From Campylobacterales bacterium (GTDB taxonomy: Bacteria; Campylobacterota; Campylobacteria; Campylobacterales; Sulfurimonadaceae), in contig JAJRQV010000031.1 of assembly GCA_024280035.1 (NCBI GenBank), positions 1 through 51,597 of the forward strand: a DNA stretch of 51,597 bases, written 5' to 3'. Below are positions 1 to 51,597 of the stretch, piece after piece. The notes below the pieces were generated by a model. The model saw only the letters and a list, made by a program, of their open reading frames with translations, made no database searches and was not told the DNA's origin. The translations under genes were made by a program, and so were the position numbers. Within the stretch, counting starts at the first letter, position 1, and each line of letters begins with the position of its first letter.

Positions 1-76
1 TAACATTTGACATCCCTTATTAAGAAGTATAGTAACAAATATCGACTGAATTTATATACATAATACATTAGAGTTG

Positions 77-103
77 TGATCTGGCTACACTTATTAGGAC
101 ACA
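77..103 (+). repeat. Left terminal inverted repeat of the IS
   Basis: The 27 bases are the exact reverse complement of 1383-1409. The outermost bases are TGATCTGG. Matching stops on both sides, which defines the element ends. Confidence 0.93.
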
Positions 104-143
104 AAAATGTTAGAATTTCTAACTACTAATAAGAGGAAGAGAC

Positions 144-452
144 ATGGGCGGATATGGACAAAGATATACCCAGGAATTTAAAGATTCAGCAATACAGTTA
201 GGACTAAATAGTGAAGAGTCAAACCTACAGATAGCAAAAGACTTAGGAATAAGTTCTCAAACATTATATTCTTGGATTCAAAAGTACAAAGAATCACATA
301 ATTTACAAAGTACCGCTAGTAGAGGTTCTTCAAAGAACAAGGAAAGCCTAGAAGAAGAGAATCGTCGTTTACGAAAAGAGCTTTCAAGTGTGAAGAAAGA
401 CAGGGAGATATTAAAAAAGGCAGCCGCGTACTTCGCCAAAGAAACTCTATAA
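144..452 (+). CDS. IS3-family transposase OrfA
   Basis: This 102-residue protein is the DNA-binding subunit of an IS3-type transposase. Its N-terminus (about residues 8-45) has the usual HTH_Tnp_1 pattern, with YTQEFKDSAIQL followed by IAKDLGISSQTLYSWI. A charged coiled-coil or leucine-zipper stretch follows at about 65-95 (ESLEEENRRLRKELSSVKKD). An AGAGGAAGAGAC stretch just upstream of the ATG can act as ribosome binding site. Near its 3' end lies an A-AAA-AAG slippery heptamer that would shift ribosomes into the OrfB frame. The frame is intact. Family assignment is secure; the IS subgroup was not determined. Confidence 0.92.
   Translation: MGGYGQRYTQEFKDSAIQLGLNSEESNLQIAKDLGISSQTLYSWIQKYKESHNLQSTASRGSSKNKESLEEENRRLRKELSSVKKDREILKKAAAYFAKETL
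413..419 (+). promoter_or_regulatory. Programmed -1 frameshift slippery heptamer of the IS
   Basis: The sequence A-AAA-AAG is phased correctly relative to the OrfA codons (TTA AAA AAG). Slipping back one base enters the OrfB frame, which then reads RQRNSIKYAWIKEYS, a typical OrfB beginning. IS3 elements commonly make the OrfAB transposase this way. The site is seen; its use is inferred. Confidence 0.8.
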
Positions 453-1318
453 AGTACGCATGGATTAAAGAGTACAGTCAAATATTTAATATAAAGCGCA
501 TGACCGAGCTTTTAGATGTTTCTCGAAGTTGTTACTATCATTGGCTTCGAGTAGATCATCAAGAGGATCTGCAGCTCAATGAGTTAGTTAAAGATACTTT
601 TATAGGTTCTAGACAAACCTATGGAACACGCCGATTAAAGAAGTAGCTAGAAGGACTTTACGGTTTAGTACTATCAAGAAGACGTATAGGTCATATAATG
701 AAGAAGCTTGGCCTTAATACACGTAATAAACGTAGGTTTAGAGTACTAACTACAGATTCTAACCATAATTATGCCATTGCACCAAATAGGTTAAGACAGG
801 ACTTTTACGCCTCTGCTCCTGATACTATTTATGTTGGAGATATCACCTATATTCCAACACAAGAAGGATGGCTATATTTAGCCACTGTAATTGACTTATA
901 CTCAAAAAAGATTGTTGGTTGGTCTATGGATAAGAATATGACAACAACGCTGGTTAATGATGCTTTATTTATGGCTTTAAAGACAAGGTCACCAAGGGAA
1001 GGTTTAATATGGCATACAGACCGTGGCTCTCAATATGCATCTGATTCACACAGAGTGTTATTAAAAGAATATGGAATTGTTCAGAGTATGAGCCGACGTG
1101 GGAACTGTTATGACAATGCTGTGGCTGAGAGCTTCTTCCACTCTTTAAAAACAGAACTAACACATCATATAAAATTTGAAACAAGGAGCCAGGCCAATCA
1201 AGCTATATTTGAATATATAGAAGTATTTTACAATAGACAGAGGTTGCACTCTAGCAATAATTATTTATCACCTGTTGACTTTGAAAATCAACTGCTACTA
1301 AATAGTATGAGTGCTTAA
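419..1318 (+). pseudogene. IS3-family transposase OrfB, interrupted by an amber codon
   Basis: This is the catalytic half of the transposase, an rve/DDE integrase fold. The -1 frame is open from the slippery site. It reads through a HTH_21-like segment (YYHWLRVDHQEDLQLNELV) and then meets TAG at 644-646, in the context TRRLKK-stop-LEGLYG. The rest is intact to 1318. It contains the DDE residues: the Asp of YVGDITYIPT, the Asp of WHTDRGSQYAS and the Glu of NAVAESFFHSLKTEL. An internal ATG at 698 could start only a truncated protein. Because the catalytic core is otherwise complete, the stop is probably a recent lesion or a base-calling error. Confidence 0.88.
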
Positions 1319-1382
1319 GGTATTAAAAAAGTGTCTCAAATAGTGTTGACAGACCATTGAGGTCTTTGAAGTTATGATGGAA

Positions 1383-1409
1383 TGTGTCCTAATAAGTGTA
1401 GCCAGATCA
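1383..1409 (-). repeat. Right terminal inverted repeat of the IS
   Basis: This is the exact reverse complement of 77-103. Between the OrfB stop and this repeat, a short hairpin (AGACC at 1351-1355, GGTCT at 1361-1365) may stop transcription out of the element. Confidence 0.93.
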
Positions 1410-1542
1410 GAATTGTAGTTGGAATGTCCCCTAAAAAACAGTACTTTTGAATCTAAGTTTATATAAATAGTGAGTTTCAAACTAATATTTAGATGTTTTT
1501 TTATAGAATGTTCTTATATTTTAAAAATTAGAGAGAATAGGT

Positions 1543-1995
1543 ATGTCTAAAGATAAACTAATAAACCTTATACAAGATAATAAAAAGCAATATGCTTCCA
1601 TTATACAAGAACGCATTAACAACTTTAGTTACCGTAGTCAGCGTTATGGACATGTCTTTTCTCTTAGTGTTGCTTTATGTGAAAAAGGCATAGATTTACG
1701 AGGTTATTGTGATTACAAACGTCAAAGTGATGTGTTTATTGTACTTGAAAACAATTTGTGTTGTTTAATTCTTGACTGTACAGACGCAAATAGTGGTGTA
1801 AAAGCAGCCAACAATATGCTGACAAGCTTTCAAAGCCATAACTTTTCTAAGACCTTATATTCTAGTATTATTAGCTCAGATGAGTATCCTGAAAGTGAAA
1901 GAATGATAAATGAACTTTTTTATGTTTTAAAGTATGCGATTGAAAATAATATGGATAATATTGTAGTTGATGCACACTCTATGTTTAAAGACTAA
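1543..1995 (+). CDS. Hypothetical protein with a degenerate GGDEF-like fold
   Basis: This 150-residue protein has no signal peptide or membrane segment. Its spacing recalls a minimal nucleotidyl-cyclase (GGDEF-like) domain. An amphipathic N-terminal helix leads to an R-x-x-R-Y-G-H-x-F-S-L-S-V-A strand where GGDEF proteins have their first beta strand. Then come YKRQSDVFIVLENN, in the position of the GGDEF hairpin but without the signature, and a KAANNMLTSFQ helix. No catalytic or inhibitory-site motif remains, so enzymatic activity is unlikely and a sensory or scaffold role would be inferred. It is convergent with the next gene, whose stop lies five bases away. The gene looks real from length and codon use; the family call is tentative. 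Confidence 0.6.
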   Translation: MSKDKLINLIQDNKKQYASIIQERINNFSYRSQRYGHVFSLSVALCEKGIDLRGYCDYKRQSDVFIVLENNLCCLILDCTDANSGVKAANNMLTSFQSHNFSKTLYSSIISSDEYPESERMINELFYVLKYAIENNMDNIVVDAHSMFKD

Positions 1996-2000
1996 TATTC

Positions 2001-2759
2001 TTATTTCCATGCCTCTTCAAAGCTTTTTTTCTCTAATGCCATCTGTGTAGTAAGTGCCACTAAACCTGCTCTATTCATAATAAGAATCACTTTTTTCGGC
2101 CACTCTTCTTGATAATTAAAAGAGTGTGCTATGCCTCCTATTTTATGAATAAATTCTATATTAGTACTTTTTAAATATAAAACCTCTTCACCCTTGTCTT
2201 GTACTAATTTATCTAACCATAAACGGGCATTAGCAAAAACCTTATTACTTGAATCTTCTCGTATCCATCGCGTTGCAAAATCTTCTAAACACTTATAATG
2301 CGCCTGTGCTTTCTCTTTTTTATGGTACTTAAAATAAGCAAGTTTTGTATCTGTTCCTGCGTAAGGAAGAGGGCGATAATCTCGTTTTAAGCTTTTTGGA
2401 CGTTGTTTATAGTGAAGTAGCTCTTTGGAGTATTTAGATATCTCTTTTTTATCAAAAAGTATAGTTTTTGTACTTTTACACCAGGGTAAAAATAAAGAAG
2501 GAAGTTCTTTGTCTGACTTGTAGGCACCAAGGCTTAAAATATTTCCTGTAATCTGACCTACATAACCACTGTCATAACCCGATTCTAGTCCAGAAATTGC
2601 AAGCAATGCAGCGGGGGGAATATGGTGTTTTTTACTGATGAGTAAAGCACTTGGTGTGAAGTCTTGATAAAACTCTTTAACATGAGAATACTTTCTAAAA
2701 CTGTATTCACTTGCAAACATTGTGTTAATAAGTAAAAATAATATAAGTAAAAATTTCAT
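2001..2759 (-). CDS. Bax-like periplasmic glucosaminidase-domain protein
   Basis: This 252-residue protein begins with a clear signal peptide (MKFLLILFLLINTMFA). The mature part resembles the glucosaminidase family (PF01832, Bax/FlgJ C-terminal type), which cleaves glycan strands of peptidoglycan. Visible features are HIPPAALLAISGLESGY, with a candidate catalytic Glu, then QITGNILSLGAYK, and later YFKYHKKEKAQAHYKCLEDF. It probably acts in the periplasm on cell-wall turnover. It has no Shine-Dalgarno sequence. A TATACT box sits exactly six bases before the ATG, suggesting a leaderless transcript. The N-acetylglucosaminidase activity is a family inference. Confidence 0.75.
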   Translation of the reverse strand: MKFLLILFLLINTMFASEYSFRKYSHVKEFYQDFTPSALLISKKHHIPPAALLAISGLESGYDSGYVGQITGNILSLGAYKSDKELPSLFLPWCKSTKTILFDKKEISKYSKELLHYKQRPKSLKRDYRPLPYAGTDTKLAYFKYHKKEKAQAHYKCLEDFATRWIREDSSNKVFANARLWLDKLVQDKGEEVLYLKSTNIEFIHKIGGIAHSFNYQEEWPKKVILIMNRAGLVALTTQMALEKKSFEEAWK

Positions 2760-2765
2760 AACTAG

Positions 2766-2771
2766 AGTATA
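2766..2771 (-). promoter_or_regulatory. -10 box (TATACT) six bases before an ATG
   Basis: Read on the minus strand, TATACT is followed by six bases and the ATG at 2759. Initiation seven bases after the hexamer would fall on the A of ATG. No convincing -35 is present, which is common in Campylobacterota. Confidence 0.55.
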
Positions 2772-2882
2772 ACAAAATTTAAGAAACCTTGAGTAGTTAG
2801 TTAATTTTATTGTTTATATTTAAAATGTCACCAAATTGTAATTTTTACTTGTTATGATAATTAAAAATAACAGGATATTATC

Positions 2883-3392
2883 ATGAAACTCTTTTTTATT
2901 CTTCTTTTTTTTTCAATCTCGATTTTTGCAAATGAACATCGTATTTTAGTAAGTGGATTTACGAAACATGAACACTCTCATGATAAAGATGCAGAGAGGT
3001 ATAATGAGGAAAACTGGGGAGCAGGGTATGAGTTTACAAACTTTAAGAAGTATGGAGAGCTATATTTTGCAGGAAACTTTACTGTTTTAAAGGATTCTTA
3101 TTCTGATGCACAATTTACCTTGTCAGCCTCACCTAATGTCCGGTATAAAATTCACGGGGGCTTAGATGTGTCTATTGGTGTGGCTGCTTTTTTAATGTGG
3201 AAAAAAGATACTTATAAATCTGGAGTAAGTTCAGATGAGGCAAAATATGGTTTACTTCCGAGTGTAGCCCCTTTAGCTTCTTTATATTACCAAAGATTTT
3301 CTGTGAATTTAGCCTATGTTCCCACAATGAAACTGGGAAGTATTGATGTTGTAGGGTTTGGCATTGTCTATTTTGGATGGAAATTTAATTAA
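2883..3392 (+). CDS. pagP: PagP-like lipid A palmitoyltransferase
   Basis: This 169-residue protein has a signal peptide (MKLFFILLFFSISIFA) and a mature part sized like an 8-stranded outer-membrane barrel. It shares the landmarks of E. coli PagP, which moves palmitate from phospholipid to lipid A. DKDAERYNEENWGAGY matches the DKEKTDRYNERPWGGG region. KDSY matches the catalytic KDSW Asp-Ser pair. LLPSVAPLASLYY matches LLPLASVGY, and LAYVPT matches MTYIPG. A His in FTKHEHS sits where the catalytic His is expected, about ten residues before RYN. It ends with an alternating barrel strand (YFGWKFN). An AGGA Shine-Dalgarno precedes the ATG. The call rests on motif comparison from memory. Confidence 0.72.
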   Translation: MKLFFILLFFSISIFANEHRILVSGFTKHEHSHDKDAERYNEENWGAGYEFTNFKKYGELYFAGNFTVLKDSYSDAQFTLSASPNVRYKIHGGLDVSIGVAAFLMWKKDTYKSGVSSDEAKYGLLPSVAPLASLYYQRFSVNLAYVPTMKLGSIDVVGFGIVYFGWKFN

Positions 3393-3428
3393 TTATTGAT
3401 GAATAAAGTCTTTGTTATACTTTATTGG

Positions 3429-3434
3429 TATAAT
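3429..3434 (+). promoter_or_regulatory. Candidate -10 box (TATAAT) for galU
   Basis: TATAAT lies 28 bases before the galU ATG in the context TTGGTATAATTCG. It would give a leader of about 20 bases carrying the GGGG ribosome binding site. Confidence 0.5.
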
Positions 3435-3462
3435 TCGTTAAATATTAATTTTGGGGTTTATA

Positions 3463-4311
3463 ATGATTAAAAAATGTCTATTTCCAGCTGCGGGTTATGG
3501 TACTCGTTTTCTTCCTGCGACTAAGGCAATGCCAAAAGAGATGCTTCCTGTTTTAACACGTCCTTTGATTGAGTATGGGGTTGAAGAAGCGGTTCAAGCA
3601 GGTATGAATACTATGGCTATTGTTACGGGTCGTGGAAAACGTTCTATTGAAGATCATTTTGATATCTCGTATGAACTTGAGCATCAGATTAAAGGGACAT
3701 CTAAAGAGCCTCTTTTAAATAGTATTCGTTCTCTTATTAATCAATGTACATTCTCATATACACGTCAAGTTGAAATGAAAGGCTTAGGGCATGCTATTTT
3801 AACAGGTGAAACACTTATTGGAAATGAGCCTTTTGCTGTTGTTCTTGCAGATGACTTATGTGATGGAAATTCGCATGGTGGTGTTCTTTCTCAGATGGTT
3901 AAATTGTATGAAAAATATCAATGTTGTATTGTTGCTATTGAAGAAGTACCTAAAGAAGAGACCAATAAGTATGGTGTAATAGCAGGTAATGAGATAGACA
4001 AAGATGTTTTTATGGTAACAGACATGGTAGAAAAACCAGATCCTAAAGATGCCCCATCAAACCTTGCAATTATTGGTCGTTATATCTTAACACCAGATAT
4101 TTTTGATGTTATCCGTGAAACAAAACCGGGTAAGGGTGGAGAGATTCAAATTACGGATGCTCTTCTTACTCAGGCTAAAAAAGGCATGGTTGTTGCCTAT
4201 AAATTTAAGGGTGAAAGATTTGATTGTGGCTCTGTTGATGGTTTTGTAAAAGCAACAAACTATTTTTACGATAAGTCTAAGCAAACTTCAAAAGCCGAAA
4301 AGAAGAAGTAA
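3463..4311 (+). CDS. galU: UTP--glucose-1-phosphate uridylyltransferase
   Basis: This 282-residue enzyme makes UDP-glucose from UTP and glucose 1-phosphate for surface polysaccharide and LPS synthesis. The nucleotidyltransferase signature GYGTRFLPATKAMPKEML is at about residues 10-27. VLADDLCDG carries the metal-binding Asp, VTDMVEKP and GGEIQITDAL are typical GalU segments, and GERFDCGS lies near the end. The ATG at 3463 is preferred over an in-frame TTG at 3451 because a GGGG ribosome binding site lies just before it and the protein then begins MIKKCLFPAAG. The last 71 bases of the gene are repeated downstream. A bidirectional terminator separates it from the B12 operon. Confidence 0.95.
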   Translation: MIKKCLFPAAGYGTRFLPATKAMPKEMLPVLTRPLIEYGVEEAVQAGMNTMAIVTGRGKRSIEDHFDISYELEHQIKGTSKEPLLNSIRSLINQCTFSYTRQVEMKGLGHAILTGETLIGNEPFAVVLADDLCDGNSHGGVLSQMVKLYEKYQCCIVAIEEVPKEETNKYGVIAGNEIDKDVFMVTDMVEKPDPKDAPSNLAIIGRYILTPDIFDVIRETKPGKGGEIQITDALLTQAKKGMVVAYKFKGERFDCGSVDGFVKATNYFYDKSKQTSKAEKKK

Positions 4312-4430
4312 TTTTCTAGAAACATCGCTTTGCGACCGCCACGGCTTGTTTTGTAAAAGCAACAAACTATTTTTACGATAAGTCTAAGCAAACTTCAAAA
4401 GCCGAAAAGAAGAAGTAATTTTCTAGAAAC
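4241..4430 (+). repeat. Partial tandem duplication of the galU 3' end
   Basis: Bases 4241-4323 recur without mismatch at 4348-4430, giving an 83-bp repeat with a 107-bp period. The first copy includes the last 23 codons and the stop of galU; the second is non-coding. The 24-bp spacer (4324-4347) is part of a REP-like element. After the second copy, TACTTTTACGATAA at 4431-4444 resembles a third, mutated fragment. Confidence 0.95.
4319..4352 (-). repeat. REP-like dispersed repeat, copy C
   Basis: On the minus strand this reads AAAACAAGCCGTGGCGGT, then CGC-AAA-GCG, then ATGTTTC. The first arm is identical to the two copies at 30196-30271. The internal short palindrome differs in sequence but keeps its symmetry (TCGC-AAA-GCGA). 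Confidence 0.75.
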
Positions 4431-4453
4431 TACTTTTACGATAAAACAATACA

Positions 4454-4480
4454 AATAAAGAGTTCTTATAGCTCTTTATT
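4454..4480. terminator. Bidirectional hairpin between galU and btuC
   Basis: AATAAAGAG (4454-4462) pairs perfectly with CTCTTTATT (4472-4480) around a 9-base loop. The A-rich and T-rich flanks allow it to stop both galU and the minus-strand B12 operon, whose last gene ends at 4516. Confidence 0.75.
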
Positions 4481-4515
4481 CTTCCTCCCTGCAATACCTT
4501 TCTTGAGGTCTGAGT

Positions 4516-5478
4516 TTAGTATTTCTGCTTGGCAATAATAAGATAAATAAAAAATGGACCACCAATAAGTGCTGTAACTACACCAATAGGAATCTCCGAT
4601 CCTGTTGAGATAAGACGTGTTAGAGTATCACAGGCTAAAAGAAAAAAACCTCCCATAAAAAAGACAGGAAAAATAAGTGTACTTACTGGTTTTTGATAAA
4701 TTTTTCTTACCATATGAGGAATGATAAGACCAATAAAACCAATAGGCCCTGTTAGGCTTACTAAGACCCCTATTGCTAAGGAACTCACTCCTAAGAATAG
4801 GTATGTTAGTCTTTTTGTATTTACACCCTTTAAGGCAGCTTGTTCATCTGAAATAGATAAGAGTTGTAACTCAAATCGTTTGAGATACAAAAGAGTGAGG
4901 AAAAGGGCTGAAAAAATGGAAATAGTAAGAAGACTCTTATATCCAACTATGGATAAACTTCCCATAGTAAAACGCATAATAGTAGCTGTTTCTGTAAAAG
5001 AACTGAGGTAAAAAATAACCATTAAGGCTGAGGTATAAAAGAAGGAGAGCGCAATGCCTAAAAGCAGAAGAGACTCTTGTTCAGCCTTTTTGAGGTAACG
5101 TGAAAGTACAATTAAAAGTATGACTGTTGAAAAAGCGCCAAGGAAACCAAAAAGAGAAACCGCTGAAAGTCCAAAAACAAGTGTTAACCCCAGTTTAATG
5201 GAGATGCCTGCACCTAAAACAGCACCGCCTGAAACGCCTAGGGTAAAAGGTGTCATTAAAGAGTTTCTAAAAAGGGTCTGAAAAAGTAGCCCTGCTAAAG
5301 CTAAGGTTCCCCCGACTACAAAAGCGAGCAAAATACGAGGTAAACGAAGTTCCAAAAAGATTCTTTGTGAAAGAGAGTTGGCTTCAAAAATGGTATTAAA
5401 ATCAAGACTAACTGTGCCAGCAAAAGGTGACAAAAGAGTGAATATGAAAAGAATAATCCATATATATGTTTTATTCAT
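4516..5478 (-). CDS. btuC: Cobalamin ABC transporter permease, BtuC/FecCD family
   Basis: This highly hydrophobic protein of about 320 residues has 9-10 predicted membrane spans, typical of the FecCD/BtuC permeases that import vitamin B12 or siderophores. Family features include RLPRILLAFVVGGTLALAGL near residue 45, LGVSGGAVLGA, and GPIGFIGLIIPHMVRKI in the cytoplasmic coupling region. An ATG at 5478 is chosen over the upstream TTG at 5490; it overlaps the btuD stop by eight bases. It is the last gene of the operon and is followed by a hairpin. The B12 substrate is inferred from the cob genes upstream; iron-chelate permeases look the same. Confidence 0.85.
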   Translation of the reverse strand: MNKTYIWIILFIFTLLSPFAGTVSLDFNTIFEANSLSQRIFLELRLPRILLAFVVGGTLALAGLLFQTLFRNSLMTPFTLGVSGGAVLGAGISIKLGLTLVFGLSAVSLFGFLGAFSTVILLIVLSRYLKKAEQESLLLLGIALSFFYTSALMVIFYLSSFTETATIMRFTMGSLSIVGYKSLLTISIFSALFLTLLYLKRFELQLLSISDEQAALKGVNTKRLTYLFLGVSSLAIGVLVSLTGPIGFIGLIIPHMVRKIYQKPVSTLIFPVFFMGGFFLLACDTLTRLISTGSEIPIGVVTALIGGPFFIYLIIAKQKY

Positions 5479-6205
5479 AATCAAGCTCAAAAAAACTACT
5501 ATTTTCTTTAAAATTTACTCCATAAGCCTTTGAAAGTTGTTCTATTTTAAAGAAGTTTTTTTCATATAAGGTTGCTTTTTTATCATGAAGAAATAAGACA
5601 GGATCATTAAAATATGAAGCGAGTTGAATATCATGAGTAATTAAAATTGTTATAAAAGAGTTACGAAGTTTTTTTAACTCCTGTACAAAAAGAGTTGTAT
5701 TTTTAGGATCAAGGTTATATGTGGGCTCATCAAAGATTAGTATATTGCTTTTTTGGGCTAAGGCTTGGGCAATAAGAACAAGCTGTTGCTGTCCAGAACT
5801 AAGCTCATGCAGTCTAAAAGAGACTAAGTTAGAAATTGAGAGTTCAGCTAAAATTTCTTTTACAATCTCTTTATCAAGTATACTGTAGTTTTTAAATGAA
5901 GCCTTGTAGGGGTAACGCCCCAAAAGTACAAACTCTTCAACCGTGGTAAACTGTTCAAAACTTTCCATTTTTGAGGGAATATAAGCTATTTTTTTAGCCC
6001 TTTCAATAGCAGGAATAGAAAAAAGTTCATAATTGTCTATTTGAATAGAACCTTCATAAGGTAAGAGACCACAAAGTGCTTTGGCAAGGGTGCTTTTACC
6101 ACTTCCATTTGAACCTAAAATACAAAGATGCTGTTTAATATCAACGTTAATGTTTTTTAAGATCATTGTTTTATCATAAGCAATATAAAGATTAGAAACT
6201 CTCAT
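5471..6205 (-). CDS. btuD: Cobalamin ABC transporter ATP-binding protein
   Basis: This 244-residue ATPase powers the BtuC permease. Walker A is GSNGSGKST (about residues 33-41), the ABC signature is LSSGQQQ (about 134-140) and Walker B is ILIFDEPT (about 154-161). The H-loop His is in ILITHDI. The start ATG overlaps the btuF stop by four bases (ATGA), which implies translational coupling. The C-terminal extension after residue 200 is typical of FecE/BtuD-like subunits. Substrate is inferred from context. Confidence 0.87.
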   Translation of the reverse strand: MRVSNLYIAYDKTMILKNINVDIKQHLCILGSNGSGKSTLAKALCGLLPYEGSIQIDNYELFSIPAIERAKKIAYIPSKMESFEQFTTVEEFVLLGRYPYKASFKNYSILDKEIVKEILAELSISNLVSFRLHELSSGQQQLVLIAQALAQKSNILIFDEPTYNLDPKNTTLFVQELKKLRNSFITILITHDIQLASYFNDPVLFLHDKKATLYEKNFFKIEQLSKAYGVNFKENSSFFELDYE

Positions 6206-7008
6206 AAAGATAGAACCTCACAAATATCTGTAATAGTCTGTGCAACACGATGAGAATGGATAGAAAGATAGTCTTTATTCATTATGTAAATCTTTTTATT
6301 TTTAGCTGCATTTATGGGGATATTGTACCAAAGTTCTTTAGCTTTTTGAAAGTTTACTTGACCATCGGTTGCATGATGATAAAGGAGGATAACCTTATCC
6401 GGATTAGCCTGTATAAGACCTTCATAATGTAAAACAGGTTGGGATAATAACCTAGCTGTATAAGCATTTTGTGCTCCACATGCTTTAATAATATCTTCAT
6501 AAAATATATTATGCCCAGCTACATAAAAACCTCGGTGCATATCTAAAGAGAGCCCATATACGATAAGAACTTTTTCGTGAGTACTTTTTTTCTTAGGAGC
6601 ATTCATAAGGGCTTCTTTTATAGGTCGTAAGAGGGGATTAGGGTCTGCGTGTAAGGCTTTTGCAATTTTAGAAATAGAGTGTTCTATACTGTGTAGAGTA
6701 CTAAACTCTACGGTTAAGGTCTTAATTCCGAGTTTATTGAGCTGAGTAAGTGTTTTTTCATAATGCTGTTGACCTATAACGAGGCTGGGATTAAGTGAAA
6801 ATATTTTTTCTAAAGAGGGGTTTACATAAGCTCCCACCTTAGTGATTTTTTGAACCTCTTTAGGATACGATGCATATTCACTGACACCTACAAGTTCATC
6901 TCCTTTGTTTAAGGCAAAAACAATTTCACTAATGGCTGGAGATAAGGCAATAATACGCTCTTGAGAAATTAGAAAAAGAGGAAAAATAAGTAAGAGCATC
7001 AGACGCAT
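6202..7008 (-). CDS. btuF: Periplasmic cobalamin-binding protein, BtuF-like
   Basis: This solute-binding protein of about 268 residues delivers B12 to BtuCD. The signal sequence MRLMLLLIFPLFLIS precedes RIIALSPAISEIVFAL, the usual beginning of class III (BtuF/FhuD) binding proteins. YPKEVQKITKVGAYVNPSLEKIFSLNPSLVI follows in pieces as the standard first lobe. The start at 7008 is preferred over 7029 because a GGAG box lies seven bases before it and the signal peptide then begins cleanly. It overlaps the cobC stop by ten bases. A possible lipobox is absent, so the protein is probably soluble. Confidence 0.85.
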   Translation of the reverse strand: MRLMLLLIFPLFLISQERIIALSPAISEIVFALNKGDELVGVSEYASYPKEVQKITKVGAYVNPSLEKIFSLNPSLVIGQQHYEKTLTQLNKLGIKTLTVEFSTLHSIEHSISKIAKALHADPNPLLRPIKEALMNAPKKKSTHEKVLIVYGLSLDMHRGFYVAGHNIFYEDIIKACGAQNAYTARLLSQPVLHYEGLIQANPDKVILLYHHATDGQVNFQKAKELWYNIPINAAKNKKIYIMNKDYLSIHSHRVAQTITDICEVLSL

Positions 7009-7571
7009 TTTAAGTCTCCAAATTTCCATGTTTGTGTATCTAAAGTAATATAGTTTGCATAAGCAAAAGGTTCACTAAAGGCTTCTTCTAAGCTAATTTT
7101 ATTTATTAAATGCAGTAAAACACGAATCACACCAGCATGGGTCATTACTAAAATATTTCCAGAAGAACATGCCGGTAAAAAATCTTTAAAAAAAATCTTC
7201 ACACGTTTTATATAAGCAGAATACTCTTCTCCATCAAGTGCTGTAATCCATTGTTCAAAGTTTTCATATGTAAAAGATTCCATTTCAATAATTTCATCAA
7301 AACTTTTTCCCTCATGCTTTCCCCACGATTTTCCTCTTAAGGATTGGGTATAAACAGGCGATAAGTTTCCTAAATCAAAAGGGTCTAAGGTCTCTTTACA
7401 GCGTTGAAGATCAGAGCAAAAAACAGCATCAAAGTACTCTTTTTTAAAGTGCTTAGCTAACTGTTGTGCCTCTTCTTTCCCTTTTTGTGATAAAGAGATA
7501 TTTATATGCCCATTATAACGTTTATGATAAGCCTCCTGAACCTCTGCATGGCGTACTAAGGTAATTAACAT
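6999..7571 (-). CDS. cobC: Alpha-ribazole phosphatase, histidine phosphatase family
   Basis: This 190-residue member of the phosphoglycerate-mutase-like family is predicted to dephosphorylate alpha-ribazole 5'-phosphate or cobalamin 5'-phosphate in nucleotide-loop assembly. The catalytic His is in LVRHAE (residues 5-10; many relatives have RHGE). RYNGHINISLSQKGKEEA follows, with CSDLQRCKET carrying the second Arg and VMTHAGVIRVLL the second His. It sits between cobS and btuF with overlaps on both sides, which supports the pathway role over general phosphoglycerate mutase activity. Confidence 0.83.
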   Translation of the reverse strand: MLITLVRHAEVQEAYHKRYNGHINISLSQKGKEEAQQLAKHFKKEYFDAVFCSDLQRCKETLDPFDLGNLSPVYTQSLRGKSWGKHEGKSFDEIIEMESFTYENFEQWITALDGEEYSAYIKRVKIFFKDFLPACSSGNILVMTHAGVIRVLLHLINKISLEEAFSEPFAYANYITLDTQTWKFGDLKCV

Positions 7572-8290
7572 AAAAGAAGTACCGCATGCAGTAAAATAAG
7601 TTCAGTTACCTCAATCATAAAACCATAAAGGTCTCCTGAAAAACCACCAAAACGTTTAGTAAAGAAAATTTTGAAAAACCATAAAGATAAAAGAGAGATA
7701 AATACTAAGATAAGCCCCTTTGTAAACAGTACGGCACTTAGAAAAACAATAAGAACAGAGATGAAAAGCTGGGATGAGTTAAACTCTTTTTTAGCTAAGC
7801 TACTCATTCCATTTTCTCTAATATAAGGTACAAAGTAGATGGCAAGAACAACATTAAAACGTGCATACATTAAAATAATTGGAAGTGCCCATAAGGCATT
7901 AAGATGCCAAAGAGCAGAAGCTTTTAGAAGAAGAAAAACTCCTGTAAATGTCATTCCCATTGCACCAACATGAGGGTCTTTCATCACTTCAATAGCCCTT
8001 TTCTTAGAGACAAAAAGAGCGTCAATAGCATCAGAAAGACCATCTAAGTGTAAGGCGCCTGTTAAAAGAACCCATAAGGCAAAAAGAATGATATGTAGGT
8101 GTGTTGAGACAAGGTAGGGTTCTAAAAGGTAATTGACACCATAAAGAATAGAACCTAAAATAAAACCAATTAGAGGATAAAACATAACCGCATAACCGTT
8201 AATGCCATCAAAGAACTTGTGGACTTTAAAAAAGGGAAGGGTCGTTAGCATATTCATAGATAAAGAGAATCCTGAAAATATATTTTTCAT
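7565..8290 (-). CDS. cobS: Adenosylcobinamide-GDP ribazoletransferase
   Basis: This 241-residue membrane enzyme joins adenosylcobinamide-GDP to alpha-ribazole (phosphate), the last step of B12 nucleotide-loop assembly. Typical CobS features are the N-terminal NMLTTLPFF segment, LTGALHLDGLSDAIDALF (about residues 77-94, metal-binding acidic cluster), VMKDPHVGAMGMTF, and five to six hydrophobic spans. RFGGFSGDLYGF near the C-terminus matches the conserved G-D segment. It overlaps cobU by four bases and cobC by seven. Confidence 0.92.
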   Translation of the reverse strand: MKNIFSGFSLSMNMLTTLPFFKVHKFFDGINGYAVMFYPLIGFILGSILYGVNYLLEPYLVSTHLHIILFALWVLLTGALHLDGLSDAIDALFVSKKRAIEVMKDPHVGAMGMTFTGVFLLLKASALWHLNALWALPIILMYARFNVVLAIYFVPYIRENGMSSLAKKEFNSSQLFISVLIVFLSAVLFTKGLILVFISLLSLWFFKIFFTKRFGGFSGDLYGFMIEVTELILLHAVLLLC

Positions 8291-8781
8291 TTTATTTTGG
8301 TACTTATCCCAGCAATAACATGAAAAACGGTGTTACAGTGCTGTCCTAAAAGTTGAGAGATTTTACCCGAAATATCTACATATTGACGGGCTAAGGCATT
8401 GTCTGGGATTACTCCTGCACCCACATCGTTTTGTACAAAAATAATATCAATAGGGAGGGCTAAAAGCTTCTGAATATGCTCTTTGATATCTTCATAAACA
8501 AAACCATGATAAAGCATATTATTAATCCACATAGAGATGCACTCAATTAACACAAGCCCTTTTACAGGTTCAAGAGCCTCAACGAGGTTTAGAGGTTCTT
8601 CTTTTGTTAAAAAGTTTTCTGAGCGTTGTAGTTTATGAAGTTCTATGCGCTCTTTCATCTCTTTATCAATAAACTCAGTTGTAGCCAGATAAACAGGAAG
8701 ATTTTTTGAGTGTCTAAGTGCAAAGTTTTCTGCATGCAAAGATTTCCCTGATTTTATACCACCAATGAAGAGTACCTTCAT
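8287..8781 (-). CDS. cobU: Adenosylcobinamide kinase / guanylyltransferase
   Basis: This bifunctional enzyme of about 164 residues phosphorylates adenosylcobinamide and then transfers GMP to it. The P-loop GGIKSGKSLHAE is at residues 6-17. Further CobU marks are YLATTEFIDKEMKERIELH, where the His receives GMP, and VQNDVGAGVIPDN (about 124-136). The ATG at 8781 is preferred over the upstream in-frame start at 8826. From 8781 the protein begins MKVLFIGG, and its ATG overlaps the cobT TGA (ATGA). Confidence 0.92.
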   Translation of the reverse strand: MKVLFIGGIKSGKSLHAENFALRHSKNLPVYLATTEFIDKEMKERIELHKLQRSENFLTKEEPLNLVEALEPVKGLVLIECISMWINNMLYHGFVYEDIKEHIQKLLALPIDIIFVQNDVGAGVIPDNALARQYVDISGKISQLLGQHCNTVFHVIAGISTKIK

Positions 8782-9815
8782 AAAAGAAATCCTTCTATCT
8801 TTTGCGTCAGCTCTTTTTGTGTACAACCTTGGGCAAAAGCATAAGCAAGAGAAGCACCCGCACCAACACCCTCTTTAGCCTCACCCTCATCATAAAGTTT
8901 TAAAGCAGGATGTTTTGAATCTTTAAAACTAAAATCAGCATAATACGCCTTTAGTCTAAAATCGAGTTGTTCTATTAGACCTTGTATATTAGAATTTTTG
9001 TCCTTATGTATCCATGAGGTAGTACACAGATTAATATGTCTATGGTCATGATGAATTCCCTTCCTTCCTGCAATCTTATTAGCAATAAGTAAAACAGCTA
9101 CCATCTGTGTTCCTCCTGCTAAAACGATATTAAACCGTCGTGAGGCTGAGAGGATAAAACCTGCGGTAAACATCAACATATTGTCACTCGTGTGTCCAAG
9201 TTTTTCAAACAGAGACATGTTGTTATTTAGTTTAGATAAAGATTGTTGAATACTCTCTTGTTTAATACTAAAAGGGGATGCTTTAAATGAAGAGGCAAAA
9301 AGATCTTCTGTTGTATAACCCAAGGCGCTTATCGCGGCTTGTGCTGTTGTGGTTCCTCCTGGAGTAGATTCACCAAAAATAAGATAATCTCCTAAGAGTT
9401 TGTAGGTTTTTCCAAACTCAAAACCTTTATCAAAAACAGACTTAGCATCAAAACTCTGAGTATCTGTAATACTGGGGCTAGGTCTTATGTCAAAATCTAT
9501 AAGTTTGCACTCTTGTGGTTTAAGGGTGAGTCCAAGATTAAGGATTTGTAACTGTTTAAATACTGAAAGTTCATGTACAGCTCTTGTGATTAACGCAGGC
9601 GTAGGAACGCCCTTTGGTGTTTCTGCAATTTCACCTAAGGAAAAAACCTTTCCTGTAGAGATAAACTCAGCATCAAGTGTGGGAGTTAAAGGAATCAAGC
9701 CTGGAATCCCTGCTTGTGTAAGCTCAGGAATTTCACAGGTATGCGTCACGCAAGCGGCTAATAAAAAATCAGCATTACCCTTAAGTATAAAGTCATCTTT
9801 GTTTATAGCTTGCAT
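8778..9815 (-). CDS. cobT: Nicotinate-nucleotide--dimethylbenzimidazole phosphoribosyltransferase
   Basis: This 345-residue enzyme activates the lower-ligand base of B12 by making alpha-ribazole 5'-phosphate from nicotinate mononucleotide. The segment LIFGESTPGGTTTAQAAISA at about 145-165 and VLAGGTQMVAVLLIA are characteristic. A Glu in the C-terminal EGEAKEGVGAGASLA segment is the usual catalytic-base region. An AGGA box precedes the ATG. It lies seven bases after btuB and overlaps cobU. No gene for making dimethylbenzimidazole (bluB, bza) is present in the window, so the base is made elsewhere or imported. Confidence 0.92.
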   Translation of the reverse strand: MQAINKDDFILKGNADFLLAACVTHTCEIPELTQAGIPGLIPLTPTLDAEFISTGKVFSLGEIAETPKGVPTPALITRAVHELSVFKQLQILNLGLTLKPQECKLIDFDIRPSPSITDTQSFDAKSVFDKGFEFGKTYKLLGDYLIFGESTPGGTTTAQAAISALGYTTEDLFASSFKASPFSIKQESIQQSLSKLNNNMSLFEKLGHTSDNMLMFTAGFILSASRRFNIVLAGGTQMVAVLLIANKIAGRKGIHHDHRHINLCTTSWIHKDKNSNIQGLIEQLDFRLKAYYADFSFKDSKHPALKLYDEGEAKEGVGAGASLAYAFAQGCTQKELTQKIEGFLL

Positions 9816-9822
9816 TGTTTTC

Positions 9823-11766
9823 CTAAAATTTAAGTTTTACCCCTGTTAAGAACGTTGTTCTAAAGTTTGTAGGATAAATAGCATCATCACTTACCCATAA
9901 ACCATTGGAATGGTCAAACAGATTATTTAACTTAGCAAAAACTTCATAAGTCTTTTTTGCATAAGTGATAGAAATATCCGTAGTATAATACTTTTCTTGT
10001 CTTTGGTCAAAGTTATTTTGGGTGTCATTTAAGGCAAAGGCTTCAGAACGGTAGGTTTGAACAAGGGCTAGGGTTGTATATTCATTAGCTTGGTAATTAA
10101 GTGTTGCTTTAGCACTATGTTTTGGTACACCAGGAAGGGTGTTTCCTCCAAGGTCAACACCATTTTCAACTTCTTTATCAATTTTAGCACGTACATAAGT
10201 ATAGGTTAGGGCTAAATTCCATTTTTCAGTTATATTAAGTCTGTCATAGAGTTCAACTCCGTATTTATTTGACTCATCAATATTCGTATTTTTACTTGCA
10301 GGATCAAACGAACCTCCTGGTCCTGTATAAAAATAAAATTCATTTTTTAAATCAGAATAAAATACAGAAGCTTTAAACTTATTGTTAATGGTGAAGTTGT
10401 TGTACCCTAAAGTATAGGTATCTGCTTTCATCGGTTCAAGAAAGTTTTTAAAGACGCCTCCTGTGGGAAAAACATAAACTAAAAGTCTGTCAATACTTGG
10501 GGCTTGGTAAGAACGTGCATAACTAAAAAAGATTGAGTTCTCTTTGTTGATTTTGTAGTTGTAACTTAATTCTGCACCATGCAGGGTGTAGTCTTTTGTA
10601 TTGTCCGTTGTTGTTTGGTCTTGCTTGTAAAAGACACGTTCATAACGGTATCCTGCTTTGAGTGTGTGTTGTTCAAATTTGTATTGTGCTAGCATATATC
10701 CAGCATAATTATTTTTATCAATATCTCCACCATATCCATCTCTATTTCCACGAAAACCTTCAAAACCGGTAATTAAATGAAAATTATCTGTACCATAATT
10801 GATGGATGTTGAAAAATTGTCATAATTATAATTTGAGGTAGAAGGGAAACTTCCTAAAAACTCTGATTTCTTTTTTTCGTTAGAATAATCCGCTTGTATG
10901 TTTAAAGTATTTGTAATATCATAAGTTAAACCGGTACTAAAAGTAGTGGTTTTATACTTCTGATGGGTATAACCAAAGTTTGTTGCTCCAGGCTGAGAAG
11001 GATCAGCTCTGTACTCATCTAGGGTTAAATAACTTCCATAAAAAGAGTCAATATTTGTTTTTGCCACACCAAATCGAACTTCTAAATCATCACGAGGAGT
11101 AAGGGCAAGATTAAAGGCAACATTTCCCATCTTCTGTTCATCTGTTTTATTATTATTATCAATTCTACGTGTACCGTCTGTTTTAATAAAATCAGCTGCT
11201 AAAGATAATGATAATAGATCACTTGAATGTCCTAAGTATAGGTTAATATTAGAGCTACTTTGACTTCCTAAAGCCAGTGAAATTTCTTTATTATTACTGT
11301 TTTTAGTGATAATATTAATGACACCAGCATTTGCTCCATCCCCATTTTGTACAATACCACTGCCTTTTAAAATCTCTAATCTCTCAATACTACTAGGGGG
11401 AATAGAAGCAAGAAGTTGAGGCACATTGTCAATATTATTGAGTTTGCGTCCATTTAGTCGTATTACAATATTTTCATTTCCATTTTCAATTCCATATCCA
11501 CGCATATCTAAAAGTGGAGTAAAAGGGTTTCCAAATGATGGCATAGTAGTTAATGAAGTGTTTTTTTGGATAAACTCAGACAGTGTTTGAACATGAGCAT
11601 TATTAATATCTTCGCTTGTGTAAATCTCTACTGCATCAGGTGAATTTAACTCATTATTTTGCAAGGGAGTGGATTCTATTGTTAAGGGTTCAAGCTCAAT
11701 AACTTGAGCATTTAAGTTACTTAAAAGTAGTGTACTTAAAAGTGAAAGTGTGACTGTTTTTTTCAT
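9823..11766 (-). CDS. btuB: TonB-dependent outer-membrane receptor, BtuB-like
   Basis: This 647-residue receptor has a signal peptide (MKKTVTLSLLSTLLLSNLNA). A plug domain follows (about residues 35-155: SEFIQKN, LDMRGYGIENGNENIVIRLN, ERLEILKGSGIVQNGDGANAGVINII). The rest is a 22-strand barrel ending FLTGVKLKF with the terminal Phe. A TonB box is probably within the first residues after cleavage (VIELEPLTIES). A good AAAGGA box precedes the ATG, 17 bases after orf117. Position at the head of the cob/btu genes makes cobalamin or cobinamide the likely substrate. This is inference, since TonB receptors for iron chelates look alike. Confidence 0.87.
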   Translation of the reverse strand: MKKTVTLSLLSTLLLSNLNAQVIELEPLTIESTPLQNNELNSPDAVEIYTSEDINNAHVQTLSEFIQKNTSLTTMPSFGNPFTPLLDMRGYGIENGNENIVIRLNGRKLNNIDNVPQLLASIPPSSIERLEILKGSGIVQNGDGANAGVINIITKNSNNKEISLALGSQSSSNINLYLGHSSDLLSLSLAADFIKTDGTRRIDNNNKTDEQKMGNVAFNLALTPRDDLEVRFGVAKTNIDSFYGSYLTLDEYRADPSQPGATNFGYTHQKYKTTTFSTGLTYDITNTLNIQADYSNEKKKSEFLGSFPSTSNYNYDNFSTSINYGTDNFHLITGFEGFRGNRDGYGGDIDKNNYAGYMLAQYKFEQHTLKAGYRYERVFYKQDQTTTDNTKDYTLHGAELSYNYKINKENSIFFSYARSYQAPSIDRLLVYVFPTGGVFKNFLEPMKADTYTLGYNNFTINNKFKASVFYSDLKNEFYFYTGPGGSFDPASKNTNIDESNKYGVELYDRLNITEKWNLALTYTYVRAKIDKEVENGVDLGGNTLPGVPKHSAKATLNYQANEYTTLALVQTYRSEAFALNDTQNNFDQRQEKYYTTDISITYAKKTYEVFAKLNNLFDHSNGLWVSDDAIYPTNFRTTFLTGVKLKF

Positions 11767-11783
11767 TTTGTTTTTCCTTTGAA

Positions 11784-12137
11784 TTATGTTTTAGTATGAG
11801 GTGTAAAGCTTAAGGGTGGGGCTATGCCCGAATGGGTTTTATGGTAGATAAAAAAAGTGAGAGGATGAAATTTAAAATATTGTTTGAGGGTATACAGACG
11901 TTGTTTAAAGTAGCAGTTGCAGTGAGATAAACTGCTTGTTTCATTAAGAGAGCTCTCTTGTATAAGGATATCGAGTTCTTCACGTGGGTCTTGTTCTTCA
12001 TCATTGTCTTCAAAAGAGATATTACGAGAAGAGTGGGTTAAGGAGGTGCACAGTGAATGTAATACACTATCAGATGAGTAAGCACAAATTGCTGACAATG
12101 AAAAGTAGTTCTTAGCAAAACCCTTTGGTACACTCAT
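11784..12137 (-). CDS. Small His/Cys-rich protein leading the B12 operon
   Basis: I do not recognise this 117-residue protein. It begins MSVPKGFAKNYFSLSAICAY, has no clear signal peptide and carries an acidic patch (FEDNDEEQDPREELD). Its Cys and His residues are concentrated in LHSLCTSLTHSS and SHCNCYFKQ, with more His in the C-terminal third (KFHPLTFFIYHKTHSG). The gene looks real: GGGGGAAATTAA precedes the ATG, and a TTGACA/TATACT promoter sits directly upstream. It is the first gene of the cobalamin operon, 17 bases before btuB. A role in metal or corrinoid handling is possible but only contextual. Confidence 0.6.
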   Translation of the reverse strand: MSVPKGFAKNYFSLSAICAYSSDSVLHSLCTSLTHSSRNISFEDNDEEQDPREELDILIQESSLNETSSLSHCNCYFKQRLYTLKQYFKFHPLTFFIYHKTHSGIAPPLSFTPHTKT

Positions 12138-12162
12138 TTAATTTCCCCCAATTAATAAGCGA

Positions 12163-12192
12163 AGTATAGTCAAATGCCAGTAAGATTGTCAA
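12163..12192 (-). promoter_or_regulatory. Sigma70-type promoter of the B12 operon
   Basis: On the minus strand TTGACA (12192-12187) and TATACT (12168-12163) are 18 bases apart. Initiation would give a leader of only about 20 bases before the orf117 ATG at 12137. No B12-box-like sequence is seen, and there is no room for a cobalamin riboswitch in such a leader. Confidence 0.7.
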
Positions 12193-12264
12193 ATAGAGCC
12201 TTCCATTATCCATCAAGACACTTTTGTCTGTTATCATTGTGTTAAGATAATATAAGGTATACAA

Positions 12265-12621
12265 ATGATATTTGGTGATTTATTCTCATTTTCAAGAGTG
12301 AAGTGGCAAGAAGAGATTGTCCCTTTTCCGACTGAACTTAAAAATATACAGTTAATAAAAATTTTACATATGCAAAGTAATAAATGTGTAGTCTTCTCTA
12401 AACAAGATGTAGAAAAATTTTTAGCTTTTATGAAAACAGGGTATTGCAATAAAATAATGAAAGGCATGACCCGTTACCAAATTAAGATAGAACATTAAGA
12501 TGGAAATTCTGATTATTATATTGATGGTGAGTCCGTTCGTCCAAAAAAATCTGATCTTGTCCAAGCTGCATTTACACCTAAAAATAGAGGATTTGAGGTC
12601 TTTTTACACTCTTTCTTTTAG
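12265..12621 (+). pseudogene. Small hypothetical gene interrupted by TAA
   Basis: An ORF starting with ATG at 12265 runs 77 codons to TAA at 12496-12498, then stays open in the same frame for 40 more codons to TAG at 12619. The first part reads like a compact globular protein (MIFGDLFSFSRVKWQEEIVPF, VFSKQDVEKFLAFMKTG). The second part continues with DGNSDYYIDGES and AAFTPKNRGFEVFLH. Continuity of frame and composition suggests one 118-residue protein split by a nonsense codon. The function is not recognised. Its end overlaps the convergent Cys-rich gene by four bases. Confidence 0.5.
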
Positions 12622-13055
12622 TCTTCTTCGCTACTATCACACGCTTTCATAATCTCTTTCCAATTAGTAGAAAAATGTTTTTTTATATAATCCTCTTTAT
12701 GAGGAATTTGACATCTGGAACAGTCTTGATGAACACTGTTTTCATGCTCAAAAATAGCACCATCTTTAGAGGTTATGGAACAGTTTGAGTGAATAAGTTT
12801 TTTATCTATGGCTTTGGGATGGGAAGTAAAGCGGAAGTTAGGGCAGGCACAGAGATAACAGTTTAACACTGTCATCTCATGGCATTTTGTATTCGTTTTA
12901 TAGAGTTCACAAAAATTAGGTTCGTTAAGAACCATATTTTCAAAACGAAAATACTTAATGATTTCTGCTTGGTTTAGCCCTTGTTTAAGAAGTCTTTGGC
13001 TGAGTTGGTGATGCTTATCACCAAAGTCTTTAAACCAAGAAGCATAAGTTTGCAA
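12618..13055 (-). CDS. Cys-rich protein, possible PF04071-like metal-binding domain
   Basis: This protein of about 145 residues contains eight or more Cys arranged as CELYKTNTKC, NCYLCACPNFRF, SNCSI and DCSRCQIPH. The CxxCxCP core recalls the cysteine-rich small domain (PF04071), which in some archaea and bacteria occurs near cobalamin genes. That link is tentative. There is no signal peptide, so a cytoplasmic zinc or iron-sulfur site is likely. The start appears to be TTG at 13055, directly after the TAG of the upstream gene and in the same frame. No ATG or good ribosome binding site is available nearby. Confidence 0.55.
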   Translation of the reverse strand: MQTYASWFKDFGDKHHQLSQRLLKQGLNQAEIIKYFRFENMVLNEPNFCELYKTNTKCHEMTVLNCYLCACPNFRFTSHPKAIDKKLIHSNCSITSKDGAIFEHENSVHQDCSRCQIPHKEDYIKKHFSTNWKEIMKACDSSEED

Positions 13056-13763
13056 CTATTTTTTTATCCAAGCAGTCCAGTTAACACTTTCACCCCTAGT
13101 ATCATAAACAGCAGGTGTTCCACGTACTCCAAATTGATTAGCAAGGGCTTGGTTCTCTTCAATTTTTTTAGAAAATAGTTCATGAATTTGTTGTGTCATT
13201 GTTAGACGTGTAAAACTTTTATCTCCATTTGCCATATCTAAGATTGCTTTTGCTTTGGCAGCCTCATCTTTTTGTTTCATAACATAATAAGACATTTGGG
13301 TTGCATTTCTATGGTTTGATAAAGGCATGAAAAATACATATAATTTCACATCCTTGCTAAGCCCTGGCCATAGTTTTTCAAATTTAACACAATAAGGACA
13401 CTCAGGATCAGTAAAAACTATGTACTCATTTTTACCTGTTCCATAAGTTAGGTCAGCACTATCGCGAATTGCTTTCATATTAAGAGGACGTTTAATACTT
13501 TTTCCTGTATATGCATTCATGGCATCACCAAATAGAAGTACTTTTTTATCCTTAGTTAAAAAAGCAGAAGTGTGTTGAACTCCACGTGGTGCTGTAATTT
13601 CAATCTGTAGTTCATAAATAGTCCCGTGGTCATAAGCCTTAGTAACTTTAATATGTTCTGCTGAAAGTGCAGGGATTTTTTTAAATTGTTTGGGATCTAT
13701 ATCGCCAGCTAAAAGAGCAAGTGTTATGAATAGAAGTGAGAAAATTGATTTCATAGTTTTCAT
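13056..13763 (-). CDS. Periplasmic disulfide isomerase/oxidoreductase, DsbC/DsbG-like
   Basis: This 235-residue protein has a signal peptide (MKSIFSLLFITLALLAG) and a short N-terminal dimerisation-like region. A thioredoxin fold follows, with the active site FTDPECPYCVKFEKLWP (CPYC at about residues 127-130) and the cis-Pro loop VRGTPAVYD near 220. DsbC/DsbG proteins reshuffle or reduce disulfides of periplasmic proteins. The first ATG (13763) and one three codons later (13754) are both possible. A TATAAT on the minus strand at 13781-13776 would give a very short leader. It probably shares a transcript with the Cys-rich gene that follows. Confidence 0.83.
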   Translation of the reverse strand: MKTMKSIFSLLFITLALLAGDIDPKQFKKIPALSAEHIKVTKAYDHGTIYELQIEITAPRGVQHTSAFLTKDKKVLLFGDAMNAYTGKSIKRPLNMKAIRDSADLTYGTGKNEYIVFTDPECPYCVKFEKLWPGLSKDVKLYVFFMPLSNHRNATQMSYYVMKQKDEAAKAKAILDMANGDKSFTRLTMTQQIHELFSKKIEENQALANQFGVRGTPAVYDTRGESVNWTAWIKK

Positions 13764-13821
13764 TAAATTTTATATATTATACAGACTAATTTGATGAATC
13801 AGCTTAATCTGTAGGGACTGT

Positions 13822-16800
13822 TTAAACATTATAATAACTTGCATTGGGATGGTACACTACTAATGCTGAGGTAGATTGTTCAGGATGAATTTGAAAAGTC
13901 TCACTCAACTCAATCCCAAAATCTTCAGGTTTAAGTAAATCAAACAGAGGTCTGTTCAGTTCTAAGTCAGGGCAAGCCGCGTAACCAAAAGAGTAACGTG
14001 CTCCTTGATACTTATTCATTCTAACATCAGAAAGTACAGGTTTTTCATTGTCTGAAATAGTTAAATCCATTCGTATCTGCTTATGTACAATTTCAGCAAG
14101 GGCTTCGGCAAGTTCAACACCTAAGCCATGAACCATATAATACTCAGTATATTCACCCTTATCATACAAGGTTCTTTCATAATCACTAATTTTAGAACCT
14201 GCAGATACACAGGTCATTGCTAATACATCATGTCTATCTGAGTGAAAAAAATCAGACAGTGCACGGTGAGGTTTTTTACTTTGACGTGGAAAATCAAACT
14301 TATGTTCAGCCCTTCCAATAACATCTATTAAAGGCTCTTTATTCACTTCAGATTCAGAATTATACCCTTCGCTTTCATCAAAAACTAAGAGTGTATTATC
14401 ATCTGAACGAACAGGAAAATAACCATAAATAGCAGTAGGTTCAAAAAGTTTTTCATCAATAAATAGCTTTTTAATACGCTCATAAGCCGGCCACACCTTC
14501 TCTTCAAGTTGTTTTTCATAAGCTTCTTTGCTTAAACCCTTAGAGTTATATCCCCATCTCTGTTTAAACAGCATTTTATGGTTAATCCACTCAAAAGCAA
14601 GTTCAATCGGAAAGTCTTTGCCTACTTCCATAACTCTTCGACCCCAAAAAGGAGGGGTAGGAATACGAACCTCCCTGTTTGGCATTTTTAGCTCTTTAAA
14701 AGGAGGAATAATAATCTCTTTCTTCTCTTTTTTCTCTTTTTCTTCACCTGCTTTTCCATGTAAGTTAGTATCTAACTCTCCTCCTGCTTCAATACGGCTC
14801 ATAGCAGTTACACCATCAAAGGCATCCTTACAGTAAAAGATAGGTCCATCATAAAAAGGTCGACAAAAATCATCAATAAAAGTACGTGTAAGTGCGGCAC
14901 CTCCAAGAAGAACAGGCAGAGTTATTCCTGCTTTTTGCATAGTTTCTAAGTTGTCTTTCATGACTTGTGTTGATTTTACTAAAAGCCCTGACATTCCAAT
15001 TGCGGTCACATCAGACTTTTTTAACTCTTCAAGATAGGTTTCAAGCTCAACTTTAATACCAAGATTAATGACATTAAAACCATTGTTTGTTAGAATAATA
15101 TCAACAAGGTTCTTACCTACATCATGCACATCTCCTTTTACTGTTCCTAGTGCAAGTGTTGTTACTGTGGTTTTTTCTGTTTTAGGAAGGTATGGATTAA
15201 GAAAATCAACAGTTTTTTTCATAGTTTCAGCCGATTGAAGTACAAAAGGTAGTTGCATCTGACCCGAACCAAAAAGTTCACCAACAACCTTCATTGCATC
15301 AATTAAAATCTCATTAACGATTTTTTCAGGTCGAATCTTATGACGTGCCTCTTCAACAAGAGGAATCATTCTATCTTTGTCTCCATCCATAAGCAGTTGT
15401 TTGATTTTTTCTTCATCAGACATAGCGTTATAGGCTTCATCAACAGCCTCATTATCAACCGCTTCTTTAGTTGAAAAGTATTCTATGAAATCAAACAGAG
15501 CTTGACCCTTCTCTTTTTTATCAAAGATAAGGTTATTACAAATCTCCAGATCTTCATCACTAAATTTATTAAGAGGAATAATATGTTTCACATTAATAAT
15601 AACCGAGGTTAAGCCTGCTTTAATACAGTGGTCTAAAAAGACAGAGTTAAGATAAGGACGTGCATCTTTATCTAAACCAAAAGAGATATTAGACAGACCA
15701 AGTGTTGTGCCTACTTCGGGATGACGAGTACGCAGCTCTCTAATGGCATCAATGGTTTGAACACCTGCATCACGGTACTCTTCATCTCCTGAACCAAGGG
15801 TAAAGGTAAGTACATCAAAAACTAAGTCTTCAGGGTTAATACCATGAACCTGCGTTGCCCGTTCATAAATACGTTCGGCGACTTCCATTTTAGTTTTTAA
15901 GGTCTTTGCCATGCCGACTTCATCAATGGTAAGACACACAAGAGCCGCCCCGTATTTTTTGGCTAAGGCACAAACAACATCAAACTTTTCAATTCCATCT
16001 TCAAGATTTACTGAGTTAATAATAGGTTTTCCACCTATCATTTTAAGAGCCTCTTCAAGAGCAGCAGTTTGTGTTGAATCTGGCATCAAGGGAAGCGGGA
16101 TTTTTTGGGCATATAGTGCCATAACCTTATTCATATCTAAGGTTTCATCACGTCCTGCAAACCCAACAGAAACATCTAAAACATGAGCTCCTGCACGAAC
16201 TTGTTGTTGACCAACAGAAAGGGTGCCTTCATAATTCTCAGCTAAAAGAAGTTCCCTAAAGGCTTTTGAACCGGTTGCATTTGAACGCTCTCCAATAAGA
16301 AGTGGAGCAGGGTCTTGCATTAGGGGTACGGTATTAAAAAGTGAAGCTAAAGAGGTGGGTTGTGAGCCACAAGCGGGTTTAGGTTGACGTGAGTGTACCT
16401 TACCTGACATTTTTTTAATATGCTCAGGGGTTGTTCCACAACACCCCCCTAAAAAGGAGACGCCATCATAGTCTAAAAAACTATTTTGTTGTTCAGCAAA
16501 CTCATCAGGACCCATTGGGTAAAATGAAACGCCTCCTCTATTTTGAGGCAGACCTGCATTAGCATGAACAGAGATAGGTTTAGCCCAAACCTCTGCAAGG
16601 GTTTTTATGTGTTTACCGTACTGCTCAGGTCCTGTTCCACAGTTAAAACCAAGACTTAAAATATCAAAAGGTTCTAAGATAGCCGCAATAGTCTGCGCAT
16701 CTGTTCCAATAAGCATTGTTCCTGCAAGTTCAATAGTTGCAGAGACCATGATAGGCAGTTCTGTTTTACGCTCTTTATTGGCAGCTTCACAGGCATGTAG

Positions 16801-17319
16801 AGCAGCTTTAATTTGAAGTGGATCTTGACAGGTTTCAAGCAAGAAGATGTCTGTTCCACCATCTATAAGTGCTAGAGCACACTCGGTATAACCCTTAAGC
16901 ATGTCATCATAATGCATATGCCCTAAGGAAGGGAGTTTGGTACCGGGTCCAATAGAGCCTAAGACAAAACGTGGAAAATCAGGTGTTGAAAACTTATCAC
17001 AAGATCTTTTTACAACTTCAGCTCCTGCCTTAGCTAATTCATAGGCTCTATTTCCAATTTGGTACTCATCTAAAACCCAATCAAAAGCACCAAAGGTATT
17101 GGTAGTAATTAGATCAGCCCCAGCCTCAAGGTAAGCTTCAAAAATCTCTTCTAAGAGTTCAGGTGCTGTGACATTAAGAAGTTCATTACAACCCTCAATT
17201 CCTTCCCATTGTGCATCTGTGATTTGATCACTTCTGTCTTGTAATTACGTACCCATAGCCCCATCGATAATGAGGGGACGTTTTTTAATTGTGTCTAAAA
17301 TATATTGTTTAGTTGACAT
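13822..17319 (-). pseudogene. metH: Cobalamin-dependent methionine synthase with nonsense codon 25
   Basis: The frame spans 1165 codons, normal for MetH, which methylates homocysteine with methyl-tetrahydrofolate through B12. It starts MSTKQYILDTIKKRPLIIDG at 17319, then hits TAA at 17247-17245 within GAMGT-stop-LQDRS. All domains follow intact. The homocysteine domain has zinc ligands in GFNCGTG and GGCCGTTPEH. The pterin domain begins near ERSNATGSKAF. The B12 domain has KGDVHDVGKN with the axial His. The C-terminal AdoMet activation domain has RYSFGYAACPD. An internal ATG (16917) would lose 134 residues of the homocysteine barrel. Many relatives have Gln or Met at the stop position, so a single-base change or sequence error is likely. 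Confidence 0.93.
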
Positions 17320-17397
17320 ATAAATCTTTTATTTTTAATAGTTTTGTTATTTTATCTAAATAGAGCATAAAAAAAGATGAGTGTCTTTTTTTAAATA

Positions 17398-19926
17398 ATG
17401 CAAATAAGGTTAATACTAATTATGCAGATGCTTCACTCCTATGTTTTTAAGAAAATTTTACGCTCTGCCATTGTTCCTATTGTTTTAGCCGAAGTTTTAC
17501 TTATTATTGTTATTTTATTAGCCAGTTATTACCGTTTTGAAGGAAACAAAGAGTTAGTTATAGAGCGTTCAACCCAAGGTTTTGAATCTTTAACCTCAGA
17601 GCTTGCTAAACGAATGGAGCAAGAGTTTTCTAATGTTATTAATGATGCAACGGCACTTAAAAAAATTATTGAACCTGCTTTTGCAAATATAGATACAGGT
17701 TCAAATTCTATACTTAATTTTGGCTCAAATAAGGGTTTCTTTTTTGTAAAAGACAGCAGTATTGCTTCGATTTATACAACAAATGTTAGTCAACTTACTG
17801 AGATAGATAAGAGAAACTTGCAGATGCTTTATCTTATGATTTTGCCCGTAAATGCCATCTTAGAAAAACATGGAAAAAAGATTGATGCTGCATGGATAAA
17901 TATTGGTTCAAAATATTCTCTTTTTTATCCCAAAATTAACTTATATGAAGAGGTGAGCCCTGATTTGGATGCAACACAACAATCTTACTATTTTCGTTCA
18001 GCAGAAAAGTTTAATCCTGAACGAAAAACTATTTTTATACCTCTTTTTAATGAATCTTGGGCGCTGAGTATTGGACAGATTGGAGCGGTAGTTTCACCCA
18101 TTTATAAAGATAATAATATGATTGGTGTGGTGGGGATTTCTTTAACCTCACAAAGTGCTAAAAAACTAAGTGAAATTGCCTTACCTTTAAATGCTTATGT
18201 AATGATTACGGATGAAGAGGGCTATCTTTTGTTTTCCTCAAATGAAGAACAGTCTGTGAAAGACTTTTCTATAGCTTCTTTTACGGGTTTATATAAAGAT
18301 GGTAAAAAAGAAGTGCTTAAAAAATTTACTTATTCACCGAGTAAAAATTCAAATTATCTGTTTCATGAACATATGTTGGGGGATAGTCATCTTAAACTCA
18401 TATTAGTAACAAAAAAGAGTGAACTTGAGAAAGATTTTGTAGATATTCTTGTAAAAACACGTAATGTGGGTTTGGCAATTTTAATATTGATTGTACTTTT
18501 ACATCTTTATCTTTACCAAAAATTAAAAATAAGTACAGAACAGATGACTTCAGAAATCACTGGTCCAATTTCAGATGTCTCAAGTGCTTCTAATCGGCTT
18601 TTTTATGAAGAAGCTTTTAAGTTTGAAAAAAGTGATATTAAAGAATTAAATGTATTACATACTAACCTAGAAAAAGCACACTTTAAATTAATTAATCAGT
18701 TGTATTTTGATGCAACAAGCTCCCTTTCTAACCAGAAAAAATTGCTTTTAGATATTAAGGAAAATGAGAGTTTAATTTTAGTGAAAATTAATAATTTAAA
18801 AGATATTAACAGTAGTTATGGAACAGAGATAGGAGAAGCTGTTTTAAAAGATTTTGTTTTTAAATTGCAAGATATGTATAAAAATTATTTTGAGATATAT
18901 CGTGTTGATAGTGATGTATTTGCACTCTTAGGTGTGAATAAAAAAGATCTGAGTTATTATTATAATGAGGTACAAGATATTATCCTTGTTAAGGATAATA
19001 TCTTTATTGTTTTAAACTTTTCTCTGGCTATGGCTGAACCCTCAAAAATATCTGAACTGACTCTTTTTACACGTGCTGGAATAGCCTTAGATGAAGCCGA
19101 AAAACAAGAACATCTTAAATATGTAGTGTTTGATGAAAATAAACATCTTAAAGATTTTCAAAATAATGTGAAGTGGGCACAAAAACTACAATATGCCTTT
19201 GATGAGAGCCGTTTAGTCGCTTATTTTCAACCGATTTATAATATTAAAGAAAATTGTGTGTATAAGTTTGAATCATTGGTTAGGATGATAGACGAAGATA
19301 AGGTGATTTCTCCCTCATTTTTTCTTGGGGCGGCTGCAAGAATGGGAAAACTTTCTGATATTACGCGAATTATGTTAAAACAAGTATTTGAAACTTCTGT
19401 TAATTTTCCTGAAATTGAGTTTTCTATTAATGTCTCATTTGAAGACTTTGAACAAGCTGACTTATTACCAGAAATTAAAAACCTGATGAAAAGGTCTAAG
19501 GTAAATGCCTCAAATATTATTTTTGAACTTCTTGAAACCGGAACCTTAGGCGATGAAGAGAAAATTATTGAGACTATTCAAGAGTTAAAACGCTTAGGTT
19601 GTAAAATTGCCATTGATGATTTTGGTACTGGCAACTCAAATTTTGCACATCTGATGCTTCTTAATGTAGATTACATAAAAATTGATGGACAATTTATTAA
19701 AAATATAGATAAAGACCAACAGAGTCTTAATATTACTACAACAGTTAAGGCATTTGCAGATATGACAAAATCGCAGACCATAGCTGAATTTGTAGCTAAT
19801 AAAGAGATTTTTGATGTGGTCAAAGAGTTAGGGATTGATTTTGCACAGGGCAATTTTATTTCAGAGCCGAAACCAGCATCTCAAATAGGCAAGATGCTGA
19901 AAATAGGGAAGACGAGTTCACTGTAA
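17398..19926 (+). CDS. Membrane sensor with periplasmic cache-like, degenerate GGDEF and EAL domains
   Basis: This protein of about 840 residues has an N-terminal membrane segment (about 25-45), a large periplasmic sensor of dCache type (about 46-350, including GAVVSPIYKDNNMIGVVGI) and a second membrane segment (about 354-374). A degenerate GGDEF domain follows, with YRVDSDVFALLG where the signature should be, then an EAL phosphodiesterase domain (about 600-835). EAL ligands look present: the Glu in FESLVRM, SINVSFED, FELLETG, IDDFGTG, YIKIDG, IAEFV and AQGNFI. It is probably an active c-di-GMP hydrolase regulated from outside. It is the only intact c-di-GMP turnover gene here. The start could be 17398, 17422 or 17428; none has a strong ribosome binding site. 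Confidence 0.85.
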   Translation: MQIRLILIMQMLHSYVFKKILRSAIVPIVLAEVLLIIVILLASYYRFEGNKELVIERSTQGFESLTSELAKRMEQEFSNVINDATALKKIIEPAFANIDTGSNSILNFGSNKGFFFVKDSSIASIYTTNVSQLTEIDKRNLQMLYLMILPVNAILEKHGKKIDAAWINIGSKYSLFYPKINLYEEVSPDLDATQQSYYFRSAEKFNPERKTIFIPLFNESWALSIGQIGAVVSPIYKDNNMIGVVGISLTSQSAKKLSEIALPLNAYVMITDEEGYLLFSSNEEQSVKDFSIASFTGLYKDGKKEVLKKFTYSPSKNSNYLFHEHMLGDSHLKLILVTKKSELEKDFVDILVKTRNVGLAILILIVLLHLYLYQKLKISTEQMTSEITGPISDVSSASNRLFYEEAFKFEKSDIKELNVLHTNLEKAHFKLINQLYFDATSSLSNQKKLLLDIKENESLILVKINNLKDINSSYGTEIGEAVLKDFVFKLQDMYKNYFEIYRVDSDVFALLGVNKKDLSYYYNEVQDIILVKDNIFIVLNFSLAMAEPSKISELTLFTRAGIALDEAEKQEHLKYVVFDENKHLKDFQNNVKWAQKLQYAFDESRLVAYFQPIYNIKENCVYKFESLVRMIDEDKVISPSFFLGAAARMGKLSDITRIMLKQVFETSVNFPEIEFSINVSFEDFEQADLLPEIKNLMKRSKVNASNIIFELLETGTLGDEEKIIETIQELKRLGCKIAIDDFGTGNSNFAHLMLLNVDYIKIDGQFIKNIDKDQQSLNITTTVKAFADMTKSQTIAEFVANKEIFDVVKELGIDFAQGNFISEPKPASQIGKMLKIGKTSSL

Positions 19927-20072
19927 ATAAGGCTAAGTTACTAGGGAATAACTTAAGGAGGAGTTGCATATATGTTTAAATACCCGTCTTAAAAAAGAGT
20001 ATAGTTAAAATTAATCACATAAGTATCACTCTTAGGTTATAATCTTTATATAAATATGCCACAGGAGAAAAG

Positions 20073-20204
20073 ATGAAAGTAATTATTTTAGCCATAATAA
20101 CGCTTGCTATTTTTGCAGGATGTGCCTCAAAAGAGTTTGACCAAAAATCTTATGATAGACAAAACCGTGCTGCTGAAAAAAGTTTAAGATCTTTAGATAG
20201 ATAA
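20073..20204 (+). CDS. Small lipoprotein, 43 residues
   Basis: A short gene with a strong AGGAG box five bases before its ATG encodes a signal sequence ending in the lipobox IFAGC (Cys at residue 15). About 28 charged residues follow (SKEFDQKSYDRQNRAAEKS). The mature peptide would be tethered to a membrane by the N-terminal Cys. It ends six bases before the convergent GGDEF-EAL gene. The function is unknown; it resembles other tiny entericidin-size lipoproteins only in size. Confidence 0.7.
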   Translation: MKVIILAIITLAIFAGCASKEFDQKSYDRQNRAAEKSLRSLDR

Positions 20205-20210
20205 CCTGCT

Positions 20211-22073
20211 TTAAGAATCTTTTTGTTTTTGATAGTAGGCTTCAAAAGACTCTTTTAAAAGAGGTTTTGAATAAAAATATCCCTGAAGAAAGTGGCAATC
20301 GCTTTGGGCTAAGAATTGATAATGTTCATCTGTCTCAACCCCTTCAGCAACGACAGTAAGGTCAAAGGTTTTAGCCATAGCTAAGATAATAAGAATCATC
20401 TGTTTATTATTTTCACTAAGGTCATAAATAAAAGATTGGTCTATTTTTAATTCATGCAGAGGCATCTGTTGCAGATAACTTAAAGAAGAGTATCCTGTTC
20501 CAAAATCATCTAAAGAGAAACGTATACCAAGGTTATTGTGAATTCCATTCATAACAGAAATGACCTTATTAATATCTTCGGCTAAAAATGTTTCTGTCAT
20601 CTCAAAAATAATCTTTTTTTGTAAATCTTTAGTTAAATACTGTTGACATAATCTTCCTATATCAAGAGTAAAAGAGTAATGAAAAAATTGTCGCATACTA
20701 ATTTTGATAGAGAATTGTTCTAAGATAAGCCCCTTATCATTCCAAGCCTTGAAGGTCTTAAATGCCTCTTCTAAAATATAATACCCTAGTTTGATGATAA
20801 TCCCTGTCTGTTCTGCAATAGGAATAAAAATATCAGGAGGAACTGAACCGAGCTCTTTACTGTTCCACCGTACTAAAACCTCACATCCAATAAGTTCTTG
20901 TTTAAGATTAACCTGAGGTTGAAAGTTAAGATATATCTCATTATTTGCTAAGGCAGTATGGAGGTTGCGTTCTATTTTTAAATGGCTTTCTACACGTTGT
21001 GAAAGCTCATCATTAAAGAGAATTACCCCATCTCTTCCCTTGTTTTTTACTTCATACATAGCGATATCAGCTTCTTTAATAAAGGTGTTTACATTTAAAC
21101 ACTCAGGAGAGAGTAGGCTTACACCTATACTTGCACTAAGAAAAATTTGATGTTCATTAATGGTATAGGTCTTTTTTAAGTTTTTTAGGAGTTCTTCAGA
21201 GATTGAAACAGCCTTGTGTAAACCCTCTTGAGAATTTTGAAAGTTTTGACCTAAAAAGACAAATTCATCTCCCTCAAGTCGGGCTATAATGCACTCCTAT
21301 TTTACGGTGTCTTTGAGTCGTAAAGAGACCTCTTGTAAAATTTTATCTCCAATATCATGACCTAAAGAGTCATTAACGGTTTTAAAGTGGTCAAGGTCAA
21401 TAAGAAGTAAGAAAGAGTAATTTTTTAATTTTTCTAACTCATTAGTCTTTTTTTGTAAGGCATCAAGAAAGGCATGTCTATTATAAATGTCAGTTAATTG
21501 GTCATGGGTAGCTTGATAATGTGTTTTTTGAAAAAGTTTATCTGAACTGTTGGCGGAGTAGAAGAGCACACCTGTAAAAATGAGTGAAAATAAAGAGAGT
21601 ATATAAGCATAAAATTCTCCTATTAAAGTGAAATAGATACTCAGAGGTAACATTAGTATAAGGATAATGGGTCTCAGTATATACTTATCAGAAAAAAGTA
21701 GGGTTGTAGCAACAACAGCGGTCCCTAACTCAGTAAAAATAGCAATATAATGCATTTTACTTTCAGTTTCATTCGCATATATGAGAAAAACAACAGTCCA
21801 TAAGCCAAAGATAATAAAATAAAAGAATGAGAGCTTTTTATGCCAAAGCTTAAGTTCTGTACTTCCCATACTTTTGTAATCAAAATTTATATACAGCTGT
21901 CTTCCCCAAATGGAGGTCAGCAGAACAAGAGCATACCAAAATAGAGCAGGTTCAACAATATTATTGAGCCAACCTAAAAAGATATATCCTAAGCCAGGAA
22001 TAAGAGATAAGCCTATCATGACTAGAATCTATTTATGTAAGGTAATATAAACATACTTTTGATTAACAAACAT
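20211..22073 (-). pseudogene. Membrane GGDEF-EAL protein with two in-frame amber codons
   Basis: Read as one frame of 620 codons, this is a six- to seven-span membrane sensor followed by GGDEF and EAL domains. The true start is probably ATG 22073 (MFVNQKYVYITLHK), with an AAAGG box nine bases upstream. TAG at 22031-22029 then falls before ILVMIGLSLIPG, and a second TAG at 21299-21297 falls between RLKDTVK and ECIIARL. The GGDEF signature is altered to EGDEF. In the EAL domain EVLVRW, FEMTET, LDDFGTG, LKIDQSF and AEGVE are present, but the usual Asn of the N-x-S motif is Lys (FSIKIS). Each fragment would lack a complete catalytic unit except the EAL part, which has an internal ATG at 21059. 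Confidence 0.88.
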
Positions 22074-22270
22074 ACAGAAAAACCTTTCAAGTATTATTCT
22101 CATTGTATCTAACTTTTTTGAGATAACTATAGAGAGATAAAGATAAATTTTTTTACAATTTAATATCTTTTTCTAAAAGGTGTCTTACTTTCAAGTTAAA
22201 TTCCCTATAATTCTGTATATAAAACTTTACTATTTAAGAGTATTTTAGTGTATGTAAAAAGGAGATAAAG

Positions 22271-22555
22271 ATGTTAATTCCTGGTGTAGGAATGACTTTT
22301 AAACAGGTCATTAAAAATTTAGAAAAGCTTGAAAATATACCGGTTGCTGATATGGAAGAAGAGATAATTGATGCCTTTAATGGTTACTGTTTTCGTGGTG
22401 ATGTTGAAGAGATTATAGGTTTTGAAGATTGGCCAGAGCTTAACGTTAATGGAACATATGAGGTCTGCGTGAGACAAGATCATGAAGATGCTTATGAATT
22501 AACCCTACATATTGAGTTAAAAGATTCAAAAATTACCGTTAATAATGTTCTTTAG
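22271..22555 (+). CDS. Small acidic hypothetical protein
   Basis: This 94-residue protein is preceded by a strong AAAGGAG box. It is acidic and without signal or membrane segments. It begins MLIPGVGMTFKQVIKNLEKL, continues with EEIIDAFNGYCFRGDVEEII, and ends with an alternating beta pattern (YELTLHIELKDSKITVNNV). No family is recognised. It lies between two c-di-GMP genes but reads away from the first and is separated from the second by about 65 bases, so functional linkage is unproven. Confidence 0.7.
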   Translation: MLIPGVGMTFKQVIKNLEKLENIPVADMEEEIIDAFNGYCFRGDVEEIIGFEDWPELNVNGTYEVCVRQDHEDAYELTLHIELKDSKITVNNVL

Positions 22556-22621
22556 TTTACCTATTTAGGATATAGTTATAAAAATTATAAATTTAAATAA
22601 TAGGCTTGGTTTTAAAAATTA

Positions 22622-23626
22622 ATGATAGACATTAAAAATAAAATTTTTCATATTCTTTGTGTTGATGATACTGCCACTAATTTACAGTTAGTAAAAAATA
22701 TTTTAGATAAAAAGGGGTATAAGGTATCTCTTGTTGAAAGCGGGGCAGAAGCCTTAGCCTATCTTAAAAAGAATCCTCGAATTGATTTGATCTTACTTGA
22801 TGTTATGATGCCAGGAATGGATGGGTATGAAGTTTGTCGTATATTAAAAAAAGGTTTGGCTAGAATTCGAAAAATTCCTGTGATTTTTCTTACTGCTATT
22901 AGTGATATTGATGGGGTGAGTAAGGGTTTTGAAGTAGGGGGAGTTGACTATTTAAGTAAACCTTTTCGCCCTGTAGAACTTCTAGTGCGTATTAATACGC
23001 ACCTAAAACTCTCTTTTTTTGAAGAACAAAGACTCGAACGAACAGAACTTGAACTTGTTTATATGATGAGTACCTTAGCAGACAAGCATTGTGAAGAGAC
23101 CTCTGGACATGTTCAAAGAGTAGCTGAGTATTCGGCACTTATAGCAAGGCTGTTAGGTTATGGTCATGAGCAGGCCGAGCTTATTAAAAGAGCTTCGGCA
23201 ATGCATGATATAGGAAAGGTAACAACACCTGATCATATTTTGCATAAACCCAGTAAACATACCGAATCTGAATCTATTATTATGAAAGATCATGCACAAG
23301 CGGGATATGAAATTTTAAATAAATCAAAACTTCCTTTAATGCAAGTTGCTGCTATTATTGCTCATCAGCATCATGAAAAGTGGGATGGAACAGGTTATCC
23401 TCGTGCATTAAAAGGTAAAGAGATTCATATTATTGGAAGAATTGTTGCTTTTGCAGATGTTTTAGATGCACTTTCTTAATCAAGAAAATATAAGGATGGA
23501 TGGAATTTAGATGATATCTTTGCCTTTTTAAAATCTCAAAAAGCTAAACATTTTGACCATCGCATAACCGATCTTTTTATGGATAATTTTGGGCTTTTTT
23601 TAGAGATAAAAGAGAAATATGACTAA
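22622..23626 (+). pseudogene. Response regulator with HD-GYP phosphodiesterase domain, TAA near the C-terminus
   Basis: This is a RpfG-type regulator of 334 codons. The receiver domain (about 10-125) has the acidic pair in CVDDTATN, the phospho-Asp in LLDVMMPG, FLTAIS and LSKPFR. The HD-GYP domain (about 145-330) has ASAMHDIGKV, KDHAQAGYEIL, IIAHQHHEKWDGTGYP and GRIVAFADVLDALS. TAA at 23477-23479 follows DALS, where relatives continue into the last helices. The same frame goes on with SRKYKDGWNLDDIFAF to TAA at 23624. All metal ligands lie before the stop, so a shortened protein might retain some function. The start has no clear ribosome binding site. Confidence 0.86.
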
Positions 23627-23629
23627 GCT

Positions 23630-23731
23630 TTATCTGCCAAATACTCTTTCTGTATAATAAATGGCTATAGCCGTTAAGGTAAATAAAACGCCTCCATAAA
23701 TTGCAAATAACATTGTATTTGAAAATTCCAT
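23630..23731 (-). CDS. 33-residue single-span membrane protein
   Basis: A strong AAGGAG box seven bases upstream of ATG 23731 introduces a peptide that starts MEFSNTMLFAIYGGVLF. A continuous hydrophobic helix (about residues 7-25) is followed by a short polar tail (YYTERVFGR). Size and layout fit the class of small membrane proteins that attach to larger complexes. No partner gene is adjacent: msrA is 170 bases away on the other strand. The gene is supported by its ribosome binding site and membrane pattern only. Confidence 0.6.
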   Translation of the reverse strand: MEFSNTMLFAIYGGVLFTLTAIAIYYTERVFGR

Positions 23732-23900
23732 AATCTACTCCTTGAACTTGTTTTCTAGGGGCAGTATATAAACATCTTGTGTGAAAAAAAATGTTTTTTT
23801 ACTTAGTTTATTCCTTTTTATTTTGTCTAACTTATTTTATTAAACTCTCTCTTTCCCTCTTTACGATTAAATTCTACAAATTATATGAATTAGGATTATT

Positions 23901-24422
23901 ATGCAAAAAGCAATTATTGGTGGTGGATGTTTCTGGTGTATTGAAGCAGTGTTTAACCGTGCTAAGGGTGTGCAGTCGGCAATTAGTGGCTATGCAGGAG
24001 GAAAACGACCTAATCCCTCTTATGAGCAGATATGTACAGGAGTTACGGGGCATGCTGAAATTGTCACGGTGAGCTTTGATAAAACAATTATCTCTTATGA
24101 AGATATTTTAGATATTTTTTTTGAAATTCATGATCCAACAACTTTAAATCGACAAGGTTCAGATTCTGGAACACAATATCGTTCAGTAATTTATTATTTA
24201 AATGATGAACAAAAAGATGCGGCAGAAGCCAAGATGGAAGAGTTACAACATTTATTACCTTCACCTATTGTAACTGAGTTAAGCCCCGCACCTGAAGTAT
24301 ATGATGCAGAAACTTATCATCAAGATTATCTAACCCATAATCCTAATCAAGGTTATTGTCAGGCAGTAGTCTCCCCTAAGGTTCAAAAATTTATGATGAA
24401 GTTTAAAGACTTTATTAAATAA
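23901..24422 (+). CDS. msrA: Peptide methionine-S-sulfoxide reductase
   Basis: This 173-residue enzyme repairs oxidised methionine (S epimer) in proteins. The catalytic signature GGGCFWCIEAVF is at residues 6-17. SGYAGGKRPNPSYEQICTGVTGHAE, DPTTLNRQGSDSGTQYRS and AETYHQDYL follow in pieces as in all MsrA. A C-terminal Cys in NQGYCQAVVSPK provides the resolving residue. A TAGGA box precedes the ATG. It ends immediately before the convergent M23 peptidase gene. No MsrB domain is fused. Confidence 0.96.
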   Translation: MQKAIIGGGCFWCIEAVFNRAKGVQSAISGYAGGKRPNPSYEQICTGVTGHAEIVTVSFDKTIISYEDILDIFFEIHDPTTLNRQGSDSGTQYRSVIYYLNDEQKDAAEAKMEELQHLLPSPIVTELSPAPEVYDAETYHQDYLTHNPNQGYCQAVVSPKVQKFMMKFKDFIK

Positions 24423-25772
24423 TTACCTACAAATATAAGCACTCTTTTCAATAGGATTGCTTATTACTCCAGACTTGGTGTTAAATTTAAAAGCGACTGA
24501 ACTTGGGCCACTTTTAAAACTTTTTATAGCTGAAATATGTACATGTAGATGTGGACCTGAAGAGAAACCTGTATTTCCAGAAAGACCTATGTATTGATAT
24601 TTTTTAACCCTTTGTCCTAATTTAACTTTGACCCCATTAGGTTTTAGGTGTGCATACATCGCCATTGTTCCATCCGTGTGTTCGATAACAATATGGTTGG
24701 CTTTATTTAAGAAGGCTTTAGAATAGCCATGTTGTGTATGTTTAGATTCTACCGCAATAACAGTACCATCTCTCATGGCATAAATAGGTGTTCCCACGTC
24801 CATCTTAAAATCAAGAGCATATGCACTTTGACCCTTATGTGTATGTTTTCCATTAAAACCTTGGGTTAAGAGATAAGCCTTTCCTCTTTGATAAGGAAGT
24901 GCGTAAATATAAGAGTCATCATAAGCGGGGTTTAATCGACCAATTAAGCTTGAATACAGGGTTTGAACAGCTGAGGCTTTATTTGGGTCTTGTCTTGTGA
25001 AACTTATAAGTTTTGTACGTGATTGAGGGGGAAAAGAGTTGGTGTAAGGAAGTTGATGTGAACTTGAAAGATTTTTTTGTTTAGGTGTTTTTAGTTGAAT
25101 AGTTACATTATAATAAGCATGATTCTCTAAGTATAAGTCAAAACCATTTTTTACTCTTAACATAATGACTTCAATAGGATTTTTTCTTAAGGGATTCGCC
25201 TCAAAATTATCAAGTTGTTGACGTGTTTTTACTTTTAGGTTACGTTGACGTGTTTTAAACATAGCCTCAAGTAAGGCATAAGAGTCTTCATCAAGTTTAT
25301 AGTCTTTGACTAAGTCTTCTAAAAAAGGAACTCTTTTGTCTTGGGTGTTTTTATAATAATTAACAACACACTTCTTTAAACGAGCATCTGAGCGTATAAA
25401 AGGAAGAGGTGTTGAAGTGATACTGTAAAAAGCAGATATATTTTTGTCATTTATACTTTTATAAAGTTTATGTTTATAGATTTTTTCAATCTTGTCATGG
25501 AGTTGCTGTAAGTGACGTAACTCTTTAAGATAAGCCTTTATATCGACAGACTCTTTTTTATCCAGTGCTTGCCCATGCAATAAGGCTTCGTCTGCCTTAG
25601 TTTTATATTCTTGAATGAGCTCCTGTTGATTTCTAAAAAGGGTATTATTTTTTAAAGCTTCAAAATTATTAACCTGTTCAAATAAAGGCGAAGCCAATTG
25701 TGAAAATATTTGAGGATAATGATTTGCAAAAAGAGTAAGGCTAAAAAATAATATTAAGGTGATTTTCTTCAT
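24423..25772 (-). CDS. Periplasmic M23 family metallopeptidase
   Basis: This 449-residue protein has a signal peptide (MKKITLILFFSLTLFA), an N-terminal helical module (about 18-140) and a LytM/M23 peptidase domain near the C-terminus. The domain contains KGQSAYALDFKMDVGTP, IVIEHTDGTMAMYAHL and GFSSGPHLHVHI, supplying the His/Asp and HxH zinc ligands. It probably cleaves peptidoglycan cross-links or peptides. The N-terminal module is paralogous to the secreted protein at 34843-35835; shared landmarks include YP-x-x-F-S, ALDK and a KAY-x-K-x-LR-x-L stretch. Family call is firm; substrate bond is not known. Confidence 0.87.
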   Translation of the reverse strand: MKKITLILFFSLTLFANHYPQIFSQLASPLFEQVNNFEALKNNTLFRNQQELIQEYKTKADEALLHGQALDKKESVDIKAYLKELRHLQQLHDKIEKIYKHKLYKSINDKNISAFYSITSTPLPFIRSDARLKKCVVNYYKNTQDKRVPFLEDLVKDYKLDEDSYALLEAMFKTRQRNLKVKTRQQLDNFEANPLRKNPIEVIMLRVKNGFDLYLENHAYYNVTIQLKTPKQKNLSSSHQLPYTNSFPPQSRTKLISFTRQDPNKASAVQTLYSSLIGRLNPAYDDSYIYALPYQRGKAYLLTQGFNGKHTHKGQSAYALDFKMDVGTPIYAMRDGTVIAVESKHTQHGYSKAFLNKANHIVIEHTDGTMAMYAHLKPNGVKVKLGQRVKKYQYIGLSGNTGFSSGPHLHVHISAIKSFKSGPSSVAFKFNTKSGVISNPIEKSAYICR

Positions 25773-25970
25773 AAGAGTATTTTAACATAGAAGTCAAAGT
25801 ATGTTAAAGGTTGTCTGTGACTAGGGTGAATCACATGAAAAAGGACTAAATAATATGTTTATTGTTTCAAAGGCTAGGGAATAAACTTTGAATAAAATGA
25901 ATTGGTTTTCTTTGACTTCTAAGAGAAGTATACTTAGCGTTTGTGTAGAGAATGTGTGAAGATATTGTTA

Positions 25971-25998
25971 AAGCAGATATTTTAATAAATATCTGCTT
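25971..25998. terminator. 12-bp hairpin downstream of aroK
   Basis: AAGCAGATATTT (25971-25982) pairs perfectly with AAATATCTGCTT (25987-25998) around a TAAT loop, 11 bases after the aroK stop on the minus strand. The following U-rich tract is short. About 190 bases between it and the M23 gene hold no gene that I can see. Confidence 0.65.
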
Positions 25999-26008
25999 AT
26001 TAAGACGT

Positions 26009-26539
26009 TTATTTATTAAGTTTAAACATATTAATAATCTCTTCTGCTAGTTCAGAAGATGTTTTGCCTGCGGTTTGTATTACCGTATCTGCTTGTTCAA
26101 TATAGGCAGGATGGCGTTCATTGATAAGTGCCTTAGCTTTTGCCATATTTTGAAGAAGGGGACGTTTTTTGAGTTTACTTTTTGCATTATCAAAAGAGTT
26201 TATACGGTCTAAAATAGCATTAAATGAAGATTCTAAATAGATAACATGACCAATTTTTTGTAAATTACCCACATGGTGAAAACCTCCACCTATAGAAATA
26301 ATAGTATTTTCAACACTTTTTTTCATCCATTTAGAGAGATTTTTTTCACATTTTCTAAAATAAGCTTCACCCTCTTTTTCAAAGATTTTTGAAACTTTCA
26401 TATTTTGCATGCTTTCAATTAAATCATCACTATCAATTGCCATACGACCCGTCTGTTTAGTGAGTTCGCGAGCTAAAGATCCTTTTCCGACCCCCATAAA
26501 TCCCATAAGTACAATATTATTATTTTTTAGACTTGACAT
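26009..26539 (-). CDS. aroK: Shikimate kinase
   Basis: This 176-residue kinase phosphorylates shikimate in aromatic amino acid synthesis. The P-loop reads GFMGVGKGSLA, with Gly instead of the usual Ser/Thr directly after the Lys. DSDDLIE carries the substrate-binding Asp, GEAYFRKCE the Arg, SIGGG the Gly-rich loop and KKRPLL the lid Arg. A GGGAGA box precedes the ATG. The P-loop change may be a lineage trait rather than a defect, because a Ser follows one residue later. Confidence 0.88.
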   Translation of the reverse strand: MSSLKNNNIVLMGFMGVGKGSLARELTKQTGRMAIDSDDLIESMQNMKVSKIFEKEGEAYFRKCEKNLSKWMKKSVENTIISIGGGFHHVGNLQKIGHVIYLESSFNAILDRINSFDNAKSKLKKRPLLQNMAKAKALINERHPAYIEQADTVIQTAGKTSSELAEEIINMFKLNK

Positions 26540-26614
26540 TGATGTCTCCCAAAATGAGCTTTTACTCTTACTATAGGGCTTATGGTACCTAAAAAACCTT
26601 ACAACGCCGATGAG

Positions 26615-26965
26615 TTAGAGAGTCTTTTCATATAAAGGTCGACAGGTCATACAAAATTTAGCATAAGGTTTTGCCTTAAGTCGTGCCATTCCAATGTCAT
26701 CTGAACACATTTCACAGGTATTATAGCTACCATTTTCAATACGCTCTAAGGCATATTCAATATCCTTGAGTTCAGAGTTTTGTTGATCTGATATAACCTG
26801 TTCTATCATTGCATCACTTCGCATTGATGCAAAATCCATATCATCATTATTTTCTTGGGTTTGAAGTTGTTTAAGTTCATTAGAAGCCAGTTCTACATTT
26901 TGAAGGATATGCTTTTTAGCATCCAGTAGTTGAGCCTTGAAAAATTCCAATTCTTGAGATTGCAT
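26615..26965 (-). CDS. DksA/TraR-type zinc-finger protein
   Basis: This 116-residue protein has an N-terminal coiled coil (about 1-70) and a C4 zinc finger (CEMCSDDIGMARLKAKPYAK then FCMTC). This is the layout of DksA-like factors that bind the RNA polymerase secondary channel. The coiled-coil tip has the acidic stretch NNDDMDFASMRSD. AAAGGA precedes the ATG. It is about 75 bases upstream of aroK in the same direction and may share a transcript. Whether it is the main DksA or a paralogue cannot be said from here. Confidence 0.87.
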   Translation of the reverse strand: MQSQELEFFKAQLLDAKKHILQNVELASNELKQLQTQENNDDMDFASMRSDAMIEQVISDQQNSELKDIEYALERIENGSYNTCEMCSDDIGMARLKAKPYAKFCMTCRPLYEKTL

Positions 26966-27134
26966 TTGAAATCCTTTAAAATCTTTTACCCTTATATTGA
27001 ACCCTCTTTTAACATAAATCTTTCTTAGAAAAAAAGTCTAATAGTAGTTTATTAATTTTATGAATGTAAGTATATTCATCCTATCTTTATTCTTTATTCT
27101 TATAATACGCTTTTAGGTTTATTAAGGATTGTAA

Positions 27135-27482
27135 ATGTATAAATCAATTTTAGTCATATTAATAATTTTTTTTGTTTCTCAACTGCATGCTCGTCAAAAT
27201 TATTCAGAAAGAGGAATTAAAACCTATAAAAAACTCTGTAAACAATGTAATGGAAGCCCTTATAAGGGTGCAGCTATGTTAAGAACAAAGGAGTGGAAAC
27301 GACTTTTTCAAAATGGAGATAAAAAAATCTTAGTACTACATATTAAGAGTGAAAAAGCACTTAAGATTTTTAAAAAGTCTTATTATAAAAATCGTCGTCG
27401 CCATTTGGTAAAGTTTTTAGTCTCGAGTGCCAGTGATTCTGGAGTTGTTCCTGCTTGCGATGGAAACTATTGTGGGGAATAA
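27135..27482 (+). CDS. Secreted cytochrome-c-like small protein with altered haem motif
   Basis: This 115-residue protein has a signal peptide ending near LHA and then YSERGIKTYKKLCKQCNGSPYKG. The spacing is that of a monohaem cytochrome c (CxxCH), but the haem-ligand His is Asn, so covalent haem binding with normal His ligation is not expected. Two more Cys lie at the extreme C-terminus (CDGNYCGE). It is first of three closely spaced genes. AAGGA precedes the ATG. It could be a cytochrome remnant, a thiol-redox protein, or a haem protein with a missense change. Confidence 0.65.
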   Translation: MYKSILVILIIFFVSQLHARQNYSERGIKTYKKLCKQCNGSPYKGAAMLRTKEWKRLFQNGDKKILVLHIKSEKALKIFKKSYYKNRRRHLVKFLVSSASDSGVVPACDGNYCGE

Positions 27483-27484
27483 GA

Positions 27485-27490
27485 TATAAT
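27485..27490 (+). promoter_or_regulatory. -10 box (TATAAT) six bases before an ATG
   Basis: TATAAT, six bases, then ATG 27497. The downstream gene has no Shine-Dalgarno sequence. The box lies three bases after the stop of the preceding gene, so it could give an internal leaderless start within the cassette. Confidence 0.55.
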
Positions 27491-27496
27491 ACAAAG

Positions 27497-28354
27497 ATGT
27501 ATAGAAAATTTATTATTTCAATTTTACTTATTGTAGTAGTTTTTATCTCTTCAATTAAGGTGTTAGATGATGTAAGTAGCCAACGACTCGATAGGGCTTT
27601 TACCCGTTCTGTTACTGTTTTTGCAATTGCGCGCGGGCTTAATGGGCTTATTTCTGTTGTTCAAGGTACTGAAGTGTATGCAACACCAGCAGGCGTGGGT
27701 GTGAACTTTGCAGTAGGTCAGGTACTTGACCCCTTAAATGACATGGTTGAGCGTTTTTCTTGGGTAATGTTAATGTCATCTGTCTCTTTAGGTGTGCAAG
27801 AAGTCATCTTACGTTTGGGTAAAACAGAATTGGTTCAAATCCTTTTAGCCCTTTCTTCTGCTGTAATTATTCTTATGTTATGGTCTCGTCAGCTTTGGCA
27901 TAAGTCGAGTTTTAACCTTATTTTTAAAGCCTTTGTTATTGTCTCTTTTTTGCGTTTTGTAGCCCCTTTAATTGTACTTTTAAATGCTGCTGTTTTTAGT
28001 TATGCCTTAGAGCCAAAGTATGAAAATGCAAAAATTTCTTTAGAATTAACACAAAAGGAGTCCAAAGTTTTAGTGCAAAAAGTGCAGCAGAAACAAAATC
28101 AAAAACACTCATGGATAGACTCTTTAAACCTTACTAAACAGTTAGAAGAATTTCGTTTACAGATGCAAACTTTATGGACAGATTTACATGAAAAGTTTAG
28201 TTTAGCCATTGATTATATGTTAACACTTATAACGATTTTTATTATTGAGTCTGTTCTTTTTCCTCTTTTAGCATTATGGGGATTTATGAGAATATTTCGA
28301 GAGTTTTTAAGCTTTGATATTGCACAAATATTTGAGCCTAAGTTAAGACGATAA
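27497..28354 (+). CDS. Conserved integral membrane protein of unknown function
   Basis: This protein of about 285 residues has an N-terminal membrane span (KFIISILLIVVVFISS), a soluble segment, and three to four more spans. A predicted coiled coil lies at about 175-230 (LELTQKESKVLVQKVQQKQ). The segment FAIARGLNGLISVVQGTEVY followed by GVNFAVGQVLDPLNDMVERF looks conserved-protein-like, but I cannot name a family. The ATG at 27497 is preferred over the upstream TTG at 27455. It directly precedes the methyltransferase-like gene with TAA-ATG adjacency. Confidence 0.7.
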   Translation: MYRKFIISILLIVVVFISSIKVLDDVSSQRLDRAFTRSVTVFAIARGLNGLISVVQGTEVYATPAGVGVNFAVGQVLDPLNDMVERFSWVMLMSSVSLGVQEVILRLGKTELVQILLALSSAVIILMLWSRQLWHKSSFNLIFKAFVIVSFLRFVAPLIVLLNAAVFSYALEPKYENAKISLELTQKESKVLVQKVQQKQNQKHSWIDSLNLTKQLEEFRLQMQTLWTDLHEKFSLAIDYMLTLITIFIIESVLFPLLALWGFMRIFREFLSFDIAQIFEPKLRR

Positions 28355-28795
28355 ATGACAATTTCACACCTTTTAGTCTTTTTACAGTTTTTCTTTTTAG
28401 GACTACTTTTTTTACCCTTTGATACGGAGTTAGTGCCTTATGGTTCTGAGTTGAAATATATATTTATCTTTTTAGCCATTTCTCTATTTTTATGGACCGT
28501 TTTTTATAACAAACTGGGAAATTTTAATATTATTCCTGAAATTAAACATGGCTGTGAATTAATTACTGAAGGCCCTTATCGTTTTATACGTCATCCTATG
28601 TATACTGGAGTAAGCTTAATTGCCTTGGCGGAGATAGTATCTCTTTTTACTTTTTGGAAGCTGCCTGTACTTGTACTTCTTATTGTTGTTTTATACTTTA
28701 AAGCCAAAACAGAAGAGAAGTTTTGGTGTGCAAAAACGCCGCAATATCTAGAGTTTCAGAAAAAAACAAAGATGTTTATCCCCTTTGTACTGTAG
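28355..28795 (+). CDS. Isoprenylcysteine methyltransferase-like membrane protein
   Basis: This 146-residue protein has four hydrophobic spans and the hallmark of the ICMT/PEMT methyltransferase superfamily: GPYRFIRHPMYTGVSLI near residues 70-86, then TEEKFWCAKTPQYLEFQKKT. Bacterial members are often uncharacterised; some methylate small hydrophobic substrates with AdoMet. The ATG follows the preceding stop directly, implying coupling. Substrate unknown. Confidence 0.8.
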   Translation: MTISHLLVFLQFFFLGLLFLPFDTELVPYGSELKYIFIFLAISLFLWTVFYNKLGNFNIIPEIKHGCELITEGPYRFIRHPMYTGVSLIALAEIVSLFTFWKLPVLVLLIVVLYFKAKTEEKFWCAKTPQYLEFQKKTKMFIPFVL

Positions 28796-28803
28796 GCTCT
28801 TGT

Positions 28804-29142
28804 CTAAAAAGTAATTGTTTTCCAGTCATTTTGGAGTGCTTGGGTCAACATCTCTCCTGTATGAATCATATCAATACCTAAAGAAGTCAACTTATCGCTC
28901 ACCCCATAATCATCACTGCAGACCACACAGCAGTTAAATTTAACCCCAGTTTCTTGAACAATTTTAACTTGTTTTTGCAACTCCTTATCTTGGGCTAAGA
29001 GTTTAGCTGAAGGTACCCAAATCATAATCACCGCCTCATCCCAATATCCCCTAGGAAGAATGACACTTCCATACAAAAGTACCATCTTTTTTGCCACTTC
29101 AATATCTGCACTTGTCCATACTATTAAAAGTTTATTTGTCAT
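28804..29142 (-). CDS. DsrE-like protein
   Basis: This 112-residue cytoplasmic protein has a DsrE/F/H-like Rossmann fold: KLLIVWTSADIEVAKKMVLLY, then WDEAVIMIWVPSAKLLAQD, then GVKFNCCVVCSDDYGVSDKL. The CCVVCSDDYG cysteines lie where DsrE-type proteins carry their sulfur-relay Cys. Such proteins often serve sulfur trafficking, but many are of unknown role. It is transcribed toward the ICMT-like gene, with eight bases between the stops. Confidence 0.75.
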   Translation of the reverse strand: MTNKLLIVWTSADIEVAKKMVLLYGSVILPRGYWDEAVIMIWVPSAKLLAQDKELQKQVKIVQETGVKFNCCVVCSDDYGVSDKLTSLGIDMIHTGEMLTQALQNDWKTITF

Positions 29143-29260
29143 ATATTTCTCTTTTTTAAAAAGTGTACAGTATTAGCCCTTTAAAGTTATAAGAGATGTC
29201 TCTAATCCTAATTAACTTCATATTCGATCTGCTCTACAACTTATGTAAGAACTCTTTTGT

Positions 29261-29266
29261 TATAAT
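29261..29266 (+). promoter_or_regulatory. Candidate -10 box (TATAAT) for glyQ
   Basis: TTTTGTTATAATTCGC lies 38 bases before the glyQ ATG. The leader would carry the GGAGA ribosome binding site at 29296-29300. Confidence 0.55.
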
Positions 29267-29304
29267 TCGCATAATTTATGTAGCCAGACTACAACGGAGA
29301 CACA

Positions 29305-30189
29305 ATGATTACCTTTTCTGATTTACTTTTAAAACTTCAAATCTTCTGGAAAGAGCAGGGTTGTAATATCGTTCAACCTTATGATATCTCTTCAGGAGCA
29401 GGAACTTTTCACCCTGCAACTTTTTTACGTTCACTGGACTCAAAACCTTGGTCAGTTGCTTATGTAGCACCTTCACGTCGTCCAACAGATGGTCGTTATG
29501 GAGAAAATCCAAATCGTTTAGGTTCATATTATCAGTTTCAAGCCCTTATTAAACCAAGCCCAGACAATATTCAAGAACTTTACCTTAAGTCTTTAGAATA
29601 CCTAGGTCTTGATTTAAGTCAACACGATATTCGTTTTGTAGAAGACAACTGGGAATCTCCAACGCTTGGTGCTTGGGGTCTGGGTTGGGAAGTATGGTTA
29701 AATGGTATGGAAGTTACTCAATTTACCTATTTTCAGCAAGTAGGGGGTATTTCTTGTGACCCTGTTGCGGTTGAGATTACCTATGGCACGGAACGTCTTG
29801 CCATGTATCTTCAAGGTGTTGATAATATTTTTGATATTGTGTGGAATGAAAATGAACACGGTAATACACTGTACAGAGATATTCATAAAGAGAGTGAGAT
29901 ACAGTTCTCAAAATATAATTTTGAAGTTGCCGATACAGATATGCTGTTTAAAGAATTTGATGCTAAAGCTGCAGAGTGTAAACGTAGTTTAGAAGCAGGG
30001 CTTCCTCTTCCTGCATATGACTTATGTATGGCAGCCTCAAGTACCTTTAATGTTTTAGATGCACGAAAAGCAATTTCTGCTACTGAACGTGCTAATTATA
30101 TTCTTCAAATTCGTGAGCTTTCAAAGGGTTGTGCAGAACTTTATAAGGCACAAGAAGAAGAACGTAATCTACGTGTTCTAGCGAATTAA
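29305..30189 (+). CDS. glyQ: Glycyl-tRNA synthetase alpha subunit
   Basis: This 294-residue catalytic subunit of the heterotetrameric glycyl-tRNA synthetase charges tRNA-Gly. Diagnostic stretches are [59 protein letters not shown] and [13 protein letters not shown]. The protein is full length. The beta subunit gene (glyS) is not in the window; the two are often apart in Campylobacterota. Two REP-like repeats follow the stop. Confidence 0.97.
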
Positions 30190-30195
30190 GTTTTT

Positions 30196-30231
30196 AAAAC
30201 AAGCCGTGGCGGTTTGCTAAGCAAATGTTTC
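30196..30231 (+). repeat. REP-like dispersed repeat, copy A
   Basis: AAAACAAGCCGTGGCGGT is followed by the perfect small palindrome TTGCTAAGCAA and ATGTTTC. The ends AAACA and TGTTT can pair outside the inner stems. It lies six bases after the glyQ stop and forms a 40-bp-period tandem with copy B. Confidence 0.85.
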
Positions 30232-30235
30232 CTGT

Positions 30236-30271
30236 AAAACAAGCCGTGGCGGTTTACTTAGCAAATATTTC
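30236..30271 (+). repeat. REP-like dispersed repeat, copy B
   Basis: This is identical to copy A over the first 21 bases; three substitutions follow (GCTAAGC to ACTTAGC, and ATG to ATA). A third copy is on the other strand beside galU, about 26 kb away. Confidence 0.85.
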
Positions 30272-30387
30272 TTATGCACCCACTATTTATTGGATATGAA
30301 AATGTTATTGTTTGAAGCATTTTCTTCTTCAATGCTCAATATATCTTACAAAATGCTATAAGATGCTTTTTACTAAGCCCCTTATAG

Positions 30388-30393
30388 TATAAT
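30388..30393 (+). promoter_or_regulatory. -10 box (TATAAT) six bases before recD2
   Basis: TATAAT, six bases, then ATG 30400. There is no purine-rich ribosome binding site between or before them. The predicted start of transcription coincides with the ATG. Confidence 0.6.
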
Positions 30394-30399
30394 CTTCAT

Positions 30400-32658
30400 A
30401 TGAATACCTCTACACGACTTATCGGACAAATTGATGCTATTATTTACGAGAACGAGAGTTTTTTTATTGCTGTTTTATCAGACAAGACTAAAATTTCTGG
30501 TGAGTATGTCGAAGCACCTGTATCGAGCCTAAAAGGTGCTGCAGTTACACTTGAAGGTGAACGTGTTGAACATAAAAAGCATGGTACCACCTTTAAATGT
30601 AGTTCAGTTAAAGTTAACCAATCTGAACTTTTTTTCTTTTTAAATCGAGTAGTAAAAGGTTTTACTAAAAAACTTACCTCAGACCTGATTGAAAAGTTTG
30701 GTGAAGAGGGGCTGATTGATGTTTTAGATAATGACATCAATAAACTTCTTGAATTTAAGGGTGTTAAAGAAAAAAAACTTGAAAAAATTCAGAAGTCATG
30801 GAAACAGTTTCGCTCAATTCGTGAATTGGGTGAGTTCTTAGCACCATTTGATGTGAGTTCAGCAATGATTCATCTGATTGCTACCCAACTTAAAGAGATT
30901 CCTGAACCGGCTAAAAAGATAAAGAAAAATCCTTATGTTTTAACAAATATTAAAGGTATAGGCTTTAGGCGTGCAGATGAAATTGCTAAAAAAATGGGAG
31001 TAGCTGAGTTAGATGAGAACCGTATCTATTCTGCCATTAATTATCTTATTCGCGAGTTATGTGATATGCAAGGTAATTCGTGTATAAATGAGTTTGCTTT
31101 GTATGGAAGGTTAGATGAAGAGTTAAACCTTTTTAATCAACATGCCTTATATGAACAGGTGATTTTACAGATGGTACATGAGTCTCAACTTCATCGTTTT
31201 GGCGAGCTTTTAGCACCTGATATCTATTATTATGCAGAAGAACAGATCCTCTCTTTTGTGAAGAAAAAAGTGAAGCAAGATTTTGGTGAGATTAAAAAAG
31301 ATTTAGACACTTTTGTAAAAGAGAGAGAAAATGAGGCAGGCTTTACGCTTTCGCAAGAGCAAAGAACAGCAGTTGATATCTTAAATAAGGGTGCTTCCAT
31401 TTTACTTTTAGTGGGATATGCGGGAACAGGTAAATCAACCTCGGCACGTCTTATTTTAGACCTTCTTAAAGAAAAAGTAGGTGAGAACTTCATTATGTGT
31501 ACGGCACTCTCAGGTATTGCTTCGCAAAGAATTTCTGAAACTACGGGGTATCAGAGTTCAACAATTCAATCCTTAATTGTACGTTATGAAGATAAGGGTG
31601 AACTCCCTTTTAAAGTTATTCTTTTAGATGAAGCTTCTATGGTGAACTCCATGCTTTTTTTTCAATTAACAAAAATGATTGCTGATGATGCAATTTTTAT
31701 TATTGTAGGCGATGATGGGCAGTTGCCTCCTATTGGTGCAGGAAATGTGCTTTCTGATATGATAAGCTTAGCACTTGCACCTACCGTGAAATTAACAAAA
31801 TTGTATCGGCAAAATGAGAAACAAGCCATTGCCTTAGTTGCTAATACTATTCGACAGGGGCAGGTGCCTCTATTTTATGAGGAGTATGATGATTTTCATT
31901 TTCATGAGGTCAGTATCGAGAACCATTATAAACAGAAAAACAGCTTGTCTCAAAATGATTTTAAAGCCTTAAAAGAAGAAAACTCACATAAGATTTTAGC
32001 TTCAATGATGCATCTTGCAGTGGATTATATTCCTCATTCTCGAGAGCTTTTAAAAGATAAGAAAATTCTTGAATACCTTAATGCTTTTCAAGTCATTACG
32101 CCAATGAAAGCTGGAATCTTAGGAAGTGAAAACCTAAATAATATTTTACAATCGTATTTTAATCCTGTCTCAAGTAGTGCAGTTAAAAAAGGGAAGTTTG
32201 AATATCGTCAGATGGATAAGGTTGTACATATAAAAAATGAGAACATGCCGGCTTTTACACCTGAAGGTTTTAAAAATTCTGATGAGAGTTTTAACCGTCG
32301 TATTTTTAATGGAATGGTCGGCTTGATTTTTAAAATTGATAAGGATGAAGAGATTCTTTTTGTTTTTTATCCAAATGAGGAATTGGTGGTGCAGTATGAT
32401 TTGGATCAGCTAAAGTCTCATCTGTCTTTATCGTATGCACTAACCATTCATAAGGTTCAAGGCATGGAGTATGAGAGTGTAGTGATTCCTATTACCTATT
32501 CACATTTTATTATGCACAATACTAAACTCTTATATACGGCAATAACAAGAGCTAAAAAACATTGTTATCTTGTAGGTGAGGGCGCATGCTTTAGTGCGGG
32601 TTGCAAAAAGTTAGATACCACACGAAGGCAAACGGTTCTTCAAGCCCTTGTTAAATAA
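30400..32658 (+). CDS. recD2: RecD2-type ATP-dependent DNA helicase
   Basis: This 752-residue superfamily 1B helicase is not part of a RecBCD complex and probably acts in DNA repair or replication-fork handling. The N-terminal OB-like domain (1-75) and helix-hairpin-helix repeats (about 90-210; VLTNIKGIGFRRADEIAKKM) are typical of the RecD2 branch. Helicase motifs follow: Walker A GYAGTGKST (about 339-347), LLDEASMV (about 408), VGDDGQLPPIGAGN, KLYRQNE, and the C-terminal YALTIHKVQGMEYESVV and YTAITRAKKH. No recB or recC is in the window. Confidence 0.92.
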   Translation: MNTSTRLIGQIDAIIYENESFFIAVLSDKTKISGEYVEAPVSSLKGAAVTLEGERVEHKKHGTTFKCSSVKVNQSELFFFLNRVVKGFTKKLTSDLIEKFGEEGLIDVLDNDINKLLEFKGVKEKKLEKIQKSWKQFRSIRELGEFLAPFDVSSAMIHLIATQLKEIPEPAKKIKKNPYVLTNIKGIGFRRADEIAKKMGVAELDENRIYSAINYLIRELCDMQGNSCINEFALYGRLDEELNLFNQHALYEQVILQMVHESQLHRFGELLAPDIYYYAEEQILSFVKKKVKQDFGEIKKDLDTFVKERENEAGFTLSQEQRTAVDILNKGASILLLVGYAGTGKSTSARLILDLLKEKVGENFIMCTALSGIASQRISETTGYQSSTIQSLIVRYEDKGELPFKVILLDEASMVNSMLFFQLTKMIADDAIFIIVGDDGQLPPIGAGNVLSDMISLALAPTVKLTKLYRQNEKQAIALVANTIRQGQVPLFYEEYDDFHFHEVSIENHYKQKNSLSQNDFKALKEENSHKILASMMHLAVDYIPHSRELLKDKKILEYLNAFQVITPMKAGILGSENLNNILQSYFNPVSSSAVKKGKFEYRQMDKVVHIKNENMPAFTPEGFKNSDESFNRRIFNGMVGLIFKIDKDEEILFVFYPNEELVVQYDLDQLKSHLSLSYALTIHKVQGMEYESVVIPITYSHFIMHNTKLLYTAITRAKKHCYLVGEGACFSAGCKKLDTTRRQTVLQALVK

Positions 32659-32691
32659 AGAGAATATAAGCTTATTTTATAGTTACTTTGC

Positions 32692-32697
32692 TATCAT
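32692..32697 (+). promoter_or_regulatory. Extended -10 box (TGC-TATCAT) six bases before an ATG
   Basis: TATCAT with an upstream TG, six bases, then ATG 32704. No ribosome binding site is seen. Confidence 0.45.
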
Positions 32698-32703
32698 ACA
32701 GTA

Positions 32704-33165
32704 ATGATTTTTCTCAAATATCAACAGCCTAAAGCAGAATACGTTCAGTTTCAACGTCTTATTTTCGGTCTTATTGTTCTGGCTTCTGTTTTTACAGAAG
32801 ATATACTCTATATCTATATATTTTTGGTGCTTAGTCTTATTAGTTTTATTACGACCATAAATTACTCGCCTACAACACTTCTGTTCAAATTTTTAAATTT
32901 TATAATGCAACAGCCTCTTTTTACAACAGCACCTCAGTATGCGCACTCGTATGTTGTTAACCAATTGGCAGAAGTTTTTGAAGACTTTATGCGTGTTTTT
33001 GTAGGTATATTAATAATTTATCTCTACTCTTTTTCTCCTTTAAGTGCATGGATGACAGCATCTGTAATGAGCATGACAATGTTAATATCAAGCTTTTTTG
33101 GTTTTTGTTTTTCTTCTTTAATTTATATCGCGTATATACATGGCGTCAAGAAGTTTACAAAGTGA
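32704..33165 (+). CDS. Integral membrane protein, DUF4395-like
   Basis: This 153-residue protein has four hydrophobic segments (about 18-35, 38-55, 97-115 and 118-145) with a loop in the middle (FIMQQPLFTTAPQYAHSYVV). The arrangement recalls DUF4395 membrane proteins, but the match is from memory and weak. Its TGA overlaps the GTG start of the GGDEF-EAL gene (GTGA), so the two are translationally coupled and probably work together. Confidence 0.65.
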   Translation: MIFLKYQQPKAEYVQFQRLIFGLIVLASVFTEDILYIYIFLVLSLISFITTINYSPTTLLFKFLNFIMQQPLFTTAPQYAHSYVVNQLAEVFEDFMRVFVGILIIYLYSFSPLSAWMTASVMSMTMLISSFFGFCFSSLIYIAYIHGVKKFTK

Positions 33166-34843
33166 GTGAACTTAAAAATATAGAACTTGACCTCTTTACT
33201 CAACAAGAGGGAAAGATTAATAAAAACTGTGTCTTAGCTAGAAATGGGTTTACACCTTATGAGAGATGTAATTATTGTGAGTTGAATGTTCAGTCTTGTC
33301 AGGGAATGCATCTTAACTTTTTCACCTTTCTTATCGGTTTTTCTGTTCTTATGTTTCTGTTTATTACGGATCCTCTTTTAATACGTCTAAATATTATTTT
33401 GGTGATTGGGCTCTTTTTTGCCTTAGGCTATGAGGTGACGGTGCATACAGACTCACTAGCACGATCAGATTTTATGAATAAAAACCTAAATGATAAACTT
33501 CATGTGCATTCAACAAATTTAGAAGGTGAGGTGAAAAAACGTACAAAAGAGCTTCAACATCTTGCTATACATGACACGCTTACGGGGCTGTATAATCGGT
33601 ATGAATTTGAAAAACGTCTTATTTTTGCACTAAAATACTCTTCAAATGCTTCAGCTCAAAGTATTATGTGTTATTTAGATTTAGACCAATTTAAAATTGT
33701 TAATGATACTTCTGGGCATATGGCAGGAGATGAACTCTTAAAGCAGATATCATTTATTATGCAACAGCATGTAGATGAAAAAGATATTCTTGCTCGTCTG
33801 GGAGGAGATGAGTTTGGTATCTTATTTATAGGTAATACTATTAAAGAGGCTAAGAAAAAAGCAGAAGCCTTGTTAAAGGCAATCAAAGAGTACCGTTTTG
33901 CTTGGGAAAATAAGGTTTTTGTTGTGGGTGCTAGTATAGGAATGGTTCCTATAACTAGAGAGTGCTGCTCTTTAGTGGATATAATTTCTGCGGCAGATGA
34001 GGCATGCTATCAGGCTAAAGAGAAGGGACGTAACTGTATATTTGTAACAACAAATGATGATAAACAACTTCAAGAAAAACGTTCAGAAATGCAATGGTTA
34101 GGACGTTTGACCCAGGCTCTTGAAGAAGAAAAATTTGTTTTATATGTACAGCCTATCGTCTCGTTAAAACACAAAAGTAAGGCATTTAAACATTATGAAG
34201 TACTTATTCGACTAAAAGAGGGAAATAAAATTATCTCACCTATGGCATTTATTCCTGCAGCTGAGCGTTATGGTATGATGCAAGGTATTGACAGATGGGT
34301 GATTGAGTCTGTTTTTAAAAATTATGTTAATCTGCAAATTTCTAATGATCAACTTTACCGTTTTAGTATCAATTTATCAGGTGTTTCACTTAATGATAGT
34401 GGCTTGACTGCTTATATTGAGGAGCTATTTAATCGTTACCATGTTCCTCATAATACTATCTGTTTTGAGGTAACCGAGACGGCTGCAGTAGCAAACTTGA
34501 GTGTTGCTTTAAAATTTATTAATCGTATGCATAGTTTGGGGTGTCGGTTTTCTTTGGATGATTTTGGTTCAGGTTTATCCTCTTTTGCTACCTTCAAAAC
34601 CTCCCTGTAGATTACTTAAAAATTGATGGTGCCTTTGTTATTGACATTCATACCAACAGAATTAATAAAGCTATGGTAAAATCCATTAATGAAATCTCTC
34701 ATACTATGGGGATGAAAACTATTTGTGAATATGTTGAAAACATTGAAATTGAAAATGTTTTAAAAGAGTTGGGTGTTGATTATGCCCAAGGTTATCTACA
34801 TGCTAAACCCGAACCTATAGAAAAACTAATTAAAGGAGCATAA
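33162..34843 (+). pseudogene. Membrane GGDEF-EAL protein with a one-base deletion
   Basis: From GTG 33162 (overlapping the upstream TGA) to TAA 34841-34843 this encodes about 560 residues. The N-terminus holds a Cys cluster (YERCNYCELNVQSC), followed by two membrane spans, a coiled coil, an intact GGDEF domain (ARLGGDEFGILF) and an EAL domain (EVLIRL, FSINLSG, CFEVTETA, SLDDFGSG). At 34587-34591 GCTACC appears where GCTTACC would keep the frame; one T is missing. The +1 frame then continues correctly with YLQNLPVDYLKIDGAFV, CEYVEN and YAQGYLHAKP. As written, translation ends at 34610 without the last EAL ligands. The ATG at 33048 is not the start. Confidence 0.9.
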
Positions 34844-35835
34844 TGCGCTTATTTATATTTTTACTTGTTTCCACTCTTGCCTTTGCCTCGCAATATCCTC
34901 ATGTATTTTCTTCAGCAGGAGATGAAATTTATGAAAATATGGCTCAATATGAACAGATTAAAGACTTAGATATCTATCACGATAGACCAGAACTTTTAGA
35001 AGCTTTTTGTGAAGATGCTCAACGAAGTCTAGAAGCAGGACTTGCCTTAGATAAGGTAGAAGATGATCCTGAATTGGTTCTGGATAAAGAAGCACTAAAA
35101 GCTTATGCTAAAACACTTCGTAACCTTAGTAATCAAAATAATAATATTCAAGCACAAATTCACCGAGATATGCAAGCACTTTTAGAAGCTAAAGATACTA
35201 AACATCTTAAGGTTTTTCAAGATGCTGGTTTTTTTATGAGTGAGGAGATGCTTCAACTTTTTATAGATGAAAAGAATGAAGAAAAAGATAAGGCTGAAAA
35301 AAAGAAATTACATAATGAAATAGCCCGTTTAAATGAGAAAAATAAAAAAATTGAGTTACAGAGTGAAAAGTTGGCAGCGAGTACAGTTATTGAAGAGGTA
35401 AGTATGCAAAGTGAAGAGACTCCTGTACAGACTAGGAAAAATCCTTCTTCTGAACAAACTATTCATGTGAAAGAAGAAATGGCTGTAGTTATACATAAGA
35501 CTGAACCTCAAAAGGTGTTAACTGAAATACAAAAGTATCAGCAAAACTTAGAGTATTTAAAAGAAGAATTATATGCCTTAAGAGAGATGAATCAAGAGGC
35601 TAAGACGAACTGTTTAAATGATATTACAGCCATTAATTATTGGATGATAAAAGTCTTAGAAAATAAGAAAGACACTTGCTCTTTTGTAGATGCGATTAAA
35701 CAGATGAAGTCTTATGATAAAAGTGCTTCAGAATCATGTGGACATTCATCAATGCGGTATGTAGAGTGGCACGGACGTATAAAACCTTATGTAGGTAAAA
35801 AACTTTTCCAAGCTGAAGCAGGCTGTAGTCGTTAA
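34843..35835 (+). CDS. Secreted coiled-coil protein sharing the N-terminal module of the M23 peptidase
   Basis: This 330-residue protein has a signal peptide (MRLFIFLLVSTLAFA), then an N-terminal module paralogous to the M23 peptidase at 24423-25772. Both begin with a short signal, then YP-x-x-F-S, an Asp/Glu-rich helix, ALDK and a KAY-x-K-x-LR-x-L helix. A charged coiled coil follows (about 145-185), then a low-complexity linker and a C-terminal domain with four Cys (TNC, DTC, ESC, AGC) that could form two periplasmic disulfides. No peptidase domain is present. AAAGGAG precedes an ATG that overlaps the upstream TAA. A role with cell-wall enzymes is inferred from the paralogy and the neighbouring L,D-transpeptidase. 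Confidence 0.72.
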   Translation: MRLFIFLLVSTLAFASQYPHVFSSAGDEIYENMAQYEQIKDLDIYHDRPELLEAFCEDAQRSLEAGLALDKVEDDPELVLDKEALKAYAKTLRNLSNQNNNIQAQIHRDMQALLEAKDTKHLKVFQDAGFFMSEEMLQLFIDEKNEEKDKAEKKKLHNEIARLNEKNKKIELQSEKLAASTVIEEVSMQSEETPVQTRKNPSSEQTIHVKEEMAVVIHKTEPQKVLTEIQKYQQNLEYLKEELYALREMNQEAKTNCLNDITAINYWMIKVLENKKDTCSFVDAIKQMKSYDKSASESCGHSSMRYVEWHGRIKPYVGKKLFQAEAGCSR

Positions 35836-36524
35836 TTAAAACCCTTGTTTAAATAAAGTGAAGGCAGTTGTAAAAGAAGAGGGTTTTTACTCGCATCTAA
35901 CCACTTCATCAGTTTAAAAAGAGTCTCTTCTTTCATTGAGGTACAACCTGAAGTAGCTGAGCCCTTATCTCTTTGTATATGAATAAAAATACACGAACCC
36001 GCATGTTTGATATTGTCTTGATTGTGCCCTATAGTGATGCCTAAGGCATACAGTTTATCTTCTCTTTTCATGTGCTCATAACTGTTAAAGTTTTTAGTGT
36101 CTTTACTTTTAATAAGTTTATTATAATCTTTTGAATCACTATCATCAATACATAAGTCATCAGGGCTAAGTTGTTTATATTTAAAGCTAAAGTGGTGTTG
36201 TTTATAACCAAAAAAAGAGTTTAGTTGAAAGAGTCCTGCAGGTGCTTTCCCGTCTCCTTCTTGCTTAATCGGTTCATTAGGCTTATGTTTGAAATACAGG
36301 AGTCCTTTTCCCCAGCCTAAACCATTTCGCCCTAAATTAACAGGAATCTTTTCAAAATATTTTTTCCATTTTTTATCTATCTTTTCATAAGCTTGCAAGT
36401 AGGCTATTGAGGTATTAAAATCCTTAGAACTAACTACGAGTAGCTGTGTTGTTGACTTTGGTATATTAATATTTGCGTGAATATTTAAGCTTAATAAGAG
36501 TAAATATAGAAGTTTGTTTGTCAT
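35832..36524 (-). CDS. L,D-transpeptidase family protein, YafK-like
   Basis: This 230-residue periplasmic protein has a signal peptide (MTNKLLYLLLLSLNIHA) and a YkuD/YafK-type catalytic domain. Typical parts are TTQLLVVSSKDFNTS, GDGKAPAGLFQLN, HAGSCIFIHIQRDKGSATSG and the catalytic Cys within SGCTSM. Such enzymes form or cut cross-links at meso-diaminopimelate or anchor proteins to peptidoglycan. It ends overlapping the convergent coiled-coil gene by four bases. Its reaction, transpeptidase or carboxypeptidase, cannot be decided here. Confidence 0.85.
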   Translation of the reverse strand: MTNKLLYLLLLSLNIHANINIPKSTTQLLVVSSKDFNTSIAYLQAYEKIDKKWKKYFEKIPVNLGRNGLGWGKGLLYFKHKPNEPIKQEGDGKAPAGLFQLNSFFGYKQHHFSFKYKQLSPDDLCIDDSDSKDYNKLIKSKDTKNFNSYEHMKREDKLYALGITIGHNQDNIKHAGSCIFIHIQRDKGSATSGCTSMKEETLFKLMKWLDASKNPLLLQLPSLYLNKGFN

Positions 36525-36715
36525 TATAATTTCATCAACTTATTTTGATTTAAAGATAACTATAATACCATAAAGCAACATTTTTAAAAAAGATAAAAAC
36601 TTCAGAAGAGAAAATAGAAAAACTCAAGCTCTTTTGGAAGTATAAGCGAGTAGGGTATAATTAATTTTATAAGTTACGATACACTACTCTTACTATATTA
36701 TTTAAGGAATTAATA

Positions 36716-37327
36716 ATGAACATTCGTACCGCTAAGGTTGAAGATGCAGAGTTTATTGCATGGGCTATTTTAGAATCATCACGGGGTGGTAAGGAAAAGG
36801 GTCTATTTGATATGATCTTTTCACCATCTAGCGATATTAAAAAGTCACTTGAACAACTTATTACTAATGATATTAAAACAATTTGTCACTACAGTAACTT
36901 TCTTATTGCAGAAGTTGATGGTAAAGATGCCGGTGCCTTATGTGGTTATGATGGGTATAGAATCTCTTGGGAACAGATGAGCGAAGCGCTTAGCACTATG
37001 GGTTGTCAAGGTGATTATAAAGAACGTATTTCTGCTTATTTTTTATGTGAACCCAGTGTAGAGAAAAACACAATTAGTTTAAACTTTATGATTACTAAAG
37101 ATGAGTTCCGTGGCTCAGGTGTTGTAAAAGCATTGGTGAAGAAAGTTCTTTTAAACGCACGTCTTAAAGGGTTCAGAAAGGCACAAACTGGAATTGAAAT
37201 TGGTGCTGTTGAGACACAACTGGCTTATGAAAAGATGGGTTTCTCTTTTAAAGAAGAGAAAAAAAGTGATTATTATCTACAAGAGTTTGGACGTGCGGGC
37301 ATTAATTCTTATGTGATGGAGTTATAA
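36716..37327 (+). CDS. GNAT family N-acetyltransferase
   Basis: This 203-residue protein has the GNAT fold. It begins MNIRTAKVEDAEFIAWAILES, has NFLIAEVDGKDAGALCGYDG, and carries the acetyl-CoA loop around ITKDEFRGSGVVKALVKKVL (motif A R-G-x-G-x-x). The ending VETQLAYEKMGFSF is the usual motif B. AAGGA precedes the ATG. Its GGAG-containing 3' end overlaps the ribosome-binding region of the next gene. The acceptor substrate is unknown. Confidence 0.85.
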   Translation: MNIRTAKVEDAEFIAWAILESSRGGKEKGLFDMIFSPSSDIKKSLEQLITNDIKTICHYSNFLIAEVDGKDAGALCGYDGYRISWEQMSEALSTMGCQGDYKERISAYFLCEPSVEKNTISLNFMITKDEFRGSGVVKALVKKVLLNARLKGFRKAQTGIEIGAVETQLAYEKMGFSFKEEKKSDYYLQEFGRAGINSYVMEL

Positions 37328-37328
37328 G

Positions 37329-38708
37329 ATAGAACTTTCATATCTTTCTCTTCTTCCCCCTCTTTTTGCCATTATTATGGCAGTATTTACTAAAAAAGTT
37401 TTTATCTCTCTTTTATCTGGGATTGTATTAGGTCAATTAATTTTATATGGTGCAGATTTTTTCACCTTTATGCCCACCGTTGATCTTTTACTGGCACAGT
37501 TTAGTGAAGCATGGAAAATAAAAACAATATTTTTTGTGATTATGGTGGGTTCTATTATTCAGCTTATTACCAGTTCTGGAGGAATAGAAGCCTTTATCTC
37601 CTTTGTCAGTAAAAAACGCATTAATTCAAAACGAAGTACACTGTTTATGGGTTATTTAATTGGAATTTTAATTTTTTTAGAGAGTTCAATTACGGCACTA
37701 GTTGTTGGTGCATTAACTAAACCTCTTGCAAAAAAATACAAAATTTCTAAGGCAAAACTTGCCTATTTATGTGACTGTACCTCTTCACCTGTATGCTCCT
37801 TGTTCCCTTTTAATGGTTGGGGTGCTCTTCTTTTAGGTTTGATTGCAACACAGATTGATTATGGTATTATTCAAGGAGAAGCTCTTGCTTTATTAATATA
37901 CTCAATTCCTTTGAATTTTTATGCTATTACTACGATGCTCGTACTTTTTATGGTGATTTTAACGGGTAAAGACTTTGGGCCTATGAAAACTTCTGAGTTT
38001 GAGGCTTCACAAGAGAGTATAAGCTGTGATACTCAGGTGTTGAATACTCAAGGTAGTATTAAAGCGATGTTTTACCCTATTTCTGTCATGCTTTTATCTG
38101 TACCTATCTCTCTTTATATTACGGGTAAGGGTAATATGCTTGCAGGTTCAGGTTCATCAGCAATTTTTTATTCGGTACTAATAACTCTTGTTTTTATTGC
38201 TGTGTATTATAGTTTTAAAAAAATCATGGATTTAGAAACTTATTTTAAAGAGTTAAAGCAGGGTGCAGGAGATATGGTAGGTATCGGTTTTATACTTCTG
38301 CTTGCCTTCTCTTTGGGTGATGTTACAGTAGTTTTAAAAACAGGTCCTTATTGAGCCTCTTTAGTCGAAGGTAATATATCAGCAGTTTATATTGCTGCTA
38401 TTGTTTTTTTAGTCTCTTCTGTAATGGCATTTTCTACGGGAACCTCATGGGGGACTTTTTCAATAATGATGCCTATGGCCTTACCCATGGCAGCAGTTTT
38501 AGATGCTAATATTGCACTTGTTATTGCAGCTGTAATTTCAGGTGGAGTCTTTGGTGATCACTGTTCGCCTATTTCAGATACAACTATTATTTCTGCTATG
38601 GCAGCAGATTGTGACACTATTGAGCATGTAAGAACTCAACTTCCGTATGCACTTTTAAGTGGTTTTATCTCTTTAATACTTTTTATTATTTTTGGATATT
38701 TCCTTTAA
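37329..38708 (+). pseudogene. nhaC: NhaC-type Na+/H+ antiporter with TGA and no canonical start
   Basis: This frame of about 460 codons encodes ten or more membrane spans of the NhaC family. Landmarks are CDCTSSPVCSLFPFNGWGALLLG, GFILLLAFSLGDV, AFSTGTSWGTFSIMMPMALP and GGVFGDHCSPISDTTIISA. TGA at 38352-38354 interrupts it after LKTGPY. The N-terminal sequence expected for the family (IELSYLSLLPPLFAII) is encoded upstream of ATG 37377 but starts with ATA at 37329. A GGAG box stands eight bases before that ATA, exactly where an ATG start would be served. So the gene carries two apparent lesions, an ATG-to-ATA start and a nonsense codon. Confidence 0.85.
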
Positions 38709-39955
38709 AAAATATCTTCTTCGACCACTCTTTCAATCTCAGCCATTGCATCATACAGGGCAAAATAAGCAGAATAATAATCCACTTGTGTACGTGCTAA
38801 AAACCTTTGGGCATCCAACATCAATGTTGTATTGGCAATATTAGCATTAAATTGATTTTTTGTGATTCTAAAGTTTTCTTTGGCTTGCTCTAGTGCTTTC
38901 GTAGCAACTTTAATTTGGCTTTTTGCCAAATCATATGCCTCAATGGCTTGTTCTAACTGAAAATCTAATTCAAGGTATAAGTCATTAATCTGTTCATTAC
39001 TGGCTTGGTTTTGGTAGAGTAAAGAAGCACGGTTAGCCTCATCTGCTCCCCCTTGGTAAAGGTTCCAACTCATAAAAACAGAAGCAGTTTTTTGTTTATG
39101 TACATTAAAGTTAGTCCCACCATCAGGTATAAAGTCTTCTCCTGCAAGTTCATACTTAGCCTCGGCATCTATGATGGGATAGTAGTTTGAAGCACTGGCT
39201 TCGTAGCTATAGTTTAAGGCACGATTTTGTGCACGAAGGAGCTTGAGCTCACTTCTGTTTTTTAGCATCTTTTTATGAAGTTGATGATTTAATAACTCTT
39301 TTTCATCTCGTGAAATCGGCTCAATGATTTCACTGTTTTTAAGGTGAGAACCTAAAAGGCGTTTGAGTTGATAAAAAGATATTTTTACATTACGTTGTGA
39401 GCTTAGAAGAGCTTGTTGTGAAGAAGAGAGTTCAACATCAACTTGTAGGTAATCATTTTTGGCAAAAAGCCCTTGTTCGTAGAAGTTTTTTGCATCACGT
39501 AACTGTTGTTCTAGAAGTTTTATGGTATCGGTGGATACCTTGATTTGCTCCTTACTGCGAAGGTAATCAATATAGGCTAAATAGACTTGAAATCTTAGGT
39601 CAGCCATACTTGCATTGTAGAGATACTTTGCTGCTTTTTCACTATCTTCTTGGCTTTTAATATTAAACTTATCAGAAAAACCATTAAAAAGGTTATAGTT
39701 AAGTTTAGCATTAGCAGAAGAGGCGGTATCTGCACCTACAAAGTTTGCCTTTGAAAATCGACTGTATTGGTAATTGATATCTAAGCTGGGTTGATAAGCG
39801 GAACGTTGAAGTCTGGTATTTTCGTGAGCAGACTTAAAAAGAAGTTTTTTCTCTTTTAAACTAGGATTGTTCTGTATAGCACGTTCAATAGCCTCATTAA
39901 TATTAAGTGCAAATAAAGAGAGGCTTGTTAAGGTGAACAGAAGTAATTTTTTCAT
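38705..39955 (-). CDS. TolC-family outer-membrane efflux protein
   Basis: This 416-residue protein has a signal peptide (MKKLLLFTLTSLSLFA) and two outer-membrane-efflux repeats of long helices. Typical stretches are NEAIERAIQNNPSLKEKKLLF near the N-terminus and YEASASNYYPIIDAEAKYEL in the second half, with Gln/Asn/Ala-rich coiled coils. It forms the outer-membrane channel for the RND pump encoded just upstream. Its ATG overlaps the pump stop by four bases. The end overlaps the convergent nhaC gene. Confidence 0.9.
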   Translation of the reverse strand: MKKLLLFTLTSLSLFALNINEAIERAIQNNPSLKEKKLLFKSAHENTRLQRSAYQPSLDINYQYSRFSKANFVGADTASSANAKLNYNLFNGFSDKFNIKSQEDSEKAAKYLYNASMADLRFQVYLAYIDYLRSKEQIKVSTDTIKLLEQQLRDAKNFYEQGLFAKNDYLQVDVELSSSQQALLSSQRNVKISFYQLKRLLGSHLKNSEIIEPISRDEKELLNHQLHKKMLKNRSELKLLRAQNRALNYSYEASASNYYPIIDAEAKYELAGEDFIPDGGTNFNVHKQKTASVFMSWNLYQGGADEANRASLLYQNQASNEQINDLYLELDFQLEQAIEAYDLAKSQIKVATKALEQAKENFRITKNQFNANIANTTLMLDAQRFLARTQVDYYSAYFALYDAMAEIERVVEEDIF

Positions 39956-42900
39956 ATTTCTTCTCTTTCTTTGTTTTTTTCATTGAGTCTCTTTTTCTCA
40001 TTTTTCCCCTCATTCAGGTATGTTTTTTCCATTTTGATAGCAAACAGAAGTAATGCAGGAATTACAAAAAGGGTAAAGAGGGTAGAAAAAGCTAAACCTC
40101 CAGTAATTACAGAACCTAATCCTCGGTAAAACTCTGACCCTGGGCCAGGAGCTAAAATCAGAGGTAACATACCAAATACAGAGGTGAGGGTACTCATGAA
40201 AATAGGGCGAAGTCGTGTATGTGTTGCTTCCAGTACAGCCTCTTTATGTCCCATTTTATGATTTCTTACAAGATTAAGACTTTGGTGAACAATTAAGATA
40301 GCATTATTGACCACAATACCAATTAAGATAATAAATCCAAGCATGGTTAAGATATCTAAGGCCTGTTTGGCTATAAAGGTATTTACTGTCCATAACCCAA
40401 TAAAACCACCTGCTGCGGCAAGAGGTAAAGTTACCATAATAATAAGAGGATAGATAAAGTTTCCAAAAAGCGCTGCCATTAAGAGATAGGTGATAATAAC
40501 GGCTAAGATAAGATTCCATTTCATACTCTGTACGGTTTGAATCAGTTTATCAGCTGTCCCAGTAAGTTCCATTTTAATATTAGGATTTTTAATCTGTGGT
40601 AAGATTTTTTGCTTTAAAACCTCAATGGTTTCTTGAACACTCATTCCCTTTGGTGGAGAGACTTGCAGGGTGATTGTTCGTTTCCCATTCAGGTGACGAA
40701 TTACACTAATATCACTTGTATGCTCTAAGTCAGCAAGGGAGTCAAAGGTAACAAGTTCTCCATTTTGCGTAGAAACGAGAGAGTGGTACAAATCTTCGGG
40801 ACTGCTGATATTGTCTTGGTTAGCCATTAAAATAAGGTCAACCTTTTTCTTCCCATCAACCTTGAATTCAGATATTTTTCGACCATCCATTAAAACATCT
40901 GCAATAATTCCAAGAGAACGTGAGTCTAAGCCGAGGGCATGAAGTCTTTCTTTATTTGGAATAATACTAATTTCAGGAAAAAGAAGTTCAATTGAAGGTT
41001 CGGGTCTTACCTGTGCAGTAGGTACTTCTTTGGCTAATGCTTTAAAAAGTTCTCCACCTACATGAGCAATCTCTTCTATAGATTCTCCCGTAATATCAAG
41101 GTCAATAGTACGTCCACGTCCAAGACCTCTCTCAAAAACGCCGGCTTGTTTTGAGACACCAAAGATTCCAGGAAAAGAGTTGGAAATTTTCTTAAGCATA
41201 GGTTTTAACTCTTTAATTCTACGAGAATCCTTAGCCAAAACACCAAAAAGGATAAAATCTCCATGGGCAACAAAAAAGACCAGTTTGATCTGAGGAAGAC
41301 CATTAACTTCACCTTGGGTATAGGGTTTTATCTCTTCCCATATTTTCTCACCAATAAGTTTGTTCTCTTTATAAGAAAATCCTGGGGGTGGAATCATAAT
41401 ATTAAAAATAAGATTTCTATTTCCCTGAGGGAGATATTCCATCTTAGGAAAAAGAAGATAAACACTTGAGGCAGAAAAAGCAACCAATAAAGCAACCGTA
41501 ATAAGCTGATGGGAGGTACTTTTTAGAGTCCATGACACTCCTTCCATAATTTTATTGTTAATAGCCTGACCTAAACGCACGGTATAAGGAGCTTTCTCTT
41601 TAAATTGATGGCTTTGATGTTTAGACAGTTTCATCAGTTGGTTCCAAAGCATTGGAATAACAGAGATAGAAACAAAAAGAGACAAACTTACAGCCGCTGT
41701 TACAGCAATGGCAATATCTTTAAAAAGTTGCCCTGCTTCATTTTCTAAGAAGATAATAGGTAAAAAAACAGCGATAGTGGTTAAAGCTGATGCAATTAAA
41801 GCACCCCAAACCTCTTGTGTTCCATCTAATGCAGCGTCAAAAAACTTCTTACCCATTTTTTTATGACGATCAATATTTTCTAAAACTACAATGGCAGAAT
41901 CAACTAACATTCCCACAGAAAAAGAGATTCCTGCAAGTGAAATAGTATTTAAAGAACGTCCAAAAAACTCTAAAATAATAAAGGTTGAAATAATACTAAT
42001 AGGGATGGCTAAGGCAACTACAGCGGTTGACGAGATAGTACGTAAGAAAATAAGTAGAACAATAATGGCAAGAATACCACCAATTAAAATATTTTGCTGA
42101 ACCAGTTCAATAGAACCTTTAATGTAATCTCGTTTATCATGTAACCATCTAATTTTTAAGCCTATGGCTTTAAGTTGTTTCTCATTTAGCTTATTTACCA
42201 TTGCTTCAACATCATCAGTAAGTTTTACGATGTTTGCATCTGTATCAGGTTTAACACCAATAATAATTCCATTGATTCCATCAACAAAAGAGATGGACTG
42301 TTTTTTTGAATGACCAAATTTAACCTCTGCAATTTCGCCTAAATGAACCTCTTGTTTTCCATTAGAGACTAAGATTAAATCTTTTATATCCTTAGGGTTT
42401 CGGTATTGAGAAGTCGTTCTAATTCGGTATGAACGTCTGCCTAAGTCCATACTTCCTGCAGAGATATCAATATTGTTTCTTTGGATAATAGTGATTATAT
42501 AATCCATACTTAGACCATATGCCGCCATCTTTTGTACATCTAAAATAACTTGCATCTCATCTCTAACACCGGAACGTACAAAAAGTTCAGCAACCCCATC
42601 AATACGTTCATAATGTTCTTGAATCTCATTTTGCATATATGTCAGATAGTTATTAATATCATTAGGATTGTTTTCAAGGGTCTGAAGCATTGTCCAAATC
42701 ACAGGAGAAGCGGTCTCACCTGTCGCCTTAATCACAGGTTTTTCTACATTTTCTGGATAATCATCCACCTCATTAAGGCGGTTTGAAACATCAAGCAGTG
42801 CCTTGTTAATGTTAGTCCCCAATTTAAAACTTAAAGAGATTGAGCCGCGGTTGTCTTTTGCCTTAGATTCATAAGATTCTAAATTAGGAGTGTTTTTAAG

Positions 42901-43104
42901 AGCAAGTTCTTGTTCTTGCACAATTTCACGTTCTATCTCCTTTGGGCTCGCTCCATTCCATGTGGTGTAAACAGAGATTTGGGGTTGAATAACATTAGGT
43001 GTAAGTTGTTGAGGTAAACGTTCAAGTGCTAAAAAACCAAAAATTAGAATCAATAAGACCCCGACCATAATAACAACAGGTTTAAGAAGAGAATAACGAA
43101 CCAT
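39952..43104 (-). CDS. RND efflux pump inner-membrane transporter
   Basis: This 1050-residue transporter has the standard two-fold RND layout: membrane spans near residues 12, 335-540 and 860-1025, with two large periplasmic loops. Its start and first span (KPVVIMVGVLLILIFGFLAL) and ISFSVGMLVDSAIVVLENI (proton-relay Asp in TM4) are typical of the AcrB/HAE superfamily. The end is APGPGSEFYRGLG followed by the last two spans. It overlaps tolC and the membrane-fusion gene, one base with the latter. It is intact, but its fusion partner is broken in this sequence, so the pump may not assemble. Substrate unknown. Confidence 0.93.
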   Translation of the reverse strand: MVRYSLLKPVVIMVGVLLILIFGFLALERLPQQLTPNVIQPQISVYTTWNGASPKEIEREIVQEQELALKNTPNLESYESKAKDNRGSISLSFKLGTNINKALLDVSNRLNEVDDYPENVEKPVIKATGETASPVIWTMLQTLENNPNDINNYLTYMQNEIQEHYERIDGVAELFVRSGVRDEMQVILDVQKMAAYGLSMDYIITIIQRNNIDISAGSMDLGRRSYRIRTTSQYRNPKDIKDLILVSNGKQEVHLGEIAEVKFGHSKKQSISFVDGINGIIIGVKPDTDANIVKLTDDVEAMVNKLNEKQLKAIGLKIRWLHDKRDYIKGSIELVQQNILIGGILAIIVLLIFLRTISSTAVVALAIPISIISTFIILEFFGRSLNTISLAGISFSVGMLVDSAIVVLENIDRHKKMGKKFFDAALDGTQEVWGALIASALTTIAVFLPIIFLENEAGQLFKDIAIAVTAAVSLSLFVSISVIPMLWNQLMKLSKHQSHQFKEKAPYTVRLGQAINNKIMEGVSWTLKSTSHQLITVALLVAFSASSVYLLFPKMEYLPQGNRNLIFNIMIPPPGFSYKENKLIGEKIWEEIKPYTQGEVNGLPQIKLVFFVAHGDFILFGVLAKDSRRIKELKPMLKKISNSFPGIFGVSKQAGVFERGLGRGRTIDLDITGESIEEIAHVGGELFKALAKEVPTAQVRPEPSIELLFPEISIIPNKERLHALGLDSRSLGIIADVLMDGRKISEFKVDGKKKVDLILMANQDNISSPEDLYHSLVSTQNGELVTFDSLADLEHTSDISVIRHLNGKRTITLQVSPPKGMSVQETIEVLKQKILPQIKNPNIKMELTGTADKLIQTVQSMKWNLILAVIITYLLMAALFGNFIYPLIIMVTLPLAAAGGFIGLWTVNTFIAKQALDILTMLGFIILIGIVVNNAILIVHQSLNLVRNHKMGHKEAVLEATHTRLRPIFMSTLTSVFGMLPLILAPGPGSEFYRGLGSVITGGLAFSTLFTLFVIPALLLFAIKMEKTYLNEGKNEKKRLNEKNKEREEI

Positions 43105-44104
43105 TATTTAACTTCCTGATTTGGGAGAAGACGTTCGTTTCCTTTAGTTACGACTTTATCACCTACTTTTAATTCAGCTGCGTAAATAGCTGCCTTATCT
43201 CCTTGAAAACTTAAAACCTTAACCGTAATCATTTTTGCCTTGTGATTTTTTATAATAAAAACTACATCTTTACCAAAACGTTTAATAACACCATCTCTAG
43301 AGATAAGAAGAACATCTTTAGTGGAACTTTTTTCTAAGCTTAGAGTAACTTGCATACCATCAAAAAACTTATCCTTACTTTTTAAAAGACGAAGTCTAAG
43401 GGGAAAGGTTCGTGTTTTCTCATTTCCGCTTAAAAGAGCACCTAGAATCTTTGCCTTATAGTTTTTATTATTGATATAAACATTAATTACTTTTCCTTGA
43501 TGCACCTTTGTAATGTAAGCTGAAGGGAGATGAATTGTAATATCAATTTTATAAGGATTGATTAAAAGAGCCACGAGACTTCCTTGATTTAACCATTCAC
43601 CAATTTCTATCTCTCTTTGACTAATATAACCACTAAAGGGGGCGCGTAAGGTTTTCTGTTTTTTCTCTATATCTAAGGCTAAAAGAGAAGATTCTAATGA
43701 GATTAATCTCTGTTCTAATCCCATTTTTTGAAAATAGAACTCATCATATTTTTGTTGAGAAACACTCTGTTTCTTAAGTAAAATCTCATAACGTTTGAAA
43801 TTAAGTTTGGCTTTTTCAAGTGAAAATTTTGCCTCTTTTATAGACGCTTCAATGGCTTTGATGTTAGCATCTAAAACTCTTGAATCAATTTCTAAAAGTA
43901 TCTGCCCCTTTTTACAAAGTCTGTTTCATCAAAATATATCTTTTTAATTAGACCAGAACTCTCTGCCGCTAATTCAGACTTCTGATTAAAAGAGAGGTTA
44001 CCATTAAAAGTTTGGCTTTGAGAAAGGGAGCCTCTTGTAAGTTCTTGGGTAATAACAGAAGCAAATAGGGGAAGGGTGAAAATTAAGATAAATAGGTATC
44101 TCAT
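43104..44104 (-). pseudogene. RND membrane-fusion (HlyD-type) protein with a homopolymer frameshift
   Basis: The gene starts ATG 44104 with a signal peptide (MRYLFILIFTLPLFA) and the first lipoyl half (AAESSGLIKKIYFDETDFVK). At 43909-43913 the coding strand has five A where six would keep the frame (GTA AAA AAG GGG CAG). The next frame resumes correctly as GQILLEIDSRVLDANIKAI. It continues through the coiled coil, the second lipoyl half (LRAPFSGYISQREIEIGEWL) and the barrel to 43104. Restoring one A gives 333 residues, normal for the family. As written, only a 70-residue peptide is made. Its start overlaps the marR stop (ATGA). Confidence 0.9.
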
Positions 44105-44535
44105 AATGTCTCCAAGCAGGGTGTTTTTCTAAGTGTTTCTAAAATACTAAGAAATATTTTTAAATCATGTTTCGAGAATTGCCCACTAAGTTTTTGAATA
44201 ACATGTTCTGTCGTAGGTAATATCTCTTCCATGATTCTTGCACCTTTAGTACTCCATGAGATGAGATAGACACGTCTGTCATCTTCTTTTGGTGTACGTA
44301 TAAGCATCTCATTTTTCACTAAGGTGTCAATCATTCGCGTAATTGTTGTTTTATCTTTGAAGGTGATTTCTGAAAGTTGAGTGGGGCTGATTTCAGGGTT
44401 CTCTTCTACTGATTTCATAATAACATACTGTTCTGATGTCAGCTTATAAGATTTTAAAAAGTTGTTGAAACGGTTTTTCATGGCATTTGCAGTCATATTG
44501 ACTTGAAAACCAAGTGAATCTTCGAGTTTATGCAT
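44101..44535 (-). CDS. MarR-family transcriptional regulator
   Basis: This winged-helix regulator of about 144 residues starts at ATG 44535 (MHKLEDSLGFQVN) with a GAGG box; the in-frame TTG at 44568 is less likely. MarR features are YKLTSEQYVIMKSVEENPEISPTQLSE, DKTTITRMIDTLVKNEMLIR as the recognition helix, and the wing DDRRVYLISWSTKG. It heads the efflux operon marR-mfp-rnd-tolC and overlaps the fusion-protein gene. It probably represses this operon and itself; a palindrome covers the predicted -10 upstream. Confidence 0.9.
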   Translation of the reverse strand: MHKLEDSLGFQVNMTANAMKNRFNNFLKSYKLTSEQYVIMKSVEENPEISPTQLSEITFKDKTTITRMIDTLVKNEMLIRTPKEDDRRVYLISWSTKGARIMEEILPTTEHVIQKLSGQFSKHDLKIFLSILETLRKTPCLETL

Positions 44536-44556
44536 AAAGACCTCGGGGTAATTTAG

Positions 44557-44583
44557 TTGTAGATACAATTATATGTACTACAA
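44557..44583 (-). promoter_or_regulatory. Candidate MarR operator over the efflux promoter
   Basis: TTGTAG and CTACAA arms (6 bp each, perfect) enclose 15 bases that contain TATAAT on the minus strand (44573-44568). A regulator bound here would cover the -10 box of its own operon. The palindrome is seen; its function is inferred. Confidence 0.55.
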
Positions 44584-44634
44584 GCAAATTATCTTCTTAA
44601 ATTTATTTACTAATGCGGATTTTTGAAAAAGTTA

Positions 44635-44663
44635 TTGACAATCGTTATCTACTTATATATACT
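44635..44663 (+). promoter_or_regulatory. Consensus sigma70 promoter immediately before modE
   Basis: TTGACA (44635-44640) and TATACT (44658-44663) are separated by the ideal 17 bases. The modE ATG at 44670 follows after six bases, so the mRNA should begin at or next to the start codon. It is the strongest of the five such arrangements in the window. Confidence 0.75.
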
Positions 44664-44669
44664 TCGTGC

Positions 44670-45457
44670 ATGAATAAAACACCCTTCTTATTAAGTTCTG
44701 AATTAATATTAAAAAAAAATGAAGATGATTTTTTAAGCCTAAAAAAATTGTTTTATTAGAAAATGTACGTGATTACGGATCTATGGCTAAGGCAGCTAAG
44801 GTCTCAAGTATTAGTTATAAAACAGCATGGAACTGGATTGATAAGATGAATGTTTTATCCCCTTCTTCTTTAGTAGAGAAGGTGAGTGGGGGCAAAGATG
44901 GTGGGGGAACCATTATTACGAGTTATGCGATAGAGCTTATTGGTATTTATCATGAGGTAGAGGCCTTACATCAAAAACATCTTGAAGGTCTACAAGCATC
45001 TTTCTCTTGTCTAGAAGACGATATTACTCAAAAAACTTTTAGTTTTTCTCGACTTGCTGCAGAGATATGTGAAATTAATATTAATGACAATAATGTAGAA
45101 TATACACTTCAACTTAAGGGCGGTTTGGGTGTAATAGCCTATTCTAATAGTATATTTAAAAAGGTTAATAAATTAGAGGTGGGGTCTAATGTTTTTGTTT
45201 TGGTTGAGTCTGATGCTGTTTCTGTTAGTAAGATAGAAAAAGTTGATATCAGTAGTCGAAACCGGCTTCAAACAAAAATCTCAGATATTCTAATTAAGGA
45301 CAAAGATGTTCTTTTAACCTTGATGTTAAGTGAAGATCAATACTTAACATCAAGAATAACACTAAAAAGTTTTCAAAACTTACAATTAGAAATTGGAAAT
45401 GATGTCATGGCAATGTTTAAAGCCTATAATGTGACTTTATTAAAAAACGGGGAATAG
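44670..45457 (+). pseudogene. modE: ModE-type molybdate-responsive regulator with a homopolymer frameshift
   Basis: The gene starts at ATG 44670 (MNKTPFLLSSELILKKNEDD) and encodes a LysR-like winged helix, then a region like TOBE/Mop molybdate-binding domains (about 130-262). At 44741-44747 there are seven A where eight would keep the frame. Adding one gives SLKKIVLLENVRDYGSMAKA and joins AAKVSSISYKTAWNWIDKMN, the classic ModE recognition helix, for 262 residues in total. As written, the first frame ends at TAG 44757. An internal ATG (44783) would lose the first helix of the DNA-binding domain. ModE normally represses molybdate uptake genes when molybdate is bound. Confidence 0.85.
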
Positions 45458-45496
45458 TTATGATGATAAGCAAGGTTAAATGTAGGAAGGCAGACC

Positions 45497-47032
45497 ATGC
45501 TAAGGCATAAATTAAGAAATGCTTTTTTAGCAATGGGAATAGTGGTTTTTAGTGCAGATGCTTCAACCCAGATAAAATCAAAACAGACTTTACGATCCAA
45601 TTATATAGTAAATTATAAGATTTTGCCACAAGAAACAAACAGTATTTTAGATGTTTTTAGTGAAGGAATGCTTTATGGAAGACTTCGTACTCATTGGTTT
45701 TTTTATGAGTATGAAGATGATGTTTTGGCAGAAACGCAGAGTCATAATATCTTAGGTGTGGGTGGAAGCCTTATTTATAAAACGGCATCTTATGCTGGTT
45801 TTTCTGTCACAGCAGGTCTTTACTATAGTAGTGCTGGAACACAACTTGATAATCAACCCTCAGAGGTAGGATTAATAAAATCGGGTAAGGATGTGCTGAG
45901 CCGTTATAATGCTATTAATGGAAGGGGAGACGCCTTTGCTGTTTTAGCGCAATCTTATCTTCAATATGAGCATGATGCCTTTAAGGCACGTTATGGACGT
46001 GAGATATTTAATAGCTTTTTTACAAAATCAAATGACTCTAAAATGGTGCCAAATACTTTTGAAGGCTTAAGCTTAGAGAGTGAAAATCGTGAAAACATAC
46101 CCATTAAAGCGGCTTATTTAAAAGCACAAAAACTTCGAGATCATGATAATTTTCATTCTGTTATTATGTATGATGATCGTACTTCAATTGTAGGAAACAG
46201 TCATCTTAATTGGAGTGCAAATGATGATGCTTCTGTTCATAAAGGCTTAAATCACTCAAACTTTAAAGCTCATGGAGTGGATGAATATACCGCTTTAGTT
46301 GTTGTGGATGGTGAAGCTCGTGTCTTAGGGGAAGATGAACTAAAAATTTCAGGATCAGGTGTTTACCTCAAAGATCTTTTTTATACGGGTATGCTTGAAT
46401 TGAATTATAAATTTGATTGGGCAGAAGGGTATAGTCTTTCTTCTGGTTTTCGTTATGTTCAGCAATTTGATGATGGTGCAGGTAAGATTGGGGGTGCTGC
46501 CTTAAATGGTAAAGCGAGTGCCACCACAGCTTCTTTAAATGTGGATCTTCAGCCTGATGCTAATGTTCGTGCTGCTTATACGGATCCTGATAGTGTTGAT
46601 GCAAAGATGTATGGGGCACGTTTAATTTTCAACAAAGGTGCAGTTTCTGTCTCTTTAGCTTATACTAAAGTTGCAGATGAAGCCGACTTTATTACCCCCT
46701 GGCGTGGATTTGTAACAGCAGGTTACACCCGTGCTATGGCACGTTATAATTGGATTTCTAATACAGAAAGCTTTAGACTAGGCAGTACCTATAGTTTTGA
46801 CAAGGCAAATATTGTTAAAGGCTTAAAAACCTACCTCTCTTTCACCCATGAAGACTTTGATGAGAGTAAAAATGAGGGAAAAGATGCTAATGTGTACTAT
46901 TTGGGTCTTATTCATGATGTGCAGTCTATTTCTAATCTCTCTTTTCGTTTTAGGTCTGAATATGTTGAACAGACGGCAGTAGATACAAATAATCATTCAG
47001 AAGTACGTTTAGAATTAAATTATCTTTTTTAG
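45497..47032 (+). CDS. OprD/MomP-like outer-membrane porin
   Basis: This 511-residue protein has a signal peptide ending near SADA, then a beta-barrel pattern of alternating strands ending VRLELNYLF with the C-terminal Phe used in outer-membrane assembly. YGRLRTHWFFYEYEDD, FKARYGREIFNSFFT and GRLRTH-type strands resemble the OprD-related porins of Campylobacterota. It lies 39 bases after modE in the same direction. The pairing suggests a regulated porin, perhaps for an oxyanion or for a substrate of a molybdoenzyme. That is contextual inference only. Confidence 0.8.
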   Translation: MLRHKLRNAFLAMGIVVFSADASTQIKSKQTLRSNYIVNYKILPQETNSILDVFSEGMLYGRLRTHWFFYEYEDDVLAETQSHNILGVGGSLIYKTASYAGFSVTAGLYYSSAGTQLDNQPSEVGLIKSGKDVLSRYNAINGRGDAFAVLAQSYLQYEHDAFKARYGREIFNSFFTKSNDSKMVPNTFEGLSLESENRENIPIKAAYLKAQKLRDHDNFHSVIMYDDRTSIVGNSHLNWSANDDASVHKGLNHSNFKAHGVDEYTALVVVDGEARVLGEDELKISGSGVYLKDLFYTGMLELNYKFDWAEGYSLSSGFRYVQQFDDGAGKIGGAALNGKASATTASLNVDLQPDANVRAAYTDPDSVDAKMYGARLIFNKGAVSVSLAYTKVADEADFITPWRGFVTAGYTRAMARYNWISNTESFRLGSTYSFDKANIVKGLKTYLSFTHEDFDESKNEGKDANVYYLGLIHDVQSISNLSFRFRSEYVEQTAVDTNNHSEVRLELNYLF

Positions 47033-47060
47033 AATATTTTAAATAACAAAAAATATTTTT
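47033..47060 (+). terminator. AT-only hairpin after the porin gene
   Basis: AATATTTT (47033-47040) can pair with AAAATATT (47050-47057), followed by TTT. The stem is weak, being AT only. The remaining 190 bases to pckA contain only its predicted promoter and leader. Confidence 0.4.
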
Positions 47061-47133
47061 AACCGTTATTAATAAATTTAATTAATAGATTGATTGAAAT
47101 CAAGAAGATATTGCAAAAAAACTGAAATTTTCT

Positions 47134-47161
47134 TTGGTTTTGAGATAGGAGTCGCTATAAT
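47134..47161 (+). promoter_or_regulatory. Candidate pckA promoter
   Basis: TTGGTT (47134-47139), 16 bases, then TATAAT (47156-47161) in the context CGCTATAATTTCG. The leader would be about 105 bases, long for this window, and could hold regulation. I see no strong structure in it. Confidence 0.5.
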
Positions 47162-47274
47162 TTCGCCAATAAATTAGGATGAGAGTTTTATAAAGAAGTT
47201 TATAAAGTTTCAGCGAAATAAAACTTAGTAAATACTACTATGTTTCAAATGCATTAATTAAGGTATGAAAAACC

Positions 47275-48861
47275 ATGAAACCAGCAGGTCTTGAAAATTT
47301 AAATTTAGAAAATATCGGTGAGGTTTTTTATAACCTAAGTTATGATGAACTTATTAAACATGAGTTAGACAATAATGAATGTAATATGACATCAAACGGT
47401 GCGACAACTGTAGATACAGGTATCTTTACTGGTCGTAGCCCTAAAGATAAGTATTTTGTTGAACATGATGATTCAAAAAATAATATTGCTTGGGGAAATG
47501 TAAATCAGCCCATTAGCAATGAAATCTTTCAAGAACTTCTTCAGGTTGCAAAAAAACAACTTTCAAATAAAAACATTTATGTTACAGACGTTTTCACGGG
47601 AGCTTCAACAGCGTCTAAGCGTTCAGTTCGTTTTGTAACAGAAATTGCATGGCAGTCCCATTTTGTTAAAAATATGTTTATTCGTCCAAAAGAGGAAGAA
47701 CTTCCAGACTTCAAACCTGATTTTACTGTTTTAAATGCGTGTAAAGCAGTGAATGACAAGTGGGAAGAGATGGGAATGAATTCTGAGGTTTTCGTTCTTT
47801 TTAATGTAGAAGAAAATGTTGCTATTATTGGTGGTACATGGTACGGTGGTGAGTTGAAGAAGGGAATCTTCTCAATGATGAACTACTGGTTACCTCTTGA
47901 AAATAAAATGGCGATGCACTGTTCAGCAAATGTGGGAAAAAAAGGAGATACCTGTCTTTTCTTCGGTCTTTCTGGAACAGGGAAAACAACACTTTCTACA
48001 GATCCAAATCGTGCTCTAATTGGTGATGATGAACATGGTTGGGATGATGAAGGTGTATTTAACTTTGAGGGTGGATGTTACGCAAAAGTTATTGATCTTA
48101 AAGAAGAGTCTGAACCAGAAATTTTTGGTGCTATTCGTAGAAATGCACTTTTAGAAAATGTTGTGATTGATGAAAAAGGTAATGTAGATTATACTGACAA
48201 TTCAAAAACAGAAAACACACGTGTCTCTTACCCAATTGAACATATCCAAAACCATGTTGAAGCACTTCAAGCAGGTCATCCAACCAATATTATCTTTTTA
48301 ACCGCAGATGCTTTTGGTGTTTTACCTCCTGTATCTAAACTTTCAAAAGAACAAGCAATGTATTACTTCCTTTCAGGATATACAGCAAAGGTAGCAGGAA
48401 CAGAACGTGGTATTACTGAACCAGTTGCTGCATTTTCAGCTTGTTTTGGTGAGGCTTTCTTACCTCTTCATCCAACCGTTTATGCCAAACTTCTTGGTGA
48501 AAAAATTGATGATCATAAGGTTAATGTTTATCTTGTTAACACAGGTTGGACAGGAGGTGCTTATGGTGTGGGTAAACGTATGAGTATTAAAAATACACGG
48601 GCTTGTATTAATGCTATTTTAGATGGTTCTATTAATGAGTGTGAATTTGATACAACTATTACCTTCCGTCTGAAGGTTCCTAAAACACTTAATGGGGTTG
48701 ATACCCATGTTCTTAACCCACGTAATGCTTGGGAAGACAAAGAAGAGTTTGATAAAACACGTGACAAACTTGCGGGAATGTTTATTGAAAACTTTAAGCG
48801 TTATTGTGATGGTAATGCTGAATTTGATTACTCAACAGCAGGACCTAAGGTAGAAAAATAA
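47275..48861 (+). CDS. pckA: Phosphoenolpyruvate carboxykinase (ATP)
   Basis: This 528-residue enzyme interconverts oxaloacetate and phosphoenolpyruvate with ATP, linking the TCA cycle to gluconeogenesis. Signature stretches are [17 protein letters not shown] (about 49-65), [20 protein letters not shown], the kinase-1a P-loop [11 protein letters not shown] (about 232-242), [20 protein letters not shown] and [16 protein letters not shown]. The protein is complete. A UUCG hairpin follows the stop. Confidence 0.97.
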
Positions 48862-48882
48862 AGATAAGCTTCTCTTCCATCC

Positions 48883-48898
48883 GTCGACTTCGGTCGAC
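48883..48898. terminator. UUCG-capped hairpin after pckA
   Basis: GTCGAC-TTCG-GTCGAC forms a 6-bp stem closed by the very stable C-UUCG-G tetraloop, 22 bases after the pckA stop. No U-run follows, so it may stabilise the 3' end rather than act as a classic intrinsic terminator. Confidence 0.55.
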
Positions 48899-49043
48899 AA
48901 ACCTCTTATAAAAACAATCAATTTTCAAATTTTCAATCCAAAAACAGTGATTAACTCAAATTAGTGTACTATTTTTTAGAATTTACTTTATTTTATGGCT
49001 AATGGGTGATATACTTAAGAGATATATTTAATTAGGAATGTTT

Positions 49044-50387
49044 ATGTTTAAAATTATTTTGAGTCTATTTATACTTTTCGGTTTTACTGCTTGTCTTCCT
49101 GGGCCAGAAGATAATGAATTCTCTCAGTTACGAAGGGATATGCAAAGGCATAATGATGAGATGTTTATGGGTAGTGATGAAAACTTAAAGAACCGAACAT
49201 CGCGAAATAAACGTCGAAAGGTTATGGCATTAGATGACCCTTCTGAAGAACTTCGCATTGAAGAAGAAGCTGAAAAAAAGCGTTGGTTAGCAGTTAATAT
49301 TGATGAAAACGAAGCAGAAGATTGGAAGGCATTACATCTTTCACCCAAGAGTGCAAAACGTTGGAAAAAAACAGGTTTGAGCTATAATACTATTGCAGTT
49401 TTAATCAAAGAAGATGTGTTTCCTGCGGAAGCTGTTGCTTTTATGCACAGAAAGTTTGATGAAAATCCTAAGGCATTTGCTGCTTATGGTGAAGCCTTAT
49501 ATGAGTTTGAAAATTCATGTAAAAAAATCATTAACTCTAAGAATAGTAATCTTTCAGTTATCTCTAAACAGTGTAAAGATTACGTAGAGAAGATGAATTT
49601 TAACTCTATCGCCGGATATATGGCTGACTTTTATGAAGATAATGACCTCTCTTTAGAATATATTTCCAAACTTCGTCAAACTGACTCTCAAAAAGATTAT
49701 ATACAAACGCTAATTGAGAAAAAAAGTACTGAGAGTATGATTAAAGGTGATACTAAGAGTTTTGCTCTTCTTTTCCCTATTTTAGAACGTTCTCCAACAG
49801 AAGAAGAGATGCATTTTGTAAAAGAGCGTAAATTACCTTTAGAAAATACTAAACGTTATAAATCTTATGAATATTATGATTTCTGGATTAATAAAGAGAA
49901 AAATGAAGAGAAAACACGTGTAGCTGCAGTAAAAAGACAAAAAGCATTGAAAAAAGCAAAAACAAAAAGACTTCAAAAAGAGGCCTATCGTTTGCAAGCG
50001 TTAGCTTATAATAAAATGGTGGCTTCTGAGTGTGGAGAGGCAGTTTCTGCTGATCCTTCAACAGGAGAAAAGGTACATGTAGAGGGTGAAATCGCCTATA
50101 CCATTGGTAAAAGAGGCTCAAATATATATGCCTTTGTTATTAAGAATAAAAAAGATGGTAAGTACTATATTATTAGAAATATTAGTTCAAGTAAAAAAAT
50201 AGATAAGTCGAAACCTGTTTCGTGGATTGCAACGACTGTGGGAAGGGTGGTGAGTGTTACTATTGATGAAGAAGATAAAACAGCCTCATATGACCACTAT
50301 TCAGATGAAGACGATAGAGAATATTTCCCAATGTTAAAGTATTCATCGAAGTGTTCATACCGAACTAAAGATTTACACAGGAAGTAG
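49044..50387 (+). CDS. Large charged lipoprotein of unknown function
   Basis: This 447-residue protein begins with a lipoprotein signal (MFKIILSLFILFGFTAC) and a lipobox Cys at residue 17. The ATG at 49044 is chosen over 49038 because AGGA then sits at proper spacing. The mature part is highly charged, with helical and coiled-coil stretches. Between about 95 and 250 it resembles repeated helix pairs that use words such as AEDWKALHLSPKSAKRWKKTG and YNTIAVLIKEDVFPAEAVAFM. Its C-terminus (about 330-447) looks like a beta-rich domain with CGEAVSADPST. No family is recognised. It is convergent with the DedA gene. Confidence 0.7.
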   Translation: MFKIILSLFILFGFTACLPGPEDNEFSQLRRDMQRHNDEMFMGSDENLKNRTSRNKRRKVMALDDPSEELRIEEEAEKKRWLAVNIDENEAEDWKALHLSPKSAKRWKKTGLSYNTIAVLIKEDVFPAEAVAFMHRKFDENPKAFAAYGEALYEFENSCKKIINSKNSNLSVISKQCKDYVEKMNFNSIAGYMADFYEDNDLSLEYISKLRQTDSQKDYIQTLIEKKSTESMIKGDTKSFALLFPILERSPTEEEMHFVKERKLPLENTKRYKSYEYYDFWINKEKNEEKTRVAAVKRQKALKKAKTKRLQKEAYRLQALAYNKMVASECGEAVSADPSTGEKVHVEGEIAYTIGKRGSNIYAFVIKNKKDGKYYIIRNISSSKKIDKSKPVSWIATTVGRVVSVTIDEEDKTASYDHYSDEDDREYFPMLKYSSKCSYRTKDLHRK

Positions 50388-50391
50388 GTTT

Positions 50392-50949
50392 TTACTTCTT
50401 TGTTTTAAAAGAGAGATACCACCAGATAAGCGCTACAACACTAAATAAGATAAGGGGGGCAATCCAAGGTCTTTGAGCAACAACTTCATATCCTGATTTA
50501 ATCGCCTCCCCTGCCATAAAAGAACCGATTCCTACGACAAGCGCCCAAAGAGCAGAGGCAAAAAGATTTAAAATAGCAAACTTTTTTAAGTCATATTTTG
50601 TAATACCAATGGCTAAAGGAATAAGTGTTTTAATACCATACACATATTTTTGTAAGAAGATTACCCATGAACCGCGTTTTTTCATTAAAAGATGAGAGAG
50701 AGCAAGTTTACGTTTGTGTTTATGCATATATGTTATAACCTCTTTTTTATGATAACGTCCCATATAAAATAGCATCATATCACCTAAAAAGTTTGCAGTA
50801 AAAGCAACCATTAAAGAGGTAGTTAAGTCCATATGCCCAGTATATGATAGTACACCAGCACCCATTAAAGCAACAAAACCTCCGCCAAAAGAGTACAGAA
50901 ACAAGACAATATAACCGTAGGTCTCCAAATTCTCTAACATACTCTGCAT
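50392..50949 (-). CDS. DedA family membrane protein
   Basis: This 185-residue protein has four to five membrane helices and the DedA/SNARE-associated (VTT) pattern: GAGVLSYTGHMDLTTSLMVA, then NFLGDMMLFYMGRY, then GSWVIFLQKYVYGIKTLIPLAIG, then FAILNLFASALWALVVG. DedA proteins are implicated in lipid-carrier recycling and membrane homeostasis. A GAGGA box six bases before the ATG supports the start. It ends four bases from the convergent lipoprotein gene. Confidence 0.88.
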   Translation of the reverse strand: MQSMLENLETYGYIVLFLYSFGGGFVALMGAGVLSYTGHMDLTTSLMVAFTANFLGDMMLFYMGRYHKKEVITYMHKHKRKLALSHLLMKKRGSWVIFLQKYVYGIKTLIPLAIGITKYDLKKFAILNLFASALWALVVGIGSFMAGEAIKSGYEVVAQRPWIAPLILFSVVALIWWYLSFKTKK

Positions 50950-51146
50950 AAATAGTCCTCATTAATATTTTGCATAAGTTTACACATTTATATATGTTAA
51001 GCCAATTAATATAGCTACTGTTTTAATGTTTATGTTGCTTTATGTTACGAGTACGCAAGACAAGAGTTGGGCTAAAGAGTCTCTGAAGATGTTAAGGGGT
51101 AAAATAAGATACTTTTTATAAGAATATATATTAATAGGGATTTTTT

Positions 51147-51597
51147 ATGTCACCTTTTCAAATTTTAATGTTACTGGCTTCAGGTTTTTTTGCTTTTCAA
51201 ATGTATAAACATATCCAACAGATGGATGATGATACTGAACCTGCTTTTATGAAAGAGCCTGAAGCGGTAGGACATGAAGCCAATGTTCAGGAGTTACTAC
51301 AAGAAGCAGATCAAGCTTATATGGATGATAGAATAGATATTGCGCAAACACGTCTAGAGGCTATTGTCCAGAAGTTTCCTGATGTTGCAGAGGGCATGAA
51401 CAAGCTTGCCTTTGTTTTAGGTAAACAAGGTAAATATGATGAGGCTGAACACTATTATAAAAAATCTTTAGAAATTGATCCTAATGATGACATGACGCAC
51501 AATGCTTTAGCTGCATTGTATGCAGATATGGGAAAAAACATTCAAGCTCAAGAGCATTATAAACAGGCACTTAAAATTGATGACAATTATGAAGTGA
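51147..51597 (+). CDS. Membrane-anchored TPR protein, cut by the window end
   Basis: The frame starts at ATG 51147 behind an AGGGA box and is still open at the last base. An N-terminal membrane helix (FQILMLLASGFFAFQMY) is followed by an acidic linker. At least three tetratricopeptide repeats follow: QELLQEADQAYMDDRIDIAQTRLE and then AEGMNKLAFVLGKQGKYDEAEHYY, in pieces, then THNALAALYADMGKNIQAQEHY. Such proteins scaffold protein complexes. The partner is unknown because the gene is incomplete here. Confidence 0.8.
   Translation, partial: MSPFQILMLLASGFFAFQMYKHIQQMDDDTEPAFMKEPEAVGHEANVQELLQEADQAYMDDRIDIAQTRLEAIVQKFPDVAEGMNKLAFVLGKQGKYDEAEHYYKKSLEIDPNDDMTHNALAALYADMGKNIQAQEHYKQALKIDDNYEV

Follow-up and report, generated by a model that had tools for sequence, protein, structure and literature searches.

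Interrupted genes in the window

The window, by which we mean the whole stretch of 51,597 nucleotides analysed, is contig C34 of a draft genome (G000) that comprises 2.51 Mb in 107 contigs and is rated 100% complete. Its relatives are Sulfurimonas-like, and the best match of its PEPCK among named genomes lies in the MAG Arcobacter sp. NORP14. Seven nonsense codons and three frameshifts are found in the window, in the following genes and reading frames:

144-452: transposase orfA, with the OrfB gene at 419..1318
419..1318, + strand: transposase OrfB, which we take to be of IS3 type; TAG at 644-646; Pfam rve and HTH_21
12265..12597, + strand: ORF 12265-12498, closed by TAA at 12496-12498, with the frame open on to at least 12597
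13822..17319, - strand: metH, cobalamin-dependent methionine synthase; TAA at 17245-17247 (codon 25); Pfam domains complete
20211..22070, - strand: GGDEF-EAL protein with two stops, TAG at 21297-21299 and TAG at 22029-22031; GGDEF reads EGDEF
22622..23635, + strand: response regulator with HD domain (HD-GYP); TAA at 23477-23479; Pfam Response_reg and HD_5
33048..34834, + strand: frameshifted GGDEF-EAL protein; one-base deletion near 34589
37377..38708, + strand: Na+/H+ antiporter family protein; TGA at 38352-38354; Pfam PF03553 spans the stop
43104..44104, - strand: HlyD-type membrane fusion protein with an AcrB-type transporter as neighbour; an A run at about 43909-43913 lacks one base
44670..45457, + strand: TOBE-domain regulator, presumably ModE-like; one-base deletion in the A run 44741-44747

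All ten interruptions described by the first-pass annotation could be located, either exactly where it puts them or a few bases away, and nine are supported by homologues. The transposase copy of the sister genome (G001) is 95% identical and open through the stop at 644, where the residue is Arg. The metH stop at 17245 falls on a residue that is Gln in 29/29 relatives covering the site, that at 23477 on Ser in 6/6 homologue matches, and that at 38352 on Leu/Ile in 8/8. The stop at 22029 was doubtful at first, as an ATG (at 22019) follows it, and is counted as supported because the orthologous G001 protein, which has Gln there, aligns across it and upstream of that ATG. The deletion near 34589 places positions 3-162 of the EAL profile in one frame and 163-236 in the other; at 44741, the orthologue alignment begins at its residue 33, and the N-terminus comes from the other frame. 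The exception is the ORF at 12265, which had no match in Pfam and no homologue in the reference set of relatives, so that the lesion at 12496 is unproven. The description of the motifs as intact does not quite hold for the gene at 20214-22070, on account of its EGDEF motif. The lesions of the window lie mostly in dispensable signalling and transport genes.

Lesion load in the draft genome and its relatives

A sample of 629 kb including the window (25% of the genome) was compared with proteins of relatives, which covered 302 kb of it; G001 was the subject of the reciprocal search, over 364 kb. Because an initial blastx with all ORFs as references was swamped by antisense ORFs, filtered references were used instead. 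A codon-usage scan for coding that continues past stops was insufficiently specific and was set aside. In the 302 kb covered, 23 internal stops with homologue support and 11 frameshifts were counted. The window would have been exceptional had the genome-wide rate been near zero, as the first-pass annotation remarked, and this count reveals a high rate elsewhere in G000 too. By one method, the window holds 8 lesions in 34.4 kb covered versus 25 in 267.6 kb for the rest of the sample, and is thus about 2.5 times denser, having been selected for its lesions.

The stops derive from 29 rows, of which six were dropped: one upstream of a likely start (L098:680), three weak ones that are probably gene junctions (L102:19258, L103:3709 and L112:7945), one that is the consequence of a frameshift (L105:503) and a normal terminator (window:38706). 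For the frameshifts, 13 rows less two duplicates and a weak one in L111 gave ten events, and the deletion at 44741, added by hand, brings the number to 11. Read by hand, each of these can be taken as a deletion, of two bases in rpoB and of a single base in the other ten. Seven of the 11 lie, by hand inspection, in A or T runs, the remaining runs being 3 to 7 long, and four lie outside runs. Phase variation through A runs was considered and discarded, as it accounts for no nonsense codon.

A strict filter, requiring 25-residue flanks on each side of the stop to be at least 60% identical, retained 17/29 stop rows in G000 (one of them the dropped L098:680) versus 0/10 in G001. The ten G001 rows were judged to be alignment ends, weak stretches or positions adjoining N; among six frameshift rows in G001, one (at the start of L136, in the same gene as the end of L135) may be real. 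Seven relatives, G001 included, served as a control: 396 kb of their sequence yielded nine stop rows and no frameshifts over 192 kb covered, and of the nine, six were judged to be shadow ORFs, two to lie shortly before a gene and one to be an alignment edge. Among 60 relatives, metH is full length without an inner stop in 56, carries a TAG in one and is in pieces in three. A stop occurs in the ribosomal-protein columns of 1/29 relatives, as it does in G000; stops in this set are rare, yet not unique to G000.

The contig ends of G000 share exact 141-base overlaps in two pairs, and a third pair shares 131 bases, where a tandem repeat lies. The 141-base overlaps suggest that the contigs were built from short reads on a de Bruijn graph with k=141, and such an assembly usually goes with fair depth. 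The rpoB ends of contigs C65 and C101 have 362 bases in common at 99% identity, which indicates some variation or error within the assembly.

Essential genes

Stops are present in secY, rplP, lysS, cysS, pyrD, hemB, pdxJ, metH and the gene of a PBP1A-type protein, and frameshifts in valS and rpoB. The names come from NCBIfam matches of the G001 orthologues, which are intact, and the name of metH from Pfam; four other genes of the sample are presumably ddl, MltA-like, nrd-like and clp-like, as judged from their motifs. For rplP, G000 yielded a single match, which covers all 141 residues at 93% identity and contains one internal TAA. Single matches were likewise found for metH and for rplN of the rplP operon, the copy counts covering these three genes. 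A living cell could hardly do without the broken essential genes, and the lesions, if real, would kill it or block its growth.

The lesions disregard the importance of the gene, striking essential and dispensable ones alike. Binned by identity to relatives, there were 4 stops per 20.7k codons at 85% or above, 12 per 17.4k at 75-85% and 4 per 19.0k below 75%, after five edge stops were dropped; of the 20 counted, two in the middle bin are doubtful. The stop rate shows no steady fall with gene conservation. Identity upstream and downstream of the stop is 0.95 and 0.91 in SecY, 0.83 and 0.82 in LysS, and 0.94 and 0.92 in RplP; across 20 cases the downstream part is often, though not always, about as conserved as the upstream part.

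Residues at the stop sites and the genetic code

The residue of the relatives at the 23 stops is Glu at 11 (one of them mixed Glu/Gln/His) and Gln at five; Ser, Leu/Ile, Arg, Ile, Ala, Lys and a variable site occur once each. An origin from Gln codons by a C-to-T step, a possibility raised from the window, therefore fits a minority (5/23), Glu (11/23) being the commonest residue. Most stops are a single G-to-T or C-to-T step from the codon of the relatives' residue. Lys is present at 1/23 stops, though no other residue is as common a one-step source of TAA under this codon usage, and UGA makes up 1/23 of the supported stops. In 11 housekeeping genes with stops, all 11 sites are Glu or Gln, whereas a G/C-to-A/T process would give 61% (P ~0.005); this set was chosen after the data had been seen (the eight stops of the essential set, metH, and the nrd-like and clp-like genes) and leaves out the IS copy, where the residue is Arg, and the HD-GYP gene, where it is Ser (6/6). 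A T precedes the Glu codon at 9/11 stops, counted by hand, versus 48% expected (P ~0.03), a sequence context that is suggestive only. Three sites were followed in depth: in the relatives covering them, rplP has Glu in 29/29, lysS Glu in 23/23 and metH, as given above, Gln in all 29, and at these three the same stop was absent from those relatives.

Stop usage, RF1 and the tRNAs of the sample appear ordinary. Among 359 long ORFs of G000, TAA accounts for 63.5% of the stops, TAG for 22.8% and TGA for 13.6%, and among 500 ORFs of G001 for 66.4%, 17.0% and 16.6%, respectively; all three occur both as lesions and as normal terminators. The prfA gene, which encodes RF1, is intact, and none of the 13 tRNAs in the 25% sample of G000 is a suppressor. 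A whole-genome search for an anticodon-arm pattern with UUA or CUA gave one match, as did the reversed pattern, which is the level of chance; a Gln control pattern and its reversal gave two matches each, so this pattern test is a weak one. The earlier view that a reassigned stop codon offers no explanation is upheld by the normal usage, the intact RF1 and the lack of a suppressor tRNA among those sampled, as well as by the frameshifts that reassignment would leave over.

Missense changes

If random errors had made these stops, missense errors would be expected to be about ten times as numerous. When the Glu and Gln stops were used to fit a simulation, it predicted a surplus of about 172 G/C-to-A/T missense codons, and of 51 radical ones, against an observed difference (forward minus reverse) of -85 (SD ~83) for all and -6 (SD ~18) for radical changes. 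Measured against purely random substitutions free of selection, the shortfall in this pairwise test amounts to about 3 SD in each of two measures that are not independent of each other; it is about 2 SD when errors account for 0.6 of the stops (0.6 of the fitted rate). No overall missense excess was found between G000 and G001 over 54,659 codons, with 3,256 G/C-to-A/T changes towards G000 versus 3,311 towards G001, and 148 versus 154 radical ones. The signature classes mostly bear this out and gave, for G000 and G001, 3 and 2 for Asp-to-Tyr, 4 and 11 for Val-to-Phe, 6 and 4 for Gly-to-Val, and 7 and 0 for Glu-to-stop. Among the 39 classes listed, however, a few are commoner in the direction of G000, above all Gly-to-Ser (23 versus 11) and Gly-to-Arg (6 versus 1).

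Columns from ribosomal proteins, metH, PEPCK, alaS, rpoB, glyA and lysS (5,054 in all, of which 2,759 are invariant in the relatives) give a similar result: over the invariant columns, three stops and 20 private missense changes fall to G000, and about 29 to 32 such missense changes to G001. In a polarised set of 10,163 columns, which includes six stops in G000, G/C-to-A/T missense changes as a whole are level, at 125 in G000 versus 121 in G001, and radical ones number 6 versus 3, or 35 versus 16 when changes of all kinds are taken. This radical excess is mild and points the other way from the missing excess. The missing missense excess argues against simple random error.

Origin of the interruptions

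The counts show lesions in many contigs and in essential genes, and their absence from G001 under the strict filter. A lesion load that extends across the whole draft and includes essential genes is most likely due to sequence flaws and not to a decaying organism. We therefore regard the interruptions, with a probability of roughly 0.55, as mostly a property of the draft sequence rather than of the living lineage, that is, as flaws of the consensus. Sequence error had rightly been named among the possible causes from the window. Base substitutions and small deletions would have entered the consensus over the sampled genome whatever the function of the gene. Their source may have been damaged or few template molecules, or minor or dead-cell variants chosen by the short-read assembler, and a minority of the lesions would be genuine pseudogenes among dispensable genes.

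In-frame stops and frameshifts of artefactual origin occur in draft and metagenome assemblies. Like those, the lesions of G000 are scattered, blind to function, confined to one assembly and present in essential genes; unlike those, they come without the expected missense excess, and their indels all read as deletions. Of what an artefact would entail, lesions blind to the gene and found in one genome among its relatives were both observed, and a matching missense excess was not. The enrichment of Glu and Gln beyond the G/C-to-A/T model in the 11 housekeeping genes, and k=141 overlaps that usually mean fair depth, are observations that run against an artefact. Literature searches on error-laden MAGs, and on premature stops with pseudogenes in Sulfurimonas, gave no match or none of relevance among the matches listed.

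A mixture of real pseudogenes in dispensable genes (the IS transposase, GGDEF-EAL, HD-GYP, antiporter and efflux adaptor genes) with errors in the essential ones is an appreciable, though less probable, alternative. It agrees with the mostly dispensable genes hit in the window, one of which combines two stops with a degenerate motif, and it reduces the missense deficit, which is about 2 SD at 0.6 of the fitted rate. It requires two causes acting jointly, however, and the lesions of the window and of the essential genes are alike in kind. Erosion or hypermutation of a living lineage, such as a new symbiont or a mutator, is very improbable, even though small deletions that fall mostly in A or T runs, and stops biased towards G/C-to-A/T changes, are reminiscent of spontaneous mutation. 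Broken essential genes, with rplP and metH each found once, are a strong argument against it, and an overall missense excess is missing; the genome erosion suggested from the window is thus unsupported, essential genes being broken as well as dispensable ones. Sodalis, a symbiont rich in pseudogenes, resembles G000 in its many disabling lesions and differs in that in G000 essential genes are broken too. In symbionts, frameshifts can be rescued by transcriptional slippage at A runs, and the 7/11 deletions in A or T runs recall this; the short runs (3 to 7), the four deletions outside runs and the unexplained nonsense codons do not. Least probable of all is an alteration made to the stored sequence once it had been assembled, whether in handling the file or as a deliberately planted test. 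It would produce disabling changes in excess with no overall excess of missense changes, as observed, but Lys at 1/23 and Glu or Gln at 16/23 stops are unlike random placement, and G001, which was retrieved in the same way, is clean under the strict filter.

A further, unlikely explanation is natural tolerance, in which the UAA and UAG codons are real and near-cognate or altered decoding inserts Gln or Glu at them. Such tolerance would let Glu and Gln codons drift to stops without loss while missense changes stay under selection, and the residues at the stops (Glu 11 and Gln 5 of 23, with UGA at one), the missing overall missense excess and the many genes that are about as conserved downstream of the stop as upstream are all consistent with it. 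It leaves the 11 frameshifts unexplained, including the two-base deletion in rpoB, which a nonsense suppressor would not rescue. Normal stop usage, an intact RF1, a suppressor-tRNA pattern that matches no more often than its reversed control, the 13 tRNAs of the sample and the sense codons of every covering relative at the three stops checked in depth also speak against it. That UAA and UAG within genes are routinely translated, likeliest as Gln or Glu, in a bacterium whose secY, rplP and lysS carry them with RF1 and stop usage unchanged, is slightly more doubtful still; it would amount to an ambiguity of stop codons that is tolerated and of low frequency. In-frame stops in functional bacterial genes are described by Belinky et al. 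2021 (PMC7918605), who accept only stops found in at least two species. The stops of G000 are similar in lying within genes whose downstream part is in many cases, though not all, about as conserved as the upstream part, and differ in that the three sites followed in depth are unshared among species and that frameshifts accompany them.

Should the interruptions be flaws of the consensus, as we favour, a genome rated 100% complete would contain about 280 false gene breaks, as extrapolated from the sample, and claims of pseudogenes or auxotrophy drawn from G000 would be wrong. A genuine lack of the missense excess would instead make G000 a natural case of tolerance of stop codons in essential bacterial genes.

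Repeated segments in the window and its draft genome, and broken genes in a related draft

The IS3-type element of the window is adjoined by a 65-base segment (76-140), a second copy of which, with 97% identity, lies on contig C17 of the same draft genome, G000 (L176, 4363-4427). The C17 copy is perhaps an end of another copy of the IS3-type element. The window also contains a direct repeat of 83 bases, the exact copies of which (4241-4323 and 4348-4430) are separated by a short spacer.

A repeat of ~130 bases is scattered over several G000 contigs, its copies displaying 85-87% identity:

Copies of the ~130-base dispersed repeat in stretches of G000
L176, 10932-11066
L182, 17329-17463
L187, 6154-6289
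L193, 8401-8536

One G000 contig of 2,958 bases (L113) reads as N throughout.

In the draft of another genus member (G005), metH, which encodes the cobalamin-dependent methionine synthase, and a signalling gene reside on one contig (C56), and both are fragmented, with TGA codons. Because these genes are in pieces, broken genes are present in the G005 draft as well.

Follow-up and report, generated by a model that had tools for sequence, protein, structure and literature searches.

The first open reading frame of a cobalamin (B12) operon from a Campylobacterales bacterium, orf117, probably encodes a leader peptide that acts in cis. This uORF is a member of a family, unnamed and arrest-peptide-like, which would control the B12/methionine regulon of Campylobacterota. 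The operon lies in a stretch of 51,597 nucleotides, the whole of which was analysed and is referred to here as the window. As a first-pass annotation had described, orf117 heads a group of nine ORFs, all on the minus strand, in which neighbours overlap or lie at most 20 nt apart (see the table). The eight B12 assignments downstream of orf117 are backed by Pfam and NCBIfam; the name BtuB is taken from context, because the receptor scores 71 bits against TIGR01779, for which the cut-off is 600. The same annotation had read the locus as serving salvage only. Corrin-ring genes are indeed missing from the locus, but the reading does not extend to the genome, which carries cbiC, cbiD, cbiE/T, cbiF, cbiG, cbiH and cbiL on contig C17.

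Table. Features of the orf117 operon and its leader, in the direction of transcription
Feature	Position	Strand	Basis or remark
Promoter TTGACA-N18-TATACT	12163..12192	-	11/12 consensus positions matched
orf117, proposed arrest-peptide leader (uORF)	11784..12137	-	family membership and peptide-level conservation
N-module, orf117 residues 4-19, PKGFAKNYFSLSAICA	12081..12128	-	GF..YF invariant across the family
HCNC, orf117 residues 72-75	11913..11924	-	belongs to the C-module; relatives have CHCNC
Pro107-Pro108 codons CCACCC, context SGIAPP	11814..11819	-	proposed arrest site
Proposed anti-Shine-Dalgarno, 20 nt from Pro-Pro onward	11800..11819	-	complementarity to the downstream Shine-Dalgarno
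btuB Shine-Dalgarno AAAGGA	11775..11780	-	sequence
btuB-type TonB-dependent receptor	9823..11766	-	PF00593, PF07715; TIGR01779 below cut-off
CobT-type nicotinate mononucleotide-dependent phosphoribosyltransferase	8778..9815	-	NF003372 above cut-off, TIGR00303 just below
cobU (kinase/guanylyltransferase)	8287..8781	-	PF02283
cobS	7565..8290	-	PF02654
cobC-type alpha-ribazole phosphatase	6999..7571	-	PF00300; TIGR03162 below cut-off
btuF-type periplasmic binding protein	6202..7029	-	PF01497; NF002894 below cut-off
btuD-type ATPase	5471..6205	-	PF00005
btuC-type permease	4516..5490	-	PF01032; NF003001 is the best NCBIfam match

In other bacteria, cobalamin riboswitches act on btuB, cob genes, cobalt transport and metE, and control of btuB and metE by B12 is the textbook case of a riboswitch. 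The promoter reported in the first-pass annotation was recovered, and from its position the 5′ UTR is about 20 nt, which leaves no room for the riboswitch whose absence had been claimed. At the Rfam gathering threshold no riboswitch was matched in the window, and RF00174 was missing from all 101 genomes searched in the window's taxonomic family. The control set gave a match in 8 of its 14 genomes. The sole relaxed-threshold Rfam match around the leader, to rli37, was judged to be due to chance. Among relatives, −10-like boxes are concentrated 30–45 nt ahead of the leader start. No intrinsic terminator was found on the minus strand between the leader and btuB. Literature searches returned nothing on cobalamin riboswitches in Epsilonproteobacteria and nothing pairing an arrest peptide with cobalamin; the only match for a B12 leader or uORF concerns Mycobacterium riboswitches. 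The first-pass annotation had named orf117 as one possible regulator, and we likewise take orf117, at the head of the operon, to be the likely regulator in preference to an RNA aptamer.

The product of orf117 has 117 residues, including 4 Cys and 7 His, and no significant match in Pfam or NCBIfam; DUF7843 (E = 0.007) fell below the cut-off. Family members are present in 151 of 200 genomes of the window's taxonomic family and in 138 of 298 genomes of a sample of the phylum Campylobacterota. At the N-terminus lies a module with the consensus GFxxxYFxLxAI, which in other families is the N-terminus of BtuB itself, and the C-terminal Pro-Pro is often accompanied by the CHCNC motif, which is absent from members of about 50 residues; these short members are essentially without Cys or His. 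The residues G, F, Y, F, P and P are invariant in 100 of 100 aligned leaders, yet they are encoded by all synonymous codons and their wobble bases vary freely, with some codon bias (AAC) at Asn columns. As read from this alignment, selection in the family acts at the level of the peptide. Pro-Pro stands mostly in the context [GASIV][IVT][SHA]PP (HPP, SPP or APP) and is followed by 0–59 unconserved residues; RAPP, RGPP and RAGP occur in none of 119 leaders.

Gene context ties the family to B12. A GTDB survey covered 80 loci, 77 of them with readable context, and in every one of the 77 the leader either lies immediately ahead of a B12-regulon gene or is fused with it. The target is metE at 35 loci, a btuB-type or other TonB receptor at 40, and an OprD-like porin with cbiM at 2. 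The neighbourhood check proposed in the first-pass annotation thus returned linkage in each readable case. The set of genes that the leader would regulate (those for transport and assembly of B12, those for cobalt transport, and metE) is that of a cobalamin regulon. In the window's own genome one family copy lies at btuB and a second ahead of metE. Each genome has its own separate copies at metE and btuB, a feature that had been missed earlier and that points to a cis-acting leader peptide. Members consisting of the C-module only lie ahead of metE in 22 of 22 cases. Some occur in genomes without MetH and without a PF02310 protein, and since both are absent there, the C-module cannot sense B12 in those genomes. 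The N-module tracks B12 use. It occurs in a single MetH-less genome (G387), and the copy there is degenerate.

Spacing and base composition bear on how the leader might act. In the window, Pro-Pro ends 47 nt ahead of the btuB ATG, and in 50 nonredundant loci the distance from Pro-Pro to the next start is at least 46 nt (a floor of about 45 nt); the distance from leader stop to next start falls as low as −14 nt, so that overlap is allowed. Under permutation, 9.3 loci below 45 nt were expected, and zero such loci arose in none of 20000 permutations; restricted to metE leaders, the result is modest (P = 0.02). This test on all loci replaces a correlation between the PP-to-stop and stop-to-start distances in a subset limited to ≤80 nt, which was set aside because the cut itself induces correlation. 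A model in which the stalled ribosome occludes the Shine-Dalgarno and turns the gene off is disfavoured, as no leader has Pro-Pro closer than 45 nt to the start. Complementarity to the downstream Shine-Dalgarno peaks at Pro-Pro in the 50 nonredundant leaders (p = 1e-6 when compared with other leader windows, 0.001 with shuffles and 0.0016 with the Shine-Dalgarnos of other loci). For metE leaders alone it is weak against shuffles (p = 0.04–0.08), and the signal is an average over leaders, with pairing in the window only partial. A C>G bubble surrounds Pro-Pro, reaching from roughly −150 to +30 nt (C 0.26–0.32, G 0.07–0.18), compared with C/G of 0.20/0.21 in the downstream genes.

On sequence grounds orf117 is a candidate arrest-peptide uORF, a conserved peptide upstream of its target with a conserved C-terminal proline motif, and by its position the putative arrest site would let the downstream gene initiate with its Shine-Dalgarno unmasked. 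In the model we propose, scarcity of B12 (or methionine) would cause the ribosome to stall at Pro-Pro, where it would cover the anti-Shine-Dalgarno and protect the C-rich leader from Rho, and the downstream gene would be expressed. When B12 is sufficient, an input on the nascent chain, received by the N-module and by the CHCNC module where present, would release the stall; the ribosome would depart and the downstream gene would be off. The leader would thereby fill the role of the cobalamin riboswitch in other bacteria, turning on B12 uptake and metE. Both the stalling and the sensed ligand are things we infer, and for the ligand we favour cobalamin status over methionine or metal. A more specific form, in which the nascent peptide responds directly to cobalamin through GFxxxYFxLxAI and has replaced the cobalamin riboswitch in Campylobacterota, is offered tentatively and with some doubt. 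Several points weigh against the leader model. EF-P might relieve a plain Pro-Pro, and the HPP, SPP and APP contexts differ from the tested RAPP and RGPP motifs. L063 and L082 are fused in frame with btuB, Pro-Pro being retained, and L125 keeps the N-module without Pro-Pro. The C-module-only metE leaders in genomes lacking MetH and PF02310, and the partial anti-Shine-Dalgarno in the window, also count here.

Some alternatives keep the leader and change one part of its action. The input might be methionine, SAM, homocysteine or a metal (Co, Cu or Zn) in place of cobalamin, a serious possibility that falls short of even. It is favoured by the C-module-only metE leaders just mentioned, by the resemblance of CHCNC to the copper-binding Cys motifs of CruR and CutF, and by MetE being a zinc enzyme. 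However, short btuB leaders keep the N-module and Pro-Pro while being essentially free of Cys and His, the N-module is limited to B12-using genomes except for the one degenerate copy, and btuB and cbiM as targets indicate a corrinoid or cobalt. Alternatively, the effector might be Rho-dependent attenuation rather than Shine-Dalgarno sequestration, with the stall shielding a C-rich rut site that release exposes; we hold this possible, if rather doubtful. The strong C>G bubble around Pro-Pro and the lack of an intrinsic terminator in the leader-btuB interval agree with this mode of action, which is that of CruR (PMC9426467), but it requires neither Shine-Dalgarno complementarity at Pro-Pro nor the 45-nt floor, and the two effectors may coexist.

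Other alternatives dispense with the leader peptide altogether. That orf117 encodes an ordinary stand-alone protein, a metal or corrinoid chaperone merely co-transcribed with the B12 genes, seems improbable. Its His/Cys content and a 29-residue helix, predicted by AlphaFold with fair confidence, would suit such a protein, but the model built on a 36-sequence alignment is poor (mean pLDDT 66, pTM 0.32), each target has its own copy, Pro-Pro is the only module in all members and the tail beyond it is free, and spacing is coupled to the downstream start. With the invariant residues being G, F, Y, F and Pro-Pro, and Cys and His essentially dispensed with in the 50-residue members, the first-pass description of a His/Cys-rich metal- or corrinoid-binding protein was not upheld. 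An undescribed riboswitch overlapping the ORF, with the peptide incidental, is very unlikely; it would fit the leader position and the AAC bias at Asn columns, but wobble bases are free in the invariant codons, the leaders have a fold z of +0.31 and show no conserved RNA structure, and Rfam is silent. It is hardly credible that orf117 is the precursor of a RiPP or metallophore imported by the TonB receptor: a small Cys-containing ORF does adjoin the receptor gene, but the operon holds no modifying enzymes and the family is also found ahead of metE, which has no uptake role.

The sampled Campylobacterota family is without a cobalamin riboswitch, and a leader peptide at the same genes could explain how its B12 regulon is controlled. 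If the leader model is true, arrest-peptide regulation would reach beyond protein export and copper into vitamin and methionine metabolism. If the more specific form, a direct response to cobalamin, is true as well, no earlier arrest peptide is known to us that senses a vitamin cofactor. The modular design, in which the N-module goes with B12 use and the C-module with metE, could reveal how nascent peptides gain inputs.

Among known systems, CruR (DUF2946) of Bordetella pertussis (PMC9426467), for which arrest has been shown (PMC12992588), resembles orf117 in being a small uORF that heads a TonB-receptor operon, with a Cys motif, a short 5′ UTR and a C>G bubble. Its C-terminal Pro-Pro motif is needed for regulation and its stall turns the downstream gene on, as we propose for orf117. 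CruR differs in its copper regulon, its RAPP motif and a 162-nt intergenic region, and none of 36 orf117 family members matched DUF2946 (the CruR/CutF family, PF11162), nor did any of 9 genomes exceed the cut-off. CutF of Rhodobacter capsulatus (PMC9973294) is likewise a uORF that carries a Cys motif and is rich in proline at its end, with the Shine-Dalgarno that follows hidden by an RNA structure. It has a cleavable Sec signal, whereas the N-module of the orf117 family is merely signal-like; it serves copper and cutO, and its stem-loop lies in the intergenic region, whereas complementarity in the orf117 family starts at Pro-Pro. SecM and the RAPP arrest peptides ApcA, ApdA and ApdP (PMC10951233, PMC10987492) share a C-terminal arrest motif ending in Pro, which is here a proposal, and in SecM the arrested ribosome frees the downstream Shine-Dalgarno, as would happen in the orf117 family; unlike that family, they monitor protein export, through RAGP, RAPP and RAPG motifs. 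RF00174 has the same target set and is an RNA aptamer, whereas the leader family is a peptide and RF00174 is absent from the window and from the 101 genomes searched. Our best reading, by analogy, is that the leader would work like SecM, CruR or CutF without being related to them in sequence.

The nine closely packed minus-strand ORFs reported in the first-pass annotation are present at the coordinates given there, its eight B12 gene assignments hold, and its promoter matches the consensus at 11 of 12 positions. Its statement that the operon lacks a cobalamin riboswitch (RF00174) extends beyond the locus: none was detected in the window or in 101 genomes of the taxonomic family. The same search picked one up in 8 of 14 control genomes. 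The suggestion that orf117 binds metal or corrinoid could survive only as an input to a nascent chain; Cys and His residues cannot underlie it, because short btuB leaders have hardly any.

A homologue search within the taxonomic family found orf117 relatives in 151 of 200 genomes, and a profile search found them in 138 of 298 phylum genomes spanning about a dozen families. The 80 GTDB loci retained all carry Campylobacterota-type titles or belong to untitled bacteria. Members (about 110 or about 50 aa) share an N-terminal module, [KR]GFGKNYF[ST]LxAIxA, an acidic stretch and a Pro-Pro near the stop, which together with KPCHCNC[FY][FY] in long members marks the C-module. AlphaFold gives only a poor model for orf117. 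Across 100 aligned leaders, as we call the family members, synonymous codon use at the six invariant residues is about background, and all four Pro codons occur at both Pro-Pro positions. The GTDB scan pattern was the N-module, which partly builds in N-terminal invariance; Pro-Pro lies outside that pattern. The window leader RNA is no more stably folded than shuffled sequences (z +0.31). Judged from the alignments, conservation acts on the peptide, not the RNA.

The gene after the leader is metE in 35 of the 80 GTDB loci, a btuB-type or other TonB receptor in 40 (five fused in frame; BtuB labels in many loci come from gene context), and a porin with CbiM (PF01891) in two; the remaining three run off the contig, leaving the next gene unreadable. 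This tally includes L070 and L113, moved out of the automated 'none' group after locus inspection. Downstream of the leader-linked TonB receptors there are often btuF, btuC, btuD and cob genes. In the phylum sample, C-module-only leaders precede metE in 22/22 cases, and 41 of 54 N-module-only matches fall at the beginning of frames of 620-706 aa; the five inspected are all TonB receptors, and in each case the same small membrane gene comes next. In L063 and L082, leader and btuB form a single reading frame with Pro-Pro kept, and ribosomes getting past Pro-Pro would yield an N-extended receptor. The source genome carries a second copy immediately 5′ of metE, whose product scores above the TIGR01371 cut-off. 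That each target has its own copy favors a cis-acting element.

Coordinates of features in the window, the source genome (G000) and sampled loci
Feature	Location	Strand	Remarks
B12 operon	4516-12192	-	nine genes
orf117	12137-11784	-	proposed leader peptide
Cys-rich protein, 145 aa	12618-13055	-	weak PF04071 match, below cut-off; relatives recur near btuB-type loci (L023, L025, L028, L036, L042, L046-L049, L052, L057-L059)
metH, B12-dependent methionine synthase	17319-13822	-	adjoins operon
In-frame TAA in metH	17247-17245	-	about codon 25; possibly a genuine nonsense codon, possibly an error of assembly
CbiC, CbiD, CbiE/T, CbiF, CbiG, CbiH, CbiL cluster	G000:C17:118000-136000 (L161)		corrin-ring genes
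Membrane protein, ~186 aa	L046:5386-5946		no Pfam match; directly after BtuB in several families (also L149-L152, L155); possibly part of B12 uptake
Short leader, chemoreceptor gene, OprD-like porin gene	L048:7332-10576		in this order; possibly the same regulon

To judge by its corrin-ring cluster, on another contig, the source organism does not rely on B12 salvage alone; searches for CbiL in three congeneric genomes gave no or weak matches only. Leader targets make up the classical B12 regulon. The N-module is confined to MetH-bearing genomes except G387, where it is degenerate (LRGFDKRYFMLLPTL, versus LRGFGKNYFTLSSIL in its relative G407). This distribution and the target set favor B12 status as the probable N-module input. 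The C-module also occurs by itself upstream of metE where the genome encodes neither MetH nor any PF02310 protein, and so must, on this distribution, serve another input or plain arrest.

The tail past Pro-Pro varies from 0 to 59 residues, is unconserved and holds repeat insertions in some loci. The residue ahead of Pro-Pro is nearly always His or Ser; among the leaders listed it is His (metE) or Ser or Ala (btuB). Throughout 50 nonredundant loci, at least 46 nt separate Pro-Pro from the next start, and the stop codon may overlap that start by 14 nt. When the lengths of tail and gap were shuffled, a mean of 9.3 loci fell below 45 nt, with zero in 0/20000 permutations; when metE starts were set by homology alone, the minimum was 46 nt over 56 loci (P=0.02 for the 20 nonredundant ones). 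The 20 nt starting at Pro-Pro show the highest complementarity to the downstream Shine-Dalgarno (p=1e-6 versus other leader windows, 0.001 versus shuffles, 0.0016 versus Shine-Dalgarnos of other loci), with a weak signal against shuffles in the metE subset alone (p=0.04-0.08).

These spacing and complementarity data, all of them computational, agree with a model in which a ribosome would stall at Pro-Pro, mask the anti-Shine-Dalgarno and leave space for downstream initiation, so that stalling would mean ON. A C>G bubble covers the leader stretch up to Pro-Pro, so Rho attenuation of the CruR type may well operate instead of such masking or alongside it.

CruR and CutF (DUF2946) are functional analogues for copper; Pfam places none of 36 orf117-family members in DUF2946. 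All 119 leaders compared lack RAPP, RGPP and RAGP, so surveys limited to those motifs (PMC12992588) would miss the family. The main text of a CutF-like survey (PMC9973294) makes no mention of Campylobacter, vitamins or cobalamin. In its predicted logic, with stalling as the ON state, the leader resembles both SecM (PMC10987492) and CruR (PMC9426467).
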